Shown piece after piece: positions 1 through 64,000 of a stretch of DNA of 64,000 nucleotides. Made by a program: the position numbers and the translations under genes. The first letter of the stretch is position 1. The number at the start of each line of letters is the position of its first letter. This stretch comes from Streptacidiphilus rugosus AM-16 (GTDB taxonomy: Bacteria > Actinomycetota > Actinomycetes > Streptomycetales > Streptomycetaceae), in assembly GCF_000744655.1 (NCBI RefSeq), contig NZ_JQMJ01000003.1, positions 558,001 to 622,000 on the forward strand. Reading direction: 5' to 3'. The notes below the pieces were generated by a model. The model was given only the letters and a program-made list of their open reading frames with translations. It searched no databases and had not been told where the DNA came from.

Positions 1-894
1 CGGCCCCGCCGTCGCGCAGGGGGAGGACGGTGAGGGGGACGGGCCGGGCGGGGTGGGGGTGAAGGGGGTGAGGGTGGTGCCGATGAGGAGGCACTGGGCG
101 ACGCGGTCCGTCGGTTCCTGGTGGCCGGGGGAGAGGAGCTTGGCCGCGCAGGGGTGTTCGTGGACGGTGATCTCGCCGGCGTCGAGGAGGATGCCGTCGC
201 CGCCGTGTTCCCGGGCCTGCCGGAGGAGGCGGGTGCGGGCGTCGGCGCGGATGCCGGTGAGGAGGGCCGTCCAGCCGTCGAGTTCCTGGTTGGTGGCGGC
301 GCGCAGCTGGTCGTGGATCGAGGCGTCCTCGTGGCGCACCCCGATGGAGCGGCCGACCAGCAGGTCCACCGGGACCCAGCCGGCCAGGACGAGCTTGGTG
401 AGGTCCTCGCCGGGAAGGTGCGAGACGAAGGGCCGGGCGACTGGGCCGGACACGCCGCGTGCCCGGACGGCGGTGCCGCTCGCCTGGAAGTCCATGCCCA
501 GCGACGCCACCTCCGACGGCGCGATGTTGACCTGGACGCCCACCACTCCGTGCCCACCCAGCGCCGAGCAGGCCGCGCGCAGCCGCTCCAGGGCCCGGCG
601 GCGCGACCCTTCCAGCACCTGGACCAGGACCTCGCTGGTCGCGCCCGCTCCCGAGAGCCGGATCGGCGCCGGGTCCTTCGGGTTCCTCGGGGCGGTGACG
701 GAGAGGCGGCAGTCGTAGGCGTGCCAGTTCCAGGTCTCGCCGCTGAGTTCGACGTGGTACGAGCCGGTCCCGCGGACCCGGCCGACCGGGTCGAAGCCCG
801 CCGCGCGGATCGCGGCGAAGCCGCGCGGCGGCAGTGTCGCCGCCCACGGGCCGGCCACGGCGGCAGGCTCCGGCCGATCCGTCGACTCCGCCAT
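1..894 (-). CDS. Heavy-metal-binding-domain (YbjQ-like) protein, 3' end outside window
   Basis: The minus-strand frame is open from an ATG at 894 to the window edge, so at least 298 residues are visible and the C-terminus is missing. The protein starts MAESTDRPEP and has no signal peptide. The motif GGHGVVGVQVNI in its first half and a second copy-like stretch, HGGDGILLDAGEI, resemble the conserved core of YbjQ/DUF74 'heavy metal-binding domain' proteins, which form small pentameric beta-barrels. Here two such units appear joined in one chain, as is common in actinobacterial homologues. The visible end is rich in Pro and Ser. The biochemical role of this family is not established. It is transcribed divergently from the luciferase-like gene at 990, with only 95 bp between them for both promoters. 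Family assignment is moderate; any metal-binding role is inference. Confidence 0.6.
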   Translation of the reverse strand, partial: MAESTDRPEPAAVAGPWAATLPPRGFAAIRAAGFDPVGRVRGTGSYHVELSGETWNWHAYDCRLSVTAPRNPKDPAPIRLSGAGATSEVLVQVLEGSRRRALERLRAACSALGGHGVVGVQVNIAPSEVASLGMDFQASGTAVRARGVSGPVARPFVSHLPGEDLTKLVLAGWVPVDLLVGRSIGVRHEDASIHDQLRAATNQELDGWTALLTGIRADARTRLLRQAREHGGDGILLDAGEITVHEHPCAAKLLSPGHQEPTDRVAQCLLIGTTLTPFTPTPPGPSPSPSSPCATAGP

Positions 895-989
895 CGGTCC
901 CCCCGAACCCGTGCGCCCGCCCCTGCCGTCACACCTTCGCAGGCCCGCCACGACCCGACAAGACATCCCGCTCACGTAGGGTCGATGCC

Positions 990-1877
990 ATGCGTCTGAG
1001 CACGGTGATCCTCCCCATCCACCGGTGGAGCGAGGGACAGAAGATCTGGCGACGGGCCGAGGACCTCGGTTTCCACGCCGCCTACACCTACGACCACCTG
1101 TCCTGGCGGTCCTTCCGCGACGAGCCCTGGTTCGGGGCGGTGCCGACGCTGACCGCGGCCGCCACGGCGACCGAGCGGCTGCGGCTGGGGACCTTGGTGA
1201 CCTCGCCGAACTTCCGGCATCCGGTGACGCTGGCCAAGGAGCTGATGAGCGTCGACGACGTCTCCGGCGGTCGGCTGACGGTGGGGATCGGGGTCGGCGG
1301 GGTCGGCTTCGACGCGACCGCGCTCGGGCAGGAGCCGTGGACGCCGCGGGAGCGTGCGGACCGCTTCGACGAGTTCCTGCCGCTCCTGGACGAGCTGCTG
1401 ACGCAGCCGGTCACCACTCGCGAGGGCCGGTACTACTCCGCCGTCGAGGCCAGGAACATCCCCGGTTGCGTCCAGACGCCGCGCGTCCCCTTCTACGTCG
1501 CCGCCACCGGCCCGCGCGGGCTGAAGCTGGCCGCGAAGTACGGCCAGGGCTGGGTCACCTACGGCGATCCGCGCGGCCCGGCCGACGTGCCGGTCGAGCA
1601 GGCCCCCGGGGTGATCGCGCAGCAGATCGAGAAGCTGACCGCCGCCTGCGAGGCGGCCGGGCGGGACGTCGCCACGGTCGAGAAGATGCTGCTGCAGGGC
1701 TCCACCGCGGAGCGGCCGCTGCAGTCGGTGGACGCGTTCGTCGACTGGGCCGGGCGCTACCAGGAGCTCGGCATCGACGAAGTGGTGATCCACTGGCCGG
1801 TGCCTGATTCGATCTTCGAAAACGATCTCGCGGTCTTCGAGCGCATCGCCGTGGAAGGGCTCGCCCAACTGAGCTGA
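990..1877 (+). CDS. LLM-class (luciferase-like) F420/FMN-dependent oxidoreductase
   Basis: This 295-residue soluble protein belongs to the bacterial luciferase-like monooxygenase superfamily, TIM-barrel enzymes that use FMN or F420. The N-terminal strand MRLSTVILPIHRW, the AYTYDHLSW segment, the RLRLGTLVTSPNFRHP segment and GRLTVGIGVGGVGFD are the usual landmarks. Length is normal for the family. The ATG at 990 is chosen because the family N-terminus begins there; the frame is open further upstream but that extension is low-complexity and unlike the family. The gene is followed after 79 bp by the SARP regulator on the same strand. It could supply a tailoring oxidation to the neighbouring biosynthetic cluster, but nothing in the sequence shows the substrate. 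In Streptomyces many members use F420. Confidence 0.85.
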   Translation: MRLSTVILPIHRWSEGQKIWRRAEDLGFHAAYTYDHLSWRSFRDEPWFGAVPTLTAAATATERLRLGTLVTSPNFRHPVTLAKELMSVDDVSGGRLTVGIGVGGVGFDATALGQEPWTPRERADRFDEFLPLLDELLTQPVTTREGRYYSAVEARNIPGCVQTPRVPFYVAATGPRGLKLAAKYGQGWVTYGDPRGPADVPVEQAPGVIAQQIEKLTAACEAAGRDVATVEKMLLQGSTAERPLQSVDAFVDWAGRYQELGIDEVVIHWPVPDSIFENDLAVFERIAVEGLAQLS

Positions 1878-1956
1878 CCGCAGCCGACCTGGATTGTTAT
1901 GGTCTGGACAGCAAGCCTGTCAGCAGGGCTTTTGAGTATGTGAGCAGGAGCCCGCG

Positions 1957-4900
1957 TTGATCGAAACCGCGCCGCAGACGGTGCATTTCAACATCCTTGG
2001 CTCGCTTGAGATTTGGGTCGATCAGCATCGGCTGAGGCTCGGCGGTCCGATCCAGGAGCGGGTGCTCGTCACGCTGCTCCTGGAGGCCCGCCGTGTGGTG
2101 CCGGTCACACGGCTGGTGGAGGCCGTGTGGGACGAGGAGCCCCCGGCCACCGCCGTGCACCAGATCCGCAAGGCCGTCGCCGACCTCAGGCGCCGCATCC
2201 CCGGGGCGGCGGCCTGCTGGTCACGGACGGCCCCGGCTACCGCGCCGACGTCGACGACGAGCAGCTGGACCTCAACCGGTTCAGCACACTCACCGGCCGG
2301 GCCCGGCAGGAGCTGGCCGCGGGCGACGTCGCCGCGGCGGCGGAGCAGCTGCGCGCCGCCCTCGCGCTGTGGCGCGGGCCGGTGATGGCGGGCCTCGGCG
2401 GTGACACCGTCACCGCCGCCGCCACCGCGCTGGACGAGCGCCGGCTGGCCGCCGCCGAGCAGCTGTTCCAGCTCAGGCTCAACGAGGGCGAGGCGGCCGA
2501 GCTCGTCGGCGACCTGCGCGAGCTGATCGCCGAGCAGCCGCTGCGGGAGACCCTGCGCGGCCAGCTGATGCTCGCCCTGTACCGGTCCGGACGCGCCGCC
2601 GAGGCGCTGGAGGAGTACGGGAAGGTCCGCGACCTGCTGGTCGAGGAGCTGGGCATCGACCCGGGACCGCGCCTGGTCAAGCTCTACGAGGCGATCCTGC
2701 GGGACAGCGACGAGCTGGCCGGCCCCGAGCGGGCCGAGGCGACGGCCCCGGCCCGTCCCGCCGCCACCGGCACTCCCCCGCCGGCGGCCCAGCCGTCCGG
2801 CGGCCCGCTGTCGACCCTCCCCTACGACCTGACCGACTTCACCGGGCGCGACGACGAGCTGCGCCGGCTGCTCGGCTTCGCCGAGGGCGACGCCGAGCAC
2901 GGCACCCGGATCGTGGCCGTCGACGGCATGGGCGGCAGCGGCAAGACCTCCCTGGCGGTGCGCGCCGCGCACCTGATGGCCGACGGCTACCCCGACGGCC
3001 GGCTCTTCGTCGACCTGCGCGGCTACTCGCCGGGCGAGGAGCCGCGCCGCCCCTCCGCCGTGCTGGCCTCGCTGCTGCGCACCCTCGGGGTGCCCGACCA
3101 GCAGATCCCCGAGGAGGAGGGCGGGCGGGCGGCGCTGTGGCGCGCCACCCTCTCCGGACGGCGGGTGCTGCTCCTGCTCGACAACGCCCTGGACGTCGCC
3201 CAGGTCCTGCCGCTGCTCCCGGCCTCGCCCGGCTGCCTGGTCCTGGTGACCAGCCGGACCCGGCTGATCGACCTGGACGGCGCCGAGTGGATCTCCATCG
3301 GCGTGCTGCCCGCCGCCGACAGCAGCAGCCTGCTCGCCGAGACGCTCGGCGCGCAGCGCATGGCGGCGGAGCCCGAGGCGGTCGCCGAGCTGGCCGAGCT
3401 CTGCGGTCATCTGCCGTTGGCGCTCCGCATCGCCAGCGCGCGGCTGCGCAACCGGTCCCGGTGGACGGTCCAGTACCTGGTCGACCGGCTGCGCGACGAG
3501 ACCCGCCGGCTGGGCGAGCTCAGCTCGGGCGAACGGAGCGTCGCGGCGACGATCCAGCTCTCCTTCCAGGCGATGGAGGAGGAGGCGCGGGCCGCGTTCC
3601 GGCTCCTCGGCCTGCACCTGGGCGCCGACATCGACGTCCACGCGGCCGCCGCGCTGCTCGGTGCCGATCTCCGCGCGGCGGAGGACCTGCTGGAGCAGCT
3701 GCTGGACGTGCACCTGGCGCAGCAGCACGTGCTGGGTCGCTACTGCCTGCACGACCTGGTGCGCAGCTTCGCGCAGAGCCTGCGCACCGAAGCCACCGCG
3801 ACGGCGGACGGAGCCGCCGTCGAGCGGATCGTCGACTACTACGTGGCGGCCTCGGAGGAGGGCTGCGCCGTGCTCTTCCCCGGACGTGTGCGGCACAGCG
3901 TCCAGCTGCCGGCGACCCCGGCGGAACTGCCGGCGCTGTCGCGGCCCGAACAGTCCCGCGGCTGGTTCGACCAGGAGAGCGTCGCGCTGCTGGCGGCCGT
4001 GACGTTGGCCCACGAGCGGGGTCTCGACCGTCATGTGGGGGCTTTGGCCCGGAATGTGATGTTCTATCTGAACCTGCGCAGCTCGATCGACGACTACGAG
4101 CGCGTGGCGCTGCTGGCCGTGGACTCGGCCCGGCGCCAGGGCGAGCCCAGGGCGCTGGAGATCAGCCTCTCCAATCTGACCAACGCGCACTGGAAGCTCG
4201 GCCGCTTCCAGGACGGGATCGCCGTGGCGAAGGAGGCGCTGGAGATCGCGCGGGCCTCCGGCAACACCCACGGGGAGGCCGTCTGCCTGGACCAGCTGGG
4301 CCTCCTGCACAGCAGCCTCGGTCGGCTCCGGGAGGCCAGGGCGGACCTGACCCGCGCCGTCGAGCTGCTGGACAACCCGGCGAGCAAGGCCATGGCGCTG
4401 TGCAATCTGAGCACGGTGCACGCCTGGCTCGGCCAGTACGACGACGCAGCGGCCGCGGCCGGGGAGGCGCTTCGGCTCGGCTGCGCCGACGGGGCCTGGC
4501 TCAACGAGATCACCGCGCTGAACGACCTGGCCATCGCCAGGCTCGGCCTCGGCCGGCCCGACCAGGCCGCGACCTGTCTGGAGAAGGCGCTGCGGATCGG
4601 GGACGAGTCCGAACTCCCCGAGGAGCTGGCGCTCGCCTTCGCGCTCGCCGCCGACGCCGCGCACCGGCTGCAGCAGACCACGTCCGCCTCGGCCCACGAG
4701 GAGCGGGCGCTGGAGCTGGTGCGGGCCAGGGGCACGGCCGTGCGGCGGTGCCAGGTCGAGAACATCATCGGTCGGCTGCGCCGGCACCGCGGCGCCTACG
4801 CGCAGGCGCTGGAGCTGCACGAGAGCGCCGCGCGGTGGGCCGGTGAGATCGACTACCGGGTGGAGCTGGCGCGGGCGTTCGACGGGATGGCCCAGGCGGC

Positions 4901-4994
4901 GAAGGCGCTCGGCGACACCTCCTCGGCGACCCGGAGCCGGGAGCGGGCCGACGCGCTCTTCGCCGGGATGGGCGTGCCGGACGAGGCCCGCTGA
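1957..4994 (+). CDS. AfsR-type SARP regulator with NB-ARC and TPR domains, frameshifted near 2200
   Basis: This is a large pathway-type transcriptional activator of about 1012 residues once the frame is repaired. It starts at TTG 1957, six bases after a good ribosome site (GCAGGAG). Residues about 10-80 form the OmpR-like winged helix (FNILGSLEIW ... HQIRKAVADLRRRIPG). Then comes the bacterial transcriptional activator domain (residues about 95-245, ending LLVEELGIDPGPRLV). An NB-ARC ATPase follows, with Walker A GMGGSGKTSLA near residue 323 and LLLLDNALD as Walker B. TPR-like repeats make up the last 300 residues. The reading frame changes by -1 at a run of four G's (2203-2206): the DNA-binding domain is in one frame and everything from GGGLLVTDGPGYRADV onward in another. 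One missing G would restore it, so the break may be a sequence error, a true mutation or, less likely, a programmed shift. As deposited, only a 142-residue truncated protein would be made from this start. Its position next to the NRPS/ATP-grasp cluster makes it the candidate activator. Confidence 0.85.
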
Positions 4995-5008
4995 GGGCGC
5001 GACGCGAA

Positions 5009-5057
5009 CGACGACGGCGTCCCGTACTCCGAGGTGGAGTGTGGGACGCCGTCGTCG
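5009..5057. terminator. Long hairpin terminator between convergent genes
   Basis: A 15-bp perfect outer stem (5009-5023 with 5043-5057) encloses a second 5-bp stem, ACTCC/GGAGT (5026-5030 with 5036-5040), joined through two G-T wobbles. It lies between the 3' ends of the SARP gene (plus) and the small peptide gene (minus), so it can end transcription from both sides. There is no T tract, as is usual in Streptomyces. Confidence 0.8.
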
Positions 5058-5084
5058 GTGTCGTGCGTGCGCCGCGCGTCGCGG

Positions 5085-5336
5085 TCAGCTCCCCGGCTGA
5101 CCGTCGTTCGGGCCGATGCCGTTGCCGTTGCCCGAGGGCTGCGCCACCAGCGGCGCGTTCGGGCCGATGCCGTTCGCCAGGACCTCCACCTCGGCCGGTG
5201 CGTTCGGACCGATCCCGTTGCCCGCCGTGACCTGCGTCGTACCCCCGTGCTGTGCCTGCGTCATCGTGATCCCCCCGAAGCCGAGAACCAGTGCCGCCGC
5301 GGCGATACCGATGAATCCGGCCTTCTTGATACGCAT
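5085..5336 (-). CDS. Small secreted peptide with three NGIGPN repeats
   Basis: This 83-residue ORF starts at ATG 5336 behind a G-rich ribosome site (AGGGGCGGGGAC). Residues 1-29 look like a Sec signal peptide: MRIKK, a hydrophobic Ala/Gly/Leu/Ile core, then a TQAQ end suited to signal peptidase I. The mature part of about 54 residues contains the hexapeptide NGIGPN three times (GNGIGPNAP, ANGIGPNAP, GNGIGPNDG) separated by short Val/Ala/Glu linkers; it has no Cys. I do not recognise the family. It lies downstream of, and on the same strand as, the ATP-grasp operon, 90 bp after the last ATP-grasp stop. It could be the last gene of that operon or have its own promoter. A multi-core ribosomal peptide precursor is a possibility, but a simple secreted structural or signalling peptide is equally open. 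Confidence 0.65.
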   Translation of the reverse strand: MRIKKAGFIGIAAAALVLGFGGITMTQAQHGGTTQVTAGNGIGPNAPAEVEVLANGIGPNAPLVAQPSGNGNGIGPNDGQPGS

Positions 5337-5426
5337 GTCCCCGCCCCTGAATTCTGCTGTGCCGTGCGCGGCCCGGTTCCGAACCGCTCTTCATGTCCCC
5401 CACATTGCTGTCGGCCGTTACTGAAC

Positions 5427-6329
5427 CTATCCCGTTCGGATACCGGACTGATCCCGCCCCAGCAGCTGCCGAACCGAGGCGACGCGTTCCGCTACCAGGG
5501 CGGATTCCGGCCCCTCCACGACGACCCTTCCGGTCCCCGCATCAGCGGTGCAGACCCGGACATACGGGAGCTCGGCGACCGCGGCGATGCCCGCGGCGGG
5601 GGCCGTCGAGCCGCCTCCGCCGGGCTCGTGCAGGCGGAAGTCGACGGTCGCGGCGGCGGTCTCCGGGCGGGGCGTCGGGACCTGTTCACCGGTCAGCGCA
5701 CGGGAGAGCCACAGCTCGGGATCGAAGCCCGCGGCCAGCCGCAGCAGCGTCGGGGTGCGGTCGCCCGCGCCGGGTTCGGCGGCGAGGACGACCGCCCCCC
5801 GGTCGGTGAGCGCCGCCTGGACGTAACTGAGCCCGAACTCCCAACCGGCGAGGTCGAGCAGGGCGGTGGCGGCCGCCCGCAGCTCGGCCACGTCCGCGTC
5901 GTCGAGCACGGCGGGATAGCACTCCTCGACGTCGGCCCTGCCGAAGGGTCCTTCGGACCGCCGCGAGGTGAGGGCGAGGACCTGGTGGGAGCCCTCGACG
6001 GTGAGGGTGAGGACGCCGAAGACGGGACCCTCGACCAGCTCCTCCAGGAGGTAGGGCCCCCGCGCCCGTTCCGCGGCCCGCCGCGCGAACCACGCGGTCA
6101 CCTCCGCCGCGGTGGACAGCAGCCCGACGCGGCGGCGGCCGGCGCCGTCGGTCCGCCGGACCACCAGCGGCAGTCCGAGCTCCCTGATCGCGTCCGGCAC
6201 CTCGCCGAGCGTCGCGGCCTCGGCCGCCCGGACGCGGCAGCGGCCGCTCTCGTTCAGCAGTCGGCGCAGCGCCGCGTGGTCGCCGAGGAGACGCCCGGCC
6301 CGGGCGGCGGCCCGCTCGGCGGTCAGCAT
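5427..6329 (-). CDS. ATP-grasp-like protein, short and probably degenerate
   Basis: This 300-residue protein resembles the carboxylate-amine ligases encoded upstream in the operon but is shorter, lacking most of the N-terminal pre-ATP-grasp domain. The start is ATG 6329, overlapping the tautomerase stop by 7 bases (ATGCTGA), which implies translational coupling. Recognisable pieces are the first ATP-binding strand PLVVRRTDGAG, YLLEELVEGPVFGV with its Glu-Glu, and a C-terminal strand FGLSYVQAAL...VVLAAEPGAGD. In active ATP-grasp enzymes the first strand normally carries Lys and the last two strands carry metal-binding Glu and Glu-x-Asn. Here Lys is Arg, the first Glu is Gln, and Glu-x-Asn becomes EPGAG. 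It may therefore be a partner or regulatory subunit rather than a catalyst; that is inference from the missing residues. Confidence 0.7.
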   Translation of the reverse strand: MLTAERAAARAGRLLGDHAALRRLLNESGRCRVRAAEAATLGEVPDAIRELGLPLVVRRTDGAGRRRVGLLSTAAEVTAWFARRAAERARGPYLLEELVEGPVFGVLTLTVEGSHQVLALTSRRSEGPFGRADVEECYPAVLDDADVAELRAAATALLDLAGWEFGLSYVQAALTDRGAVVLAAEPGAGDRTPTLLRLAAGFDPELWLSRALTGEQVPTPRPETAAATVDFRLHEPGGGGSTAPAAGIAAVAELPYVRVCTADAGTGRVVVEGPESALVAERVASVRQLLGRDQSGIRTG

Positions 6330-6541
6330 CGGTCCCTCTCCGACTGCGCGGCGGTGGCCAGGTGGTCGCAGAGGTTGCCGCCGCTGCCCCAGTGGTCCTG
6401 GGCGACGTCGCGGATCAGCACGGTCACGGCCTCCTTGGGGCAGCCGGCGATCCGTGAGGCGCTGGCGGTCAGTTCGGCCACCAGCTCGGCACGGGCGTCG
6501 CGGTCGTTGCCCTTCCACCAGTCGACGGTGATCACAGGCAC
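6323..6541 (-). CDS. 4-oxalocrotonate tautomerase family enzyme
   Basis: This 72-residue protein begins MPVITVDWWKG. After Met removal the N-terminal Pro is the catalytic base of the tautomerase superfamily. The segment VLIRDVAQDHWGSGG matches the conserved V-x-I-x-E-V-x-x-x-x-W-G-x-G-G signature of the small tautomerases. Length is typical; these enzymes work as hexamers and interconvert enol and keto forms. A ribosome site, GGAGGAA, lies 7 bases before the ATG. Placed between an ATP-grasp homologue and a cysteine-synthase-like gene, it may act on an enolisable pathway intermediate, for example a dehydroalanine-derived or glutarimide-type compound. The substrate is not deducible from the sequence. 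Confidence 0.85.
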   Translation of the reverse strand: MPVITVDWWKGNDRDARAELVAELTASASRIAGCPKEAVTVLIRDVAQDHWGSGGNLCDHLATAAQSERDRC

Positions 6542-6583
6542 GGGGTTCCTCCAGATGAACGGTTGGACGGGCGAAGTACGGGA

Positions 6584-7504
6584 TCAGGCCCAGAGACTGA
6601 GGTAGCGCTCGCCGGTGTCGGGCAGCACCGTGACGACGGTCCGACCCGCGTACGCGGGCTTCGCGGCGAGCCGGGCGCAGGCGTGCACGGCGGCCCCCGC
6701 CGAGACCCCGGTGAGGACGCCCTGGCCGCGTGCCAGCGCGCGGGCGGTCCCCATGGCGTCCTCGTCGGAGACCGTGACGACCTCGTCGATCAGCGACACG
6801 TCGGTGGTGCCGGCCACGAAGCCGCCGTTGAGGCCGGGGATGCGGTGCTGGCCCGCGGTGCCGAGGGAGAGCACGGGCGAGCTCTCCGGCTCGACCGCCA
6901 CCACGTGCACCTCGGGCTTGCGCTCCTTGAGGTACCTGGCGATCCCGGTCAGGGTGCCGCCGGTGCCGACGCCGCAGACCAGAACGTCGACCTCGCCGCC
7001 GGTCCCGGTCCAGATCTCCGGCCCGGTGGTCTCGTAGTGGGCCCGCACGTTGTCGGGGTTCTCGTGCTGGCAGGTGTACCAGGAGCCCGGCGTGGCCGCG
7101 TGGATCTCCTCGGCCCTGGCGATCGCGCCCTGGTAGCCCTCGTCCCTCCCGGTCCGCACCACCTCCGCGCCGAGCGCGGTGAGCAGCGAGATCCGTTCCT
7201 GGGTGGCGCTGTCCGGCAGCACGATGACGCAGCGGTAGCCGCGCGCCGCGGCGAAGGCCGCCAGCGCGATGCCGGTGTTGCCGGAGGTGGACTCGACGAC
7301 GGTGCCGCCGGGACGCAGCTCCCCGCGTTCCTCGGCCGCGCGCAGCATGTAGAGCGCGGCGCGGTCCTTGACGCTGGAGAGCGGGTTGGCCGATTCCAGC
7401 TTGGCGAGGACCCGCACCTCGTCGGTGACGCCTTCGAGGCGGAGCCGCAGCAGCGGGGTGGAGCCGACCAGGTCGGTGATGCTGTCGGCGACGGTCTGGG
7501 GCAT
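6584..7504 (-). CDS. Cysteine-synthase-like PLP enzyme (beta-substituted alanine synthase), copy 1
   Basis: This is a 306-residue fold-type II PLP enzyme of the O-acetylserine sulfhydrylase family. The PLP lysine lies in SSVKDRAA (about residue 40), the substrate loop is STSGNTG (about residue 72) and the phosphate-binding loop is GTGGTLTG. The C-terminal GVSAGAA carries the serine that contacts the pyridine nitrogen. Start ATG 7504 follows GAGGACC. Such enzymes condense O-acetylserine with sulfide or with another nucleophile to give beta-substituted alanines. Because the cluster also encodes a serine acetyltransferase and a second paralogue at 13526, a dedicated role in making a non-protein amino acid is more likely than housekeeping cysteine synthesis. 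The 45 bp around its start are identical to those of the paralogue. No SbnB-like dehydrogenase is nearby, so a diaminopropionate route of the Sbn type is not supported. Confidence 0.9.
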   Translation of the reverse strand: MPQTVADSITDLVGSTPLLRLRLEGVTDEVRVLAKLESANPLSSVKDRAALYMLRAAEERGELRPGGTVVESTSGNTGIALAAFAAARGYRCVIVLPDSATQERISLLTALGAEVVRTGRDEGYQGAIARAEEIHAATPGSWYTCQHENPDNVRAHYETTGPEIWTGTGGEVDVLVCGVGTGGTLTGIARYLKERKPEVHVVAVEPESSPVLSLGTAGQHRIPGLNGGFVAGTTDVSLIDEVVTVSDEDAMGTARALARGQGVLTGVSAGAAVHACARLAAKPAYAGRTVVTVLPDTGERYLSLWA

Positions 7505-7525
7505 GGTGCGGTCCTCACTGCGGAG
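7481..7525. repeat. 45-bp perfect repeat around start codon of cysteine-synthase copy 1
   Basis: Positions 7481-7525 are identical to 14528-14572. Both span the ribosome site and the first eight codons of the two cysteine-synthase-like genes. The rest of the genes has diverged, so the initiation region has been kept identical by selection or gene conversion. Confidence 0.9.
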
Positions 7526-7625
7526 AGACGGAGCGGCTTCGTTCCTGGCTTGCACCCAGCCTGGCCGTCCCCGGTCCCGAAGCCTTCCCGTGCCGGTCCC
7601 GCCCCAGGACCACGCCCGGTCCCGA

Positions 7626-8888
7626 CTACCGGGTCTCCAGGACCAGTCCGCCGAGGAACCACTGCTCGACCTGCCGCAGCCGCTGCTCCACCTCGGACCG
7701 GCTGCGGCCCGAAACCAGCACCGTGCACAGGAAGTCGGAGGAGGTCCTGGCCGCCGCCATGGTCTGCCCCGGCGTGACGAAGACCCGGAAACGCTCGATC
7801 CAGGGCAGGTCCGGGGCGGCCTCAGGTACCGCGACGACTCGTCCGGGGCGCTTCATCAGCACCAGCTGACCGGTCATCATGCGCGGTTCCGGCAACCGGT
7901 CCTGCTGCGCTTCGGCCACCGGAACCGGCAGTCCGAGCTCCGCCCGCAGCCAGCTCTCGGTCGGATCCGCGCCGAAGAGCAGGCCGACCACGTCGCGGAT
8001 GGCCGCGCCTCCGGTGCGGCAGGCGATCTCGCAGAGCACCAGCTCGTCGTCGGGGGTGTGGAACACCTCCGCGTGGAAGGCGAAGTTCTCCGGGCCCGGC
8101 ATCACCTCCAGCAGCCGCTCGGCGAAGGCGAGCAGGCGGTGGGTGAGGGGGTCCTCCGGGTCCAGGGTGAGGTCGATCCGCGGCCCGGTGTCGGTGGCGA
8201 AGGTCGCCAGCGGGTACTGGTACTGCGAGGGCCAGGCCATGGCGGTCCGGCCGCCGCGGACCAGGCCGTCCACGTGGCAGAGGGCGCCGGGCACGTACTG
8301 CTCGGCGATCAGGTTGGGCTGGCCCGCCCCGTACAGGTCGAAGTCGTCGGCCAGATAGGCGTCCAGCTCGTCCGGGGTCTCCAGGATGCGCAGGCCGACC
8401 GAGCCGGCGCTGTCCCTGGGCTTGAGCACGACGGGGTACCCGTACTCGGCGGCGAAGGACAGGATGTCGGTGGCCGTCTCGATCTGCCGGTGCGCGGCCA
8501 CCCGCACCCCGGCCGCCGCCGCGAGCTCCTTCATGACCGCCTTGTCCCTGAACGGCAGTACCGAGTCCGGCTGCTGGCCCGGAAGTCCGAGGAACTCCCG
8601 CAGTGCGGCGGCTCGTTCCAGGTCGCGCTCATGGCTGGCGAGGACGTGGGTGACGCCGCGTTCGCGGGCCAGGTCGACGACCCGCTCCTCCAGCGCGCCG
8701 CTGGCGTCGTAGCCCGCGACCGCCTCGGTGTACGCGTAGCCGGAGCCGCTCTCCGGGATCTCCTCGCCGACCCTGGCCAGATTGTCCGGGCAGGCCAGCA
8801 GCAGCACGTCGTCCTCGTGGTCGGCGAGCCAGCGGTCGTAGGGGACGGCGTGCACCGAGCCGACCTGGTGCAGGACTATGACACTCAT
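7626..8888 (-). CDS. ATP-grasp carboxylate-amine ligase
   Basis: This 420-residue protein has the full three-part layout of ATP-grasp amino-acid/peptide ligases. An N-terminal Rossmann-like domain (MSVIVLHQVG...) covers about 110 residues. The ATP-grasp fold follows, with VVLKPRDSAGSVG supplying the first ATP lysine and Gly-rich loop, and LIAEQYVPG the adenine-side Glu. The C-terminal strands FHAEVF and LVLCEIACRTGG carry the metal ligands. These enzymes activate a carboxylate as acyl phosphate and join it to an amine. Start ATG 8888 overlaps the stop of the preceding gene by four bases (ATGA). All catalytic positions I can read are intact, unlike in the two degenerate homologues in this operon. 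The substrates are unknown; a free amino acid made by the PLP enzymes is the natural candidate. Confidence 0.85.
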   Translation of the reverse strand: MSVIVLHQVGSVHAVPYDRWLADHEDDVLLLACPDNLARVGEEIPESGSGYAYTEAVAGYDASGALEERVVDLARERGVTHVLASHERDLERAAALREFLGLPGQQPDSVLPFRDKAVMKELAAAAGVRVAAHRQIETATDILSFAAEYGYPVVLKPRDSAGSVGLRILETPDELDAYLADDFDLYGAGQPNLIAEQYVPGALCHVDGLVRGGRTAMAWPSQYQYPLATFATDTGPRIDLTLDPEDPLTHRLLAFAERLLEVMPGPENFAFHAEVFHTPDDELVLCEIACRTGGAAIRDVVGLLFGADPTESWLRAELGLPVPVAEAQQDRLPEPRMMTGQLVLMKRPGRVVAVPEAAPDLPWIERFRVFVTPGQTMAAARTSSDFLCTVLVSGRSRSEVEQRLRQVEQWFLGGLVLETR

Positions 8889-9670
8889 CGGACCGTCTCC
8901 AGCAGCTCGTTCGTCGACCGTCGCGCCATCGGGGACGGTCCTTCCACGCCGGCCTGGGCGCGGACCAGGGCGCGGGTGGGCGCCGTGTGGCCGGTGTACC
9001 GGACCCGGTCCACCACCCACGCGCCATGGGCGTCCCGCACCGCGTCGACCTCCAGTGGGTGGCCCGCCGACGGGGCGAGGGCGGTCAGCGCGGCGTCGGT
9101 CACCGGGAGCCCGGGACCGCGGTGCCGCTCGCCGAGGGTCATCGGCTCCACCACCAGGGCGGCGGTGCTCCGCTCGCCCTCGGTCAGCCCGCCCCGGGCG
9201 AAGGCCCGCAGGGCCGCCTCGTCGGTCAGCTCCGCGACGACCCCGCGCTCGGCGCCGCGCCGCCGCCGGACGGCCAGCGGGTAGCCCCAGGCGTGCGCGG
9301 CCCGGTAGAGGTCGGGGATCCGGCCCGCCGCCGCGCGCGGCAGCGTGGGAACCCCGGCGGCGGCCAGCAGTTCGCCGGCCAGGATCAGGTCGGCCCCCGC
9401 CAGGGCCTGGTCGCGGGTCTGGCCCGGCAGGCACAGGTGGTCGCGGAGCGAGCCCGCCCGGATCTGGTCGTCCGGGTGCAGGGCGATCACGCCTGCGACG
9501 GGCGTACGGGCGGCGGTCCGCAGGACCGCCAGCTCGGCGGCGGCGGTGTCGGCGAAGCCGGGGAGCTCGGTGTCGCCGATCCGCACGATGCGGTGGCCGG
9601 TGTCGCCGAGCCACTGGCCGTACGGCAGTTCGCCGAGCGAGGCGCGGTGGAGGATCACCAGGGTGGTCAT
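8885..9670 (-). CDS. Degenerate ATP-grasp homologue
   Basis: This 261-residue protein starts with MTTLVILHRASLGELPYGQWL, closely parallel to the start of its neighbour (MSVIVLHQVGSVHAVPYDRWL), so the two arose by duplication. It keeps the N-terminal domain and part of the central domain but loses catalytic positions. The ATP lysine strand reads LAVRRRRGAERG. The final strands read PLEVDAVRDAHGAWVVDRV, with no Glu-x-Asn metal site, and the Gly-rich substrate loop and C-terminal tail are missing. Both ends overlap neighbours by ATGA (9667-9670 and 8885-8888), which predicts stoichiometric, coupled translation. A scaffolding or substrate-channelling role beside the intact ligases is my inference; drift towards a pseudogene is the alternative, though the frame and coupling are fully preserved. 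Confidence 0.7.
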   Translation of the reverse strand: MTTLVILHRASLGELPYGQWLGDTGHRIVRIGDTELPGFADTAAAELAVLRTAARTPVAGVIALHPDDQIRAGSLRDHLCLPGQTRDQALAGADLILAGELLAAAGVPTLPRAAAGRIPDLYRAAHAWGYPLAVRRRRGAERGVVAELTDEAALRAFARGGLTEGERSTAALVVEPMTLGERHRGPGLPVTDAALTALAPSAGHPLEVDAVRDAHGAWVVDRVRYTGHTAPTRALVRAQAGVEGPSPMARRSTNELLETVR

Positions 9671-12156
9671 GACTGCTCCTCGCCTTCCATGCGGATGGTC
9701 AGCCGGGTCGCCAGCAGCTCCTCGCAGAGCAGCACGGCCTTGTCGGTGTCGGCGGCGGTGACGGCGAGCATCCCGAGGCGGTCCCAGTTGTCCCTGGTCG
9801 CCGGCACGACCGTGCCCGGCCGGGCGGCGAGGTCCAGGGCGATCACGTCGGGGTGGGCGCGCAGCTCCGTCACGCCCTCGACCTCGCGGACGGTCCCCTC
9901 GCGGCCGATGACGCCGCGGGCGCAGGCGGCGGCGCGGGCCGTCGGCCGCTGTTCCAGTGCGTCGACCAGGCCGAACGGCCAGGCGAGTGCGTATCGGACC
10001 AGGTCGATGCCGTAGGCCGCCTCGACCAGGCTCTGGATCCGGCCGCCGCCGTTGCGGTTGTGGCCCTCGATGATCAGCGGTCCCCGGGGCGAGAGCCGCA
10101 GCTCGGTGTGGCCGGGGCCGTCCTGGACGCCCATCGCGTCGAGGAACGCGGCGACCGCCTGCTCGACGCCGCGCTCCTGCTCCGGCTCCAGCCGGGCCGG
10201 CAGGGCGTGGCCCAGTTCGGCGAAGTGGGTCTCGTCGACGAGCTTCTCGGTGATCGCGACCAGCACGTGGCGGCCGCCGAAGCTGAACGACTCGACGCTG
10301 AACTCCGGTCCGGGGATGTACTCCTCCATCAGGTAGTCGTCGAGCCGATAGAGCGTGCTGCCCCGGTCGACGCCGGTCTGCCTGGCCGCGCCGATCCGCT
10401 GCCAGACCTCGTCGAGCTGCTCGGGGCCCTGGACCTTGAAGATGCCGAACCCGGCGGTCAGGTCGACCGGCTTCACCACGAAGGGGTAGCCGTGCGCGCG
10501 CCCGAAGGCGGCCATGCTGTGCCGGTCCACCAGCGGCTCCGCGCCGATCGCGAACTGCGGCGCGGTCACCGCGAGATGACGTCGCATGGCGAGCTTGTCG
10601 CGGAGCAGGTTGGCCGCGGACCAACTGGTCCCGCCCAGGCCGAACATGTCGTTGACCCGTCCGGCGATCTCCAGCCCCGGCTCGGTCAGGGAGAGCGCGG
10701 CGGCGAAGGGCCAGCGCTGGTGGGCCGCCCTGACCAGCGGCTCCACCACGGTCCAGTCCGTGAAGTCGGCGACGAAGGTGACGTCGGCGAGCTGCGCCTG
10801 CTCCGGCTCGAACCTGTCCTTGTGCTGGATCAGGATCACGTGCAGGCCCAGCGACTTGGCGATCCGCAGCGGCTCGGTGAGGTGGCCGAGGACGAGCAGG
10901 GTCTTCGCCGGGTCCATGGCCGCGGCGGATCCTCGGCCGACCGCCGGGGCGTCCGGCCGGGTCAGCCGCAGCAGCGCCTTGGCCGCGGCGGCCCGCTGCT
11001 CGGTCTGCTCGGCGTCGGACCCGTCGACGATCACGAAACCGTGCCGGCTGCCCGAGTGCACCGTGACCGGCAGCCGGTCGCCGGGCCCGTAGGGGAAGTT
11101 CAGGTCGTGGACGTGGCCCAGCCGGCCGATCGCGTCGAGTCCGCCGACGGCGGTGATCGGCCCCGGCTCCAGCTGGAAGAAGGAGATCGCGGCGGACCTG
11201 ACGGCCGGAGCGGGCACGACGTCGCGCCCGGCCAGGGCCTCGAAGATCGCCGCCTCGATGTCGAAGCCGGTGGCGATACGGATCAGCTGCGGGATCCGGT
11301 CACCGCCCAGCCGCGCCTGCGACTCGACGACGCGCGGCCCGGCCGCGGTCAGGATGATCTCGGTGTGGGCCGGGCCGAAGCGGTGCCCGGCGGCGTCCAG
11401 CAGGGCGACGACCAGCTCCCGCACGTCGCGCGCGGTGTCGGCCGGGAGCGGCGCCGGGAAGAGCTGCCCGGTCTCCACGAAGAGCGGCCCGTCGGTGACC
11501 CGCTTCGCGGTGATGCCGACGACCTGGTGGACACCGCCGGCGCTGAGCGTCTCGACGCTGAACTCCGGTCCCTCCAGGTACTCCTCCAGCACCACCGGGC
11601 CCTGGTAGCCGAAGTCGTCGATCTCGCCGCGCCAGGCGCCCAGGTCCTCGGGTCCGTGCACCAGCCGCACCGCGGCGCTGCCCGCCAGCCGGGTCGGCTT
11701 GACCACCGCCGGGTAGCCGAAGGCCTCCATCAGCGCCGGGACCTCGCCCGCCGTCGCGGCCACCGCGGTGCGCACCGGCGAGAGCCCGCGCTCGGCGAGC
11801 AGCTGCCGGGTCAGCGCCTTGTCGTTGAGAAAGCGCACCGCCCGCACCGGGTTGACGGCCAGCCCGAGCGCCTCGGCCTCCTCCACCACCGCCAGCATCG
11901 TGGCCTCCTGGCCCAGATGCAGGATGTGGGCGACGTCGTGGGCCAGGGCGGTCTCGCGGACCAGGGCCCGCAGGGCGGCCTCGTCCTCGAAGTCGACGTG
12001 GAGCAGGTCGGCGGAGTGCGCGGCGACGTCGGCCAGATAGGCCTCGGACTGCAGGGTCGGGTCCCAGATCGACCAGACCTGGAATCCGGCGGCCGCTGCC
12101 TTCTCCACCAGCTGGCGGTAGGGCTGGACCATCAGGATCCGGTGGTTGGCGGTCAT
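9667..12156 (-). CDS. Tandem double ATP-grasp ligase
   Basis: This is an 829-residue fusion of two complete ATP-grasp ligase modules. Module 1 (residues about 1-405) has PAVVKPTRLAGSAAVRLV, VVLEEYLEGPEFSVE and VVESQARLGGDRI. Module 2 (about 415-829) starts again with a Rossmann-like segment, KTLLVLGHLTEPLRIAKSL, and has PFVVKPVDLTAGFGIFKV, LMEEYIPGPEFSVE and LIIEGHNRNGGGRI. Both keep the ATP lysine and the Glu-x-(Asn/Gln)-x-Arg metal/substrate motif, so both may be active, perhaps adding two residues in turn. Start ATG 12156 has GAGAGGA upstream; an earlier ATG at 12237, overlapping the MFS stop as ATGA, would add 27 residues and fits the coupling seen elsewhere in the operon. Tandem fusion of these ligases is unusual. 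Substrates are unknown. Confidence 0.85.
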   Translation of the reverse strand: MTANHRILMVQPYRQLVEKAAAAGFQVWSIWDPTLQSEAYLADVAAHSADLLHVDFEDEAALRALVRETALAHDVAHILHLGQEATMLAVVEEAEALGLAVNPVRAVRFLNDKALTRQLLAERGLSPVRTAVAATAGEVPALMEAFGYPAVVKPTRLAGSAAVRLVHGPEDLGAWRGEIDDFGYQGPVVLEEYLEGPEFSVETLSAGGVHQVVGITAKRVTDGPLFVETGQLFPAPLPADTARDVRELVVALLDAAGHRFGPAHTEIILTAAGPRVVESQARLGGDRIPQLIRIATGFDIEAAIFEALAGRDVVPAPAVRSAAISFFQLEPGPITAVGGLDAIGRLGHVHDLNFPYGPGDRLPVTVHSGSRHGFVIVDGSDAEQTEQRAAAAKALLRLTRPDAPAVGRGSAAAMDPAKTLLVLGHLTEPLRIAKSLGLHVILIQHKDRFEPEQAQLADVTFVADFTDWTVVEPLVRAAHQRWPFAAALSLTEPGLEIAGRVNDMFGLGGTSWSAANLLRDKLAMRRHLAVTAPQFAIGAEPLVDRHSMAAFGRAHGYPFVVKPVDLTAGFGIFKVQGPEQLDEVWQRIGAARQTGVDRGSTLYRLDDYLMEEYIPGPEFSVESFSFGGRHVLVAITEKLVDETHFAELGHALPARLEPEQERGVEQAVAAFLDAMGVQDGPGHTELRLSPRGPLIIEGHNRNGGGRIQSLVEAAYGIDLVRYALAWPFGLVDALEQRPTARAAACARGVIGREGTVREVEGVTELRAHPDVIALDLAARPGTVVPATRDNWDRLGMLAVTAADTDKAVLLCEELLATRLTIRMEGEEQS

Positions 12157-12233
12157 GGCGGTTCGGGTCCTCTCGGAGGGGTGGGGAAGGTCTCGGGGGT
12201 GCGCGGCGGAGCTCGTCGTCGCTCGCTGCGTGC

Positions 12234-13529
12234 TCATCGGGCCACCGCGGACTCGGGTGCGGCCGAGGCGGCCGGGCCGGCCGCGCGGGCGGCCTCCTGG
12301 GCGTCCTGGGCACGGAAGAGGGCGCGGTACAGGACCATGGCCGCGGCGCCGAAGACCGCGTAGAGGACGGCCATGCCCCAGCTGGGCACGACGGCGCTCA
12401 GGGTGACGCAGAGGGAGCCGACCAGCAGGCCGAGCCGGATCTGGAGCCCGTAGGCGGCCATGTACTTGGTGCGCGAGTGGTCGGGGACCGCGTTGGCCAG
12501 CAGGGTCTGCTTGACCGGCGCGCTCATCAGCTCGCCGGCGGTCACCACGAAGGTCGCCACGATCAGCGTCCAGGCGTCGCCGCTCACCGCCCAGACCATG
12601 TAGCCGAGGGTGAAGATCACCAGGCCGACCATCAGCCGCCGCCGCTCGTCGACCCTGCCCAGCAGCTTGCCGAGCCAGAGGGCGCAGCAGACGACCAGCA
12701 GGGTGTTGACCGCCCGCATGATGCCGAGCATGTTGACGCCGGTGACGCGCAGCTGCCACGAGCCGATGTGGATCAGGTCCTGGGTGGTGAAGTGGTCGCC
12801 GAGCCGCACCGCGATGGAGGAGGAGATCTGCACCTCGACCGAGCGGACCAGCAGCGCGGCGAGGATCAGCCGCAGGAAGACCCGGTCGCGCAGCACGGAC
12901 ACGTAGCCGACCAGGGCCGACTTCACGCCGCGCGGGTTCGCGGTGCCCTCGGCGGGCGCGGTCTCGCTGATGCCGAAGAACGTGGTGGTGAAGTTCGCCC
13001 CGAGCATCACCGCGGCGGCAGCCAGGAGTTGGAAGAAGTAGCCGTTGTAGAAGAAGCCGCCGACCAGCGAGCCGAGCATGAAGGCCAGGTTGGTGGACCA
13101 GTAGTTGATCGTGTAGACGGCCGTCCGCGACTCGGTCGTGGTGACGTCGACGAGCATGGCGTCGTTCGCCGGCAGCGCGGTGCCCGCGGAGCAGGCGGCG
13201 CACAGGTAGAGGACGAACATCGCGACGCCGTCGCCGCCGCCGACCGGCGAGGCGACCAGGGCCAGACCGGCGTAGGCGAGGAAGGCGCCCAGCTCGCCGC
13301 CGAGCAGCACCGGACGGCGGCCGTAGGTGTCGGACAGGTGCCCGCCGACCAGGTTGCAGGTGATGGCGGCCAGCGACACGGTCAGCGTCATCAGGCCCGC
13401 GGTGGCGGGGCCGTAGAGCTTCGCGAAGTGGATCACCATCAGCGGAACGAGCATGATGTCGAAGAAGCGCTGGACGAAGCCGACGCCGACGCGCAGCCGC
13501 AGGTTGGGGTGCAGGTCCTTGAAGTTCAT
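12234..13529 (-). CDS. MFS transporter, probable product exporter
   Basis: This 431-residue integral membrane protein has about twelve hydrophobic segments. The motif GGHLSDTYGRRPVLLGG after the second helix is the classic MFS loop 2-3 signature (G-x-x-x-D-x-x-G-R-R). A second half-signature, GKLLGRVDERRRLM, lies in the middle loop. The C-terminus is a cytosolic Ala-rich tail. It starts at ATG 13529, overlapping the cysteine-synthase-like stop by ATGA, and ends where the tandem ligase region begins. Placement in the middle of a biosynthetic operon argues for export of, and self-protection against, the pathway product; this is contextual inference, since MFS sequence alone does not tell substrate or direction. 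Confidence 0.9.
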   Translation of the reverse strand: MNFKDLHPNLRLRVGVGFVQRFFDIMLVPLMVIHFAKLYGPATAGLMTLTVSLAAITCNLVGGHLSDTYGRRPVLLGGELGAFLAYAGLALVASPVGGGDGVAMFVLYLCAACSAGTALPANDAMLVDVTTTESRTAVYTINYWSTNLAFMLGSLVGGFFYNGYFFQLLAAAAVMLGANFTTTFFGISETAPAEGTANPRGVKSALVGYVSVLRDRVFLRLILAALLVRSVEVQISSSIAVRLGDHFTTQDLIHIGSWQLRVTGVNMLGIMRAVNTLLVVCCALWLGKLLGRVDERRRLMVGLVIFTLGYMVWAVSGDAWTLIVATFVVTAGELMSAPVKQTLLANAVPDHSRTKYMAAYGLQIRLGLLVGSLCVTLSAVVPSWGMAVLYAVFGAAAMVLYRALFRAQDAQEAARAAGPAASAAPESAVAR

Positions 13530-14551
13530 CGGGTCGCTCCCGCGGTGACGAGGTTCTGGGCGGAGGCGCCGGCGGGCGCCTGCGGGGACGGGTCCGCGGA
13601 CGCCTCGGCGGGCGTCTCCGCGGGCGTCTCGGCGGGCCACCAGCTCAGGTAGCGCTCACCGGTGTCGGGGAAGACGGTCACCACGGTCGAGCCCGCGAGG
13701 TCGTGGCGGCGGGCCAGCACCGCGCAGGCGTGGGCGGCGGCCCCCGAGGAGACGCCGACCAGCAGCCCGGCCCGGCGGGCGATCGCCCGGGTCGCGGCGG
13801 CGGCCTCCTCGTCGGAGACCGCGATCACCTCGTCGATCAGGGTCAGGTCGGTGACCGGGCTGACGAAGCCGCCGTTCAGCCCGGGGATGCGGTGCGGTCC
13901 GGGCTCGCCGCCGGACAGCAGCGCGGAACCTGCGGGTTCGACGGCGACGACCCTGAGCTGCGGATTGCGCTCGCGCAGGTGACTCGCGATGCCGGTCAGC
14001 GTGCCGCCGGTGCCGACCGAGCAGACCAGCACGTCGACCCGGCCGCCGGTGGCGTCCCAGATCTCCGGTCCGGTGGTCTCGTAGTGGGCTCGCACGTTGT
14101 CGGGGTTGGTGTGCTGGCTCGCGTACCAGGAGTCCGGCAGTTCGGCGGCGCGCCGCTGCGCGTGCTCCACGCAGCCGGCGAAGCCGAGCGAGGAGTCGGT
14201 GAACTCGACCTCGGCACCCAGCATCCGCAGCGTCAGCACGCGTTCCCGCGAGGCGTTGTCCGGCAGCACGATCAGGCAGTGGTAGCCGCGGGCGGTGGCC
14301 AGCGAGGCCAGGGCGATGCCGGTGTTGCCCGAGGTGGACTCGACGACGGTGCCGCCGGGACGCAGCTCGCCGCGTCGCTCGGCGGCGAGCAGCATGGAGA
14401 GCGCGGCACGGTCCTTGATGCTGGAGAGCGGGTTGGCCGACTCCAGCTTGGCGAGGATCCGCACCTCCTCGCCCACGCCGTCCAGGCGCAGCCGCAGCAG
14501 CGGGGTGGATCCGACCAGGTCGATGACGCTGTCGGCGACGGTCTGGGGCAT
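13526..14551 (-). CDS. Cysteine-synthase-like PLP enzyme, copy 2, with acidic C-terminal tail
   Basis: This 341-residue paralogue of the enzyme at 6584 has the same landmarks: SSIKDRAA (PLP lysine), STSGNTG, VGTGGTLTG and GVSSGAA. Both proteins begin MPQTVADS and share long identical stretches, yet their active-site neighbourhoods differ, for example in the loop between SDSWYASQH and the copy-1 equivalent GSWYTCQH. This suggests different nucleophiles or different acyl-serine donors. It carries an extra tail of about 35 residues with repeated PAET/PAEA units after GERYLSWW, absent in copy 1. Start ATG 14551 follows the same GAGGACC ribosome site. A small Arg-rich ORF and the serine acetyltransferase lie just upstream, so O-acetylserine is probably delivered locally. 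Confidence 0.9.
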   Translation of the reverse strand: MPQTVADSVIDLVGSTPLLRLRLDGVGEEVRILAKLESANPLSSIKDRAALSMLLAAERRGELRPGGTVVESTSGNTGIALASLATARGYHCLIVLPDNASRERVLTLRMLGAEVEFTDSSLGFAGCVEHAQRRAAELPDSWYASQHTNPDNVRAHYETTGPEIWDATGGRVDVLVCSVGTGGTLTGIASHLRERNPQLRVVAVEPAGSALLSGGEPGPHRIPGLNGGFVSPVTDLTLIDEVIAVSDEEAAAATRAIARRAGLLVGVSSGAAAHACAVLARRHDLAGSTVVTVFPDTGERYLSWWPAETPAETPAEASADPSPQAPAGASAQNLVTAGATR

Positions 14552-14572
14552 GGTGCGGTCCTCACTGCGGAG
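14528..14572. repeat. 45-bp perfect repeat around start codon of cysteine-synthase copy 2
   Basis: Partner of 7481-7525; identical over 45 bp including the ribosome site and the first codons. Confidence 0.9.
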
Positions 14573-14604
14573 CGGAAGAGGTCGGGAGCGGGTGGCGGCG
14601 GCGT

Positions 14605-14736
14605 TCACGCGGGCCGTCCGCGGAGGTGCTCGACGCGGGAGCCCTCGACGCGGGAGACGTCCCGCACGAGCCGGTACGCCCGGAGCCTGAGGCGGTGCGT
14701 CAGCCGCCGCGCGGCGCGGCGGGCCTGCGCGGTCAC
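14605..14736 (-). CDS. Small Arg-rich ORF coupled to serine acetyltransferase
   Basis: This 43-residue ORF starts with GTG at 14736 inside the stop of the serine acetyltransferase gene (GTGA overlap) and ends 53 bp before the next start. It is very basic, with 14 Arg among 43 residues (TAQARRAARRLTHRLRLRAY...), and has no signal peptide. I do not recognise it. The GTGA overlap is the pattern of real coupled genes in this operon and favours translation, but the length and Arg content are also what a chance ORF in high-GC DNA gives. It fills a space that would otherwise be a 181-bp gap. Confidence 0.3.
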   Translation of the reverse strand: MTAQARRAARRLTHRLRLRAYRLVRDVSRVEGSRVEHLRGRPA

Positions 14737-15341
14737 CAGGACCCCGCCGAGGCCGTGAGCGAGAAGAGGTCCTCCATCAGCCGGGGCTGGTCGTGCAGCG
14801 GCCGGACCACCGCGGTCTGGGCGAGCACCCTGGCGTAGGCGGGCACGTCCTTGTTGACCAGCGCCTGCGCGCCGATGACGGCGTGGTCCTCGATGGTCAC
14901 CGGGCCGAGCACGGTGGCGTTCGTGCCGAGGACGACGCCGTTGCCCACCCGGGGGTGCCTGCGCTCCCCCTCGGGCCGGTCGTTGTCGCTCCACCAGCCG
15001 ACCGCGCCGAGTGTGACCTGGTGGTAGATCGTCACGTCGTCGCCGACCTGGGCCGTCTCGCCGATCACCACGGCCGCGCCGTGGTCGATGAAGACCCGGC
15101 GGCCGAGCTCGGCGCCCGGGTGGATCTCGACGCCGGTGGCCCGCCGGGCGAGGTAGGCGAGGATCCGGGCGGCCATGCGGCGCCCGCGGCGGTGCAGCCG
15201 GTGGGCGACGCGGTGCGTCCACAGCGCCGGCAGGGCGGGGTGGAGCAGCGCCTCGCGGCGGTTGCGGATGGAGGGATCGCGCTCGACGACCACGTGCAGG
15301 TCCTCGCGGAGCACGCTCAGGATGCCTGTCGGCTCCGGCAT
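14733..15341 (-). CDS. Serine O-acetyltransferase (CysE/EpsC type)
   Basis: This 202-residue left-handed beta-helix acyltransferase makes O-acetylserine from serine and acetyl-CoA. The N-terminal helical part (SVLREDLHVVVERDPS...) is followed by hexapeptide repeats from about residue 70 (GVEIHPGAELG, VFIDHGAAVVIGETAQVGDDVTIYHQVTLG). IDHG and GETA contain the catalytic His/Asp region of serine acetyltransferases. The C-terminal GSW is not the usual cysteine-synthase-binding Ile end. Start is ATG 15341. In this operon it can feed both cysteine-synthase-like enzymes. Its presence as a second, cluster-borne acetyltransferase indicates a committed non-protein amino acid branch. Confidence 0.88.
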   Translation of the reverse strand: MPEPTGILSVLREDLHVVVERDPSIRNRREALLHPALPALWTHRVAHRLHRRGRRMAARILAYLARRATGVEIHPGAELGRRVFIDHGAAVVIGETAQVGDDVTIYHQVTLGAVGWWSDNDRPEGERRHPRVGNGVVLGTNATVLGPVTIEDHAVIGAQALVNKDVPAYARVLAQTAVVRPLHDQPRLMEDLFSLTASAGSW

Positions 15342-15422
15342 GTCGGATCGGCCCTTCTTCTTGCGGTGCGGGTGAGGGAGGTGTGCGGTACTGCGGAGTG
15401 GGAGGTGCGAGCGTTCGGACCG

Positions 15423-16025
15423 TCAGGCGCCGACGAGGGCGTCGCTGCCGGCCTCGTTGCGGGCGTCCAACGTGGCGAAGACCGCGCGGACCAGGCTGTC
15501 CAGGGCGGCCAGCACGTCGGGGTCGGTGAAGCAGGCGGTCCCGCCCGCCTCGGCGCGCAGCGCGCCGGCCCGGCCGACGGCGACCGGCTCGTGCGCCACC
15601 AGCTCCGCGCCGCAGCGGCCGAGCACGGCGGTCAGCGTCGGCTGGGCGTCCAGCGCGCCCCGGGCGCCGGGGGAGGCGCTGGTCACGGCCACGGTCTTCC
15701 CGGTGAGCGGGCAGGAGCCGCCCGGACGGGAGAGCCAGTCCAGCGCGTTCTTGAGCGCCCCCGACATCTCGCCGTTGTAGGAGGGCGTGCTGATGAAGAC
15801 CGCGTCCGCCTGCTCGACCAGCGCCTTGGCCTCCCGCACGGCGACCGAGCTGTCCTGCTGCTCGATCTCCGCGTCGTAGAAGGGCAGCAGGCCCACGGAC
15901 AGCCAGCTGATCTCGTGCGAGGCGGCGTCGGGCCGCTCGCCCACCAGACGGCGGACGGTCTCCAGGACGGCGGTGTTGTGCGAGTCCCGGCGGATGCTGC
16001 CGGAGACGAGAACGATCTTGGCCAC
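15423..16025 (-). CDS. NADPH-dependent FMN reductase
   Basis: This 200-residue flavodoxin-fold protein is of the NADPH-FMN reductase family. MAKIVLVSGSIRRDSHN is the N-terminal phosphate-binding loop for FMN (G-S-x-R-x-x-S-x-N). STPSYNGEMSGALKNALDW is the conserved active-site segment that holds the isoalloxazine ring and the dimer contact. It reduces flavins or quinones with NADPH. It is the first gene of the minus-strand biosynthetic operon, diverging from the NRPS, whose Ox domain is FMN-dependent. It may regenerate reduced flavin or act on the redox-active product; which one is not shown. Start ATG 16025 is the only one giving the full phosphate loop. Confidence 0.88.
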   Translation of the reverse strand: MAKIVLVSGSIRRDSHNTAVLETVRRLVGERPDAASHEISWLSVGLLPFYDAEIEQQDSSVAVREAKALVEQADAVFISTPSYNGEMSGALKNALDWLSRPGGSCPLTGKTVAVTSASPGARGALDAQPTLTAVLGRCGAELVAHEPVAVGRAGALRAEAGGTACFTDPDVLAALDSLVRAVFATLDARNEAGSDALVGA

Positions 16026-16077
16026 AGCGGCACTCCCAGTTCGCAGGTTTTCGACTGCTCAGAGACTCGCCGAGGCC

Positions 16078-16118
16078 GTTCCCGAACGCGTCCCGCGCCG
16101 ATCCCGGCCCGTCCCGGT
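16078..16118. promoter_or_regulatory. Putative SARP operator: four TCCCG repeats at 10-11 bp spacing
   Basis: TCCCG occurs at 16080, 16091, 16102 and 16112 (spacing 11, 11 and 10 bp), on the same face of the helix. SARP activators characteristically bind direct heptamer repeats with 11- or 22-bp spacing that overlap the -35 region. The site lies in the divergent promoter region between the FMN reductase operon and the NRPS, so one activator could switch on both. Binding is inference. Confidence 0.45.
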
Positions 16119-16226
16119 ATCGGCCCGGGAGGGGCGAGGGAGCCGTCCGCCGCACTGTGATCACCGGCCGCTCAACAGGGGCCGGGTGCCCCGTGGAGGG
16201 GAGTGCACCCGGGCCCTGCGCCGCAG

Positions 16227-16263
16227 CGTTCCCCGGCTCCGTCTCGACGGGCGCCGGGGAACG
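16227..16263. promoter_or_regulatory. Inverted repeat in NRPS upstream region
   Basis: CGTTCCCCGGC (16227-16237) and its exact complement GCCGGGGAACG (16253-16263) are separated by 15 bp, about 75 bp before the NRPS start. It could be an operator or a leader hairpin; nothing else identifies it. Confidence 0.35.
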
Positions 16264-16339
16264 CCGGGCGCGGCGTCGGGCCACATGTCCACGGGGGCTG
16301 GTCTGCCACCCATCGAGCTTCACGTTGCGGGGACGAACC

Positions 16340-19300
16340 ATGAACAGCACGAGCGCACTCACGTACGGCACCAACGGCACCATCGCGTCGGACCGGTCCG
16401 GCGCCGCGGTCGCGGACGTCTGCCTGTCCGACCTGCTGGCCCGGCAGGCGGCCGAGCGGCCCGACGCGACCGCGGTCGCCTTCCGGAGCGAAAGGCTCTC
16501 CTACCGGCGGCTCCACGAGCTGAGCCGGGAGCTGGGCGCGGGGCTGGCCGGACTCGGGGTCCGCCCGGACGACTGCGTGGGCCTGTTCACCGAGCCGTCG
16601 CCGGACCTGATGGTCGGCGCCTGGGGCATCCTCGCGGCGGGGGCCGCCTATCTGCCGCTCTCCCCCGACTACCCGGAGGACCGGCTCCGCTACATGATCG
16701 AGGACTCCGGCACGACCGTCGTCGTCACCCAGCCCCACCTGCGCGACCGGCTGCTGTCCCTCGCGCCGCCCGGGACCAGGATCGTCACCCCCGAGGACGA
16801 GCTGCACGGCCCGTCGGCCGCCGTGCCGGTGGAGCCCCGCGCGGAGAACCTCGCCTACGTCATCTACACCTCGGGCAGCACCGGCAAGCCCAAGGGCGTG
16901 ATGATCGAGCACCGCTCCATCGTCAGCCAGCTGCGCTGGCTCGGCTCCTGCGGTCATCTCGGCCCGCAGGTCACCGTGCTGCAGAAGACGCCGATGAGTT
17001 TCGACGCCGCCCAGTGGGAGATCCTCGCCCCGGCCGCGGGCGCCAGGGTCGTGATGGGCGAGCCCGGCATCTACCGCGACCCGCAGGCCCTGGTGGAGAC
17101 CGTTCGCGCCTACGAGGTCACCACCCTGCAGTGCGTGCCGACGCTGCTCCAGGCGTTGCTGGACACCGAGGGCTTCGCCGACTGCGGCAGCCTGCGCCGG
17201 GTCTTCTCCGGCGGGGAGGCGCTGACGCACAGTCTGGCCAGGGACTTCTTCCGCGAGATGCCGGGGGTCTCGCTGGTCAACCTGTACGGCCCGACCGAGA
17301 CCACCATCAACGCGACCGCGCACCAGGTCGATCCCGAGGACCTGGCCGACACGGTCGGCGACTCCTGCACGGTCCCCATCGGCGTGCCCGTGGACGACGT
17401 GTCCGCGTACGTCCTGGACGAGAGCCTGGCGCCGGTCGACATCGGCGAGCCGGGTGAGCTGTATCTGGGCGGCGTCCAGGTGGCCCGCGGCTATCTGGGA
17501 CGGCCCGAGCAGACCGCCGAACGCTTCGTGGCCGCTCCGTTCGGTCCCGACCAGCGCCTCTACCGGACCGGCGACGTCTGCCTGTGGAACCCGGACGGGA
17601 CACTGCAGTTCGCCGGCCGCACCGACAACCAGGTCAAGCTCCGCGGGTACCGGGTCGAGCTGGAGGAGGTGTCCGCGCGGATCGAGGAGCACACCTGGGT
17701 GCGCAGGGCCGCCGCGATCGTCACCGACGACGCGAGGACCGGCCACCAGGCGCTGGTCGCCTGCGTGGAGCTGAACCCGAAGACCGCGGCCGTCATGGAC
17801 CAGGGATCGCACGGCGGCCATCACCAGTCCAAGGCGTCGAAGCTCCAGGTCAAGGCGCAGCTCTCCAACCCCGGTCTGCGCGAGCCAGAAGAGCTGGCCG
17901 GGCGTCAGGTCACCGCGCTGCCCGGGCGGACGGAGACGCCCGAGCAGCGCAGGGAGACCTTCGCCAGGAAGACCTACCGCTTCTACGAGGGCGGCCGGGT
18001 CAGCAGGGAGGATCTGCTCGCCCTGCTGGCGCCGCGAGCCGGGTCCGCGTACGCGCGGCGTCCCGACCAGCTCACCTTCGCCGAACTCGGCGAGATCCTG
18101 CGCTGGTTCGGCCAGTTTCACAGTCCGGAACGGCTGCTGCCGAAGTACTCCTACGCCTCGCCGGGCGCGCTGTACGCCACCCAGCTCTACCTGGAGTCGG
18201 GTGGCGGGGTGGCCGGTCTCCGGGCGGGCGTCCACTACTACCACCCGGTCGACCACACGCTGGTGCGCGTCGGCGAGCCCACCGGACAGTGCCGTGACGG
18301 CGGGCTGCTGGTGCACTTCCTCGGCAAGCGACGGGCCATCGAGCCGGTCTACCGGAACAACATCCTCGAGGTGCTGGAGTTCGAGGCCGGCCACATGCTC
18401 GGCGTCCTGGAGGAGGTGCTGCCGGGTCACGGGCTGACCGTCACGCCGGTCGGCCTGCTGGAGCCGGTACAGGCGGCGCTGGACGTCGCGGCCGAGGACC
18501 ACTACCTTGGCACCTTCGAGATCACCGCCAACGACGGCCGCCCGCGCCCCGATCACACCGAGCTGTTCGTCCAGGCCCACGGCGACCTGGTCGGCGACCT
18601 GCCCGGCGGCCAGTACCGCTACCGGGACGGACGGCTCGAACCGCTCGGCACCGAGGTGATCGAGGCCAGGCACGTCATCGCGATCAACCAGGGCGTCTAC
18701 GCGCGGGCCGGCTTCGGCATCAGCGCGGTCAGCCGCGCGCCCGAGCCGTGGCTGGAGTACATCAGCCTGGGCGCCAGGCTGCACCAGCTCCAGCGCACCC
18801 CCGGCTTCGGCTTCATGCCCTCGGGCTACTCCTCGAAGACCGGCCACCCGCTGCCCGCCGCCCGCCGCCTCGACGACATCCTGGGCGCGCACGGCATCCC
18901 GACCGGCGCCTCGTACTTCTTCCTCGGCGGCCGGGTGAGCGACGAACAGGTCGCCGGCGAGGGGATGTACGAGGACTCCGTGCACACCAAGGGCCCCGCG
19001 GAGATGATCCGTGACGAACTGGCCCAGTTCCTGCCCGACTTCATGCTGCCCAACCGGGTCCTGGTGCTGGACGCGCTGCCGTTGACCGCCAACGGCAAGA
19101 TCGACGCCAAGGCCCTGGCGAAGGCCCCGGAGGTGTGCGCGGCGCAGCAGACGGGACCGTACGAGCCGCCGTCCACGCCCACCGAGAAGTGGCTGGCCGA
19201 GGCGTGGGGCGCGGCGCTGAGGTACGAGGACGTGTCCGCGCTGGACGAGTTCTTCTCCTGCGGCGGGAACTCGCTGATCTCGGTGGCGCTGGTCAACCGG

Positions 19301-20242
19301 GTCAACCGGGAGTACGGCATCCGACTGCCGCTCCAGGTCATCTTCGAGGCGCCCAGGCTGCGCGAGCTCGCGGCCAGGATCGACGACGCCGCGGCGGGCG
19401 GCGCCGACACGGGGTCCCGGCTGATCCCGCTCGCCCGCGAGGGCTCGCGCAGCCCCGTCTTCTGCTGGCCCGGCCTCGGCGGCTACCCGATGAACCTGCG
19501 CCTGCTCGGCAGCGGGACCGGTGCACTCGACCGCCCCTTCTTCGGCGTCCAGGCCTTCGGCATCAACACGGGTGAGACCCCGTACCCGACGATCAGGGAG
19601 ATGGCCGCCGCCGACCTCGGCGAGATCCGCGGCGTCCAACCGGCCGGCCCGTACACCCTGTGGGGGTACTCCTTCGGGGCGCGCGTGGCCTTCGAGGCGG
19701 CCTGGCAGCTGGAGCAGGCGGGCGAGAAGGTCGACCGGCTCTTCCTGATCTGCCCCGGCAATCCGCAGCTGGGCCGGCCCGGCGGCCAGGACGCCGCCGC
19801 GCCCGCACCGAACGGCCGGGCCAGGGAGGCGTCCTGGGCGAACCCCGCCTACGTGACCATCCTCTTCTCGGTGTTCGCGGGGACGATCGAGGGGCCGGAG
19901 CTGGCCGCCTGTCTGGCCGCCACCCGTGACGAGGCCGGTTTCGTCGCCTTCGTCCATGACCTGTTCCCGTCGCTGGACCGGGAGACGATTCTGCGGATCA
20001 CCAGGATCGTGGGCACCACCTACGAATTCGACTACAGCTTCCACGAGCTGAAGGAACGCACCATCGAGGCGCCGATCACCATCTTCAAGGCGCGGGGCGA
20101 CGACTACTCGTTCATCGAGAGGCACAGCGGCTACTCGACCCGGCTCCCGACCGTCGTCGAGCTGGAAGGGGACCACTACAGCGTGCTGAAGGAGCACGGC
20201 GTGGCCGAACTCCTGGCGGCGGTCCACGCCGCGACGGACTGA
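16340..20242 (+). CDS. Single-module NRPS, A-Ox-T-TE, indigoidine synthetase type
   Basis: This 1300-residue protein has the compact architecture of IndC/BpsA blue-pigment synthetases, which turn L-glutamine into the monomer of indigoidine. The adenylation domain carries YTSGSTGKPKGVM near residue 175 and YRTGD near 407. The FMN-dependent oxidase domain (about residues 490-860; RKTYRFYEGG, PKYSYASPGALYATQLYL, FGISAVSR) is inserted between the late adenylation motifs; the A10 motif LTANGKIDAKAL appears only at about 915. A carrier domain follows (FFSCGGNSL near 971) and a thioesterase with GYSFGAR near 1110. Length and order match the family closely. The pocket residues I can place (SFDAAQWE, TETTIN) agree with glutamine-type synthetases. 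ATG 16340 is preceded by GCGGGGACG. Typical partner genes indA/indB are absent, so the product may be diverted from indigoidine. Confidence 0.93.
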   Translation: MNSTSALTYGTNGTIASDRSGAAVADVCLSDLLARQAAERPDATAVAFRSERLSYRRLHELSRELGAGLAGLGVRPDDCVGLFTEPSPDLMVGAWGILAAGAAYLPLSPDYPEDRLRYMIEDSGTTVVVTQPHLRDRLLSLAPPGTRIVTPEDELHGPSAAVPVEPRAENLAYVIYTSGSTGKPKGVMIEHRSIVSQLRWLGSCGHLGPQVTVLQKTPMSFDAAQWEILAPAAGARVVMGEPGIYRDPQALVETVRAYEVTTLQCVPTLLQALLDTEGFADCGSLRRVFSGGEALTHSLARDFFREMPGVSLVNLYGPTETTINATAHQVDPEDLADTVGDSCTVPIGVPVDDVSAYVLDESLAPVDIGEPGELYLGGVQVARGYLGRPEQTAERFVAAPFGPDQRLYRTGDVCLWNPDGTLQFAGRTDNQVKLRGYRVELEEVSARIEEHTWVRRAAAIVTDDARTGHQALVACVELNPKTAAVMDQGSHGGHHQSKASKLQVKAQLSNPGLREPEELAGRQVTALPGRTETPEQRRETFARKTYRFYEGGRVSREDLLALLAPRAGSAYARRPDQLTFAELGEILRWFGQFHSPERLLPKYSYASPGALYATQLYLESGGGVAGLRAGVHYYHPVDHTLVRVGEPTGQCRDGGLLVHFLGKRRAIEPVYRNNILEVLEFEAGHMLGVLEEVLPGHGLTVTPVGLLEPVQAALDVAAEDHYLGTFEITANDGRPRPDHTELFVQAHGDLVGDLPGGQYRYRDGRLEPLGTEVIEARHVIAINQGVYARAGFGISAVSRAPEPWLEYISLGARLHQLQRTPGFGFMPSGYSSKTGHPLPAARRLDDILGAHGIPTGASYFFLGGRVSDEQVAGEGMYEDSVHTKGPAEMIRDELAQFLPDFMLPNRVLVLDALPLTANGKIDAKALAKAPEVCAAQQTGPYEPPSTPTEKWLAEAWGAALRYEDVSALDEFFSCGGNSLISVALVNRVNREYGIRLPLQVIFEAPRLRELAARIDDAAAGGADTGSRLIPLAREGSRSPVFCWPGLGGYPMNLRLLGSGTGALDRPFFGVQAFGINTGETPYPTIREMAAADLGEIRGVQPAGPYTLWGYSFGARVAFEAAWQLEQAGEKVDRLFLICPGNPQLGRPGGQDAAAPAPNGRAREASWANPAYVTILFSVFAGTIEGPELAACLAATRDEAGFVAFVHDLFPSLDRETILRITRIVGTTYEFDYSFHELKERTIEAPITIFKARGDDYSFIERHSGYSTRLPTVVELEGDHYSVLKEHGVAELLAAVHAATD

Positions 20243-20289
20243 GTGTCATGGACCGATTGGGGTGGTATCGGAGGACTTTTCCTGTAATC

Positions 20290-20317
20290 CCGGCAGCCCA
20301 TTCCCCGGGGTTGCCGG
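20290..20317 (+). terminator. Hairpin terminator after NRPS
   Basis: CCGGCAGCCC (20290-20299) pairs with GGGTTGCCGG (20308-20317) with one G-T wobble and an 8-nt loop, 48 bp after the NRPS stop. The rest of 20243-20457 holds no gene; an AT-rich stretch near 20343-20352 could be a promoter for the following operon. Confidence 0.65.
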
Positions 20318-20457
20318 AATGTGACCAGGAATAAGGTCTCGATCATATAAAGAAGTTGGGCACTTCCTGTGGGTCGCGGCATACTCGCAGCTCAGACGCC
20401 TTGAGGTGCGATCGTCGGACACCGAATGGCCATTCATCGTTCTGTGGGGGAATTGTC

Positions 20458-21354
20458 GTGGAACCCGAAAGCACGGGGACGCCCACGGGCGCGCCGGGGC
20501 AGCCGCTTCCGCCGGCCGGGTATCCGGCGGTTCCGCCGCCGCCCGTCCCGTACGGACAGCGGCAGCCGATGCCGTACGGACCGCCGTCGCCCGAGGGAGG
20601 TCGTCCGCGCGGCCGGGGTGCGTACATCGCGCTTGCGGTGGCCGGATGGCTGGTGGTCGCGGCGGGGACGGCGGGCGCCGTGGTGGCCGTCGGAGGCAGC
20701 GGCTCGAAGCACGCCACTGCGCTGGGCGCCGGCCCGAGTGCGAGCGCGACGCCGAGCGGCGGGGCGAGCGGCCACGCCTCCGCGACCCCCTCGCCGACGC
20801 CGACAGCGCCGACCGTCGCGCCCAGCCCGACCTCCACCGTCAAGGGCACCGTCAGCGGCAACACCCACAGCGGGGACCTGCGCTTCTTCCTGCTGCCCGT
20901 CCCCGACGGCGCCCAGGTGTTCGGTGACGTGAACGGCAACGCGCAGACCTGCGGCGACATCGCCAAGGGCATGAACAACCCGTCCACCAGCCGCCGGATC
21001 CTGAACGACTACGGCTGCCGGGGCGGAGCGTTCCGCTCCTTCCGGACCAACGACGGCGTGTGGACCGTCAACGTCCAGCTGATCCACTTCGACGGGTCCT
21101 CGCACTCCGCCGACTGGGTCTCCGGACTGTCCTTCGAGCACGGCGACAGCTTCGACATCTCGGGCGTCTCCCAGGCCAAGGGCCAGTCGGTCGCTCCGAG
21201 CGGCGCGAACGGCAACAACGGCCTCGTCATCGGGATCTCGCACGACGGCGACGTGGAGTACGAGATCGACATCTCCGGTCCGGGGAAGCCGAGCCGCGCC
21301 CTGCTCACCCAGCTGATGCAGCGCCAGGAACAGCGCCTCAACACCGGCCGCTGA
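20458..21354 (+). CDS. Membrane-anchored protein, paralogue 1 of 4
   Basis: This 298-residue protein has no known family that I recognise. Residues 1-55 are cytosolic and rich in Pro, Gly and Tyr. One transmembrane helix follows (about 58-78, AYIALAVAGWLVVAAGTAGAVV), then a Ser/Thr/Pro/Ala linker, and an extracellular domain from about residue 135 with the motif DLRFFLLPVPDGAQ and two Cys (TCGD, DYGCRGG) that could form a disulfide. GTG 20458 is preceded by GTGGGGGAA. It opens an operon of four genes whose products share the same topology and an (L)LLPxPxGA-like motif at the start of the outer domain, so they are ancient tandem duplicates. The role is unknown. Confidence 0.75.
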   Translation: MEPESTGTPTGAPGQPLPPAGYPAVPPPPVPYGQRQPMPYGPPSPEGGRPRGRGAYIALAVAGWLVVAAGTAGAVVAVGGSGSKHATALGAGPSASATPSGGASGHASATPSPTPTAPTVAPSPTSTVKGTVSGNTHSGDLRFFLLPVPDGAQVFGDVNGNAQTCGDIAKGMNNPSTSRRILNDYGCRGGAFRSFRTNDGVWTVNVQLIHFDGSSHSADWVSGLSFEHGDSFDISGVSQAKGQSVAPSGANGNNGLVIGISHDGDVEYEIDISGPGKPSRALLTQLMQRQEQRLNTGR

Positions 21355-21389
21355 ACGCCGACGTATCGACGCATCGTCCAGGAGAAGAT

Positions 21390-22214
21390 GTGACAACTCC
21401 CGTGCCCGAGCAGTCGGCGCCGTCCCCCGAGCCGGCTCCGTCGGCCCTCCCTTCCACCGGCCTGCCCGCGCCCGACCCGGCTGAGGCCCCGCCGAAGCAG
21501 CGCCGCCGCTGGTCCCGTCGGCGCATCGCGCTGCTGCTGTCCGCCGCGGCGGTGCTCGGCGTCGCCGGCGGTGGCGGCGCCGGCTACGCGATCCAGGCCC
21601 AGCGTCCGCCCACTCCGCTGCCGCCCCTCGCGGGCGACACGCTCCACTACCCCGCGGGCCGGGGCGCCGTGCCCGCGCTCACCGCCGACCAGGACGACGC
21701 CGTGCGCACCGACGGGGACCTGACCAAACTGCTGATCTCCGCCCCGGCGGGCTCCGCCCCCTCGGGCGCCACCATCGTCCCCGACGGCTGGCTCTCGCAG
21801 GGCGACTACGCGCGCTACTTCAAGCGCCCGGACGGCGAGTTCCGCTGGCTGCTCGACCACGGCTTCCGCCGTGCGGCACAGGTGAGCTGGAGCCAGGGCA
21901 GCCGGGACGTGCTGGTGCAGCTGGTGCAGTTCCAGAAGGCGAACGAGGCGGACGTCAAGACCGACCTGACGGACCTGCAGGGCTACGCGGGCCAGGACTG
22001 CGGCCCGAACCCGGTCCCGGTGCCCGACTCCGGCGACGGCATGGTCTACCCGGGCAGCGCGACGCGCAGCTACAGCGACGGCGGGCACTTCTACGTGGGC
22101 TGCGCGTACGTGCGGCACGGGGACCTGCTGCTCGACATCCACATCTACGACCAGAACCGGGTCCCGGCGCAGGCCGTCATGGCCCTCGTCCAGAGCCAGT
22201 TGGAGCGCCTGTGA
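21390..22214 (+). CDS. Membrane-anchored protein, paralogue 2 of 4
   Basis: This 274-residue protein has the same plan: a Pro-rich cytosolic start (TTPVPEQSAPSPEPAP), a basic stop-transfer segment (KQRRRWSRRR), one helix (IALLLSAAAVLGVAGGGGAGY) and an outer domain. The shared motif appears as DLTKLLISAPAGSAP, followed by a region containing RWLLDHGFRRAA and WSQGSRDVLVQLVQF, which aligns with the equivalent parts of the neighbours. Two Cys (DCGPN, VGCAYV) may pair outside. GTG 21390 is chosen because GGAGAAGAT lies directly upstream; the in-phase ATG at 21388 is followed at once by a stop. The gene overlaps the next by GTGA. Confidence 0.72.
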   Translation: MTTPVPEQSAPSPEPAPSALPSTGLPAPDPAEAPPKQRRRWSRRRIALLLSAAAVLGVAGGGGAGYAIQAQRPPTPLPPLAGDTLHYPAGRGAVPALTADQDDAVRTDGDLTKLLISAPAGSAPSGATIVPDGWLSQGDYARYFKRPDGEFRWLLDHGFRRAAQVSWSQGSRDVLVQLVQFQKANEADVKTDLTDLQGYAGQDCGPNPVPVPDSGDGMVYPGSATRSYSDGGHFYVGCAYVRHGDLLLDIHIYDQNRVPAQAVMALVQSQLERL

Positions 22215-23005
22215 GCACCGAGGCACACACCCCGGAGGCGACGCCGGCGCCCGCGACCGAGCCCGCGAAGGCTCCGCGCTCGCGGGGCAGGTTCGTCGCG
22301 CTGGCCGCGGCGTTCGTCCTGTCCGCGGTCGCCGTCGGCGGCGGGACCGGCGCGCTGATCCTCGCCGCGCGGTCCTCCGGCACGGCGGCCAAGCCGGTCG
22401 CGCAGAAGCCCTACCTCGCGCCCGCGTTCGGCGTGCGCCCGGACGGCAGCCACTTCGGCCCCCTGGACGAACTGCTGCTGCCGGTACCGGCCGCGGACGC
22501 GCCCGGTGCGGACGACACCGGCCTGGGCGGCTTCGACGTGCTGGCGCCGAGTCAGTACTCCGCCGCGTTCCTGGAGGAGTACCGCTTCCTCGACGCGGGC
22601 AAGCGCGGTGACCTGCAGAGCCGGCTGGGGCTGAGCGACCTCCAGGGGTACGCCGTCGCCGGGTACGCGGACAGCGACGACGGCCTGGAGTTCCGGATCT
22701 CCCTGATGCAGGAGAGCCCGGCCCACCGCGACGCCGCGTCCGCGGCGCTGCAGCGGCTCGCCTCCCTGACCGGCGGCTACCGCGCCGGCCCGACCGTCAC
22801 CGGATACCCGCACGCCCACTGCTACTTCCCGCCGAACCCGTTCGGCGCGTCCTCCTCGCTCGAGCGGCTCCGCTGCGAGGACGTGGAGGGCGACCTGCTG
22901 ATCACGATGCAGGTCGACGGCGTCAGCCCGATCGCCCAGTCGGCGGCGACGGACTTCCTCCGGCAGCAACTGACCCGACTCGCGACCCCGGCGGCCCAGG
23001 TATGA
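22211..23005 (+). CDS. Membrane-anchored protein, paralogue 3 of 4
   Basis: This 264-residue protein starts at GTG 22211 inside the stop of the preceding gene. A short Ala/Pro/Glu-rich cytosolic part and basic RSRGR precede one transmembrane helix (FVALAAAFVLSAVAVGGGTGALIL). The outer domain contains the family motif as LDELLLPVPAADAPGAD, then LGLSDLQGYAVAGYADSD, parallel to the LTDLQGYAG segment of paralogue 2. Two Cys (HAHCYF, LRCED) lie near the C-terminus, in positions similar to those of paralogue 2. No enzymatic motif is visible. It overlaps the fourth gene by ATGA, so the set is translated as a unit. Confidence 0.72.
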   Translation: MSTEAHTPEATPAPATEPAKAPRSRGRFVALAAAFVLSAVAVGGGTGALILAARSSGTAAKPVAQKPYLAPAFGVRPDGSHFGPLDELLLPVPAADAPGADDTGLGGFDVLAPSQYSAAFLEEYRFLDAGKRGDLQSRLGLSDLQGYAVAGYADSDDGLEFRISLMQESPAHRDAASAALQRLASLTGGYRAGPTVTGYPHAHCYFPPNPFGASSSLERLRCEDVEGDLLITMQVDGVSPIAQSAATDFLRQQLTRLATPAAQV

Positions 23006-24612
23006 CGACTCCCACTTCTGACACCCCTCAGCCCGAGCCGACCCCCACGGCGTCCCCGGCGCCGGAGGCGGACACCGCGCCTGCGGACGCGACTCCGGCC
23101 CTGGCCGGGGACGACGTGGTGAGCGAGGCCGAATCCGCCGACGCGCCTGCCCTGGAGACGGAGTCCGCTGCGGACACCGTGCCGACGGACGCGGTCCCGG
23201 CGGAGGCGGTCACGGACGACTCGGCATCGGGGGACACCACCCCGGCGGATGCCGCGCCTGCTGACGACGCACCGGTCGACGGCGATGCGGCCGGTGCGCC
23301 CGCGGCGGAACCGAAGTCCGTGGCAGCGCCGGCGGACCCGGCTTCGGCCGAGGTCGCGGGTGACGCGGTGAGCGAGAGCGCTTCCGGCGCCGCGCCCGCT
23401 CCGACGGACACGGTTCCGGCGGATGCCGCGCCCGCGGAGGTGACCCCGGACGATTCGGCCACGGTGATCCTCGCGAAGTCCGCCGCCGCGCCGACGGATG
23501 CGGTTCCCGCTGGAGGCGTCGCCGAGGCGGATACCGCCACGGTGATCCTGGCTCCGGCGGCGACGTCCGCCGACGGTTCGGCCGGGGAGCCGGACGCCGC
23601 GGCGTCGCTCGTCGTGCTCGACAAGGCCGCCCCCGTGGCGGAGACCGCGCCGCCCACCGTGCCGGCCCAGGCGACGGCCCCGGACCCGCGGGTGCCCGCG
23701 CCGGTGCCGGTGGCCGCGGCGGGGGTGCCCGCGCAGCCGTATCCGCAGCCGTACCCGCAGCAGGCCGCGCCGCAGCCCTACGCGCCGCCCGGGTTCGGTC
23801 AGCCGTACCCGCCGCAGCAGCCGCTGCCGCCCGGTGGCGTGGTGTGGGCCCTGCCCGCCACCGCGCAGAAGGAGCGCAAGCCGCGGCCGTGGCTGCGGAC
23901 GGTCGGCCGGTGGAGCTCGGCGGCCGCCGTGACCGCGGTGGTCGGGCTCGTCGCCGCCGTGCTGGTCACCCAGCCCGCGCGGACGGACATCCCCGGGCTG
24001 AAGACGCCGGCCGACGGCCGGTACACCTTCCCCGCGCTGACCCTGCCGACGCTGCCGCCCCCGCACGCGGGTCTGCCGACCCCCACCACCGACATCCACC
24101 GGGTCGACCTGCGGCAGTTGCTGCTGCCGTCCCCCCTGGGGGCGAAGCCGGACGCGGCACTGCCGGGCAGGAACGGCTGGGTGCCCACCGGTTCCTTCCT
24201 CGGCCTGCTCTCCTCGCCGAGCCTGCTGAAGGCCACCTTCGACGACTCGGGGCTGCGCCACATCGCCGCGACGGGCTGGACCATGCCCGACGGGACGCAC
24301 ACCGCGATCTACCTGCAGCAGTTCCGCTCCGCGACGGGCGCCTCCGCCGCGGACACGGTCGAGAGCACCGCGGGCGACCTCACCGCCGCCGTCGGCCCGG
24401 AGCCCGACGCCACGGTGACGCTGGTCAGCGCCCTCGACACCGGGTCCGTCCGCAGGGCCCCCGCGCACAGCGGGAAGCCGTCCGTCCTCTACGGCTACTT
24501 CTCGGTGGGCGACACCGAGGTGCTCGTGGTCATGAGCAACCCCAAGGCGGTGCCGAGCGTCGACTTCGAGCAGGTCGCCGACCTGCAGTACCGCATGCTC
24601 AGCGCGTCCTGA
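23002..24612 (+). CDS. Membrane-anchored protein, paralogue 4 of 4, long low-complexity cytosolic tail
   Basis: This 536-residue protein, the largest of the set, starts at ATG 23002 overlapping the previous stop. The first 290 residues are low complexity: acidic Ala/Pro/Asp/Thr repeats (PADA, TVPADA, ATVILA units), then a Pro/Gln/Tyr-rich stretch (QPYPQPYPQQAAPQPY) like those of cytosolic tails of actinobacterial signalling proteins. One helix (SSAAAVTAVVGLVAAVLV) lies near residue 315. The outer domain has the family motif as DLRQLLLPSPLGAKPD and a conserved end with TAIYLQQFRSA and VLYGYFSVGDTEVLVVMSN. It has no Cys in the outer domain. The function is unknown; the tail length suggests a protein-interaction scaffold (inference). 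Confidence 0.72.
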   Translation: MTTPTSDTPQPEPTPTASPAPEADTAPADATPALAGDDVVSEAESADAPALETESAADTVPTDAVPAEAVTDDSASGDTTPADAAPADDAPVDGDAAGAPAAEPKSVAAPADPASAEVAGDAVSESASGAAPAPTDTVPADAAPAEVTPDDSATVILAKSAAAPTDAVPAGGVAEADTATVILAPAATSADGSAGEPDAAASLVVLDKAAPVAETAPPTVPAQATAPDPRVPAPVPVAAAGVPAQPYPQPYPQQAAPQPYAPPGFGQPYPPQQPLPPGGVVWALPATAQKERKPRPWLRTVGRWSSAAAVTAVVGLVAAVLVTQPARTDIPGLKTPADGRYTFPALTLPTLPPPHAGLPTPTTDIHRVDLRQLLLPSPLGAKPDAALPGRNGWVPTGSFLGLLSSPSLLKATFDDSGLRHIAATGWTMPDGTHTAIYLQQFRSATGASAADTVESTAGDLTAAVGPEPDATVTLVSALDTGSVRRAPAHSGKPSVLYGYFSVGDTEVLVVMSNPKAVPSVDFEQVADLQYRMLSAS

Positions 24613-24627
24613 GCCGACCGGCCCGCC

Positions 24628-24667
24628 CGTGTGGGGGTGCGTCCCCTAGGGGACGCACCCCCACACG
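24628..24667. terminator. 40-bp perfect palindrome, bidirectional terminator
   Basis: Positions 24628-24647 are the exact complement of 24648-24667, with CCTAGG at the centre and GTGTGGGGGTGCGTCCCC as the left arm. It sits 15 bp after the four-gene operon. The absence of a loop and of a T tract is unusual, but the strength of the hairpin fits a Streptomyces-type terminator. Confidence 0.8.
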
Positions 24668-24706
24668 TACATCCCAGGGCTAGGGGAAAGTCAGCCATGA
24701 ACCTGA

Positions 24707-24742
24707 TGTGATCGGCCACACAGTCTGGCTAGTCTCATCCTG
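24707..24742 (+). promoter_or_regulatory. Promoter with leaderless start for ABC operon
   Basis: A -10 hexamer TAGTCT at 24730-24735 lies six bases before the GTG at 24742, so transcription would start at or next to the start codon. No ribosome site precedes the GTG. The -35 region (about 24707-24712, TGTGAT) is weak. Leaderless mRNAs are common in actinobacteria. Confidence 0.5.
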
Positions 24743-25692
24743 TGTCTGTCATCACTACGGACAACCTCACCAAGAGGTTCCCCCGGGTCACCGCTCTGGA
24801 CCGCCTCACCGTCGAGGTGCAGCCAGGAGTGGTCGGTCTGGTCGGAGCGAACGGCGCTGGTAAGTCCACACTCATCAAGATCCTGCTGGGCCTCGCCCCG
24901 GCCACCGAGGGCACCGCGCAGGTGCTCGGCCTCGACGTCGCCACCGAAGGCGGGGCGATCCGCGAGCGCGTCGGCTACATGCCCGAGCACGACTGCCTGC
25001 CGCCGGACGTCTCCGCCACCGAGTTCGTCGTGCACATGGCCCGGATGTCCGGCCTGCCGGCCACGGCCGCGCGCGAGCGCACGGCCGACATCCTGCGCCA
25101 CGTCGGGCTGTACGAGGAGCGCTACCGCCCGATCGGCACGTACTCGACGGGCATGAAGCAGCGCGTCAAGCTGGCCCAGGCGCTGGTGCACGACCCGCAG
25201 CTGGTGCTGCTCGACGAGCCCACCAACGGTCTCGACCCGGTCGGCCGGGACGACATGCTCGACCTGATCCGCCGGGTCCACAGCGAGTTCGGCATCTCGG
25301 TCCTGGTCACCTCGCACCTGCTCGGCGAGCTCGAGCGCACATGCGACCACGTCGTCGTCATCGACGGTGGCACGCTGCTGCGCAGCTCCTCCACGGCCGA
25401 CATGACGGCCGCCACCGCGTTGCTCGCCGTCGAGGTCACCGAGCGCCAGGGGGAGCCCGGCTTCGACGCCGACGCCGCCCTGCTCGCCAAGCTGGACGAC
25501 GCCGGGCTGAAGGCCACCCTCGACGGCGGTCACGTGATCCTGGTCCAGCTGACCGGGGAGGACGTCTACGACGTGATCCGTGACGCGGTCGCGGAGTTGG
25601 GCGTCGGTCTGGTCAGGCTGGAGCAGCGCCGCCACCACATCTCCGAGGTGTTCACGGACGCCGCCACCGCCGAGGAGGCCGTCCATGTCTGA
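24742..25692 (+). CDS. ABC transporter ATP-binding protein 1
   Basis: This 316-residue ATPase subunit has Walker A GANGAGKST near residue 36, Q-loop region VGYMPEHD, signature YSTGMKQRVKLAQAL, Walker B LVLLDEPTNGLDP and switch His in TSHLLGE. The 80 residues after the ATPase core (from about residue 225) are typical of exporters of the drug/bacitracin/CcmA type. It is followed by an overlapping permease gene, and a second ATPase/permease pair completes a four-gene cassette. The start GTG 24742 appears to be leaderless. The pair probably works as an exporter in the membrane; the substrate is unknown. Confidence 0.93.
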   Translation: MSVITTDNLTKRFPRVTALDRLTVEVQPGVVGLVGANGAGKSTLIKILLGLAPATEGTAQVLGLDVATEGGAIRERVGYMPEHDCLPPDVSATEFVVHMARMSGLPATAARERTADILRHVGLYEERYRPIGTYSTGMKQRVKLAQALVHDPQLVLLDEPTNGLDPVGRDDMLDLIRRVHSEFGISVLVTSHLLGELERTCDHVVVIDGGTLLRSSSTADMTAATALLAVEVTERQGEPGFDADAALLAKLDDAGLKATLDGGHVILVQLTGEDVYDVIRDAVAELGVGLVRLEQRRHHISEVFTDAATAEEAVHV

Positions 25693-26578
25693 CACGCTCA
25701 ACGGCAACGGCCGCGCCGACGTCATCCACGACATCGGCTACCGCCACTACGAGGGCCCCCGGCTCGGCGCGGGCTACGCCACGCGCTCCCTCTACACGGC
25801 GAGCCTGCGCGGGGCCTTCGGGCTCGGCCGCTCCGGCAAGTCGAAGATCCTGCCGATGGCGATGGCCGTGATCATGATCGTGCCCGCCGTGATCATGGTG
25901 GCGATCTCGATCTACCTCAAGTCCGGCAAGCTCCCGATCGAGTACACCCTCTACCTCACGATCATGCAGTTCGTGATCGCCGTCTTCACGGCCGCGCAGG
26001 CCCCGGTCCTGTTCTCCAGAGACCTGCGTTTCATGACGGTGCCGCTCTACTTCTCGCGTCCGCTGCGCTCCTCGGACTACGTGCGCGCCAAGTTCGCGGC
26101 GATGACCTCCGCGGTCTTCATCCTGACCATGCTGCCGATGCTGATCATGTGGATCGGTTCGATCCTGGGCTCGATGGCCTTCACCTACAACCTGGAGCAC
26201 TTCGGCTACGGAGTGCTCGCCGCCGCCCTCTACGCGCTGGTCTACGCGGGCATCGGCTCGTTCATCGCCTCGCTGACGCCGCGTCGCGGCTTCGGCGTCG
26301 CGGCGATCATCGCCACCTTCATGGTCTCCCAGGGCCTGGCCCAGGTGATCTTCAGCGTGATGCGGTTCAAGGGCCACGTCTCGGCGGGCCACTGGGTCGC
26401 GATGGTCAACCCCGGCCTGCTGATCGACTCCACGGTCCAGTGGATCTTCAGCGTGAAGACCGACCGCCCGATCATCGGCGTGCCGGGCACGCTCGGCGGC
26501 GTGGTCTTCCTCGTGTGGATCGCCGTGATCGTCCTCGGCACCTTCGCCCTGCTGGTCCGTCGCTACCGGAAGATCTGA
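25685..26578 (+). CDS. ABC transporter permease 1
   Basis: This 297-residue membrane protein has a cytosolic N-terminus of about 55 residues (VIHDIGYRHYEGPRLG...), a motif seen in ABC-2 type permeases paired with CcmA-like ATPases. Six hydrophobic segments follow (for example ILPMAMAVIMIVPAVIMVAI, MTSAVFILTMLPMLIMWIG, GVVFLVWIAVIVLGTFALL). It overlaps the ATPase gene by 8 bp (ATG 25685) and is followed 12 bp later by the second ATPase, whose ribosome site GAGGAGG overlaps its stop. It forms the channel for the first ATPase. Confidence 0.88.
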   Translation: MSDTLNGNGRADVIHDIGYRHYEGPRLGAGYATRSLYTASLRGAFGLGRSGKSKILPMAMAVIMIVPAVIMVAISIYLKSGKLPIEYTLYLTIMQFVIAVFTAAQAPVLFSRDLRFMTVPLYFSRPLRSSDYVRAKFAAMTSAVFILTMLPMLIMWIGSILGSMAFTYNLEHFGYGVLAAALYALVYAGIGSFIASLTPRRGFGVAAIIATFMVSQGLAQVIFSVMRFKGHVSAGHWVAMVNPGLLIDSTVQWIFSVKTDRPIIGVPGTLGGVVFLVWIAVIVLGTFALLVRRYRKI

Positions 26579-26590
26579 GGAGGCTGCACC

Positions 26591-27511
26591 ATGACCACCA
26601 TCAGCATCGACCGGGCGTCCCGCTGGTTCGGCAACGTCGTCGCGGTCAACGACGTCTCGATGACGATCGAGCCCGGCGTCACCGGCCTGCTCGGCCCCAA
26701 CGGCGCGGGCAAGTCCACCCTGATCCACATGATGAGCGGCTTCCTGCCGCCCTCCTCCGGCAGCGTCGTCCTCGACGGCGTGCCGATCTGGAAGAACCAG
26801 CAGGCCTACCGTCAGATCGGGCTCGTGCCCGAGCGGGAGGCGATGTACGACTTCCTCACCGGCTGGGAGTTCGTCCTCGCCAACGCCGAACTGCACGGCC
26901 TGCCCGACCCGGGCGCGGCGGCTCGGCGGGCGCTGGCCACGGTCGAGATGGAGTACGCGCAGGAGCGCCAGGTCTCCACCTACAGCAAGGGCATGAAGCA
27001 GCGCGTCAAGATGGCCTCGGCCCTGGTCCACGACCCGGCCGTGCTGCTGCTCGACGAGCCCTTCAACGGCATGGACCCGCGCCAGCGGATGCACCTGATG
27101 GAGCTGCTGCGCCGCTTCGGCTCCGAGGGCCGGACGGTGCTCTTCTCCTCGCACATCCTGGAGGAGGTCGAGCAGCTCGCCCGCCACATCGAGGTGGTCG
27201 TCGCGGGACGGCACGCCGCCTCCGGCGACTTCCGCAAGATCCGCCGCCTGATGACGGACCGCCCGCACCGGTACACGGTCCGCTCCAGCGACGACCGCGC
27301 GCTCGCCGCGGCGCTGATCGCGGACGGCTCCACGGCCGGGATCGAGCTGGACTACAAGGAGCGGGCGCTGCAGATCCAGGCGATCGACTTCTACCGGTTC
27401 ACCGAGCTGGTGCCGCGCGTCGCCAAGGAGGCAGGCATCCGCCTGCTGACCGTCTCCCCGGCGGACGAGTCGTTGGAGAGCGTCTTCTCCTACCTCGTCG
27501 CCGCCAAGTAA
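26591..27511 (+). CDS. ABC transporter ATP-binding protein 2
   Basis: This 306-residue ATPase is a paralogue of the first. It has GPNGAGKST (Walker A, near residue 37), YSKGMKQRVKMASAL (signature), VLLLDEPFNGMDP (Walker B) and SSHILEE (switch His). A good ribosome site (GAGGAGGCTGCACC) precedes ATG 26591. The C-terminal extension of about 90 residues (RYTVRSSDDRALAAALI...) is of the type found in export ATPases. It probably pairs with the permease encoded 20 bp downstream. Confidence 0.93.
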   Translation: MTTISIDRASRWFGNVVAVNDVSMTIEPGVTGLLGPNGAGKSTLIHMMSGFLPPSSGSVVLDGVPIWKNQQAYRQIGLVPEREAMYDFLTGWEFVLANAELHGLPDPGAAARRALATVEMEYAQERQVSTYSKGMKQRVKMASALVHDPAVLLLDEPFNGMDPRQRMHLMELLRRFGSEGRTVLFSSHILEEVEQLARHIEVVVAGRHAASGDFRKIRRLMTDRPHRYTVRSSDDRALAAALIADGSTAGIELDYKERALQIQAIDFYRFTELVPRVAKEAGIRLLTVSPADESLESVFSYLVAAK

Positions 27512-27531
27512 CGGAAGGCCGAGACCTCATC

Positions 27532-28248
27532 ATGAACGTCACAGTCGCCCGGCTGACCATGCGCGGCCTGCTCGGCCGCCGCCGGGGCCTGCTGTTGCTG
27601 GGTCTGCCCCTGCTGCTGATCGCGCTCTCGGTGGTGATCCGCGCCGTGGCCGGCCAGGACGAGAACACCGCCGGAGGCATCCTCGGCGGCCTCGGCCTGG
27701 GCACGATGGTCCCGCTGGTGGGGCTGATCGCCGGCACCGGGGCCATCGGCCCCGAGATCGACGACGGCTCGATCATCTACCTGCTGGCCAAGCCGCAGCC
27801 GCGCTGGAAGATCATCGTCTCCAAGCTCGTCGTGGCCATCGGCTGCTCGGTCGTCTTCGCCGCGCTGCCGACGTACATCGCCGGTCTGATCCTCTTCGGC
27901 ACCTTCGAGAACCTGACGCTGGGCTACACGGTCGCCGCACTGATCGCCGGCATCGCCTACAGCGCGCTGTTCCTGCTCTTCGGAGTGATCTCCCGGCACG
28001 CGGTGGTCTGGGGCCTGATGTACGCGCTGCTGTGGGAGACCATCGTCGGCGCGTACGTGCCCGGCGCGCAGACCCTCAGCGTGCACCAGTGGGCGCTGTC
28101 CGTCGGACAGAAGATCGCCGATCCTGGCGTCATCACCTCCGCCGTCCACCTGCCGACCGCGATCCCGCTGCTGCTCGTCGCCACCCTCGGCGGCGCGTGG
28201 CTCGCGGCCGCACGGCTGAGCCGGCTGACGCTGGCCGGCGAGGAGTGA
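27532..28248 (+). CDS. ABC transporter permease 2
   Basis: This 238-residue permease has about six hydrophobic helices (GLLLLGLPLLLIALSVVI near residue 20; LGTMVPLVGLIAGTGAIG; AALIAGIAYSALFLLFGV; HLPTAIPLLLVATLGGAWLA). The segment EIDDGSIIYLLAKPQPRWKIIVSK is characteristic of ABC-2 type permeases. A ribosome site (ACGGAAGG) is 11 bp upstream. The stop codon directly abuts the stop of the serpin gene on the other strand (TGATCA at 28246-28251), so there is no intergenic terminator here. Confidence 0.88.
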   Translation: MNVTVARLTMRGLLGRRRGLLLLGLPLLLIALSVVIRAVAGQDENTAGGILGGLGLGTMVPLVGLIAGTGAIGPEIDDGSIIYLLAKPQPRWKIIVSKLVVAIGCSVVFAALPTYIAGLILFGTFENLTLGYTVAALIAGIAYSALFLLFGVISRHAVVWGLMYALLWETIVGAYVPGAQTLSVHQWALSVGQKIADPGVITSAVHLPTAIPLLLVATLGGAWLAAARLSRLTLAGEE

Positions 28249-29523
28249 TCAGCGCGGGTCGGTGACCCGCCCGAGGAAGAGCACCTGACCGGTCGTCGTG
28301 TCCCGGATGAGGAACACGAACGGCCGGTCGAAGGAGAGTTCCGGCGGCGGGAACTCCGCGGCCGTGGCGGAGAGGCCGACCCCCGTCGCGGCGGCGGCCG
28401 TGGTCCCCTGCTCGTCCACGTCCACCCTGGTGCGCTGGACCATCGTGCTGACCTGGATCGGCGTCCCGTCCGCCGGGATGCCGCCCAGGTCGGCCTTCGG
28501 GGAGAAGGCGGTGCGCATACCCAGCGACTCCAGGGTCGGTGTCAGTTCCTGCCCGTAGGAGAAGTGGAACCTGGGCAGGTGCACCAGGGCCCGCCGGTCT
28601 CCGACGGAGGCGAGGGCGGCGGTGAGCTGCGCGGCCGTCGGCAGCCGGTTGGCGGGGTCGGTCGGAAGCAGCAGGTCCATGGCCAGCCGACCGCCCTGGT
28701 AGGGGAGTTCCGCGGTCTGCCAGTCGGCGGTGGCGCCGGCGGGGACGCCGCCGGAGCCGGTCATGGTGGGGGTCTGCACGGTCGTCCCGTCGGCCAGGTG
28801 GAACGGCGCCGCCTGGGTCTTCTCCCGGTCGAAGGGCACGGCCCAGTTCGCGTGCAGATACAGGGCGTCGGTGAGCGCGAGCACGGTGGAGGAGTCCAGC
28901 CCGCCCCGGTCGAATAGGGTGGGCACCATGCCGTGCGTCTCCTGGGAGACCTGGCCGTTGATCGCCTCGATCGCTCCCTGGGCGTCGTGAGCGAAGTCCA
29001 CGGTGTGCACGCCGGTGTCGAAGGCTCCGGCGAGGGTGCGGAGATAGGGCGGGCGCAGCCGGAAGCCCTGTTGCGCCCAGAGGTCGTCGGCGAAGCTGAG
29101 CTGGTTGTGGTCCGCGGTCGCCTGCGCGACCTCCGCGCGGCGCAGGGCTCCGAGTGCGGCGGCGTAGCGTTCGGCGCCGAGACCGGTCCCGAGGAGCTTC
29201 TGGATCTCGGCGGCGGTCTCGCCGCGCGCCCCCGGCAGCAGCATCGCGAGCGCGTCCTCCAGACTCGCGGGCGAGACGGCGACGTTCCCCTTCGCACCGA
29301 GCTGCCGCAGCAGCGCCAGCCCCAACGCCCCACTGCCCGCAGCGGCGCCGCGAACGTCCCCCGCCGAGGCGCCGCTCACCGGCGCACTCACCCGCACCAA
29401 CCCGGCCTCGGCGGCCACCCCACCACCGGGCGCCCCGCCCCCGCCGCTCGCGCACCCCGTCATCGCCAGCAGCGCGGCAACCGTCACCAGGCCGAGCGTC
29501 TTCCCCCGCGTGCTCCTCGTCAT
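28249..29523 (-). CDS. Serpin-family protease inhibitor, predicted lipoprotein
   Basis: This 424-residue protein starts with a lipoprotein signal (LAMTGCASGGG, lipobox Cys at about residue 24), so it is expected to be anchored on the outer face of the membrane. The serpin core runs from about residue 65 (NVAVSPASLEDALAMLLPGARGETAAEI, the conserved helix B region) to the C-terminal DRPFVFLIRDTTTGQVLFLGRVTDP. The reactive-loop hinge EQGTTAAAATGV keeps the small residues needed for loop insertion, which predicts an inhibitory serpin. The scissile region falls in GLSATAAEF, with small residues that would suit subtilisin- or elastase-like proteases. Start ATG 29523 is chosen for the signal peptide; an ATG at 29562 would add 13 residues. 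The target protease is unknown. Confidence 0.9.
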   Translation of the reverse strand: MTRSTRGKTLGLVTVAALLAMTGCASGGGGAPGGGVAAEAGLVRVSAPVSGASAGDVRGAAAGSGALGLALLRQLGAKGNVAVSPASLEDALAMLLPGARGETAAEIQKLLGTGLGAERYAAALGALRRAEVAQATADHNQLSFADDLWAQQGFRLRPPYLRTLAGAFDTGVHTVDFAHDAQGAIEAINGQVSQETHGMVPTLFDRGGLDSSTVLALTDALYLHANWAVPFDREKTQAAPFHLADGTTVQTPTMTGSGGVPAGATADWQTAELPYQGGRLAMDLLLPTDPANRLPTAAQLTAALASVGDRRALVHLPRFHFSYGQELTPTLESLGMRTAFSPKADLGGIPADGTPIQVSTMVQRTRVDVDEQGTTAAAATGVGLSATAAEFPPPELSFDRPFVFLIRDTTTGQVLFLGRVTDPR

Positions 29524-29702
29524 GCCGCTGTGACGCGCGCGTCGTTTCCCGGGTTCCGCCACGTCGGCGCCGGCGCACGTTCCCGACCTGTTGCGCAGAG
29601 CCGGAGCAATTGCCTGTCACAAGGTTTCAATTGCCCAGACGCCGCTACAGTGTTTCCGGCCGAGCGCCTATTCTCTGCACACCAAGAGAGAATGGGGGGC
29701 CC

Positions 29703-32588
29703 GTGTTCAGGCACGGTTTCACACGCCTCGACGGCCGACGCAGACGCGGCCGCGCGGTCGTCGCCGCGGTCACGCTCGGCATGGTCGTCTCGGGATTCGC
29801 CGGCACCGCCGCCTCCGCGGCCGCGCCGGTCAAGCCGACGCCGAAGGCGCCGTCGAAGAGCCACGCGGCCAAGATCGGTCGCGACGTCGCACTGCCCGAG
29901 CAGCCCTATCTGAACGGCTCGTTCGTTGCGGCGGGGCCGACCCGGCTGCTGGACACGCGTACCGGGATCGGCAACCACGGCGTGGCCGCCAAAATCGGTC
30001 AGCACGCCTTTTTTCTGGACGTATCCAAGATTTCCGGTAATTCGTCGGTGACGCCGACGGCGGTCGTGCTCAACGTCACCGTGACGAACCCGACGGCGAG
30101 CAGTTACCTCACCGTCTCGCCGTACGAGCAGATCCCGCCGACCACTTCGAACCTCAACTTCACGGCCGGGCGGACGATCGCCAACCAGGTGACGGTGCCC
30201 GTCGGCTCGGACGGCACGATCGCCATCGCGGACCGCTCCGGCACCGCCGACGTGATCGTGGACCTCGCCGGGTACTACACGCTGGACAAGGCCGGTGCGA
30301 ACTACACCGCCGACGGTCCCGCCCGGCTGCTGGACACCCGCATCGCCAAGGGCGCGCCGAAGGCCCCGATCCCCGGCGGTCACGCGATCAGCCTGACCGT
30401 CGCGGGTGTGAACGGCGTGCCGAAGACGGGCGTCAGCGCGGTGGTCATGAACGTCACCGCCACCGACACCACCGCGAGCGGCTTTCTGACGGTCTACCCG
30501 GACGGGCAGAAGGTGCCGACGGCGTCGAACCTGAACTTCGTGAAGGGCCAGACGGTTCCGAACCTGGTGACGGTGCCGGTCGGTGCGGACGGCAAGGTCG
30601 ACTTCTACAACTCCGGTGGCACCACCGACGTCGTCGCCGACCTGGCCGGCTACTACCTCACCAAGGCGCCGCAGTCCGGCGGGACCTTCCAGACCCTCAA
30701 CGCCCCGACCCGGTTCCTCGACACCCGTCAGGGCCTGGGCGCGCCCAAGGCTCCGGTGCACGCGGGCAGGAGTATCGCGCTGCAGATCGACGGCGGTGGC
30801 GGCAACGGCGGCGTGTCGACGGCCGACGTCAGCGCGGTGGTCATGAACGTCACCGTCACGGACACGACGTCGAGCGGCTTTCTGACGGTCTACCCGGACG
30901 GGCAGAAGGTGCCGACGGCGTCGAACCTGAACTTCGTGAAGGGCCAGACGGTTCCGAACCTGGTGACGGTGCCGGTCGGTGCGGACGGCAAGGTCGACTT
31001 CTACAACTCCGGTGGCACCACCGACGTCGTCGCCGACGTGGTGGGCTACTTCTCGACCGGCAAGGACCTGAGGTTCACCTCGGTCGCCTTCGGCTCGCCC
31101 ACGGTCGACGCGAGCACCGGCTCCGCCACCGACACCCTGACCTGGACGCTGAACGACACCGACCCGGCCGCGACGCAGACCGGCGGCGAGGTCGTCATCC
31201 GTCAGCGCGGCGCGACGCCGGACAGCTATATCGGCCAGGCGTACATCGTCGACTTCTCCTCCACCGGCGACACCTACAACGGCGCCGGCCTGGTATCCGG
31301 CAACGCCGCGAGCTCCACGTACTCGTACACCTTCCCGGTGCCGCAGTACGCGGGCGCCACCTCGGCGACCTGGGCGGTCTCGACGGCGACGGCCTACGAC
31401 TTCGCCGATCAGCAGCGCCAGGTGCTGGCCGGTTCCGACCTCGCAGGGTTCGCCGCCTCCCACTTCACCGCGACGGAGCAGGTCGCGACGCAGACGCCGC
31501 AGAACGGCTACGTCTGGCTCAACGGCAGCGCCGCCACCCAGCCCGACTACCTCTACAGCGGTGTGAACAACTACGTGCAGTACCTGCTCGACGCCCAGGA
31601 CTACCAGTCCGGCTTCTGGAAGGGGACCGTGACGGTCTCCGGCCCGGGCGGCAGGACGGTCAGCGGCTCGTTCGAGGAGCTGGACGACAACAACCAGCAG
31701 TCCGGCCCGTGCCAGCAGCAGATCACCGACGCCCAGTGCTGGGCGTCCGTGCGGATTCCTGCGGGCTCCCCTTCGGGCGCCTGGTCCGTCTCCTCGCTGA
31801 CGCTCACCAACAACGCGGGTCAGACGAAGACCTACACCGGGCTGAACCTCGACCCGGTCACCGTCACCGCCGACAGCCCACTCAGCGCGAGCGGCTTCAA
31901 GGCCTCGCCGGCGTCCCTGAACAGCTGGACGCAGGCCCAGCCGTTCCAGGTGTCGATGCGGATCGCCGGTGCGCGGTCGGGCGTCAGCTCGATCCAGCTC
32001 ACCTGGTCCGACACGAGTTACTGCACCCAGACCGCGACGACGCCGACTGTCGATGCGGACGGCGGCTACTCGGTCCCCGTTCGTCTGGCGCAGTCCAACA
32101 ACGGTCATGCCGCCGGCTGTCAGCTGCTCGGTGTCGTGGTGCTCGACGGGGCCGGCGACGTGGCGCTCTACGGCGCGTCGTACCAGGCGCCGTCCCTCGG
32201 TGACGTCACCGTCCAGAGCGTCGCCGACACGACGCCGCCCACGGTCAGTTCGGCGGCGCTGAACGTGACGACCATCAAGCAGAGCCAGATCGGCAGCCAG
32301 TCCGTCCACGTCGCGGTGAAGGTCGGCGATCCCACGGCCCCGGTCAACCAGTTCGGCTCCCACCTCTACGACAGCACGGGCGCCGACGCGGGCCAGGAGA
32401 GCGGCGCGCTGAGCGTGGGACCGGACGGCTCCGCGTCCATCGACCTCTACCTCCCCAACGGTCTGGCCGTGGGCACGTACACGGTCGGCTTCTCCGTCAC
32501 CGACGCGGGATGGCTCACCACCACCTACGGACCCAAGGGCCTGCCCGTCCCCGGTGGCGCGCTCACCCTGACCGTCACCGCGGGCTGA
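29703..32588 (+). CDS. Large secreted repeat protein with RLLDTR...DVVADVxGYY domains
   Basis: This 961-residue secreted protein starts at GTG 29703 after GGGGGG. A long Tat/Sec-like signal (RRRRGRAVVAAVTLGMVVSGFAGTAASAAA) ends near residue 40. Three copies of a beta-rich domain of about 120-135 residues follow, each starting with (T/A)RLLDTR or TRFLDTR, with a middle VVxNVTxT and SNLNF, and ending with (V/A)D(L/V)xGYY. The remaining 500 residues contain Ig-like folds (for example TPPTVSSAALNV and a C-terminal GGALTLTVTAG). No catalytic motif is visible. The family is common but uncharacterised in Streptomyces exoproteins and is also seen at the right edge of this window. A cell-surface adhesion or polymer-binding role is only a guess. 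Confidence 0.8.
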   Translation: MFRHGFTRLDGRRRRGRAVVAAVTLGMVVSGFAGTAASAAAPVKPTPKAPSKSHAAKIGRDVALPEQPYLNGSFVAAGPTRLLDTRTGIGNHGVAAKIGQHAFFLDVSKISGNSSVTPTAVVLNVTVTNPTASSYLTVSPYEQIPPTTSNLNFTAGRTIANQVTVPVGSDGTIAIADRSGTADVIVDLAGYYTLDKAGANYTADGPARLLDTRIAKGAPKAPIPGGHAISLTVAGVNGVPKTGVSAVVMNVTATDTTASGFLTVYPDGQKVPTASNLNFVKGQTVPNLVTVPVGADGKVDFYNSGGTTDVVADLAGYYLTKAPQSGGTFQTLNAPTRFLDTRQGLGAPKAPVHAGRSIALQIDGGGGNGGVSTADVSAVVMNVTVTDTTSSGFLTVYPDGQKVPTASNLNFVKGQTVPNLVTVPVGADGKVDFYNSGGTTDVVADVVGYFSTGKDLRFTSVAFGSPTVDASTGSATDTLTWTLNDTDPAATQTGGEVVIRQRGATPDSYIGQAYIVDFSSTGDTYNGAGLVSGNAASSTYSYTFPVPQYAGATSATWAVSTATAYDFADQQRQVLAGSDLAGFAASHFTATEQVATQTPQNGYVWLNGSAATQPDYLYSGVNNYVQYLLDAQDYQSGFWKGTVTVSGPGGRTVSGSFEELDDNNQQSGPCQQQITDAQCWASVRIPAGSPSGAWSVSSLTLTNNAGQTKTYTGLNLDPVTVTADSPLSASGFKASPASLNSWTQAQPFQVSMRIAGARSGVSSIQLTWSDTSYCTQTATTPTVDADGGYSVPVRLAQSNNGHAAGCQLLGVVVLDGAGDVALYGASYQAPSLGDVTVQSVADTTPPTVSSAALNVTTIKQSQIGSQSVHVAVKVGDPTAPVNQFGSHLYDSTGADAGQESGALSVGPDGSASIDLYLPNGLAVGTYTVGFSVTDAGWLTTTYGPKGLPVPGGALTLTVTAG
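30475..31037. repeat. 167-bp perfect direct repeats within the secreted protein gene
   Basis: 30475-30641 and 30871-31037 are identical over 167 bp, offset by 396 bp (132 codons), inside the second and third domains. Similarity continues less perfectly upstream to 30431/30827. The first domain has diverged normally, so the copies were made or homogenised recently. Confidence 0.95.
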
Positions 32589-32602
32589 CCCCCCGAGCGT
32601 GC

Positions 32603-32631
32603 GGAGGCCCGGACCATCGGTCCGGGCCTCC
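32603..32631. terminator. Hairpin terminator between convergent genes
   Basis: GGAGGCCCGGACC (32603-32615), loop ATC, then its exact complement (32619-32631). It separates the secreted protein gene (plus) from the MFS gene (minus). The core AGGCCCGGACC recurs in the terminator at 63627-63665, beside the other members of this gene family. Confidence 0.85.
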
Positions 32632-32637
32632 GGTGCG

Positions 32638-33888
32638 TCAGCGGGCCGTCAGCACCAGCCGCCGGCCCGCGCCCAGGCCGGCGGTCAGGCCGACGGCGCA
32701 GCAGCCGAGGAGGATGGTGAGCGGGAGGGCCCAGCCGCCGGTGGCCTGGTGGAGCGCGCCGAAGCCGACCGGGCCCGCCGCGGCGATGAAGTAGCCGACC
32801 AGCTGGGACATCCCGGACAGCTGCGCAGCGACCTGCGCGGAGCCCGAGCGGAGCACGATCATCGCCATGGCCAGCCCGAAGCCGCCGCCCTGGGCGACGC
32901 CGACGAGGATCGCCCAGATCCACGCGCCCGCGGTCGGGGTGAGGATCAGCCCGGCGACGCCGGTCGCCATCGAGGTGACCATCAGGCCCACCAGCGCACG
33001 CTGGTTGCTGACCCGGCCCGCCGCCAGCGGCACCACGAAGGCGGCCGGGATCTGCACCAGCGAGCTGACCGCGAAGACCACGCCCGCCGTGCCGCGGTCC
33101 ATGCCCTGGCTGGTGAGGATCGTCGGCAGCCAGGCGATCAGGGTGTACGAGAGCAGCGACTGGACGCCCATGAAGACCGCCAACTGCCAGGCCACCGGAT
33201 GCTTCCAGAGGCCGGGAAGCTTCGTCGCCGAGGCCTGCGCCGCTCCCGGGGCCGCCCGGTGGTTCTTCGACGAGGACAGCTGCGGCAGCCAGGCCACGAA
33301 GGCGACCAGCGCGAGCATCGCCCAGGAGGCCAGGGAGCCCTGCCAGCCGCCGAAGGCGTGCTCCAGCGGGACGCTCAGCGCCGCGGCCAGCGTCGCGCCG
33401 ATGATCATCGAGGTGGTGTAGACGCCGGTCATCGCCGCCGCCCGCTCCGGGAAGTCGCGCTTGACCAGGCCCGGCATGGTGACGTTGAGCAGCGCGATCG
33501 CCGCGCCCAGCACCATGCTGCCCGCGAACAGCGCCGCGACGCCGGGCATGACCCGCAGCAGCACGCCGCCGACGAGCAGGGTGAGCGCCGTCGCCACGAC
33601 GCGCTCCGCGCCGAGGGTCCGGTTGAGCCGGGCGGCGACGGGAGCGATCGCACCCATCATCAGCACCGGGATAGTGGTGAGCAGTCCACCGGCTGTGGCG
33701 GAGAGCCCGTAGCCGGAGCTGACGTCGCCGAGCAGCGGGGAGATGGCGGAGATCGCCGCGCGCATGTTCAGTGAGACGAGCAGGATGCCGACGAGCGCGG
33801 TCGCCGGGTGGGCGAGGACGCGGGTCAGTCGGGAGACGGAAGGCGCGGGGGCGTGGGAAACGGGCGCGTCAAGGACGGAGCGGGACAT
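32638..33888 (-). CDS. CynX/NimT-type MFS transporter
   Basis: This 416-residue, 12-helix MFS permease belongs to the CynX (cyanate) / NimT (2-nitroimidazole) group. The N-terminal SLNMRAAISAISPLLGDV and the loop after helix 2 (APVAARLNRTLGAERVV) match this subfamily rather than drug exporters. VKRDFPERAAAMTGVYTTSM is the characteristic central motif of helix 4-5. Members are predicted to move small anions or drug-like molecules; the true substrate cannot be read from the sequence. Start ATG 33888. The 221 bp upstream carry no supported gene. Confidence 0.85.
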   Translation of the reverse strand: MSRSVLDAPVSHAPAPSVSRLTRVLAHPATALVGILLVSLNMRAAISAISPLLGDVSSGYGLSATAGGLLTTIPVLMMGAIAPVAARLNRTLGAERVVATALTLLVGGVLLRVMPGVAALFAGSMVLGAAIALLNVTMPGLVKRDFPERAAAMTGVYTTSMIIGATLAAALSVPLEHAFGGWQGSLASWAMLALVAFVAWLPQLSSSKNHRAAPGAAQASATKLPGLWKHPVAWQLAVFMGVQSLLSYTLIAWLPTILTSQGMDRGTAGVVFAVSSLVQIPAAFVVPLAAGRVSNQRALVGLMVTSMATGVAGLILTPTAGAWIWAILVGVAQGGGFGLAMAMIVLRSGSAQVAAQLSGMSQLVGYFIAAAGPVGFGALHQATGGWALPLTILLGCCAVGLTAGLGAGRRLVLTAR

Positions 33889-34109
33889 GCGTGACTCTCA
33901 AGCGGAAACGAAGGGGAAAAGGGGAGAGGAGCCGGTGGGCGCGCGAGGGCGCGGGGCTTCAGCTCTCCGGTCGCTTGATGTTCGCGTCGATCAGCTCGGC
34001 CAGCAGGGCGCGGCAGGCTGCGTACAGCTGCGTTCCGCCCACGTCCGGTCCGTCCGTCCTTGCTTCTGATCCAAGGAAGCCAGGTCTGGCTTCGGATCCA
34101 TGGTAACAA
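33889..34109. other. Gene-poor stretch between MFS and HAD genes
   Basis: No supported gene. The minus strand has a short open end reading ...QLYAACRALLAELIDANIKRPES that stops at 33960; this is protein-like but has no clear start, so it may be the remnant of a larger gene. A near repeat (GGATCCGAAGC and GGATCAGAAGC on the minus strand) lies at about 34073-34100. Confidence 0.3.
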
Positions 34110-34928
34110 TCAGCTGAGGCCGAAGATACCTTCGAGCGCGACGGCCACGCCGTCCTCCTCGTTGCTCAGCGTGATCTCGTCCGAGACGGCCTTGAGGTCG
34201 GGGTGCGCGTTGGCCATCGCCACCGCGTGGCCGACCCAGCCGAACATCGGGATGTCGTTCGGCATGTCGCCGAAGGCGATGGTCCGGTCCTTCGTCGTGC
34301 CGAGCCGGGCCGAGGCGAGAGCCAGACCGGTCGCCTTGGAGAGCCCGAGCGGCAGCAGTTCGACGAAGCCCTGACCGGCCAGCACCACCGTGACCAGGCT
34401 TCCGGCCGCGTCGGCGACCGCCCGGGCCAGTTCGTCGTCGCCCAGCGTCGGGTGCTGGACCAGCACCCGACTCAGCGGCTTGGCCCACAGCTGGGTCAGG
34501 TCGGCCACCGGAGCGGCGAGCTCCTCGCCGGCCGAGGGCATGTCGTAGTCCGCGGAGAACAGCACGTCCCCCTCGAGACCGTCCTGGACCACGGCCACGG
34601 CCATCGGCCCGACCTGGGCCTCCGCCTTGGCCAGGGCGATCCCGGCCACCTGGCGGTCCAACGTGACCGACGTCACCAGCCGGTGCGCGCCCGCGTCGTA
34701 GAGCTGTCCGCCCTGGCCGCAGACGGCGAGGCCGGTGTAGCCGATGCTGTCCAGCGTCGGCCTGGTCCACGCCGCCGAGCGGCCGGTCACCACGATGTGC
34801 TGCGCCCCCGTGGCCTTCGCGGCCTCCAGGGCGCGCTGCGTGCGCGGCGACACCGTGTGGTCGTCGCGCAGCAGCGTTCCGTCCAGGTCGGTCGCGATCA
34901 GGTCGTACGGCCGGGGGGCGGAGCTCAC
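34110..34928 (-). CDS. Cof-type HAD-superfamily phosphatase
   Basis: This 272-residue HAD hydrolase has motif I DLDGTLLRDD (nucleophile Asp near residue 14), motif II VVTGRS, and motif IV GDMPNDIPM with the two acidic metal ligands. The large cap insert between about residues 85 and 190 is of the Cof (type IIB) kind, as in sugar-phosphate phosphatases. GTG start at 34928, 29 bp downstream of serS on the same strand, so the two are probably co-transcribed. The substrate is probably a phosphorylated sugar or cofactor. The same arrangement next to serS is common in Streptomyces (from memory). Confidence 0.9.
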   Translation of the reverse strand: MSSAPRPYDLIATDLDGTLLRDDHTVSPRTQRALEAAKATGAQHIVVTGRSAAWTRPTLDSIGYTGLAVCGQGGQLYDAGAHRLVTSVTLDRQVAGIALAKAEAQVGPMAVAVVQDGLEGDVLFSADYDMPSAGEELAAPVADLTQLWAKPLSRVLVQHPTLGDDELARAVADAAGSLVTVVLAGQGFVELLPLGLSKATGLALASARLGTTKDRTIAFGDMPNDIPMFGWVGHAVAMANAHPDLKAVSDEITLSNEEDGVAVALEGIFGLS

Positions 34929-34957
34929 GTGCGGGGACTCGCTCTCTGTTCTGTCGC

Positions 34958-36235
34958 CTACTTGCTGACCGGCTCCAGCACCTCGCGGCCGCCCAGGTAG
35001 GGGCGGAGCGCCTCCGGCACGACGACGGAGCCGTCGGCCAGCTGGTGCGTCTCCAGGATCGCCACGATGATCCGCGGGACCGCGCAGAGCGTGCCGTTGA
35101 GCGTGGCGAGCGGCTTGTTGCCGTCCTCGCCGCGCATCCGGATGCCGAGTCGCCGCGCCTGGAACTCACCGCAGTTGGAGGTCGAGGTGACCTCGCGGTA
35201 CTTGCCCTGGGTGGGGATCCACGCCTCGATGTCGAACTTGCGCATCGCCGACGCGCCGAGGTCGCCGGAGGCCACGTCGATCACGCGGTAGGCGAGACCG
35301 AGCTTGTCCAGGAACTCCTTCTCCCACTGCAGCAGGCGGCGGTGCTCCGCCTCGGCGTCCTCCGGCGCGGTGAAGGAGAACATCTCCACCTTGTCGAACT
35401 GGTGCACTCTGATGATGCCGCGGGTGTCCTTGCCGTAGGTGCCCGCCTCGCGGCGGAAGCAGGGCGAGAAGCCGGCGTAGCGCAGCGGCAGCCGGTCCGC
35501 GTCGATGATCTCGTCCATGTGGTACGCCGCCAGCGGCACCTCCGCGGTGCCGACCAGGTAGAAGTCGTCCGCCTCCAGGCGGAAGACGTTCTCGGCGGCC
35601 TGGCCGAGGAAGCCGGTGCCCTCCATCGCCTGGGGCTTGACCAGGGCGGGGGTGATCATCGGGATGAAGCCGGCCTCGGTGGCCTGCGCGATCGCCATGT
35701 TGACCAGGGCGAGCTCCAGCAGCGCGCCGACGCCGGTCAGGTAGTAGAAGCGCGAGCCGGAGACCTTGGCGGCCCGCTCGGTGTCGATCGCGCCGAGCAG
35801 CTTGCCCAACTCGACGTGGTCGCGCGGCTCGAAGCCCTCGGCCGCGAAGTCGCGGGGGGTGCCGATCTCCTCGATGGTGACGAAGTCCTCTTCGCCGCCG
35901 ACCGGGGCCTCAGGGTCGAGCAGGTTGGCCAGCCGGCCCAGCAGGCTCTGCACCTCGGCCTCGGCCTCGCCCTGCGCGGCGTTCGCGGCCTTCACCTCGG
36001 CGGCGAGCGCCTGGGTGCGGGTGAGCAGCTCGGCCTTCTCCTCGCCCTTGGCCTTGGCCACCAGCTTGCCCAGCTGGCGCTGCTCGTTGCGCAGTTCGTC
36101 GAAGCGGGAACTGGACGACCGGTGCCGCTCGTCGGCGGCCAGCAGGGCGTCGACGAGGGCGACGTCCTCTCCTCGGGCGCGCTGGGAGGCGCGCACACGG
36201 TCCGGGTCTACGCGAAGCAGGCGAAGGTCAATCAC
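34958..36235 (-). CDS. serS: Seryl-tRNA synthetase
   Basis: This complete 425-residue class IIa synthetase charges tRNA-Ser. The N-terminal coiled-coil arm that grips the long variable arm of tRNA-Ser occupies about residues 30-105. The class II motifs are visible: motif 2 ([25 protein letters not shown]) and motif 3 ([17 protein letters not shown]). [19 protein letters not shown] is the conserved ATP/serine region. It starts at GTG 36235 ([14 protein letters not shown]), the family N-terminus. It is divergent from the deacetylase gene, with 190 bp between. Confidence 0.97.
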
Positions 36236-36425
36236 GAGTACGAGGGTACCGGGCCGGGGGCGGTGAGCTCGCTCACCTTTCTGACGGGACCTTCGACCCG
36301 GGTCGTACGGTCCGATCTGTCACATCTTCGTCCCGAGGGCACCTCAAGCCTGTCAGAACGGTAAGAGCACGCCATGTGGGCTGAGAGAGTGAACCGGCAA
36401 GCACGGCGGGGAGGGTGGCAACGGG

Positions 36426-37250
36426 ATGAGGACCAGGGGCATGAAGAAGCGCAGGACGGCGGTCGCGGGTACGGCCCTGGCAGCGGTGCTCGCCCTCGCG
36501 GCGTGCGGCGGCGGAGCGAGCGCGCAGACGGGCGGCAGCGGCGACCGGGCGACCGGCTCCTCCGCCGCGACGGGCAGCGCGTCGCCGGACCCGAAGAGCA
36601 CCTCGGGCGACACCGTCCCGACGAGCGGCACGGCCACCGTCAGCAAGGTGCTGGAGTACTACATCTCCCACCCGGGCACCGAGAAGAACGTCGCGCTCAC
36701 CTTTGACGACGGTCCGAGTGCGAAGTGGACCCCGAAGATCCTCGCGCTGCTGGCGCAGTACCACGCGCACGCCACCTTCTGTGAGATCGGTCCCAACGCG
36801 CAGGCCGCGCCGGACACCGTCAAGCAGGTCGTCGCGGCCGGCGACCGGCTCTGCGACCACTCGGTCAACCACAACGAGGCGATGTCGACGCGCGGCCTCG
36901 CCTACGAGACCAACGAGATCGTCGGCGCGAAGAAGATGATCGAGGAAGCCGGCGGACCCGGTACCCAGGTCAGCTGGTTCCGTGCGCCGGGCGGGGATTT
37001 CACTCCGGAGATTCGCCAGATATCCGCCGTCAACGGACTTCGTCCGCTCGCCTGGAGCGTGGACACCAACGACTGGAGGAGGCCGGGCGTCGCGCAGATC
37101 GTGGCCACCGTGAAGAAGCAGGTCCGCTCCGGTTCGATCATTCTCATGCACGACGGCGGCGGTGACCGCACCCAGACGGTGGCGGCGCTGGCGCAGATCC
37201 TGCCGTGGCTGCAGCAGCAGGGCTACGCGATCAACTTCCCCGACGCCTGA
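36426..37250 (+). CDS. Polysaccharide deacetylase lipoprotein (NodB domain, CE4)
   Basis: This 274-residue protein has a lipoprotein signal (LAAVLALAACGGG, lipobox Cys about residue 27), then a Ser/Thr/Gly-rich linker and a NodB homology domain from about residue 85. Catalytic landmarks are present: LTFDDGPS (motif 1, Asp-Asp), HSVNHNEAM (motif 2, metal His pair H-x3-H), RAPGGDF (motif 3) and IILMHDGGGDRTQT (motif 5 with His). It is predicted to remove N-acetyl groups from peptidoglycan or chitin-like glycans at the cell surface. ATG 36426 is used; an internal ATG five codons later is an alternative. Confidence 0.9.
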   Translation: MRTRGMKKRRTAVAGTALAAVLALAACGGGASAQTGGSGDRATGSSAATGSASPDPKSTSGDTVPTSGTATVSKVLEYYISHPGTEKNVALTFDDGPSAKWTPKILALLAQYHAHATFCEIGPNAQAAPDTVKQVVAAGDRLCDHSVNHNEAMSTRGLAYETNEIVGAKKMIEEAGGPGTQVSWFRAPGGDFTPEIRQISAVNGLRPLAWSVDTNDWRRPGVAQIVATVKKQVRSGSIILMHDGGGDRTQTVAALAQILPWLQQQGYAINFPDA

Positions 37251-37315
37251 CCGCGCCCGACCGCCTGAGCACCCACCCCTAAGGCCCCGCCTGTGCACAG
37301 GTTCGTTCGTGGGTC

Positions 37316-37586
37316 TGTGGATATCCCCGCTTTATCCACAGGGCAGCTCGACAGCCTGTGGATTGTCCGGAATCACGCCTCTGAGCTCGCTAAACCTCGT
37401 GTTTGCGGCCGGAGGCGTGATTTTTGGGTCTCGAAAGGGACCCGGAAGCGGACTTTGGGGAAACAGCGCAGCTGAATCCCTATATGTCCGTCTTGCCCGT
37501 TCTGCAAATTTTGGTGTGCAAGGCGTGATTCGCCGGGTTCTCCGGCGAATCCCCAGGGTGTGGATAACCAGCCCGCCTGTGGATAA
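37316..37586. promoter_or_regulatory. DnaA-box cluster
   Basis: The 342-bp space between the deacetylase and pheA carries three perfect TTATCCACA boxes: 37332-37340 (plus), 37559-37567 and 37578-37586 (both minus). Near matches lie at 37316-37324 (one mismatch) and 37357-37365 (two mismatches). The 10-mer AGGCGTGATT is also found at 37413 and 37521 and inverted at 37371. The region is AT-richer than its surroundings. No dnaA or dnaN flanks it, so it is not oriC itself; clusters of this kind outside oriC can titrate DnaA in Streptomyces. Confidence 0.75.
37527..37551. terminator. Hairpin downstream of pheA
   Basis: GATTCGCCGG (37527-37536), a 5-nt loop, then its exact complement CCGGCGAATC (37542-37551), 42 bp past the pheA stop on the minus strand. 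It lies inside the DnaA-box region. Confidence 0.65.
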
Positions 37587-37592
37587 CTTCGG

Positions 37593-38525
37593 CTACTGCT
37601 CGGCGCGCCCGTCCAGGCAGCGGGACAGCCAGTCCGAGGCACGGACGAACTCGGCGTCCGACGTGCCCGGACGCACCGTCGCGGCCTGCGCGTCCGCCCG
37701 CGGATAGGAGCCGAGGAAGCGCACCTTCGGGCAGATCCGGTGCAGACCCATCAGCGCCTCGCTGACCCGGCGGTCGCTGATGTGACCCTCCGCGTCGGCG
37801 GAGAAGCAGTACTTGCCGAGGCCCTCCCCGGTCGGGCGGGACTCGATGCGCATCAGGTTCACCCCGCGCACCGCGAACTCCTGCAGCAGCTCCAGCAGCG
37901 CACCCGGGTGGTCCTCGCCGAGCCAGAACACGGCCGAGGTCTTGTCCGCGCCCGTCGGCGCGGAGGTGCGGCCGGGACGCCCCACCAGCACGAAGCGCGT
38001 GGTCGCGTTCGCCGCGTCATGGATCTCGGTGGCCAGCGGCACCAGCCCGTACTGCGCGGCGGCGAACTCGCCGGCGAAGGCGCCGTCGAAGCGACCCTCC
38101 TGCACCATCCGGGCGCCGTCGGCGTTCGAGGCGGCGGACTCCCAGTGGGCGTCCGGCAGGTGGTCGGCCATCCAGTGCCGGACCTGCACCTGCGCGGCCG
38201 GGTGGCCGGTGACCGTCTTCACGTCCTGCAGCTCGGTGCCGGGCCGGACCAACAGCGCGAACGCGATCGGCAGCAGCACCTCGCGGTAGATCATCAGCGG
38301 CTCGCCCTGGGCCAGCTCGTCCAGCGTCTGGTTGATGCCGCCTTCGACCGAGTTCTCGATCGGCACCAGCGCCGCCGCGGCCTCGCCGTTGCGGACGGCG
38401 TCCAGCGCGGCGGGCACCGAGACGGAGGGGACCAGCTCGCGGGTCGCCGACTCCGGCAGGGTGCGCAGTGCCGCCTCGGTGAAGGTGCCCTCGGGACCGA
38501 GGTAGGTGTATCGGTTCGCGGACAA
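37593..38525 (-). CDS. pheA: Prephenate dehydratase
   Basis: This 310-residue enzyme of phenylalanine synthesis converts prephenate to phenylpyruvate. The catalytic domain covers about residues 1-185 (YTYLGPEGTFTEAAL, VPIENSVEGGINQTLD, and the TTRF signature in NATTRFVLVG). The ACT regulatory domain follows (GALLELLQEFAVRGVNLMRIESRP), whose ESRP motif binds Phe. A C-terminal extension carries the last about 40 residues. The start is TTG at 38525, decided by GGGAGGT 5 bp upstream; no ATG or GTG is suitably placed. It is a stand-alone dehydratase without a chorismate mutase domain, as usual for actinobacteria. Confidence 0.95.
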   Translation of the reverse strand: MSANRYTYLGPEGTFTEAALRTLPESATRELVPSVSVPAALDAVRNGEAAAALVPIENSVEGGINQTLDELAQGEPLMIYREVLLPIAFALLVRPGTELQDVKTVTGHPAAQVQVRHWMADHLPDAHWESAASNADGARMVQEGRFDGAFAGEFAAAQYGLVPLATEIHDAANATTRFVLVGRPGRTSAPTGADKTSAVFWLGEDHPGALLELLQEFAVRGVNLMRIESRPTGEGLGKYCFSADAEGHISDRRVSEALMGLHRICPKVRFLGSYPRADAQAATVRPGTSDAEFVRASDWLSRCLDGRAEQ

Positions 38526-38677
38526 GGCGACCTCCCAAGCTGCGTGTGCCACGGACGTAACGTTAACGACTCGACGTCCGCCGGGGACGTGGAGTCTTGC
38601 GAACTGGACGTGTTCCCCGGCGGTACCGCCCGACCGGTGCGCCCGACCGGTGCGGACGACCGGTGGCGCTGTCGCGC

Positions 38678-39949
38678 TCAGCTCTCCAGCAGCGCCTGGC
38701 CGACGTATCCGCCCGGGCCCGCGCCGCCGGGGAGGGCGTAGAGGCCGCTCGACTCGTGCACGACGAAGCGCGACAGCGCGTCGCCGCGGGCGAGCTTGCG
38801 CTGCACCGGCACGAAGCCGGTCAGCGGGTCCGCCTGGAAGCAGACGAAGAGCAGCCCGGCGTCGGGGGCGCCGTCGGGTCGGAAGCCGTCCTGGTACGAG
38901 TAGCCGCGCCGGAGCATGGCCGCGCCCTGGTTCGAGTCCGGTGCGGCGACCCGGACATGGGCGTCGCCGGGGATCGCCAGCGAGCCGTCGGGGTTCTGCT
39001 TCGTCAGGTCGACCGGGGTGGTCTCGGTGCCGCCCGAGAGCGGCGCGCCGGTGTCCTTGCGACGGCCGATCACCCGTTCCTGCAGCTCGCGCGACTGCTG
39101 CTCCCACGGGTCGAGCAGCATCCTGATCCGGCGGAAGACGGCGTAGCTGCCGTTCGCCATCCAGGCGGCGCTGTCCGAGGCGGCGGGCACGGCCGGGCCG
39201 CCGGGGACGAACACGCGGCGGGCGAAGTCGGCGTCGGCCGGCTTGGGGTTGTTGGTGCCGTCGATCTGGCCCATCAGGTTCCTGCCGGTCCGCGGCGCGG
39301 CGGTCGCGCCCGGCGCCCGGCTGAAGCCGTTCATCTGCCAGCGCGGCGCGGCCTGGCCCGCGGCGAGGCGCTGCAGGGTGCGGGTGGCGTGGAACGCGAC
39401 GAGCGGGTCGTTCGCGCAGACCTGCACCCACAGGTCTCCGTCGCTGCGGGCGCGGTCGATCCGGTCCTCGGGGAAGGCGGGGAGCGCGGCGAGGGCGTCG
39501 GGCTGACGGGCGGTCAGTCCGGCCCTGGCGAAGAGGGAGGCCCCGAAGCCGAAGGTGACGGTGAGCGAGCTCGGTCCGGCGTCCAGGGCGGTGAGGTCGT
39601 CGGTCAGGCCGGCCGGCGTCCGGCCCTCGGCCATCGCCGCGGCGGCCGCGGACCAGCGCTTCATCAGCGCGGTGAGACCGGGGCGTCCGGTGCCGGGGGT
39701 GAGGTCGAAGGCGGTGGCGTGCATGGTCGCCTGCATCGGCTCGACGATCCCGGCCTGGCGCGTGCCGTGGAAGGGGACGGCGTCGCCGCCCAGGGCGGTG
39801 AGCGGTGCGCCGCCCGCCGCCCTGGGCCTGCCGTCCGCGAGCGCGTAGCCGCCGACGCCCAGGGCCAGGCCCGCCGCGCCGCCGACCCCGGCCGCGCCGA
39901 GCAGGTGCCGGCGCGAGAGGCCGCCGCGCTTGTCGTTGTCGTCGGTCAT
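38678..39949 (-). CDS. Dyp-type haem peroxidase, Tat-exported (EfeB-like)
   Basis: This 423-residue protein has a twin-arginine signal (LSRRHLLGAAGVGGAAGLALGV). The Dyp signature G-x-x-D-G appears as GQIDGTNNP near residue 240, where the Asp replaces the distal His of other peroxidases. The proximal haem His is probably in VAFHATRTL or in the later domain, and DGLWV-like DGDLWVQVCANDP matches the family. Such class A enzymes are exported folded with haem. It is the last gene of the copper-homeostasis set (69 bp after the CopC-CopD gene), which suggests co-expression; involvement in copper-dependent morphogenesis, as reported for DtpA in Streptomyces, is possible. Confidence 0.9.
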   Translation of the reverse strand: MTDDNDKRGGLSRRHLLGAAGVGGAAGLALGVGGYALADGRPRAAGGAPLTALGGDAVPFHGTRQAGIVEPMQATMHATAFDLTPGTGRPGLTALMKRWSAAAAAMAEGRTPAGLTDDLTALDAGPSSLTVTFGFGASLFARAGLTARQPDALAALPAFPEDRIDRARSDGDLWVQVCANDPLVAFHATRTLQRLAAGQAAPRWQMNGFSRAPGATAAPRTGRNLMGQIDGTNNPKPADADFARRVFVPGGPAVPAASDSAAWMANGSYAVFRRIRMLLDPWEQQSRELQERVIGRRKDTGAPLSGGTETTPVDLTKQNPDGSLAIPGDAHVRVAAPDSNQGAAMLRRGYSYQDGFRPDGAPDAGLLFVCFQADPLTGFVPVQRKLARGDALSRFVVHESSGLYALPGGAGPGGYVGQALLES

Positions 39950-40018
39950 GGTGCTGTCTTTCTCGGTCTTTCTCGGGCTTTCGCGGTGTGTCCCGGGTCG
40001 TTCCCTGCGGTCCGGATC

Positions 40019-42088
40019 TCAGCCCACCGCGACCGGGGCGGTCACGGTGGTCTCGTCGATGTCGTCCGAACGGACCGTGACGGCGAGCGTCCAGTCCCCG
40101 GGCAGCGGCAGTTGGAGGTCGGCCGCGCCGTAGTGGCCGATGTCGAGATGGTCCAGCTTCACCGGCAGGGGGCCCAGGTTCCTGGCCTTGAGGGTGAGCG
40201 CGACGTCGATCTCGGGGACGTCGACGGGCTTGCCGGTGGCGTCGTAGAGGTAGGCGTGCAGGCTGTTCTGGCCGGTCCTGGCCGGGTCGATCTCGACGGT
40301 GACCTTGCCCTTGGCGGCCGGGGTGCGGCCGCCGGTGTCGTACGGCAACGTCACGTCGACCGGCCCGCGCGAGGCGGCGGCCGCGGCGGCCTGCTGCTCG
40401 GCCACGGCCCGGCCGGGCGCGGAGTTGGTCAGCAGGGTGGTCACCACCAGGACGACGACGGCGAACATCGCCTCCAGGCCGACGGACCGCAGCAGCATGC
40501 CCCGCGCCGGGGCGGCGGCCCGCGCGTTGCGCAGGCCGGCCTGCTCCCTCGCCTTCGCCTGCCGTGCCAACTGTGCCGCCCGCTCCGGGTCCTCGGGAGC
40601 CGAGCCGGCCCCGGCGGAGGAGACGGAGGCGGCTCCGCCCGCCTTCGCGGCGGTCACGGCGGCGGGCGCCGGTGCGGCATGGGCTTCGACCGCCTCGACC
40701 GTTTCGGAGTCCGTCCGCGCCGTCTCCGGCGCCTCGACGGAGTCGGTCGAGCCCGCCGTTCCGGCGGCCTCGACGCGGAGCAGCGCCAGCCAGCGGCGGG
40801 AGATCCAGGCGGCCGCCAGGATCACGGTGACGGCGCCGAGCTTGACGAGCAGCAGCCGGCCGTAGGTGGTGGCGGTGAGTGCGGACCAGGAGCCGAGGCC
40901 ACGCCAGGCCTGGTAGGTGCCGGACGCGGCCAGGGTGGTGATCGCGCAGAGCGCCAGGGTGGAGAAGCGCTGGACCGAGGCGACGCCGATGCCGCCGTCC
41001 GCGGCGGAGCGGCGCAGCCCGAGCAGGACGGTGGTCAGGCCGCCCAGCCAGAGGCTCATCGCCAGCACGTGCGCGGTGTCGACGGGGACGGCCAGCGGCA
41101 CCTGGAGGCCCACCGACGCGTGGTCGCCGAGCGGCCAGGTGACGGCGATCGCGACGGCGAGCACCGCTCCGGTGACGCCCAGCCAGATCCGGCGACGCTG
41201 CTCCGCGTCGCGAGCACCGTTCTCCGCCTTCGCCTCCGTCGCCGGTCCGGCGGAGCCGTCCGGGGAGGCGTCGCCGTCGCCGGAGGAGCCGGAGAGCAGC
41301 GCGAGGAAGACGCCGGCGCCCGCGAGCAGCAGGACCCGCACGGCCAGCAGTTCGCCCAGCTTCTCGCCCAGCACCTGCCGCAGCAGGGTCAGGTCGAAGA
41401 CCCGGCCGAGGCCGGTCCCCGCCTCGTACGTTCCGCGCAGCGCCAGCTCGGCCAGCGTCGCCAGCAGCAGCCCGGCCCAGCCGGCCAGCATCAGCCGCTG
41501 CACCGAGCGCAGCCGCAGACCGCCGGGCCAGCAGAGCAGTACTGCCCCCACCGAGCCGGCCAACAGCGCGAAGGTCCCGTACTGCACGGAGCGTGAGACG
41601 CCGTAGAGAAAGCCGGTCGCCGTCGTCCCCGACGCGCCGCCGTCCGCCCCCGGCACCCCGCTCAGTGTCGCGGGCGAGGAGGTGCGGCCGATGGAGAAGG
41701 TGTACGCCCCGGCGACCGGGTGGGTGTCCGCGGAGATCACCCGCCAAGCCACCGTGTACGTGCCCTGCACGGACGCCGCGTCCCCGCCCAGCCGCACCCG
41801 GGCCGTGGACGCGTCGCTGCCGGCGTGCGCGGCGCCGCCCACGTCCACCCGCTTGCCGCTCGGGTCGAAGACCCGCACCGCGTCCGGCTCCAGCGTCACC
41901 GTCTCGCTGAACCGCAGCGTGACCGCGCTCGGCGCGACGGCCAGGAGGGTGCCCTGCGACGGGTCGGTCGACAGCAGTGCGGCATGCGCGGAGGCGGTGC
42001 CCGCGCCGCCCAGCAGCAGCAGGACCAGCAGTCCGAGCAGGGCGGCCGCCGAGCGGGCCGGACGAGCCGGGCGAACGGTGCGCTTCAT
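40019..42088 (-). CDS. CopC-CopD fusion, copper import/resistance membrane protein
   Basis: This 689-residue protein has three parts. A signal peptide (LLGLLVLLLLGGAGTASA) precedes a CopC domain whose mature N-terminus is His (HAALLSTDPSQG), the usual copper ligand, with DTHPVAGAYTFSIG at its end. Eight or so transmembrane helices of a CopD domain follow (about residues 155-445, interrupted by a Ser/Asp/Gly-rich loop). Then come a charged Ala/Glu-rich cytosolic region and a further helix near 545. The C-terminal 140 residues form an outer beta domain (RGPVDVTLPYD... DWTLAVTVRSDD). The layout is like YcnJ of Bacillus. It probably carries copper across the membrane and is encoded directly after the PCuAC chaperone. 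Confidence 0.9.
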   Translation of the reverse strand: MKRTVRPARPARSAAALLGLLVLLLLGGAGTASAHAALLSTDPSQGTLLAVAPSAVTLRFSETVTLEPDAVRVFDPSGKRVDVGGAAHAGSDASTARVRLGGDAASVQGTYTVAWRVISADTHPVAGAYTFSIGRTSSPATLSGVPGADGGASGTTATGFLYGVSRSVQYGTFALLAGSVGAVLLCWPGGLRLRSVQRLMLAGWAGLLLATLAELALRGTYEAGTGLGRVFDLTLLRQVLGEKLGELLAVRVLLLAGAGVFLALLSGSSGDGDASPDGSAGPATEAKAENGARDAEQRRRIWLGVTGAVLAVAIAVTWPLGDHASVGLQVPLAVPVDTAHVLAMSLWLGGLTTVLLGLRRSAADGGIGVASVQRFSTLALCAITTLAASGTYQAWRGLGSWSALTATTYGRLLLVKLGAVTVILAAAWISRRWLALLRVEAAGTAGSTDSVEAPETARTDSETVEAVEAHAAPAPAAVTAAKAGGAASVSSAGAGSAPEDPERAAQLARQAKAREQAGLRNARAAAPARGMLLRSVGLEAMFAVVVLVVTTLLTNSAPGRAVAEQQAAAAAASRGPVDVTLPYDTGGRTPAAKGKVTVEIDPARTGQNSLHAYLYDATGKPVDVPEIDVALTLKARNLGPLPVKLDHLDIGHYGAADLQLPLPGDWTLAVTVRSDDIDETTVTAPVAVG

Positions 42089-42098
42089 CGGGTCGTCC

Positions 42099-42605
42099 TC
42101 ACTGCCCTGACTGGTCCGGCTGGTACGTCATCGGCTGCACGGTCGCCTCGACGGTAACCGGAGGGGCGCCCTGGAAGGCGAGTTTCAGCTCGACCCGCTC
42201 GCCCACCTTCGGCTGCGGATGGAGGCCCATCAGCATCAGATGCCGCCCGCCGCGCGCGAACGCGACCGAGCCGTGCGCGGGCACCGTGACCTGCTGCAGG
42301 TCGACCATGGTGGTGGCGGTGCTCTCGTGCATCGTGACGCTGCCGGCCTCGGGGCTGGTCACGCCGGTCAGTGTCACCGCCGTGCCGCCGCCGTTGCGCA
42401 CCACGAAGTACCCGGCCGCCATGTCCGGCATGGACGGCAGCGGTATGTACGCGCCGGAGACGGTCACCGCGGCGGTGCTCGCCGAGGCGGCCGCCCGGTC
42501 CGAGGAGGGGTTCGACGACGAGGCGCCGCAGCCCGCGAGGCCGGACACGGTCGTCAGCGAGGCCAGTGCGACCGTCGCCACTACGCCGCGCGCCCGCCGC
42601 GTCAC
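42099..42605 (-). CDS. PCuAC-type periplasmic copper chaperone, lipoprotein
   Basis: This 168-residue protein has a lipoprotein signal (TTVSGLAGCGASS) and a cupredoxin-like PCuAC domain. The copper-binding signature H-M-x10-M-x21-H-x-M is recognisable as VTMHESTATTMVDL followed by GGRHLMLMGL. In other bacteria such chaperones deliver Cu(I) to the CuA site of cytochrome oxidase, together with SCO proteins. Here the gene starts with GTG 42605 inside the stop of the SCO1 gene (GTGA overlap). The coupling supports a joint role in oxidase metallation. Confidence 0.93.
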   Translation of the reverse strand: MTRRARGVVATVALASLTTVSGLAGCGASSSNPSSDRAAASASTAAVTVSGAYIPLPSMPDMAAGYFVVRNGGGTAVTLTGVTSPEAGSVTMHESTATTMVDLQQVTVPAHGSVAFARGGRHLMLMGLHPQPKVGERVELKLAFQGAPPVTVEATVQPMTYQPDQSGQ

Positions 42606-43306
42606 GCCGTCACGCCCTTGATCAGCAGTGGCAGGTCGTGCTCGAAGACGGCCGTGGTGGTCCCGCTGGTGTAGAGCAGGTGGGCCTTGTCGTCCGAGGG
42701 CAGGTAGCCGAGCGTCTGCGCACCGTGCACCGGCTCCTGGCCCTTGACCGGGGCCGCGACGTAGACGCCCACGGACTTGGCGGCCGCAATGATCGTTCTG
42801 ATGTCGCCGGTCAGTCCGACGAAGCTCGGGTTGAAGGCGTCGAGCCAGCCGCGGATCGCCGCCGGGGTGTCCCTGGCCGGGTCGGTGGTCACGAAGACCA
42901 CCTGGATCTCGTTCTGCTGCGCCTTGGGCAGCTTGCTCACGGCCACGGCGATGTCGCCCATCGTCGTGGGGCAGACGTCGGGACAGTGGGTGTAGCCGAA
43001 GTAGAGCAGCATCGCCTTGCCGGCTGTGCGGGCGGCCAGGTCGAAGGGCCTGCCGCTGGTGTCGGTCAGCGTGACGGCGGGCTTGTCGAAGGTCCGGCCG
43101 AGGTAGACGCCCTGGTAGGGCCCGGACTGGCCCTGCAGGGACGGGGTGATCTCACCGGACGGCGATCCGTCCGACGAGGAGGAACCGGAGGAGCCGCAGG
43201 CGGCCAGCAGCAGCGCGGCGGCGCCGCCGAGCGAACCCAGCAGCACCGAGCGGCGACTGGGGGCTCCCTGGAGGTTCGGGAGAGGGGACATGGGGTCGGG
43301 ACTCAT
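42602..43306 (-). CDS. SCO1/SenC-type copper metallochaperone, lipoprotein
   Basis: This 234-residue thioredoxin-fold protein has a signal with twin Arg and a lipobox (SRRSVLLGSLGGAAALLLAACGSS). Copper ligands are the C-x3-C motif HCPDVCPTT near residue 109 and a downstream His in DDKAHLLYTSG. It is predicted to load the CuA centre of cytochrome c oxidase. Start ATG 43306; ATG 43291 (SPLPNLQG) is an alternative that shortens it by five residues. The stop overlaps the PCuAC start. Confidence 0.93.
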   Translation of the reverse strand: MSPDPMSPLPNLQGAPSRRSVLLGSLGGAAALLLAACGSSGSSSSDGSPSGEITPSLQGQSGPYQGVYLGRTFDKPAVTLTDTSGRPFDLAARTAGKAMLLYFGYTHCPDVCPTTMGDIAVAVSKLPKAQQNEIQVVFVTTDPARDTPAAIRGWLDAFNPSFVGLTGDIRTIIAAAKSVGVYVAAPVKGQEPVHGAQTLGYLPSDDKAHLLYTSGTTTAVFEHDLPLLIKGVTA

Positions 43307-43338
43307 CTCTCTGGTGCGGAAGGAGGCGGAGCGGGGGT

Positions 43339-43369
43339 GGCGGGCCGGGGCGACTGCGCCCGGCCCGCC
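43339..43369 (-). terminator. Intra-operon hairpin between YcnI and SCO1 genes
   Basis: GGCGGGCCGGG (43339-43349) pairs with CCCGGCCCGCC (43359-43369) around a 9-nt loop. It lies 17 bp past the YcnI stop and may partially terminate transcription or stabilise an mRNA end. Confidence 0.5.
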
Positions 43370-43386
43370 GACGCGGGGTCAGGCCG

Positions 43387-44139
43387 TCACGCGGCGCCCT
43401 GACCGCCCCGTCCGCCACGTCGCCAGCCGAGGAAGCCGAGGGCCACGCCGCCCAGGCCCACGACCACGCCGACCCCGCCCAGCACCCGTGCCGCCGTGTC
43501 GCTGCTGTCGCCGGTGTCGGAGGAGGCCGCGGTCTGCGTGCCGCCGGTGGCGCCCGCGGCGCCCTTCGCGTCCGCGCTGTCGGCGTTCGCACCGGCCGCG
43601 GTCAGGTTGAGCGTCGGCGCCGGGTGCTGCGGCTCGGTGCCGCCGGAGCCCGCCGGGGTGTCGATCCAGCGGACCACGCTGCCGTCGGAGTAGGTCTGCA
43701 GGGTCTTGAACGCCAGCTGCTTGGCGTCCTTGGGGAGCTGACCGAAGTCGACGGTGAAGTCCTGGTATTCACCGGGCGCGATCTTCCCGCCGGTCCAGAC
43801 GATCTCCGAGACCGCCTCGGTGACCGGGCCGTCGTCGGTCTGGATCGGGGTGGCGAGCTTCGTCGTCTTCACCTCGCTGGTCCACCCCGGCACGGACTCG
43901 ACCAGCGCCGAGGCGATCGGGTGGTCGGTCGGGAAGTAGACGTCGACCTTGACGGTCGAGGCGGTGTCCGACTCGTTCGGCACACGGAAGGCGAAGGCCT
44001 GGTCGGCGGCGCCGGCGGCGGCCGAGTCCGGCTGCACCGTCACGTGCGCGCTGGCCGGACCGGCCAGCAGCAGCACCGCGCCCGCGCCGAGCGCGACGGG
44101 GACGGCGAGACGACGAGGGACGCTGATGAGCTTGCGCAT
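43387..44139 (-). CDS. YcnI-type copper-binding membrane protein (DUF1775)
   Basis: This 250-residue protein has a signal peptide ending ASA, leaving a mature N-terminal His (HVTVQPDSAAAGA); this His with a nearby Glu forms the copper site known for YcnI. The YcnI domain runs to about residue 175 (FRVPNESDTASTVKVDVYFP, VPGWTSEV, WTGGKIAPGEYQDF). An Ala/Asp/Ser-rich linker and a C-terminal helix (VLGGVGVVVGLGGVALGFLGW) anchor it with RRGGRGG inside. The start is ATG 44139 behind GAGGAGAG. It is the first gene of the copper set. Confidence 0.92.
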   Translation of the reverse strand: MRKLISVPRRLAVPVALGAGAVLLLAGPASAHVTVQPDSAAAGAADQAFAFRVPNESDTASTVKVDVYFPTDHPIASALVESVPGWTSEVKTTKLATPIQTDDGPVTEAVSEIVWTGGKIAPGEYQDFTVDFGQLPKDAKQLAFKTLQTYSDGSVVRWIDTPAGSGGTEPQHPAPTLNLTAAGANADSADAKGAAGATGGTQTAASSDTGDSSDTAARVLGGVGVVVGLGGVALGFLGWRRGGRGGQGAA

Positions 44140-44233
44140 GGGTGGATCTCTCCTCAAGGAAGACCTGGTGCCGCCTCAGGGCGATGGCCCGGGGCAGGCG
44201 GGAAACGGAGGCCTCCATCTCAAGATCATCCAA

Positions 44234-44249
44234 TGTTTCACGTGAAACA
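44234..44249. promoter_or_regulatory. parS site (ParB-binding centromere)
   Basis: TGTTTCACGTGAAACA is a perfect 16-bp palindrome and contains the GTTTCACGTGAAAC core used by Streptomyces ParB. It lies between two minus-strand genes rather than inside one. In Streptomyces such sites cluster near oriC, which fits the DnaA boxes 7 kb away. Confidence 0.92.
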
Positions 44250-44343
44250 CTTGGCGATCTTGGTCCGGGGCTTCCACGGCAGGGCGCAGGGCCTGTCGCC
44301 GCCCCACCAGGTCCGTACTGCGGACGTGAGAAGAGACGAGCGG

Positions 44344-45150
44344 TCAGGCCGGGAGAGCGCGTGGCGGACCGCGGCGGACCAGCTGGTGCCGGAGCAGCGC
44401 CCGGCCGGGCAGCCGCCAGTCCTGCGCCCTTCGGCGGGGCGCGGAACCCGAGGCGTCCCCGGGCAGGGCGACCAGCGCGAGCAGCAGCCGGAACAGCGTC
44501 CGCAGCGGCGCGAAGGCCAGCGCGAGCAGCCGGAACAGCGCCTGCTCACCGCGGCGCAGCCACCAGCCCGCGACCAGGGCGGCCAGCAGGTGGCCCAGCA
44601 GCATCAGCGGGCTGAGACCCAGCACCGCCCACGCGCCCCCGTGGGAGACGGTGAGCGAGGAGGGGAGGGAGGCCAGGTAGAGGTGCGGGTCGATGCCCGC
44701 ACGGCTGACGATCTGGGCGGCGGTCGTGCCGGGCGGCAGGTAGAGGTCGCCCGCGCCGGCCGGTCCGCAGATCAGCTTCGCGGCCAGCTGGGTCAGCGGA
44801 TCCGCCGCGGCGGAGGCGCCCCCCATGCCGCTCATGCCACTCATGCCGGGCATCGAGGCCGACATCGCGTCCATGCCGGACCGGCCGAGGTGGAAGAGGG
44901 CGTGCAGGGCGAGCTCGCCGACGGCCAGCCCGGCGGCGATCGCCGGCAGGCCCCGTTCGCGCCCGGCCAGAGCCGTCGCCGCGACCAGCACCAGGACCAG
45001 GCCGATCAGCAGCGTCGGCAGCGGCACCGTGCCGCCGCCCCCGAGCGTGTGCCCGAGTGCGGACACCAGAACGCAGACCGTCGCGAAGGGCAGGGCCCTG
45101 AGCAGGCGAAGGTCCAGGCTGGCGGCGCGCGCGGCGCTGGGGGCGGTCAT
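44344..45150 (-). CDS. Integral membrane protein with Met-rich loop
   Basis: This 268-residue protein has about five hydrophobic helices (LPFATVCVLVSALGHTL, TLLIGLVLVLVAATALAG, LPAIAAGLAVGELALHALFHL, AWAVLGLSPLMLLGHLLAALVAGWW). An external loop carries SGMDAMSASMPGMSGMSGMG, with seven Met, together with a nearby His and a Cys (ICGPAG). Met-rich loops of this sort bind Cu(I) in CopA, CopB and Ctr proteins. The position directly upstream of the copper operon supports a copper role, but the family is uncharacterised to my knowledge. It has a basic, Arg-rich cytosolic C-terminus. Start ATG 45150. Confidence 0.7.
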   Translation of the reverse strand: MTAPSAARAASLDLRLLRALPFATVCVLVSALGHTLGGGGTVPLPTLLIGLVLVLVAATALAGRERGLPAIAAGLAVGELALHALFHLGRSGMDAMSASMPGMSGMSGMGGASAAADPLTQLAAKLICGPAGAGDLYLPPGTTAAQIVSRAGIDPHLYLASLPSSLTVSHGGAWAVLGLSPLMLLGHLLAALVAGWWLRRGEQALFRLLALAFAPLRTLFRLLLALVALPGDASGSAPRRRAQDWRLPGRALLRHQLVRRGPPRALPA

Positions 45151-45427
45151 GACGCCCGCCAGTCTCTCAGAGGGGTGCTCGACGAGGACTCGCGGGGGAG
45201 GAAATGACCGGAGTTTCCGGTTTCCGCGTCCGCCGAGGAGCGCTCGAGCGCGCCCGCACGCCCCGGCGTGCGCCCACCGGAGCCCGCCCGCCCCCGCGCG
45301 ACCCGATCAGCTCCCCCGCCCCCGCGTATCCGCCAAGAGAGCGACAAGATCCGAGCGAAGCGGTTCGTTCCTGTGCGGCTCGGCAATACCTACTGGTATG
45401 TGGCGGCACAGCCAGGAGGAGCCTTCC

Positions 45428-45958
45428 GTGGACATCTGGTGGTCTCTGCACCTCCGGCGTGAGCCGGCGAGTGTGCCGCTCGCCCGCCGCGTCCTGCTCG
45501 GCACCATGGCCACCGTCGGCGTCGACCCCGAGATCTCCTACGAGGTCGGCATCGCGCTGACCGAGGCCTGCGCGAACGCCGTCGAGCACGCCGCTCCGGG
45601 CGCGGCCGGCAGCGAGGACGACGGCTTCCACGTGACCGCCACCATCGAGGGCGACCGGCTGCGCATCGAGGTCACCGACTCGGGACCCGGCTTCGCCCCC
45701 CGCGTGCGAAGGGAGCGGACCGCCAGGTCGGGCCGCCGTCCCGAGCCCGCCGAGCGCCCCGAGCGTCCCGAGCGGACCGTTCCCCGGCGTGCCGCGGTCG
45801 TCACCGCCGACCCCTCCGCCGAGAGCGGTCGAGGCCTCTTCCTGATCCGCGCACTGGCCGATCACGTGCAGTTCCGCAACCATCCGCGACGGGGTGCGGT
45901 CGTCTCCTTCGACAAACTGCTCACCTACCAGGACCGGCCGCTTGCCCGCGCCTCCTGA
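45428..45958 (+). CDS. Anti-sigma/RsbW-type HATPase protein
   Basis: This 176-residue GHKL ATPase-fold protein is of the serine kinase anti-sigma type. The N box is EACANAVEHAAPG, the G1 box DSGPGFAP, and the G2 box ESGRGLFLIRAL. A basic/Pro/Glu-rich insert of about 40 residues (RRERTARSGRRPEPAERP...) separates G1 and G2 and is unusual. Such proteins phosphorylate anti-anti-sigma factors or hold sigma factors; Streptomyces has many. Start is GTG 45428 with AGGAGGAG 7 bp upstream; an ATG at 45398 lacks a comparable site. Confidence 0.88.
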   Translation: MDIWWSLHLRREPASVPLARRVLLGTMATVGVDPEISYEVGIALTEACANAVEHAAPGAAGSEDDGFHVTATIEGDRLRIEVTDSGPGFAPRVRRERTARSGRRPEPAERPERPERTVPRRAAVVTADPSAESGRGLFLIRALADHVQFRNHPRRGAVVSFDKLLTYQDRPLARAS

Positions 45959-45990
45959 CCGCGCCGCCGCGGAGCCCGTCCCGACCGGGC

Positions 45991-46021
45991 TTGACTCTCA
46001 CGTGACGTGAGGCCGCAGGCT
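45991..46021 (+). promoter_or_regulatory. tipA-type promoter with MerR operator
   Basis: -35 TTGACT (45991-45996) and -10 CAGGCT (46016-46021) are 19 bp apart, the long spacing of MerR-controlled promoters. Between them is the perfect 7-1-7 inverted repeat CTCACGT-G-ACGTGAG (45997-46011), nearly the same as the classic tipA operator. The downstream TipAL protein should activate it by DNA distortion, so the gene is expected to be autoregulated. Confidence 0.88.
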
Positions 46022-46051
46022 GGGTGACACGAGGGAGAGGAAAGGGCCCCC

Positions 46052-46819
46052 ATGAGTTACTCGGTCGGTCAGGTCTCGCGGTTCGCCAAGGTGACCGTGC
46101 GCACCCTGCACCACTACGACGAGATCAAACTGCTCAGCCCCCGTGGCCGCACGCCGTCCGGCTACCGCCGTTACGACGACGCGGACCTGGACCGGCTGCA
46201 GCAGATCCTCTTCTACCGGGAACTCGGCTTCTCCCTCGACGACATCGCGTCCATCCTGGACGACTCGGACGTCAGCCCCAGTGAGCACCTGCGCCGCCAG
46301 CACCGGTTGCTCACCGAGCGGATCGAACGACTCAAGGAGATGGCCGCGTCCGTGGAACACGCACTGGAGGCGAGGAAGATGGGGATCCAACTGACCCCGG
46401 AGGAGAAGTTCGAGGTCTTCGGCGAGGGATACGTCGACTACGAGGACGAGGCGCAGGAACGCTGGGGCGAGACCGACGCCTGGAAGCAGTCGCAGAAGCG
46501 CGCCTCGAAGTACACCAAGGCGGACTGGGTCGAGATCAAGGCCGCGGCCGACGAGCTGGACCGCAGGATCGGCGCGGCGGTGCGCGGCGGCGTCGCCGCC
46601 GACAGCGAGGAGGCCATGCAGCTCGCCGAGGACCACCGGCTGCACATCGGGCACTGGTTCTACGACTGCTCGCACGCGATGCACCGCTGCATGGGCGAGA
46701 TGTACATGGCGGACCCGCGGTTCACCGAGTACTACGAGAAGATCGTGCCCGGCGGCGCCGCCTGGTTCCGTACCGCCGTGGTGGCCAACGCCGACCGGGC
46801 CGAGGCCGCGCAGGCCTGA
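46052..46819 (+). CDS. tipA: TipAL-type MerR regulator, thiopeptide-binding
   Basis: This 255-residue protein has an N-terminal MerR winged helix (SVGQVSRFAKVTVRTLHHYDEIKLL), a dimerisation coiled coil (about residues 75-110), and a C-terminal TipAS domain of about 140 residues (GEGYVDYEDEAQERWG ... AMHRCMGEMYMADPRF). In the known TipAL the TipAS domain binds thiostrepton-class thiopeptides and a Cys can form a covalent bond; candidate cysteines are in YDCSHAMHRCMG. It activates multidrug defence. An internal start producing TipAS alone is known in S. lividans; candidate internal Met codons exist near residue 110. The operator upstream confirms autoregulation. Confidence 0.93.
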   Translation: MSYSVGQVSRFAKVTVRTLHHYDEIKLLSPRGRTPSGYRRYDDADLDRLQQILFYRELGFSLDDIASILDDSDVSPSEHLRRQHRLLTERIERLKEMAASVEHALEARKMGIQLTPEEKFEVFGEGYVDYEDEAQERWGETDAWKQSQKRASKYTKADWVEIKAAADELDRRIGAAVRGGVAADSEEAMQLAEDHRLHIGHWFYDCSHAMHRCMGEMYMADPRFTEYYEKIVPGGAAWFRTAVVANADRAEAAQA

Positions 46820-46841
46820 CCGCCGGTCGCCGGATCCCTGC

Positions 46842-46876
46842 GGAGGGCGTTCACGCCGCGCGCGTGAACGCCCTCC
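46842..46876. terminator. Hairpin terminator between tipA and GlxA-type gene
   Basis: GGAGGGCGTTCACGC (46842-46856), loop CGCGC, and the exact complement (46862-46876). It overlaps the last eight codons of the minus-strand regulator, so it serves both convergent genes. Confidence 0.8.
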
Positions 46877-47852
46877 GGTATGCCGTGGGAGTGGTCCGCA
46901 TCGCGCGGACGAAGTGGTGGCGGTAGGTGGCCGCGCTGTCGAACCCGACGGCCGCGGCGACCTCGTCGATCGGCGCCTCACCCGACTCCAGCAGCGGCAG
47001 GCTCGCGGCGACCCGCTGCGCGATCACCCAGCGGATCGGGCTGGTGCCGTTGCGCCGGGTGAAGTGACGCAGGTAGGAGCGCTCGGACATGCGCGCCGCG
47101 CGGGCGAGTGCGGGGACGGTCAGCGGCTCGCCGAGCCGGTCCATCGCCCAGGCCATCGACCGCGCCACGCCGTCCTCGTCCTCCCGCACCGGCCGCACCG
47201 CGGCCTCGATGAACTGCGCCTGCCCGCCCTCGCGGTGCGGCGGCACGACGAACCGCCGGGCCACGGTGTTGGCGACGAGCGCGCCGTGGTCGGAGCGGAC
47301 CAGGTAGAGGCACAGGTCGATCCCCGCGGCGCTGCCCGCGCTGGTGAGCACGTCCCCGTTGTCGACGTAGAGCACGTCGGGGTCGACCTCGATCTCCGGA
47401 TGGCGCTCGGCCAGCAGTGCCGAGTAGCGCCAGTGCGTCGTGGCCCGACGTCCCGTCAGCACCCCGGCGGCGGCCAGCGCGAAGGCCCCGGAGCAGATCG
47501 ACACCAGTCGCGCCCCGCGCGCGTGCGCGTCCCGGAGGGCCGCCACCAGCGCCGGGGACACCTCGCCCCCGGCGTTCGGCACGCCGGTCACGATGACGGT
47601 GTCGGCGGCGGCGAGTGCGTCCAGGCCGTGCTCGGCCCTCATGGTGAAGCCGCCGACCACCCGCAGATCCCGTCCCGGCTGCTCGGCGCAGACCTTCAGC
47701 TCGTACCAGGGCAGCTCCCCGAGCTCCGGTCGGTGCAGCGCGAACACCTCGACGACGACGCCCAGTTCGAAGGGCGCCATGCCGTCGAAGGCGAGCACCG
47801 CGACGGTGTGGGCGGGCGTCGGGCGGGGGCCGAGAGCGAGGTCCAAGGTCAT
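46851..47852 (-). CDS. GlxA-family AraC-type regulator (DJ-1/PfpI domain fusion)
   Basis: This 333-residue regulator has an N-terminal DJ-1/PfpI-like domain (about residues 15-190; VAVLAFDGMAPFELGVVVEVF, and the nucleophile-elbow region SICSGAFALAAAG) and a C-terminal AraC double helix-turn-helix (about 225-330; ARAARMSERSYLRHFTRRNGTSPIRWV, VAAAVGFDSAATYRHHFVRA). The DJ-1 domain keeps the elbow Cys but acts as a ligand sensor in known GlxA homologues. The target genes and ligand are unknown. Start ATG 47852. Related regulators include AdpA; here length is shorter than AdpA (about 400), so it is not AdpA itself. Confidence 0.92.
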   Translation of the reverse strand: MTLDLALGPRPTPAHTVAVLAFDGMAPFELGVVVEVFALHRPELGELPWYELKVCAEQPGRDLRVVGGFTMRAEHGLDALAAADTVIVTGVPNAGGEVSPALVAALRDAHARGARLVSICSGAFALAAAGVLTGRRATTHWRYSALLAERHPEIEVDPDVLYVDNGDVLTSAGSAAGIDLCLYLVRSDHGALVANTVARRFVVPPHREGGQAQFIEAAVRPVREDEDGVARSMAWAMDRLGEPLTVPALARAARMSERSYLRHFTRRNGTSPIRWVIAQRVAASLPLLESGEAPIDEVAAAVGFDSAATYRHHFVRAMRTTPTAYRRAFTRAA

Positions 47853-48028
47853 GGCGAGATCTTAGCGGGGCAGGATTTTTCCGCCATCCCGAAAATCTTC
47901 TGATTCACCTGCAACCCCCGCCGGGGATGCGCGTCTATGGAGACGAGAGAGCGGGAAGCGCCCGAAGAACCGGGCGCCCCGCCTCGGCCGAAAAACCCGA
48001 ACGACCGTCACCCTGGGGGGACTCCGTC

Positions 48029-48530
48029 ATGAAGTTGCGCCTTTCGTCCCGGTTCGCGAAGTTCGCCACCGTCGCCGCGACCGCTCTCGGCCTCGCCGCC
48101 GGCGCGACCGGCACCGCCGACGCCGCAGCCGTCTCGCCCTGGCTGACGGGCAGCCAGATGCCGCAGGCCGCCGCCTTCCACTGGCAGGCCCAGCCGCAAG
48201 GCCAAGGCCGCCCTCGCGCGGATCGAGGCCGACTACGCCCACTGCACCGCCGAGCTGGACCGCTTCTCCGACCTGGACACCGGCAAGCGCGTCCACGCCC
48301 GTGTCGACCGCACCGCCTGGCTCCCCGGCGGCGTCGCCTACCGCGTCGAGATCCGCAACAACCTCGGTCGTCCCGCCGACCTGCCCGACCTCCCCTCCGA
48401 CGCCCAGGAGCTCTTCGTCCAGCGCGGCGCCACCATCTCCTACATCGCCCTCGACGGCGCCAACCCCCGTATCGACGCCGTCAACGGCTCGCTGCAGGTC
48501 CTCAAGACCATGGCCGCCCGCCTGGGCTGA
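48029..48530 (+). pseudogene. Secreted protein of unknown function, frameshifted near 48195
   Basis: The 5' part (ATG 48029) encodes a signal peptide, KLRLSSRFAKFATVAATALG...TADA, then AAAVSPWLTGSQMPQAAAFHWQAQ. After about 48195 protein-like sequence continues only in the +1 frame: KAKAALARIEADYAHCTAELDR, TAWLPGGVAYRVEIRNNLGRP, QELFVQRGATISYIALDG, ending LQVLKTMAARLG at 48530. Frame repair gives about 166 residues. One extra base or two missing bases between 48190 and 48205 explains it. I do not know the family. It could be a sequencing error, since both halves look well preserved. A strong terminator follows directly. Confidence 0.7.
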
Positions 48531-48540
48531 GCCGTACGCA

Positions 48541-48575
48541 CGAAGGGCGGGCGACCACCGGTCGCCCGCCCTTCG
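48541..48575. terminator. Hairpin terminator between frameshifted gene and aminopeptidase
   Basis: CGAAGGGCGGGCGACC (48541-48556), loop ACC, and the exact complement (48560-48575): a 16-bp stem serving both converging genes. It supports transcription of the upstream frameshifted gene. Confidence 0.88.
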
Positions 48576-48595
48576 CGGTCCTGCTCCTGCTCAGG

Positions 48596-50071
<1,476 letters not shown>

Positions 50072-50266
50072 GCTGTGTCGCCTCCTCGTGGTACGGGGGA
50101 ACCGCGCCCTGTCAGGGGTGTTCCGGGCATGCGGTCCGTACAAGGGTACGGGGCAAGACCGTTTGCACGACAGAGCCAGGTGCGGTTCAGGGCGTCGCGC
50201 TTCGCGAGGGCGGGCGACTCGCACGCACCAGGGGCGCCCCGCGCCCCTGGAGGTGCAACCGGCTCG

Positions 50267-51544
50267 TCAGTCGAAGCGTGCGGCGAGGAGGACGATGTCG
50301 TCGCCGCCCGGGGACGGGGCCTTCGCGCCGACGCAGGTTTCCAGGAGGTAGTCGCAGAAACGTTCCGGGTCCTGGCGGACCTCCCGCGGCGCCTCCGCCG
50401 CGGCCGCGCGGAGGCGGGCCTGGCCGGAGTGGAGGCTGGAGCCGCAGCGTCGGGCCAGACCGTCGGTGTAGAGCAGCAGCACGTCGCCGCGGTCCGCCCG
50501 CAGTTCGACACCCGGTGCTTCCCAGCAGCTCAGCATGCCCAGCGGCGCGCTCAGCGAGGTCTCCACGAAGGAGGCCCCGAACGAGGTCACCAGCAGCGGG
50601 GGACACTGCCCGGCCCCCGCCAGGGACAGTCGCCGGGCGCCCGGTTCGACGTAGGCGTACAGCGCCGTCGCCGTGCGGGCCGGTTCCGTGCTCTTCAGCA
50701 GCAGTTCGAGATCGCCCAGGACGGCGACCGGATCCTCGCCCTCCAGCACCGCGTACGCGCGGAGCGCGGCCCGCAGCCGGCCCATCGCGGCCGCGGAGTC
50801 CGCGCCGCCGCCGGTGACGCTGCCGACGCTGAGGGCCAGTGCGCCCTCCGGCAGGGAGATCGCGTCGTACCAGTCGCAGCCGCCCGCGCCGTCGAGGCCG
50901 GCGGCGATGCAGCGCGCGGCCAGCGCCATGCCGGTGGGCCGGGGCAGGCCGCTCGGCAGGAGCCCGCGCCGCAGCGCGTCCGCGGTGCGCTGCAGGCGGT
51001 CCCTTTCGACCTCCTTGGCCAGCAGGCGTGCGGCCGAGGCGCAGTAGAGGCCGGCCAGGCGCTGCTCGCGCTCGGTCGGCTGCGCGGGGGTGTCGTAGAA
51101 CCAGACCACCGAGCCGAGGTCGGCCAGCGGCTGGGCGTAGGAGGCGCCGATGCCGAGCTGGCCGGCCACCTCCTGGAAGCGGTCGCCGGTGGGCTCGCCC
51201 CCGGAGGGACGCAGCACCTGGGCGGTGGGGACGGTCTCCAGCGCGCCGAGGGCGGCGTGGTCGAGGCCGAGGCCGAGCGTGGTGGAGGGGTGCGAGAGCA
51301 TCAGCATGCCGCGGCGCGCGCCGATCAGCGCCGCGCCGTCGGCCAGGACGCCGGCCAGCGCGGCCGCCAGGTCGGGCGCGGAGCTGAGCCGGTCGGTGAG
51401 GTCGTAGAGGGTGGTCAAATCAGCCAGGGGGTCGGCGGAGCGCTCACGGAACGCGCTGATGTTGTCTCCGCTGATCGTTTCCGCAGGGCTCGTGGGCGCG
51501 GGGAGGCCGAGGGCCGTCTGAGCGGCCGCCTGGGGCTCAGCCAT
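50267..51544 (-). CDS. GAF-SpoIIE (PP2C-type) phosphatase, altered metal site
   Basis: This 425-residue cytosolic protein has an N-terminal GAF-like domain (about residues 40-185; LYDLTDRLSSAPDLAAALAGVL ...) and a C-terminal SpoIIE phosphatase domain (about 200-425). It would dephosphorylate an anti-anti-sigma factor. The motifs CDWYD, LLLYTDGL and GGDDIVLLAAR are kept. The usual VGDVxGHG motif reads VGSVTGGG, so a metal-ligand Asp is Ser; activity may be reduced or metal binding altered. Start ATG 51544 is used; GTG 51553 is three codons upstream. The 212 bp upstream (51545-51756) are AT-rich for this genome and hold no gene. Confidence 0.88.
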   Translation of the reverse strand: MAEPQAAAQTALGLPAPTSPAETISGDNISAFRERSADPLADLTTLYDLTDRLSSAPDLAAALAGVLADGAALIGARRGMLMLSHPSTTLGLGLDHAALGALETVPTAQVLRPSGGEPTGDRFQEVAGQLGIGASYAQPLADLGSVVWFYDTPAQPTEREQRLAGLYCASAARLLAKEVERDRLQRTADALRRGLLPSGLPRPTGMALAARCIAAGLDGAGGCDWYDAISLPEGALALSVGSVTGGGADSAAAMGRLRAALRAYAVLEGEDPVAVLGDLELLLKSTEPARTATALYAYVEPGARRLSLAGAGQCPPLLVTSFGASFVETSLSAPLGMLSCWEAPGVELRADRGDVLLLYTDGLARRCGSSLHSGQARLRAAAAEAPREVRQDPERFCDYLLETCVGAKAPSPGGDDIVLLAARFD

Positions 51545-51756
51545 GGTCCGCACCTGCGATAACTACAAAGAGTGATGCTGGATTCTTACTATATTGTCTG
51601 AATTGAATCACTATGCACCCCCATGTCATGCCATACGGCAATTAATGAGTCTCTTCTACACACACCGATCGGGTGATGTCCAGAACTGTCCGCTGCCACG
51701 TGGTTGGTGTCTTTGCCCGAATATTTGGCCGAAAAACATCGGTGCGACTGATCGTT

Positions 51757-52422
51757 TCAGCGATCGATTACGGGCACCGTCCGTCGTCCGCGGAGCGCCC
51801 TGGACACCTCCCGGCGGCCCCGGAGCCCGCGCCCCGGCTGCGCCCTGGGCGCTTCGAGCGCGACCGGTACGACCTTCGGTCCGGCGCGCATCAGATCGAT
51901 GATCATTCCGGTCAACGCGCCGGCTCCCCCGGCCGGCGGTCGCGTCGCCGCGAAGGCCGCGCTGCTCACGCAGAACTCCCCGGTGAGCACCCCCGCCGCG
52001 GTGAAGCCCGCCCGCGCCAGTCCCCGCTGCTCGCGCCGGGCCGCCGCGTCCCCGCGCCCGGTGCCCACCGCGACCGCCGCGTCGGCCGCGCCCGCCGCGA
52101 CCGGGGCCAGCAGCACGAACGCCTCCTCCACGGCCGGGCCCCGGCCCGCGTCGACGAAGAGCAGCGGCAGGGGTGCGTATCCGGCCAGCTCCGCCTCGTC
52201 GTGCAGCAGGACCGCGCCGCTGTCCGCGGCGACGCGACGGGTCGAGTCGGTGGACCCGGCCTCCAGCACCAGAACCGCCCGAATGGCGGGCAGCGCGCGG
52301 GCCGCGAGCACGGTGAGGGCGATCCGGGCCGCGTCGTTGCGCGCACGGATCACGACCGCCGCTTCGGGAGCGGGAATTGATGTGGGGTCAGCCTCGTGGG
52401 CCGACGAGAAATCCGGGTCCAT
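51757..52422 (-). CDS. Glycosyltransferase-like (GT-A fold) protein
   Basis: This 221-residue protein resembles the first half of family 2 glycosyltransferases: VVIRARNDAARIALTVLAA..., then LVLEAGSTDSTRRVAADSGAVLL, and LLFVDAGRG in the place of the DxD site. The catalytic second half is short. It contains neither a signal peptide nor membrane helices. It may be a non-catalytic remnant or a small nucleotide-sugar-binding protein; function is unassigned. Start ATG 52422. It is divergent from the primase-like gene, with a 328-bp space (52423-52750) in which I see no gene. Confidence 0.6.
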   Translation of the reverse strand: MDPDFSSAHEADPTSIPAPEAAVVIRARNDAARIALTVLAARALPAIRAVLVLEAGSTDSTRRVAADSGAVLLHDEAELAGYAPLPLLFVDAGRGPAVEEAFVLLAPVAAGAADAAVAVGTGRGDAAARREQRGLARAGFTAAGVLTGEFCVSSAAFAATRPPAGGAGALTGMIIDLMRAGPKVVPVALEAPRAQPGRGLRGRREVSRALRGRRTVPVIDR

Positions 52423-52750
52423 CCCCGGATCGTACGTTTGCCGACCCCTCTAGCAGAGCCCCCCGTAGCAGGCCGCCGGAATACCCCGAACGGAGGAACC
52501 ATCCTGACTCGCCGTGCGTCATTCCGGACGATGCGTCAGTCTCGTCAGAGAACGTGCTCGTGAGTGCCCTCGGTGGGTAGAGAACCGTTACGGGGCGGCG
52601 CCGCCCAGGCCGATCGGCCGACGGGGCGGGCGCATTCGCCGCCCCCGCACCGCCACCCGCCGGGTCCACGGGCGCGATGGGCGTGGTGCGCTTCTCGTTG
52701 CGCGAGGTCACGTACCGATCCTTGACCGTCACGGAAAGGAACGAGTGCTC

Positions 52751-53404
52751 ATGCGCGGGGTATCAACACTCGTCAGAAACGCCAAGCAGCGGCGGTCGAG
52801 GGCGCAGCTGCTGAACGCGGCCAGGGTCGCCGCGCGCGGCTGGGGTTGGCCGGTGGCGCCCGCGGTCGGGCTCACCGCCGAAGGGGACTGCCGCTGTCCC
52901 AGGATCGACTGCCCGGTTCCCGGGGCCCACCCCCACGACCCCAAGCTGCTCGCCGCCACGACGGACGACCGGATGATCAAGTGGTGGTGGTCCCGCCGTC
53001 CCACGGCGCCGGTGTTGGTGGCGACGGGCTCGCAGGTCTGCGCGCTGAGCCTGCCGGCCGAGGCGGGCGCACGCGTGCTGGACTACTTCGACGCGCTCCG
53101 GGTGCCGACGGGTCCGGTGATCGCCACGCCCACCCGCTACGTCCTGCTCGTCGCGCCCTACTCGCTCCCGGAGTTGGCCGACCTGTTGGTGGCCCAGGAG
53201 TGGGTGCCGAGCAGTCTGCGCTACCACGGTCCAGGCGGCTTCGTCGTGCTGCCGCCCTCGGAGACGGGCGCCGGCGCGCTGCGCTGGATCCGCCGCCCGC
53301 TCTCGGCGCGGCGCACGCCGTGGCTACCGGCGGTGAGCGATCTGGTGGAGGCGCTGGTCGAGGCGAGCATCGCCACGCCCGACGGGGCCACTCTGGCGCC
53401 GTGA
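52751..53404 (+). CDS. Bifunctional DNA primase/polymerase-like protein
   Basis: This 217-residue protein is similar to the N-terminal Prim-Pol domain of phage and plasmid primase/polymerases. The segment ARVAARGWGWPVAPAVGL and CRCPRIDCPVPGAHPHDPKLLAATTD match the opening of the family, with a possible zinc-binding cluster of Cys and His. The later acidic catalytic residues are not clear, so enzymatic activity is doubtful. Streptomyces chromosomes carry short versions like this in a fixed place near the SEC-C gene. ATG 52751 is chosen; GTG 52745, with AAAGGAA five bases before it, is a good alternative adding two residues. Confidence 0.7.
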   Translation: MRGVSTLVRNAKQRRSRAQLLNAARVAARGWGWPVAPAVGLTAEGDCRCPRIDCPVPGAHPHDPKLLAATTDDRMIKWWWSRRPTAPVLVATGSQVCALSLPAEAGARVLDYFDALRVPTGPVIATPTRYVLLVAPYSLPELADLLVAQEWVPSSLRYHGPGGFVVLPPSETGAGALRWIRRPLSARRTPWLPAVSDLVEALVEASIATPDGATLAP

Positions 53405-53441
53405 CGGATGGTCTTGCCAACCCTGGACGCAGACAGGAAAT

Positions 53442-53481
53442 GCCCGGCCGCTGGCGACGGGGGATGCACCAGCGACCGGGC
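53442..53481. terminator. Hairpin terminator after primase-like gene
   Basis: GCCCGG and GCTGG in the 5' arm (53442-53454) pair with CCAGC and CCGGGC (53469-53481) around an internal loop, followed by TGTTTAAAC. The 259-bp space 53405-53663 carries no gene. Confidence 0.55.
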
Positions 53482-53566
53482 TGTTTAAACCGTAACAAAC
53501 GAAGGGCCGCAAGCAAATTCCCTGGGCCCGACCTTTTCCCCGGAATTCTGCCCTCCACCCGGTGAA

Positions 53567-53582
53567 TGTGACGCAGATCACT
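53567..53582. promoter_or_regulatory. Crp-like site
   Basis: TGTGACGCAGATCACT resembles the CRP consensus TGTGA-N6-TCACA with one mismatch. It lies between two convergent genes, so it has no obvious target promoter. Confidence 0.25.
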
Positions 53583-53663
53583 GAATTGAGGGACGATCTG
53601 ACGGCCCATCCACCGGGCCCGGGCGGGATTACGGGCGGAACGGTGGCCGAAGGTGAGGGGAAT

Positions 53664-54638
53664 TCAGCTCAGCGTGACCTGACGGCTGGAGAGCGACGCA
53701 CGAGCCTTCCGCTGTTCCGCCGTCAGCGGCTCGGAGACCGCGAGCGCGGCGGCGAGCCGCTCGGCGAAGGCGGCGGCCGGCTTCTCGCAGTCGTCGGCCG
53801 TCATCGTCTGCGGCAGGTCCCAGACCGGCACGACCAGCCCGTGCGCCCGGAACGAGCCGACCAGCTTGGTGCCCTCGCCCAGGGAGGCCTCGCCGGAGGC
53901 GGAGAGCCTGGCCAGCGCGTCGAGCAGCGGCTCCTCGGCGTGCGGCATCACCCAGCGCAGGTGGTTCCGGTCGGGCGCCTGGCACCAGTACGCGTGGGCG
54001 ACCGACTCCAGCTTCTCGGTCGGGATGACCGCGGCGTTGGCCTGTTCCAGCGAGGCGGCCACCTCACCCGTCGCGTTCTCCGCGTCCTCCAGCCAGAACT
54101 CGAAACCGGTGTGCACGGCGGGCTCGAACGCGGCGTCCACGTCCAGGAGTTCCTGAAGACGCGGTCCGCCGGGCGCCGGGCGGCGCGGCGGCACCGGGGA
54201 GCCGGGCTCGGCGGCCAGCGCCAGCACCAGCGCGTCGGCCAGATCCCGGCTCAGGTCGCCGGAGGAGGTCTGCGTCTGCAGGCCCAGCATGATGCTGCCG
54301 TCCTGGCGGCGCATCGCCGGCCAGGCCATCGGGAGCACCGTGGCCAGGGTGACCGAGGGGACCTCGCCGTTCGCCGTGGCGAGCGTGGCGGCGTTCAGAG
54401 TCAGCGGCACGGTCGCGGCGGGCACCAGCTCGCGCAGCGCGACCCAGTCGCCCTCGCCCGGCAGTCCTTCGAACGGGCGCTGCACCAGCTCCGCGACGGC
54501 GTGGGCGGCTTCGCGCCCGTGGCACGCCTTGTAGCGACGCCCGGAGCCGCAGGGGCAGGCTTCGCGCGCGCCGACGACGGGGATCGGCCCGTCGGTGACG
54601 GCCGGGGCGGTGCGGAGGGGGGCCTTCTTCTTGGCCAT
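53664..54638 (-). CDS. SEC-C domain protein (DUF5926 family)
   Basis: This 324-residue cytosolic protein begins MAKKKAPLRT and has a SEC-C zinc motif near its start, ACPCGSGRRYKACHG (C-x-C-x8-C-H), as in the SecA C-terminus. The rest is an alpha/beta domain found mainly in actinobacteria (DUF5926). The function is unknown; the SEC-C motif binds zinc and often mediates ribosome or SecB contacts. Start ATG 54638 is selected because the Lys-rich N-terminus is conserved and the zinc motif follows it; the upstream frame is Arg-rich and improbable. Confidence 0.82.
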   Translation of the reverse strand: MAKKKAPLRTAPAVTDGPIPVVGAREACPCGSGRRYKACHGREAAHAVAELVQRPFEGLPGEGDWVALRELVPAATVPLTLNAATLATANGEVPSVTLATVLPMAWPAMRRQDGSIMLGLQTQTSSGDLSRDLADALVLALAAEPGSPVPPRRPAPGGPRLQELLDVDAAFEPAVHTGFEFWLEDAENATGEVAASLEQANAAVIPTEKLESVAHAYWCQAPDRNHLRWVMPHAEEPLLDALARLSASGEASLGEGTKLVGSFRAHGLVVPVWDLPQTMTADDCEKPAAAFAERLAAALAVSEPLTAEQRKARASLSSRQVTLS

Positions 54639-54852
54639 GGTGCGTACTCCCGAGGGAACGGAGGGGTTTCCTTCCGCAGAGGTTACGGGCTCGGCCCCGT
54701 GCCCCGCGGCGCGCGGACGGCGCGCCCGCGCCCTGGCGGCGGGTCCGCGGGGTGCGCGGAACCGCACCTCCGGCCCCGGCCCCACTCGCCGTCAGCCCTG
54801 CTCGAAGCCCCGGTCGGCACCCGTGCCGCACGCCCCCGTACGCGGTGTCCGC

Positions 54853-55356
54853 TCAGCTCGCCGCGGCGGCCGGTGTCTCGGGATCGCGTCGGGCGTGCCG
54901 GGCCCTCACCCTGAGCACCGCCCATACCGTCACTTCACCGGGGGCGTCCCTGACGCCCCACTCCGTGGCCAACTGGCCGACGATTCCCAGCCCTCGGCCG
55001 CCCTTGGCGGTCAGCGAGGGCGAGGCTCTGCGCGGGCGGGTCGGCCCGCCGCCGTCGGTCACCTCCACGGTGAGCAGGCCGTCGCTGTGCAACTCCCAGC
55101 CGACCACGACCTGTTCGAACTGCTCCGCCTGACTCGGGTGGTCCCGCTCGCGCTCCAGCGGCCGCGCGTGGCGGCAGGCGTTGCTGAGCAGTTCCGACAG
55201 AATCAGCACCGCGTCGTCTATGACGCCCTCGGGTACCAGATGCTCGCCAAGGTCGTCGCGCAGGCGACGTCGCGCGGCACGCACACTCTCCGGACCATAG
55301 GGCACTGCCATGGTCGACGAAGAAGTCGGCACATCATGCGCCACCACCACGGCCAC
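54853..55356 (-). CDS. Anti-sigma-factor-type ATP-binding protein
   Basis: This 167-residue GHKL-fold protein (RsbW-like) has N box SELLSNACRHA, G1 TDGGGPTRP and G2 KGGRGLGIVGQL. The start is GTG 55356 (VAVVVAHDVPTSSS), with GGAGGAGG about 9 bp upstream; the same N-terminus is typical of the Streptomyces group. It probably regulates a sigma factor or an anti-anti-sigma protein. The 319-bp region upstream (55357-55675) has no gene; it contains an imperfect hairpin, CACAGC/GCTGTG at 55481-55510. Confidence 0.88.
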   Translation of the reverse strand: MAVVVAHDVPTSSSTMAVPYGPESVRAARRRLRDDLGEHLVPEGVIDDAVLILSELLSNACRHARPLERERDHPSQAEQFEQVVVGWELHSDGLLTVEVTDGGGPTRPRRASPSLTAKGGRGLGIVGQLATEWGVRDAPGEVTVWAVLRVRARHARRDPETPAAAAS

Positions 55357-55675
55357 CCCCGGACCTCCTCCTTCGTTTGCGCCAGGGTGTGAATGCCCGG
55401 TGCGAGCAAGTCGAAAACTGAAATCTCCGCACCTTGGCGGGCTTTCCGGGAGCCCGGGCCGGGCGCGAGGAGCGCATTTCACAGCGCGTCACCGCTTTGT
55501 GACGCTGTGCATTCACGGAGTGGTTCAGAATAGCGATCCGGCCAGGATCCAGATGAATTTCCAGCCATTTTCGCCCGTCTACGCGTGCGGTCTCCCCGAT
55601 CGGGATCCGAGGCGCTCGCGAGGCGGCGCGGGGCCGTCCCCAGGGCGGTCCGCGAGCGGATCCGACCTGCCGCGG

Positions 55676-56542
55676 CTACCGTCCGAGCTGGTCCAGCACC
55701 CGCTGCGGATGGTTGGTGATGATCGCCTCCACGCCCAGCCGCAGGCACAGCTCGACGTCCTCGGGCTCGTCCACCGTCCAGACGTGGACCCGGTGGCCGG
55801 CCCGGTGCAGTGCCGCGACGTAGCCGGGGTTCGCGCGGACCAGATCGATGCCCGGCCCCGCGATCCGCGCCCCGTGCGGGAGCGAGCCGTCCCTGAGCCA
55901 GGGCAGCACCCGCTCCATCAGGAAGACCGTCGGCAGCTGCGGCGCCATCTGGCGGACCCGGCGCAGCGACATCTGCGAGAAGCTCATGATCCGCACCGGC
56001 GAGGAGTCCTCGTCCGCCTCGCCCCGGCCGGCACCGCCTCTGCCCGCCTGGCCCGCGCCCTCCGGCACGAGGCCGAACCGGCGCAACAGCTCCAGCAGGC
56101 GCTTCTCCACCAGGCCCGCGTAGCGCGTGGGGTGCTTGGTCTCGATGGCCAGCTCCACCCGGCGGCCGGCGTCGGCGTGGAGTTCGAGCAGCCGTTCCAG
56201 CGTGAGCACGCTGGTGTGTTCGGGAGAGGTCCAGTCGGCCTCCTCCGAGCCGCCGAGCTTCCAGCCGCCGAAGTCCAGCTCGGCGAGCTGGGCGAGCTCC
56301 AGGGTGGAGACGACGCCACGCCCGTTCGAGGTCCGGTCGACCGTCCGGTCGTGGACGCAGACAAGGTGCCCGTCGGCGGTCAGCCGTACGTCGCACTCCA
56401 GTCCGTCCGCACCCTGCTCGATGGCCAGCTGGTACGCGGCGAGGGTGTGTTCGGCGAAGGTCCCCGACGCGCCGCGGTGCGCGATGACGCGTGTGGCGGC
56501 GCGGTTGGGGACGGAGGCGATCGGGCCGGGCGGGGTGTGCAC
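55676..56542 (-). CDS. Glycerophosphodiester phosphodiesterase
   Basis: This 288-residue TIM-barrel enzyme hydrolyses glycerophosphodiesters to glycerol-3-phosphate and an alcohol. Landmarks are VIAHRGASGTFAEHT (catalytic His and Glu), GLECDVRLTADGHLVCVHD (metal-binding Glu-x-Asp and catalytic His), ELAIETKH (Glu, Lys) and HVWTVDEPED near the C-terminus. No signal peptide is present. An Ala/Gly-rich insert (EGAGQAGRGGAGRGEADED) occurs near residue 175. Start GTG 56542 (HTPPGPIAS) is near the family N-terminus; the frame is open far upstream only by GC bias. Confidence 0.92.
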   Translation of the reverse strand: MHTPPGPIASVPNRAATRVIAHRGASGTFAEHTLAAYQLAIEQGADGLECDVRLTADGHLVCVHDRTVDRTSNGRGVVSTLELAQLAELDFGGWKLGGSEEADWTSPEHTSVLTLERLLELHADAGRRVELAIETKHPTRYAGLVEKRLLELLRRFGLVPEGAGQAGRGGAGRGEADEDSSPVRIMSFSQMSLRRVRQMAPQLPTVFLMERVLPWLRDGSLPHGARIAGPGIDLVRANPGYVAALHRAGHRVHVWTVDEPEDVELCLRLGVEAIITNHPQRVLDQLGR

Positions 56543-56610
56543 GCCACCACGATAGGGGGCCCGCGTGTACCGGAGGTGAACGTCCGCCGCGGACCCCTGA
56601 CCTGGCCGGG

Positions 56611-58008
56611 CTAGGCCCTGTCGGACGGGGCCTGGGCGCCCGTGCCGGTGGGCAGCGCGTCCTTGCGCAGCAGCGGCGTGAGCGCCAGCGTCACGCCGCC
56701 CGCCGCGAGGAAGGAGAAGAGCGAGGCGGAGGTCCACGGCGTCCCGTGGATGTGCGTGAGGTTCTGCGCGTGCGTCCAGAAGTGCTTCCACCAGGCGTAG
56801 GGCAGCGCCGCCGGCGAGATCAGCTCGTAGAGGGTGAAGCCGATCACCCACGGCAGCGGCATCAGCCAGCGGGTCGGCGCGTTCTCGCCCATGTCCCAGC
56901 CGTCGCGGCCGCGGCCGAGGAAGAAGTCCACCGCCAGCACGGCCAGCAGGGGTACGAAGACCGCCCCGATCAGCCCGAGGAAGGCGTAGTAGGTGTCGGT
57001 GAACCCGTCGATGGCGAGCGCGCCCGCCGTCACCAGCGCGCCGATGCCCAGGGTCAGCCAGCGCCGGTCCACCTTCGGGAAGAGGTTGTGGATCGACATG
57101 GCGGTCGAGTAGACGTTGGCGAAGGACTGATCCGCCTCGCGCAGCACCAGCACCAGGAAGAAGAGCCAGCCGGCGGTCAGGCCGGTGAAGGTCGAGAAGA
57201 TCTTGTTCGGGTCGCCGCCCACCTGGGTCAGCGCGACCACGCCGACCAGGTAGCACCAGATCTGCGCGACGGTGTAGCCGGTGAAGGTGCCCCAGTACGC
57301 GCCCTTGGCCGTGCGGGCGTGCCGGGTGTAGTCGGCGGCCAGCGGCACGAAGGAGATGGACACCGCGATCACGTAGTCGGTCGCGCCGAGGAAGCCGTTC
57401 CAGTTGCCGCCGCCGGGGTTGTGCACCCCGTGCCGGACCAACTGGACGGTGAAGAAGAGCATGGAGATACCGACGGCGATCGCGACGTAGCGCCGCAGCA
57501 CCGCGATCGAGCCCAGCGGCCGGATCGTCATCGCCGTGGTCAGCACACCGGCCGCGACCACGTAGACCCAGCGCGGGACGCCCCCGTAGAGCGCCTGGGC
57601 GCCCTGGGTGATCACGATCAGCTCGTAGACGCCCCAGCCGACGCACTGGGCGATGTTCAGCAGCGTCGGGACGTAGGAGAGACGGGTGCCGAAGAGGCCG
57701 CGCAGGATCGCCATCGCCGGGGCGCCGGTCCGCTGGCCGATCAGGGCGGCCAGGGCGAGCATCAGCGTGCCGACGACGGTGCCCACGACGATGGCGGTGA
57801 TCGAGGCGGCCAGCGCGAGGTTCTTCCCGTTCGCGTCGACCATCACCGTGGCGGCGCTGGAGAACCCGATCAGACTCACGCCGAGGTTCGCCCAGAAGGC
57901 CCCCTGGTCGCGGAAGCTGAGCGTGCGCGGGGGCGCGGTGTCGAGGACGAGCGGGGCCTCGGCGTGCGCGTCGCCGGTGGCGGGACCGTGTTCGAGGGTG
58001 GCGGACAT
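56611..58008 (-). CDS. cytX: NCS1 permease, CytX-like, probable hydroxymethylpyrimidine transporter
   Basis: This 465-residue, 12-helix permease of the nucleobase-cation-symport-1 family has a cytosolic N-terminus followed by FWANLGVSLIGFS, the usual first-helix motif, and GQRTGAPAMAILRGLFG and SVSISFVPLAADYTRHAR in the conserved loops. A TPP riboswitch stands directly upstream, so uptake of a thiamine precursor, most likely hydroxymethylpyrimidine, is the best assignment; the symbol rests on that context. Start ATG 58008. It is a single-gene unit. Confidence 0.9.
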   Translation of the reverse strand: MSATLEHGPATGDAHAEAPLVLDTAPPRTLSFRDQGAFWANLGVSLIGFSSAATVMVDANGKNLALAASITAIVVGTVVGTLMLALAALIGQRTGAPAMAILRGLFGTRLSYVPTLLNIAQCVGWGVYELIVITQGAQALYGGVPRWVYVVAAGVLTTAMTIRPLGSIAVLRRYVAIAVGISMLFFTVQLVRHGVHNPGGGNWNGFLGATDYVIAVSISFVPLAADYTRHARTAKGAYWGTFTGYTVAQIWCYLVGVVALTQVGGDPNKIFSTFTGLTAGWLFFLVLVLREADQSFANVYSTAMSIHNLFPKVDRRWLTLGIGALVTAGALAIDGFTDTYYAFLGLIGAVFVPLLAVLAVDFFLGRGRDGWDMGENAPTRWLMPLPWVIGFTLYELISPAALPYAWWKHFWTHAQNLTHIHGTPWTSASLFSFLAAGGVTLALTPLLRKDALPTGTGAQAPSDRA

Positions 58009-58019
58009 GACCGTCTGCA

Positions 58020-58126
58020 GAGCTCCCTACGCCGGCATTACCCGGTCAGGTTCAGGCGGTCGGCGGCCCTGCCGCGTGGTGCGGCCCGCTGCCCTCTCAG
58101 CCTGGAATGAGGTCCAAGCTCCCGCG
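58020..58126 (-). promoter_or_regulatory. TPP riboswitch (THI element)
   Basis: On the minus strand the leader reads CGGGAGC near its start, AGGCTGAGAGGG in the pyrimidine-sensing arm (58102-58091), then CTGAACCTGACCGGGTAATG and CCGGCGTAGGGAGC (58053-58022). These are the two conserved THI-box blocks in the right order, with a closing GAGCT/AGCTC stem. It ends 11 bp before the start of the NCS1 permease, so it probably blocks translation when thiamine pyrophosphate is bound. Confidence 0.95.
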
Positions 58127-58292
58127 AATATGATGCGTGTGTTCGAGGGCATGGTACGGCTGACGGCCGGGTACGGCCAAGACCTGTCCACGGCTGTCAC
58201 CATGCCGTACGCACGGCTGGGACTTACGATGCCCCGACAGCCTGTGCGGAATGCTTAGGGACGTGTAGGTCCCTCATAAAGGAGGTCATTTC

Positions 58293-59849
58293 GTGAGCAC
58301 CGAGCACGAGGGTGGGCTCGACGGGTCGGAGCGCCCTGCCCCCGATGCGGTTCCGGCGGATGGTTCGGATCGTCCGGCGGAGCAGGCGCCCGCGAGCAGC
58401 CCGGTCGCGCCCCCGGCCGACCCCGACCTCGCCGGCTACCCGGCGCCCGCGGCCCCCACGCAGCCGCCCGCCGACGAGCAGCCGACGGCCGTCCAGCCGC
58501 CGGTGCCGCCGGTTCCGGCCGCAGCGCAGCCGCCCGCGCACACGCCGTCGGCCGGCCACCTGCCTCCCCCGCCGCCGCAGCCCCCGTACGGCGCGCCCGC
58601 GGCCCCGCCGCAGCCGCCGCACCAGCCGCCGCACCAGCCCTACTGGCAGACCGCCCCGATGCCGCCCGTCCCCGACACCCCCGCCGGGCTCTTCGGTGAG
58701 GGCCAGGTCGTCACCAAGCCCAAGCGCAGCGGCCGCAGCGGCTTCATCGCCCTGCTCGCCGCGACCGCGATCATCGCGGGCGGCGTCGGCGGAGGCATCG
58801 GCGCGTGGGTGGAGAGCCGCAACACCGGAAGCGGCGGCGGCGACAGCACCACGGTCAGCACCACCACCGACCCGAGGCAGCTCAGCCGCCCGGCGGGCTC
58901 CATCTCGGCCATCGCCGCCAAGGCGCTGCCCAGCGTGGTCACCATCGAGGCCAGCGGCTCCTCCGAGTCCGGCACCGGCACCGGGTTCGTCTTCGACACC
59001 CAGGGCCACATCCTCACCAACAACCACGTCGTCGCGCCCTCGGTCGGCGGCGGCAAGCTGACGGTGAAGTTCGCCGACGGTGCCAGCTACGGCGCCTCTG
59101 TGGTCGGCCGGGCGCAGGGCTACGACGTGGCCGTGATCAAGCTGGACTCGGTGCCGAAGGAGAAGCTGGTCCCGCTGCCGCTGGGCGACTCGGACGCGGT
59201 CCAGGTCGGCGACTCCACGATCGCCATCGGCGCGCCCTTCGGGCTCTCCGGCACGGTCACCTCCGGCATCGTCAGCGCCAAGAACCGCCCGGTCGCCTCC
59301 GGCGACCAGACCGGCGCGCAGACGTCCTACATGAACGCCCTGCAGACCGACGCCTCGATCAACCCGGGCAACTCCGGCGGTCCGCTGATGAACTCCCAGG
59401 GCCAGGTCATCGGCATCGACTCGGCGATCCAGTCCACCGGCCAGTCCAGCGGCGGCGGCCAGTCCGGCAGCATCGGCCTCGGCTTCGCGATCCCGATCAA
59501 CCAGGCCAAGTGGGTCGCCCAACAGTTGATCAAGACCGGCACCCCGGTCTACCCGATCCTCGGCATCCTGCGCGACGACACCTTCACCGGCGACGGCGCC
59601 CGCATCAACACCAGCCCGGTCCAGGGCACCCCGCCGGTCACCCCCGGTGGCCCGGCCGACCAGGCCGGCCTGAAGCCCGGCGACGTCATCACCTCCCTCG
59701 ACGGCGTCCTCATCGACTCGGGCCCCACCCTGGTCAGCGAGATCTGGGCGCACCACCCCGGCGACAAGGTCGCCGTGATCTACACCCGCGGCGGCCAGTC
59801 CCACACCACGACGGTGACCCTCGGCTCGCGCGTCGGTGACAACCAGTAA
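58293..59849 (+). CDS. HtrA/DegP-like serine protease with PDZ domain, membrane-anchored
   Basis: This 518-residue protein has a long Pro/Ala-rich cytosolic tail (residues 1-145), one helix (GFIALLAATAIIAGGVGGGIGAWV) and an outer trypsin-like domain. The triad is His in ILTNNHVV, Asp in GYDVAVIKL and Ser in NPGNSGGPL. A PDZ domain follows (about 430-510; GGPADQAGLKPGDVITSLDGVLID). Such proteases degrade or fold misfolded exported proteins. Start GTG 58293 follows AAAGGAGGT. Upstream it shares a divergent region with the riboswitch-controlled permease. Confidence 0.94.
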   Translation: MSTEHEGGLDGSERPAPDAVPADGSDRPAEQAPASSPVAPPADPDLAGYPAPAAPTQPPADEQPTAVQPPVPPVPAAAQPPAHTPSAGHLPPPPPQPPYGAPAAPPQPPHQPPHQPYWQTAPMPPVPDTPAGLFGEGQVVTKPKRSGRSGFIALLAATAIIAGGVGGGIGAWVESRNTGSGGGDSTTVSTTTDPRQLSRPAGSISAIAAKALPSVVTIEASGSSESGTGTGFVFDTQGHILTNNHVVAPSVGGGKLTVKFADGASYGASVVGRAQGYDVAVIKLDSVPKEKLVPLPLGDSDAVQVGDSTIAIGAPFGLSGTVTSGIVSAKNRPVASGDQTGAQTSYMNALQTDASINPGNSGGPLMNSQGQVIGIDSAIQSTGQSSGGGQSGSIGLGFAIPINQAKWVAQQLIKTGTPVYPILGILRDDTFTGDGARINTSPVQGTPPVTPGGPADQAGLKPGDVITSLDGVLIDSGPTLVSEIWAHHPGDKVAVIYTRGGQSHTTTVTLGSRVGDNQ

Positions 59850-59941
59850 TCACCACCACCTTCGGCCCGAGTCATGAGAAGATCCCTGGCGTGGACCGTG
59901 ATCGCGTCAGAACGTGACGCGCGATCGCGCCGTCCGCGCCA

Positions 59942-60028
59942 GGAGTCTTGCCCGAGCGGCCTAAGGGAACGGTCTTGAAAACCGTCGTGGCAGTGATGTC
60001 ACCGTGGGTTCAAATCCCACAGACTCCG
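59942..60028 (+). tRNA. tRNA-Ser (anticodon UGA)
   Basis: The acceptor stem GGAGTCT pairs with AGACTCC, and a discriminator G follows at 60028. The anticodon TGA is at 59976-59978 in the loop CTTGAAA closed by ACGGT/ACCGT. The T arm GTGGG-TTCAAAT-CCCAC and a long variable arm are typical of tRNA-Ser; CCA is not encoded. Its 3' part is the crossover site of the element that follows. Confidence 0.95.
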
Positions 60029-60029
60029 C
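59972..60029. repeat. attL (58-bp direct repeat copy 1)
   Basis: Identical to 62946-63003; runs from the anticodon stem to one base past the discriminator of tRNA-Ser. Confidence 0.92.
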
Positions 60030-60037
60030 AGTAGGAC

Positions 60038-60068
60038 GGCCCCCGACCAGCAACAACGGTCGGGGGCC
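60038..60068. terminator. Hairpin after tRNA-Ser
   Basis: GGCCCCCGACC (60038-60048), a 9-nt loop, and the exact complement (60058-60068), just inside the element. Confidence 0.7.
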
Positions 60069-60175
60069 GCCTGCTGCCAGTGTGGCCGTGAGTGGCCCTT
60101 GAGGACCGGGGCTTACCGCCGTATAGGGCACGTGAGGGGCACGGCCACAGGAATGGATGAGGCGGCCCGTCGGCT

Positions 60176-60220
60176 GGTGCGCTCGGCAGGATTCGAGCCT
60201 GCAACCTTTGATCCGTAGCT
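60176..60220 (-). other. Truncated tRNA-Arg 3' fragment, possible old att site
   Basis: On the minus strand the sequence holds the anticodon loop CTACGGA (anticodon ACG), a T arm GCAGG-CTCGAAT-CCTGC, and an acceptor 3' strand ending CGAGCGC-A-CC. The 5' half of a tRNA is missing. Such 3' halves are what tRNA-targeting integrases carry. It points to a second integration event or to an element that once used tRNA-Arg. Confidence 0.6.
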
Positions 60221-60506
60221 CTTAGCAATTTAGTCATATGCGGACAACTTGTGACTAATCCCGGCACGATGAATCCGTGGCGGTCGGCCTCGGGTGCAGC
60301 GGTTGCTGTACCTGGCTGAGGTACAGCACCTGAGCTGGGGAAGTTCACGTCGGTCGTTGAGCCCTGGCGCGGGTTCTGCAATGTTCCCCGACTCTTCCTT
60401 GTCACCGCCGGGCCTGGAGGCGTCTTCAGAGCCCTCTGCTCACCCCTGTTGAATCAGATTCCACTGAGAGCCGCACGGAGGGCAGGCAACCTGCTTGGAT
60501 TGGGCC

Positions 60507-61247
60507 ATGGTGACTGCTGAGACCTGGTATGACCATCCCGCCTGGGGCTTTGTCGGCGTCGTGATCGGAGTCGTTGCGATCGTTGCGGGGATTTGGGCTG
60601 CATTTCGCGCAGCCACTCCGAAAATGCGTTTGCGATACAAACTTTCGGGACTAACCCCCCTTATTGCCCAGGTGTCAGGCGTAGATCTGACGGTTACGCG
60701 AAACGGACGCAACCTGACGCATCCGTACGTAGCCACAATCACGCTTGCGGCCGAGGGGCGTCAAGATATACCGGAGGATGCTTTTTCAAAGGAACGCCCC
60801 CTTGTGCTCGACCTAGGCGCAGAGATTCTAGACATTCTAGATGCGCAATATTCTATTGAGCACGCCCCTGCCCCGGCCCTTTGTCTTAAGGGAGAACAGC
60901 TGCTCATCGGCCCGGACCTCATCCATCGCAACTCCGTTCTATCCATCTCAGTGCTCGTTGATGGAAGCGATCCGAAGCTGCTTCCGCCATCAAAAACCCT
61001 GGTGGACGTTCGCATCGAAGAGGGGGCGACGCCAATCAGGCAATTTCGCCAAGAACTTTCGATCCTGATCAGCTGTCTAGCCCTTCAGCTTTTCCTTGTT
61101 TTCTACGGCGTAGAATACCAGCATATTGACATGTGGAGCTTGACGATCTCAACGCCAGCCGAGTGGTTCGGTGCGATTGTCTCGGGGATCTTGGGTGCAA
61201 TTGCCGGCGTCACATTTGCGCGTGTTCAGGCAAGGAGGCGTCGGTAA
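60507..61247 (+). CDS. Membrane protein of unknown function within the integrated element
   Basis: This 246-residue protein has one N-terminal helix (WGFVGVVIGVVAIVAGIWAAF) and two C-terminal helices (LSILISCLALQLFLVFYGV and WFGAIVSGILGAIAGVTFARV), with a soluble domain of about 150 residues between. It is not recognised. The codon use is visibly less GC-biased than in the host genes (AAA, ATA, TTT and TTA-type codons occur), a sign of transfer. The middle part (LTVTRNGRNLTHPYVATITLAAEGRQDI) looks like a beta-sandwich. Start ATG 60507. A role in defence or superinfection control is conceivable for a membrane protein on a small element but unsupported. Confidence 0.6.
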   Translation: MVTAETWYDHPAWGFVGVVIGVVAIVAGIWAAFRAATPKMRLRYKLSGLTPLIAQVSGVDLTVTRNGRNLTHPYVATITLAAEGRQDIPEDAFSKERPLVLDLGAEILDILDAQYSIEHAPAPALCLKGEQLLIGPDLIHRNSVLSISVLVDGSDPKLLPPSKTLVDVRIEEGATPIRQFRQELSILISCLALQLFLVFYGVEYQHIDMWSLTISTPAEWFGAIVSGILGAIAGVTFARVQARRRR

Positions 61248-61354
61248 CGGTAGCGGTCCGACTCCGCGACATTCGCCAGAAGGCACCCCATCTCGACTGG
61301 TTCTCTTGGTCGGGCACATTCGACTAAGGGCTGTCCCGCAATCGCTGAGGAAGA

Positions 61355-61741
61355 TCAGGGGCGCCACTCTTCGCGGTAGTCGGCGTGATCGGCGTAGACC
61401 GAAGCGAGCAGGAGGACAGCAGTGTGCAGCCCCTCGTGGGAGGACACCTTTGCGCCGGCGTTCGCTGGTGAGTGGTCGTAGGCATCTACGATGGCCCGCT
61501 TGGCGTCGACGTCCGTCATGACGCGTGCTGGGTCGAAGCGGGCGATGTGGTCTGCCGGGCCGAGGAAGACGTCCGCGATCTCAGCGCCCGTGTCCAGCAC
61601 AACGACCGTTCTTTCGGCTGTCCAGCATCCGCTGCTCGTCATGGCGTCACGGGCGTAGTTCCAGTCGTCCTGGAGTCGTGCCCTGAGGAAGGCTGCCACT
61701 TCCGCGGCCGACGTCTTGGAGGTGTCGTCGTCTCGGGTCAT
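61355..61741 (-). CDS. DUF6221-like protein, IS passenger
   Basis: This 128-residue cytosolic protein resembles the actinobacterial DUF6221 family: EVAAFLRARLQDDWNYARDA at its start, HIARFDPARVMTDVDAKRAIVDAY in the middle and ASVYADHADYREEWRP at the end. The function is unknown. It lies wholly inside the inverted repeats, with its stop 28 bp from the left end, and is divergent from the transposase. Members often appear near integrative elements and prophages in Streptomyces. Start ATG 61741. Confidence 0.7.
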   Translation of the reverse strand: MTRDDDTSKTSAAEVAAFLRARLQDDWNYARDAMTSSGCWTAERTVVVLDTGAEIADVFLGPADHIARFDPARVMTDVDAKRAIVDAYDHSPANAGAKVSSHEGLHTAVLLLASVYADHADYREEWRP

Positions 61742-61808
61742 GGATGGATCCTCCCGGCCGGCTGCTGGTCGCGTCTACGCGGCCGTCTCCACCTGACATG
61801 ATCTTCAA

Positions 61809-62576
61809 ATGGCAAGTGTGATCACGGCTTCGGACCCTTCGTGGATAGGCCCGTTCGCCGGGCTGAGCCCCCGCGTGTTCCGCAAGCTGATCACCGTGCT
61901 GCGACGTGAAGGCGCCGATGAGGTCCGCCCCGGGCGCCCCTGGTCGCTTTCCCTGGAGGACCGGGTTCTGTTGGTAGCTGCTTACTGGCGCACCAACCTG
62001 ACACTGCGGCAGCTTGCACCGCTGTTCGGCATCTCGAAGTCCGCGGCCGACCGGATCGTCGACCACATCGGCCCGCTGCTGGCGCTCAAGCAGCGGCAGC
62101 GTTTCCGCAAGGGAGCCGTGCTCATCGTCGACGGCACTCTCGTGCCCACCCGGGACCACTTCGTCGCGGAACAGTCCAAGAACTATCGGTACTCCACCAA
62201 CCACCAGGTCGTCATCGACGCCGACACACAGCTGGTCGTTGTCGTGGGCAGACCGCTCCCGGGCAACCGGAACGACTGCAAGGCATGGGCCGAGTCCGGC
62301 GCAAAGGCGGCGGTCGGCAAGACCATCACGATCGCCGATGGCGGCTACCCGGGCACCGGTCTCGTCATGCCTCACCGCCGCTCGCCCGGCGGCGAACTCT
62401 GCGACTGGAAGCGGGAGCACAACCGCTCCCACAAGCAGGTCCGGGCCCGCGTCGAGCACGTCTTCGCGCGCATGAAGACCTGGAAGATCCTGCGCGACTG
62501 CCGCCTCAAGGGCGACGGGGTCCACCATGCGATGCTCGGCATCGCCCGCCTGCACAACCTCCTCCGGGCCGGATAA
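61809..62576 (+). CDS. IS5-family DDE transposase
   Basis: This complete 255-residue transposase has an N-terminal helix-turn-helix (TLRQLAPLFGISKSAADRIVDHIG) and a DDE domain: first Asp in VLIVDGTLVP, second Asp in ITIADGGYPG, and Glu in RVEHVFARMKTWKILRD. NRNDCKAW fits the conserved N-x-x-D-x-x-x-W block. Start ATG 61809. No frameshift is visible, so the element may be active. It is one open frame; some relatives use two frames. Confidence 0.9.
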   Translation: MASVITASDPSWIGPFAGLSPRVFRKLITVLRREGADEVRPGRPWSLSLEDRVLLVAAYWRTNLTLRQLAPLFGISKSAADRIVDHIGPLLALKQRQRFRKGAVLIVDGTLVPTRDHFVAEQSKNYRYSTNHQVVIDADTQLVVVVGRPLPGNRNDCKAWAESGAKAAVGKTITIADGGYPGTGLVMPHRRSPGGELCDWKREHNRSHKQVRARVEHVFARMKTWKILRDCRLKGDGVHHAMLGIARLHNLLRAG

Positions 62577-62644
62577 CCAGCTGGCCTGCCCTCCGGCACG
62601 ACAGCACGCCCACCCGGGAAGATCGATTACGGGACAGCCCTTAG

Positions 62645-62945
62645 GCGGCTCTGCCGATAAGGCAGGATCCAGGCTGAGTTGGGTGGTTTCTCCTCGATCG
62701 GGCAGCTCTGCCGGCCCTGGGAGGTTCCCGGTACGCCTCCGGTGCGCGATCGGGGAGGAGTCGCCCCTCCGCAGGAGGCCGCGCGCTTGGTCGCCTGCAC
62801 AGGGCATGAACGACTGGCTTACCGAGGGGCACGGGGCGTCCGATGGGGCACGAATGGTGCACGCAGACGACTCGACTGCGCAGAGTGACTCGTCAGGGCC
62901 AGCTTGACCAGCGCGTTCGCGAGTGCGAAGCGCTTCGGCGCGGTT
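62645..62945. other. Element right arm without recognisable gene
   Basis: No gene is supported here. The composition is high GC, with short direct echoes (GGCAGCTCTGCCGG, GGCGGCTCTGCCGA) but no integrase or excisionase fragment that I can recognise. Confidence 0.4.
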
Positions 62946-63003
62946 GTCTTGAAAACCGTCGTGGCAGTGATGTCACCGTGGGTTCAAATCCCACAGACTC
63001 CGC
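62946..63003. repeat. attR (58-bp direct repeat copy 2)
   Basis: Exact copy of 59972-60029. Only the 3' part of tRNA-Ser is present, so no functional tRNA is encoded here. Confidence 0.92.
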
Positions 63004-63028
63004 CGAGGTCGGTCTGAGCACCGGCCGG

Positions 63029-63059
63029 AAGGGGCACCCCGGCTGTCGGGGTGCCCCTT
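63029..63059. terminator. Hairpin terminator beyond attR
   Basis: A 13-bp perfect stem, AAGGGGCACCCCG (63029-63041) with its complement (63047-63059), around GCTGT. It is probably the original terminator of tRNA-Ser before element insertion. Confidence 0.75.
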
Positions 63060-63121
63060 CGACGTTCGAGGGGCCCGCGTTCGGCGGCTGGGGCCGCCGT
63101 ACCGCGGGCGGTCTGACCTGG

Positions 63122-63603
63122 GGATATCCCCTATCCGACTATCGTCCCGGTCGATGCGAGCGGAAAGGTCAGCATCCTGGTCCACGGCAGCAGCCATGTG
63201 GTCGCCGACGTGGTCGGCTTCTTCACCTCCGGCTCAAGCGGCGCGAAGTTCACCAGCGTGACGCCGAACCGTCTGCTGGACACCCGCAACGCGACCGGTG
63301 TGGCCACCAAGACCGTGATCCCGGCCGGGCATACGATCGCGCTCCAGGTCGTGGGGAAGGCCGGTGTCCCGGCCGGGATCACTGCGGTGGTCTTGAACGT
63401 CACGGTCACCCGGACCGCTGGCAGCGGCTTCCTCACCGTCTACGCCGACGGCACGACGGTGCCCGGGGTGTCCAGCCTCAACTGGACGGGGGGCGACGGT
63501 CCCCAACCAGGTCGTCGCGCCGGTCGGGGCGGATGGCAAGGTCGACCTGCACGTCAGCGGAGCCACCGCCGTCATCGCGGACGTTTTCGGCTACTTCAGG
63601 TAG
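63122..63603 (+). pseudogene. Fragment of secreted-repeat-family protein, N-truncated and frameshifted
   Basis: The plus strand holds one and a half domains of the RLLDTR family: SHVVADVVGFF ends a first domain, then TPNRLLDTRNATGVATKT, VVLNVTVTRTAGSGFLTVYADG and SSLNWTGG. At a run of six G's (63488-63493) the frame shifts by +1 and continues TVPNQVVAPVGADGKVDLHVSG to DVFGYFR and a stop at 63601. There is no start codon or signal peptide, so it is a remnant of a gene like that at 29703, cut near 63120. Confidence 0.75.
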
Positions 63604-63626
63604 CGACTACCCGAGCAGTGACGGAT

Positions 63627-63665
63627 GGCGTGAGGCCCGGACCACCATGGTCCGGGCCTCACGCC
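63627..63665. terminator. Hairpin terminator between fragment and minus-strand gene
   Basis: GGCGTGAGGCCCGGACCA (63627-63644), loop CCA, and the exact complement (63648-63665). It has the same AGGCCCGGACC core as the terminator at 32603-32631. Confidence 0.88.
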
Positions 63666-63689
63666 GTGCGGCAGTGCGGGTGGTGCGGA

Positions 63690-64000
63690 TCAGGCGAAGT
63701 AGCCCGCCACGTCGATGAGGAGGTCGGTGCTGCCCGAGGACATGTTCGCGAAGGCGAGTTCGATGCCGCGGGGGCTGCCCTCGGTGATGGCCATGAAGCC
63801 GTTCGACACGGCCTGGTGCGGGACGTAGTTGGCGCCCGAGGTCGCCTTCGCGCCCGACTGGTCGAGGTAGTCGACCCAGAGCCAGCCGGTCGTGTCCGGG
63901 TTGACCGTGGTCAGGTTGAGCACCATGGCCTGGGCCGGCGCGCCCTCGTTCACGAAGGCCGGGACCACGGTGTACAGCGGCTTGTAGGCCCCGATCCTGC
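63690..64000 (-). CDS. Secreted-repeat-family protein, C-terminal part (5' end outside window)
   Basis: The frame is open from the window edge to a stop at 63690, giving the last about 102 residues: YKPLYTVVPAFVNEGAPAQAMVLNLTTVNPD, then GWLWVDYLDQSG, and the family-type end STDLLIDVAGYFA. The closing D(V/L)xGYF and the VLNLTTVNP block are those of the RLLDTR domains at 29703 and 63122. It converges with the fragment at 63122, so two divergent copies of the same family sit tail to tail here. Confidence 0.7.
   Translation of the reverse strand, partial: RIGAYKPLYTVVPAFVNEGAPAQAMVLNLTTVNPDTTGWLWVDYLDQSGAKATSGANYVPHQAVSNGFMAITEGSPRGIELAFANMSSGSTDLLIDVAGYFA

Follow-up and report, generated by a model that had tools for sequence, protein, structure and literature searches.

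An IndC-type NRPS, a distinct cysteine-synthase subfamily and ATP-grasp ligases in one cluster of Streptacidiphilus rugosus: a possible route to ring-bearing alanines

The cluster and its gene content

The pathway proposed for minimycin first tautomerises the ring and then hands it to MinB, a C-glycosynthase that joins it to ribose (PMC8724604). In Streptomyces albus the indigoidine NRPS is described as surrounded by genes for IndA, IndB and a tautomerase (PMC3992020). In S. lavendulae, the pSA3239 cluster, annotated as the IndA version, carries genes for PRPP synthetase, tautomerase, EamA, UPRT and SARP.

Here we analysed a 64,000-nucleotide stretch (the window) of the 9.0 Mb, four-contig genome of the soil bacterium Streptacidiphilus rugosus AM-16 (G000), reading both strands and scanning with Pfam and NCBIfam profiles, and searched a genus sample of 14 genomes that includes the window's own and a family sample of 297 genomes (genomes and loci carry our G and L numbers). 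All the genes named in the original prediction were recovered at or near the positions it had assigned, in the arrangement it described: an A-Ox-T-TE NRPS (16340-20242, plus strand) is divergent, across an intergenic region (16026-16339) arranged likewise in locus L039, from a minus-strand operon. The NRPS matches the AMP-binding (2e-90), PP-binding and thioesterase families; its Ox part has no Pfam match of its own and was traced through similarity to other IndC-type NRPSs. The operon begins with an NADPH-dependent FMN reductase (15423-16025; FMN_red, 6e-31), followed by a serine O-acetyltransferase (SAT) with the C-terminus ASAGSW (14733-15341; hexapeptide, 5e-15), the cysteine-synthase relative OASS2 (13526-14551), a predicted MFS exporter (12234-13529; MFS, 4e-33), a tandem ligase of two ATP-grasp/LAL_C2 units (9667-12237; ATP-grasp, 8e-37, in two stretches), the truncated degenerate ATP-grasp protein graspD (8885-9670), the single ATP-grasp amino acid ligase graspS (7626-8888; LAL_C2, 4e-10), a second cysteine-synthase relative, OASS1 (6584-7504), a 4-oxalocrotonate tautomerase-like protein with a GTG start and a proline at position 2 (6326-6544; PF01361, 3e-15) and graspC (5427-6329), a degenerate ATP-grasp protein lacking the N-terminal domain. 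Neither graspC nor graspD has a Pfam match, but both can be aligned to the ATP-grasp proteins. The two OASS match the PALP family at 5e-79 and 3e-77, and among NCBIfam models the SAT falls under the cut-off of cysE (9e-53) and over that of EpsC (165 bits, cut-off 150). A promoter and terminator scan of 4900-16500 gave no promoter-like and one terminator-like site, no more than shuffled sequences give.

The full gene set and order, from the NRPS through the SARP gene, recur in G177 (L039), so that the cluster is more than a chance assembly. Relatives of the tandem ligase at E <= 1e-100 occur in 32 of the 297 family genomes, and five of them besides the window's own, that of G177 included, match over nearly the full length with 66-75% identity. 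The lysine and the acidic metal-binding segment of ATP-grasp enzymes are kept in both tandem domains and in graspS. In graspC and graspD the ATP/Mg-binding positions are lost, and graspC was ruled out as an active ligase because its lysine and metal-binding positions are changed. The mansouramycin neighbourhood was rejected as a relative: as described, it pairs a gene for an ATP-grasp protein with one for an MFS protein, and no IndC partner is mentioned (PMC12892944).

At its start the range holds a gene that is absent from the original prediction, encoding a small secreted repeat peptide that has a signal-like N-terminus and carries three NGIGPN repeats (5085-5336, minus strand), convergent with a SARP regulator with BTAD, NB-ARC and TPR parts (2013-4994, plus strand). 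The two genes are convergent in all 13 loci where the peptide occurs (the window, L039, L047, L178, L179 and L181-L188), G177 thus included; in relatives the repeats read GEGPN, DEGPN, NNGGPD or NAGPG and number from one (L179) to 16 (L181), and codons change synonymously between repeats. Wrong-frame pattern matches in L044, L179, L191, L196, L197 and L199 were excluded, the single-repeat peptide of L179 coming from a separate reading, and no repeat peptide was found at the SARP-like matches of L045, L055 and L130. One possibility is that the peptide is the precursor of a signal that the SARP senses through its TPR part; a literature search on SARPs and signalling peptides gave, to judge by titles and the opening lines of abstracts, no paper on this. 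In the window, at about 1873-2200, the winged helix lies just upstream of the BTAD part in another frame, so the SARP looks frameshifted in this assembly, while the L039 homologue is continuous. The frameshift could be an assembly error.

Alternative partners of the NRPS

The window NRPS has its A, Ox, T and TE domains in one chain with intact motifs, as in the IndC/BpsA family. Its adenylation motif FDAAQWE is conserved in the commonest variants among the compared NRPS rows, and the full code, read by eye as DAWQFGLINK, is one that we take to be of the glutamine type. In a PDB search with the NRPS, the best 60 matches listed are NRPSs or other adenylating enzymes, none of them named indigoidine synthetase. 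A family-wide search seeded with the Ox segment found it in 53 of the 297 genomes, at 59 IndC-type sites, 57 of which were read (G212:C366 and G188:C173 were left out). Cluster-type OASS genes accompany the NRPS at 19 of these 57 loci, IndA at eight and neither at 30, and no locus has both. In two of the 19 (G080, G278) the NRPS and OASS lie 11 kb apart, and one locus counted among the 30 (L090) carries an OASS-like gene of generic type, at 38% identity. The absence of IndA from the window cluster, part of the original prediction, was borne out, since PF04227 has no match there and its only match in the genome lies on another contig (G000:C4:203256).

OASS and IndA are thus alternative companions of the same NRPS, and the simplest reading is that SAT and OASS take the place of the ribose-phosphate supply and IndA. 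This argues for a reading to which we give about an even chance: that the NRPS and the tautomerase make a glutamine-derived ring of the dihydroxypyridine type, that the OASS joins this ring to alanine and that the ligases make an exported peptide. The tautomerase, which in the minimycin pathway is proposed to provide the C-glycosynthase with its substrate, speaks for the same reading, as its gene is present in all 19 OASS-type loci (7/8 IndA-type and 5/30 other loci); this gene sits inside the OASS operon in the window, G177 and G292 and does not adjoin the NRPS there. So does the similarity of the NRPS motifs in all contexts, which holds as far as the commonest variants go in 58 other aligned rows, with two loci present twice and some rows truncated. 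SAT accompanies 16 of the 19 OASS-type loci; the other three (L055, L136, L043/L126), where none was found, count against the coupling of a ring to alanine.

The NRPS tree (57 rows, a quick method with SH-aLRT support only, L121 and L131 omitted as the L047 and L041 loci again) does not bring the OASS context together in one clade. Its starred branches imply at least three gains or losses of the OASS and ATP-grasp context and at least five of the IndA context. The NRPSs of the window and G177 cluster with two IndA-type NRPSs (99, starred), and that of L047, an OASS locus, pairs with the truncated row of L135, an IndA locus (99, starred). The original prediction had proposed co-occurrence as a check; the pairing of the NRPS with this OASS is not unique, being found in 18 of the 297 family genomes and in a Breoghania MAG (L207; Stappiaceae). 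In the latter, NRPS pieces, a tautomerase and an OASS with the pocket signature described below lie together with no SAT match, and their company again favours a ring joined to alanine. Five clusters (L119, L120, L123, L128, L140) have NRPS, tautomerase, SAT and OASS with no ATP-grasp match within the 8-10 kb read on each side.

Two further observations concern these loci. In L042, L043, L117 and L126 (G080, G278) the NRPS/OASS/ligase clusters are joined to what appear by eye to be genes for DAHP synthase, a PhzE-like protein and chorismate mutase. L140 is an NRPS-tautomerase-EamA-SAT-OASS set on the megaplasmid pCLA1 of S. clavuligerus ATCC 27064, a well-known strain, for which indigoidine is named among possible products (PMC4640377).

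The OASS subfamily, its acetyltransferase and a second genomic context

In a tree, the cluster OASS split from eight CysK sequences (100/100). Among 51 cluster OASS, 45 have QH for the QF of CysK and GGF for its AGF, 42 of them with an asparagine before GGF; the remaining six, which have QD and GIGAGY, make up a second clade of paralogues. Both window OASS carry QH and GLNGGF rather than pocket motifs of the QF/GIGAGF type of CysK, and keep the PLP lysine and the TSGNTG loop; the genome's other four OASS relatives are without QH/GLNGGF. The GIGAGF motif, we assume, holds Ala231 of OASS-A. The cleft of that enzyme is described as lined by PLP, Phe143 and Thr177, with Met119, Ala231 and Gln142 nearby (PMC3805590). 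This separation from CysK and the changed pocket signature support the joining of a ring to alanine. We also scanned named genomes with the OASS alignment, seeding on other motifs and keeping the best 80 loci, four of which carry QH/GLNGGF (Lentzea, Streptomyces sp. JJ36, Actinophytocola and Breoghania; L204 is the same JJ36 record as L179). The 12 commonest patterns among these 80 loci (74 rows) comprise the four QH/GLNGGF and 70 QF; ordinary CysK thus dominates the best 80 loci and the named hosts are few.

OASS1 groups with the OASS of AsnS-type operons, described below (92/86, not starred), and OASS2 with the OASS of NRPS/ligase clusters (100/99), each in the clade common to such clusters. 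Because its two OASS fall in different clades, two lineages seem to have merged in the window, which may yield two amino acids; a single product does not explain the pair, which weighs against our reading.

The SATs are distinctive as well. Tryptophan ends 31 of 37 cluster SATs and isoleucine none, while in the loci of ordinary CysK, a control set drawn from other phyla and families, isoleucine ends 11 of 14 and tryptophan none; the six cluster SATs without a terminal tryptophan count against the coupling of a ring. The window SAT ends in tryptophan, not in the isoleucine of the cysteine synthase complex, a residue whose weight is described for OASS-A (PMC3805590). A literature search found no paper joining a C-terminal tryptophan with serine acetyltransferase. 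From these sequences we take SAT and OASS as a co-evolved complex with a pocket that would accept a planar ring, which fits the change of the SAT tail from isoleucine to tryptophan.

OASS1 matches at E <= 1e-93 occur in 36 of the 297 family genomes, 18 with the NRPS beside the OASS and 16 with what we call the AsnS-type operon, in which genes for asparagine synthetase and acyl-CoA dehydrogenase stand together with PrpF/4-oxalomesaconate-tautomerase-like and dihydroorotase-like genes. Because G283 carries one of each kind, on different contigs, the two groups make 33 genomes; next to the OASS, neither kind is present in G132, in G235 or in G009, which has the paralogue only. The AsnS-type operon of G273, G242 and G293 borders on the QD/GIGAGY paralogue, and the QH OASS of these genomes is 19-27 kb away. 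A PrpF-like gene at E <= 1e-50 is present in 33 of the 297 genomes: the 14 best matches together with G273 and G242 are exactly the 16 AsnS-type genomes, and among the remaining 17 G009 alone belongs to the 36 with an OASS1 match. No such gene was found in G000, G177, G292, G235 or G132. No Ox domain was found in any of the 16 ligase genomes previously without an NRPS match; among those with a QH OASS, the AsnS-type operon is present in G128, G242, G245, G273 and G293, and neither module in G235. We gave up the notion that this OASS cannot do without the NRPS, since QH OASS occur in ligase genomes where no Ox domain was found. A cyclic imide could also come from the joint action of an amidating enzyme, an amide cyclase and a desaturase. 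graspC-like stretches are present in all ten AsnS-type loci examined (L178, L179, L181-L188), mostly beside the tautomerase. Some of the AsnS-type operons (L178-L189, L192-L195) also have TauD, HpcH aldolase, an FAD monooxygenase-FMN reductase fusion or MetK.

Several loci do not fit the coupling of a ring to alanine. G235 has two QH-type OASS loci with neither an IndC NRPS nor AsnS-type genes found; the OASS contig of G132 is without ring genes, its NRPS lying on another contig beside IndA; and in L203 and L205 an EamA-SAT-OASS set has neither ring module within 10 kb. In L205 (Actinophytocola oryzae) the set lies beside apparent PhyH, proline racemase, DAO and SDR genes, judged by their first residues, which are perhaps a third ring source.

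Proposed chemistry and comparison with known systems

In the proposed pathway the NRPS would load, dehydrogenate and cyclise glutamine, and the tautomerase would turn the released ring into a nucleophilic tautomer (of the 3-amino-2,6-dihydroxypyridine type) before it dimerises to indigoidine. SAT would supply O-acetylserine, and the OASS, with its changed pocket, would add the ring to the aminoacrylate, yielding a ring-bearing alanine in the place of the IndA/MinB C-glycosynthase. The ATP-grasp ligases would then extend this amino acid to a short peptide, to be exported by the MFS protein. The gene set, its conservation, the alternative partners and the subfamily signatures are observed; from them we infer the coupling, its substrate, the bond (through C or N of the ring), the number and order of ligations and the reason for keeping two OASS. 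A C-C bond between ring and alanine would be unusual for an OASS and tells against this scheme. One functional cluster leading from O-acetylserine to a beta-substituted alanine, with a glutamine-derived ring, peptide assembly and export, is what the original prediction had proposed, and to judge from the genes this outline stands. Its ligation of separately made pieces gives way to direct coupling by the OASS, which we favour because the five OASS-type clusters noted above show no ATP-grasp match nearby.

Alternatively, the OASS could accept a small nucleophile, be it ammonia, another amine or sulfide, and make 2,3-diaminopropionate or similar, which the ligases would join to other pieces, one being the NRPS ring. 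We consider this unlikely. Both OASS do match the SbnA-type diaminopropionate synthase model (TIGR03945), but under its cut-off (243.3 and 241.0 bits, cut-off 349.95), and G235, where no ring module was found, retains OASS and ligases; however, in the clusters without a nearby ligase nothing evident could link the pieces, and the pocket and SAT tail suggest a larger, planar partner. It is decidedly improbable that SAT and OASS serve to provide cysteine, or a different amino acid with a thiol, whose sulfur adds to the oxidised azaquinone ring to give a sulfur-linked amino acid or peptide. Quinone-like rings do react with thiols, and both enzymes belong to the families expected; OASS1 even exceeds the cysK cut-off (TIGR01139, 357 against 350.95; OASS2, at 334.5, is under it) and is therefore still CysK by profile, a point against ring coupling. 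Yet the pocket positions are unlike those of ordinary CysK, and primary metabolism already provides cysteine. Two neighbouring pathways, the NRPS making indigoidine and the operon an unrelated ATP-grasp peptide, are very improbable: OASS and ATP-grasp loci without the NRPS do exist (L044, L045, L048, L049), but three of them (L045, L048, L049) are by or near an AsnS-type operon, and NRPS and OASS keep company in the 18 genomes, in NRPSs that do not form one clade.

The direct joining of ring and alanine could be generalised, and here we are more tentative, holding it possible rather than probable: the OASS clade would be a new class of PLP enzymes that join six-membered cyclic-imide or dihydroxypyridine rings to alanine, with its own tryptophan-anchored SAT, fed by one of two ring-forming modules that are unrelated to each other, either an IndC NRPS or the AsnS/PrpF-isomerase/acyl-CoA-dehydrogenase/dihydroorotase-like set; the outcome would be the counterpart, among amino acids, of the C-nucleoside antibiotics. 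If the reading is true, this is an undescribed route to unusual amino acids in which a pigment-type ring is fixed to alanine, and some NRPSs filed as indigoidine synthetases, one on the S. clavuligerus megaplasmid among them, make amino acids instead. New pyridine-type amino acids and peptides could then be found by QH, GLNGGF and tryptophan-ended SATs, and a cysteine-synthase relative would become a candidate for catalysing the attachment of heterocycles to alanine. The original prediction knew of no described system with this gene set, and we likewise found no description of the NRPS-OASS association in the literature within our search, which left most subscription journals outside.

Among known systems, the solanimycin NRPS SolG is distant, its model NF041803 matching the window's adenylation region with 433 bits, far under the cut-off of 2200. 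The ligases share the ATP-grasp fold and LAL_C2 with the L-amino acid ligases of the BacD and DdaF type, whose models match under their cut-offs, but the window has a tandem fusion and two degenerate ATP-grasp proteins. With CysK, CysM and O-ureido-L-serine synthase (3x43) the window OASS share the PLP fold, the lysine, the TSGNTG loop, the Gln and a partner SAT; unlike the CysK-type synthases they have QH/GLNGGF instead of QF/GIGAGF, a tryptophan-ended SAT and ring-forming genes nearby. Other beta-substituted alanine synthases are the plant enzymes of the mimosine type. The pSA3239 cluster has SARP and tautomerase genes in common with the window, and EamA besides. Compared with the C-nucleoside clusters of the IndA/MinB type, the window has the tautomerase (6326-6544) and no YeiN-like C-glycosynthase. 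With the minimycin and indigoidine pathways of Streptomyces (minA-D,T; indA-C; bpsA) it shares an IndC-type A-Ox-T-TE NRPS, a tautomerase, a ring-intercepting enzyme and an exporter, but where these have IndA/MinB and uracil phosphoribosyltransferase, the window has SAT, OASS and ATP-grasp ligases.
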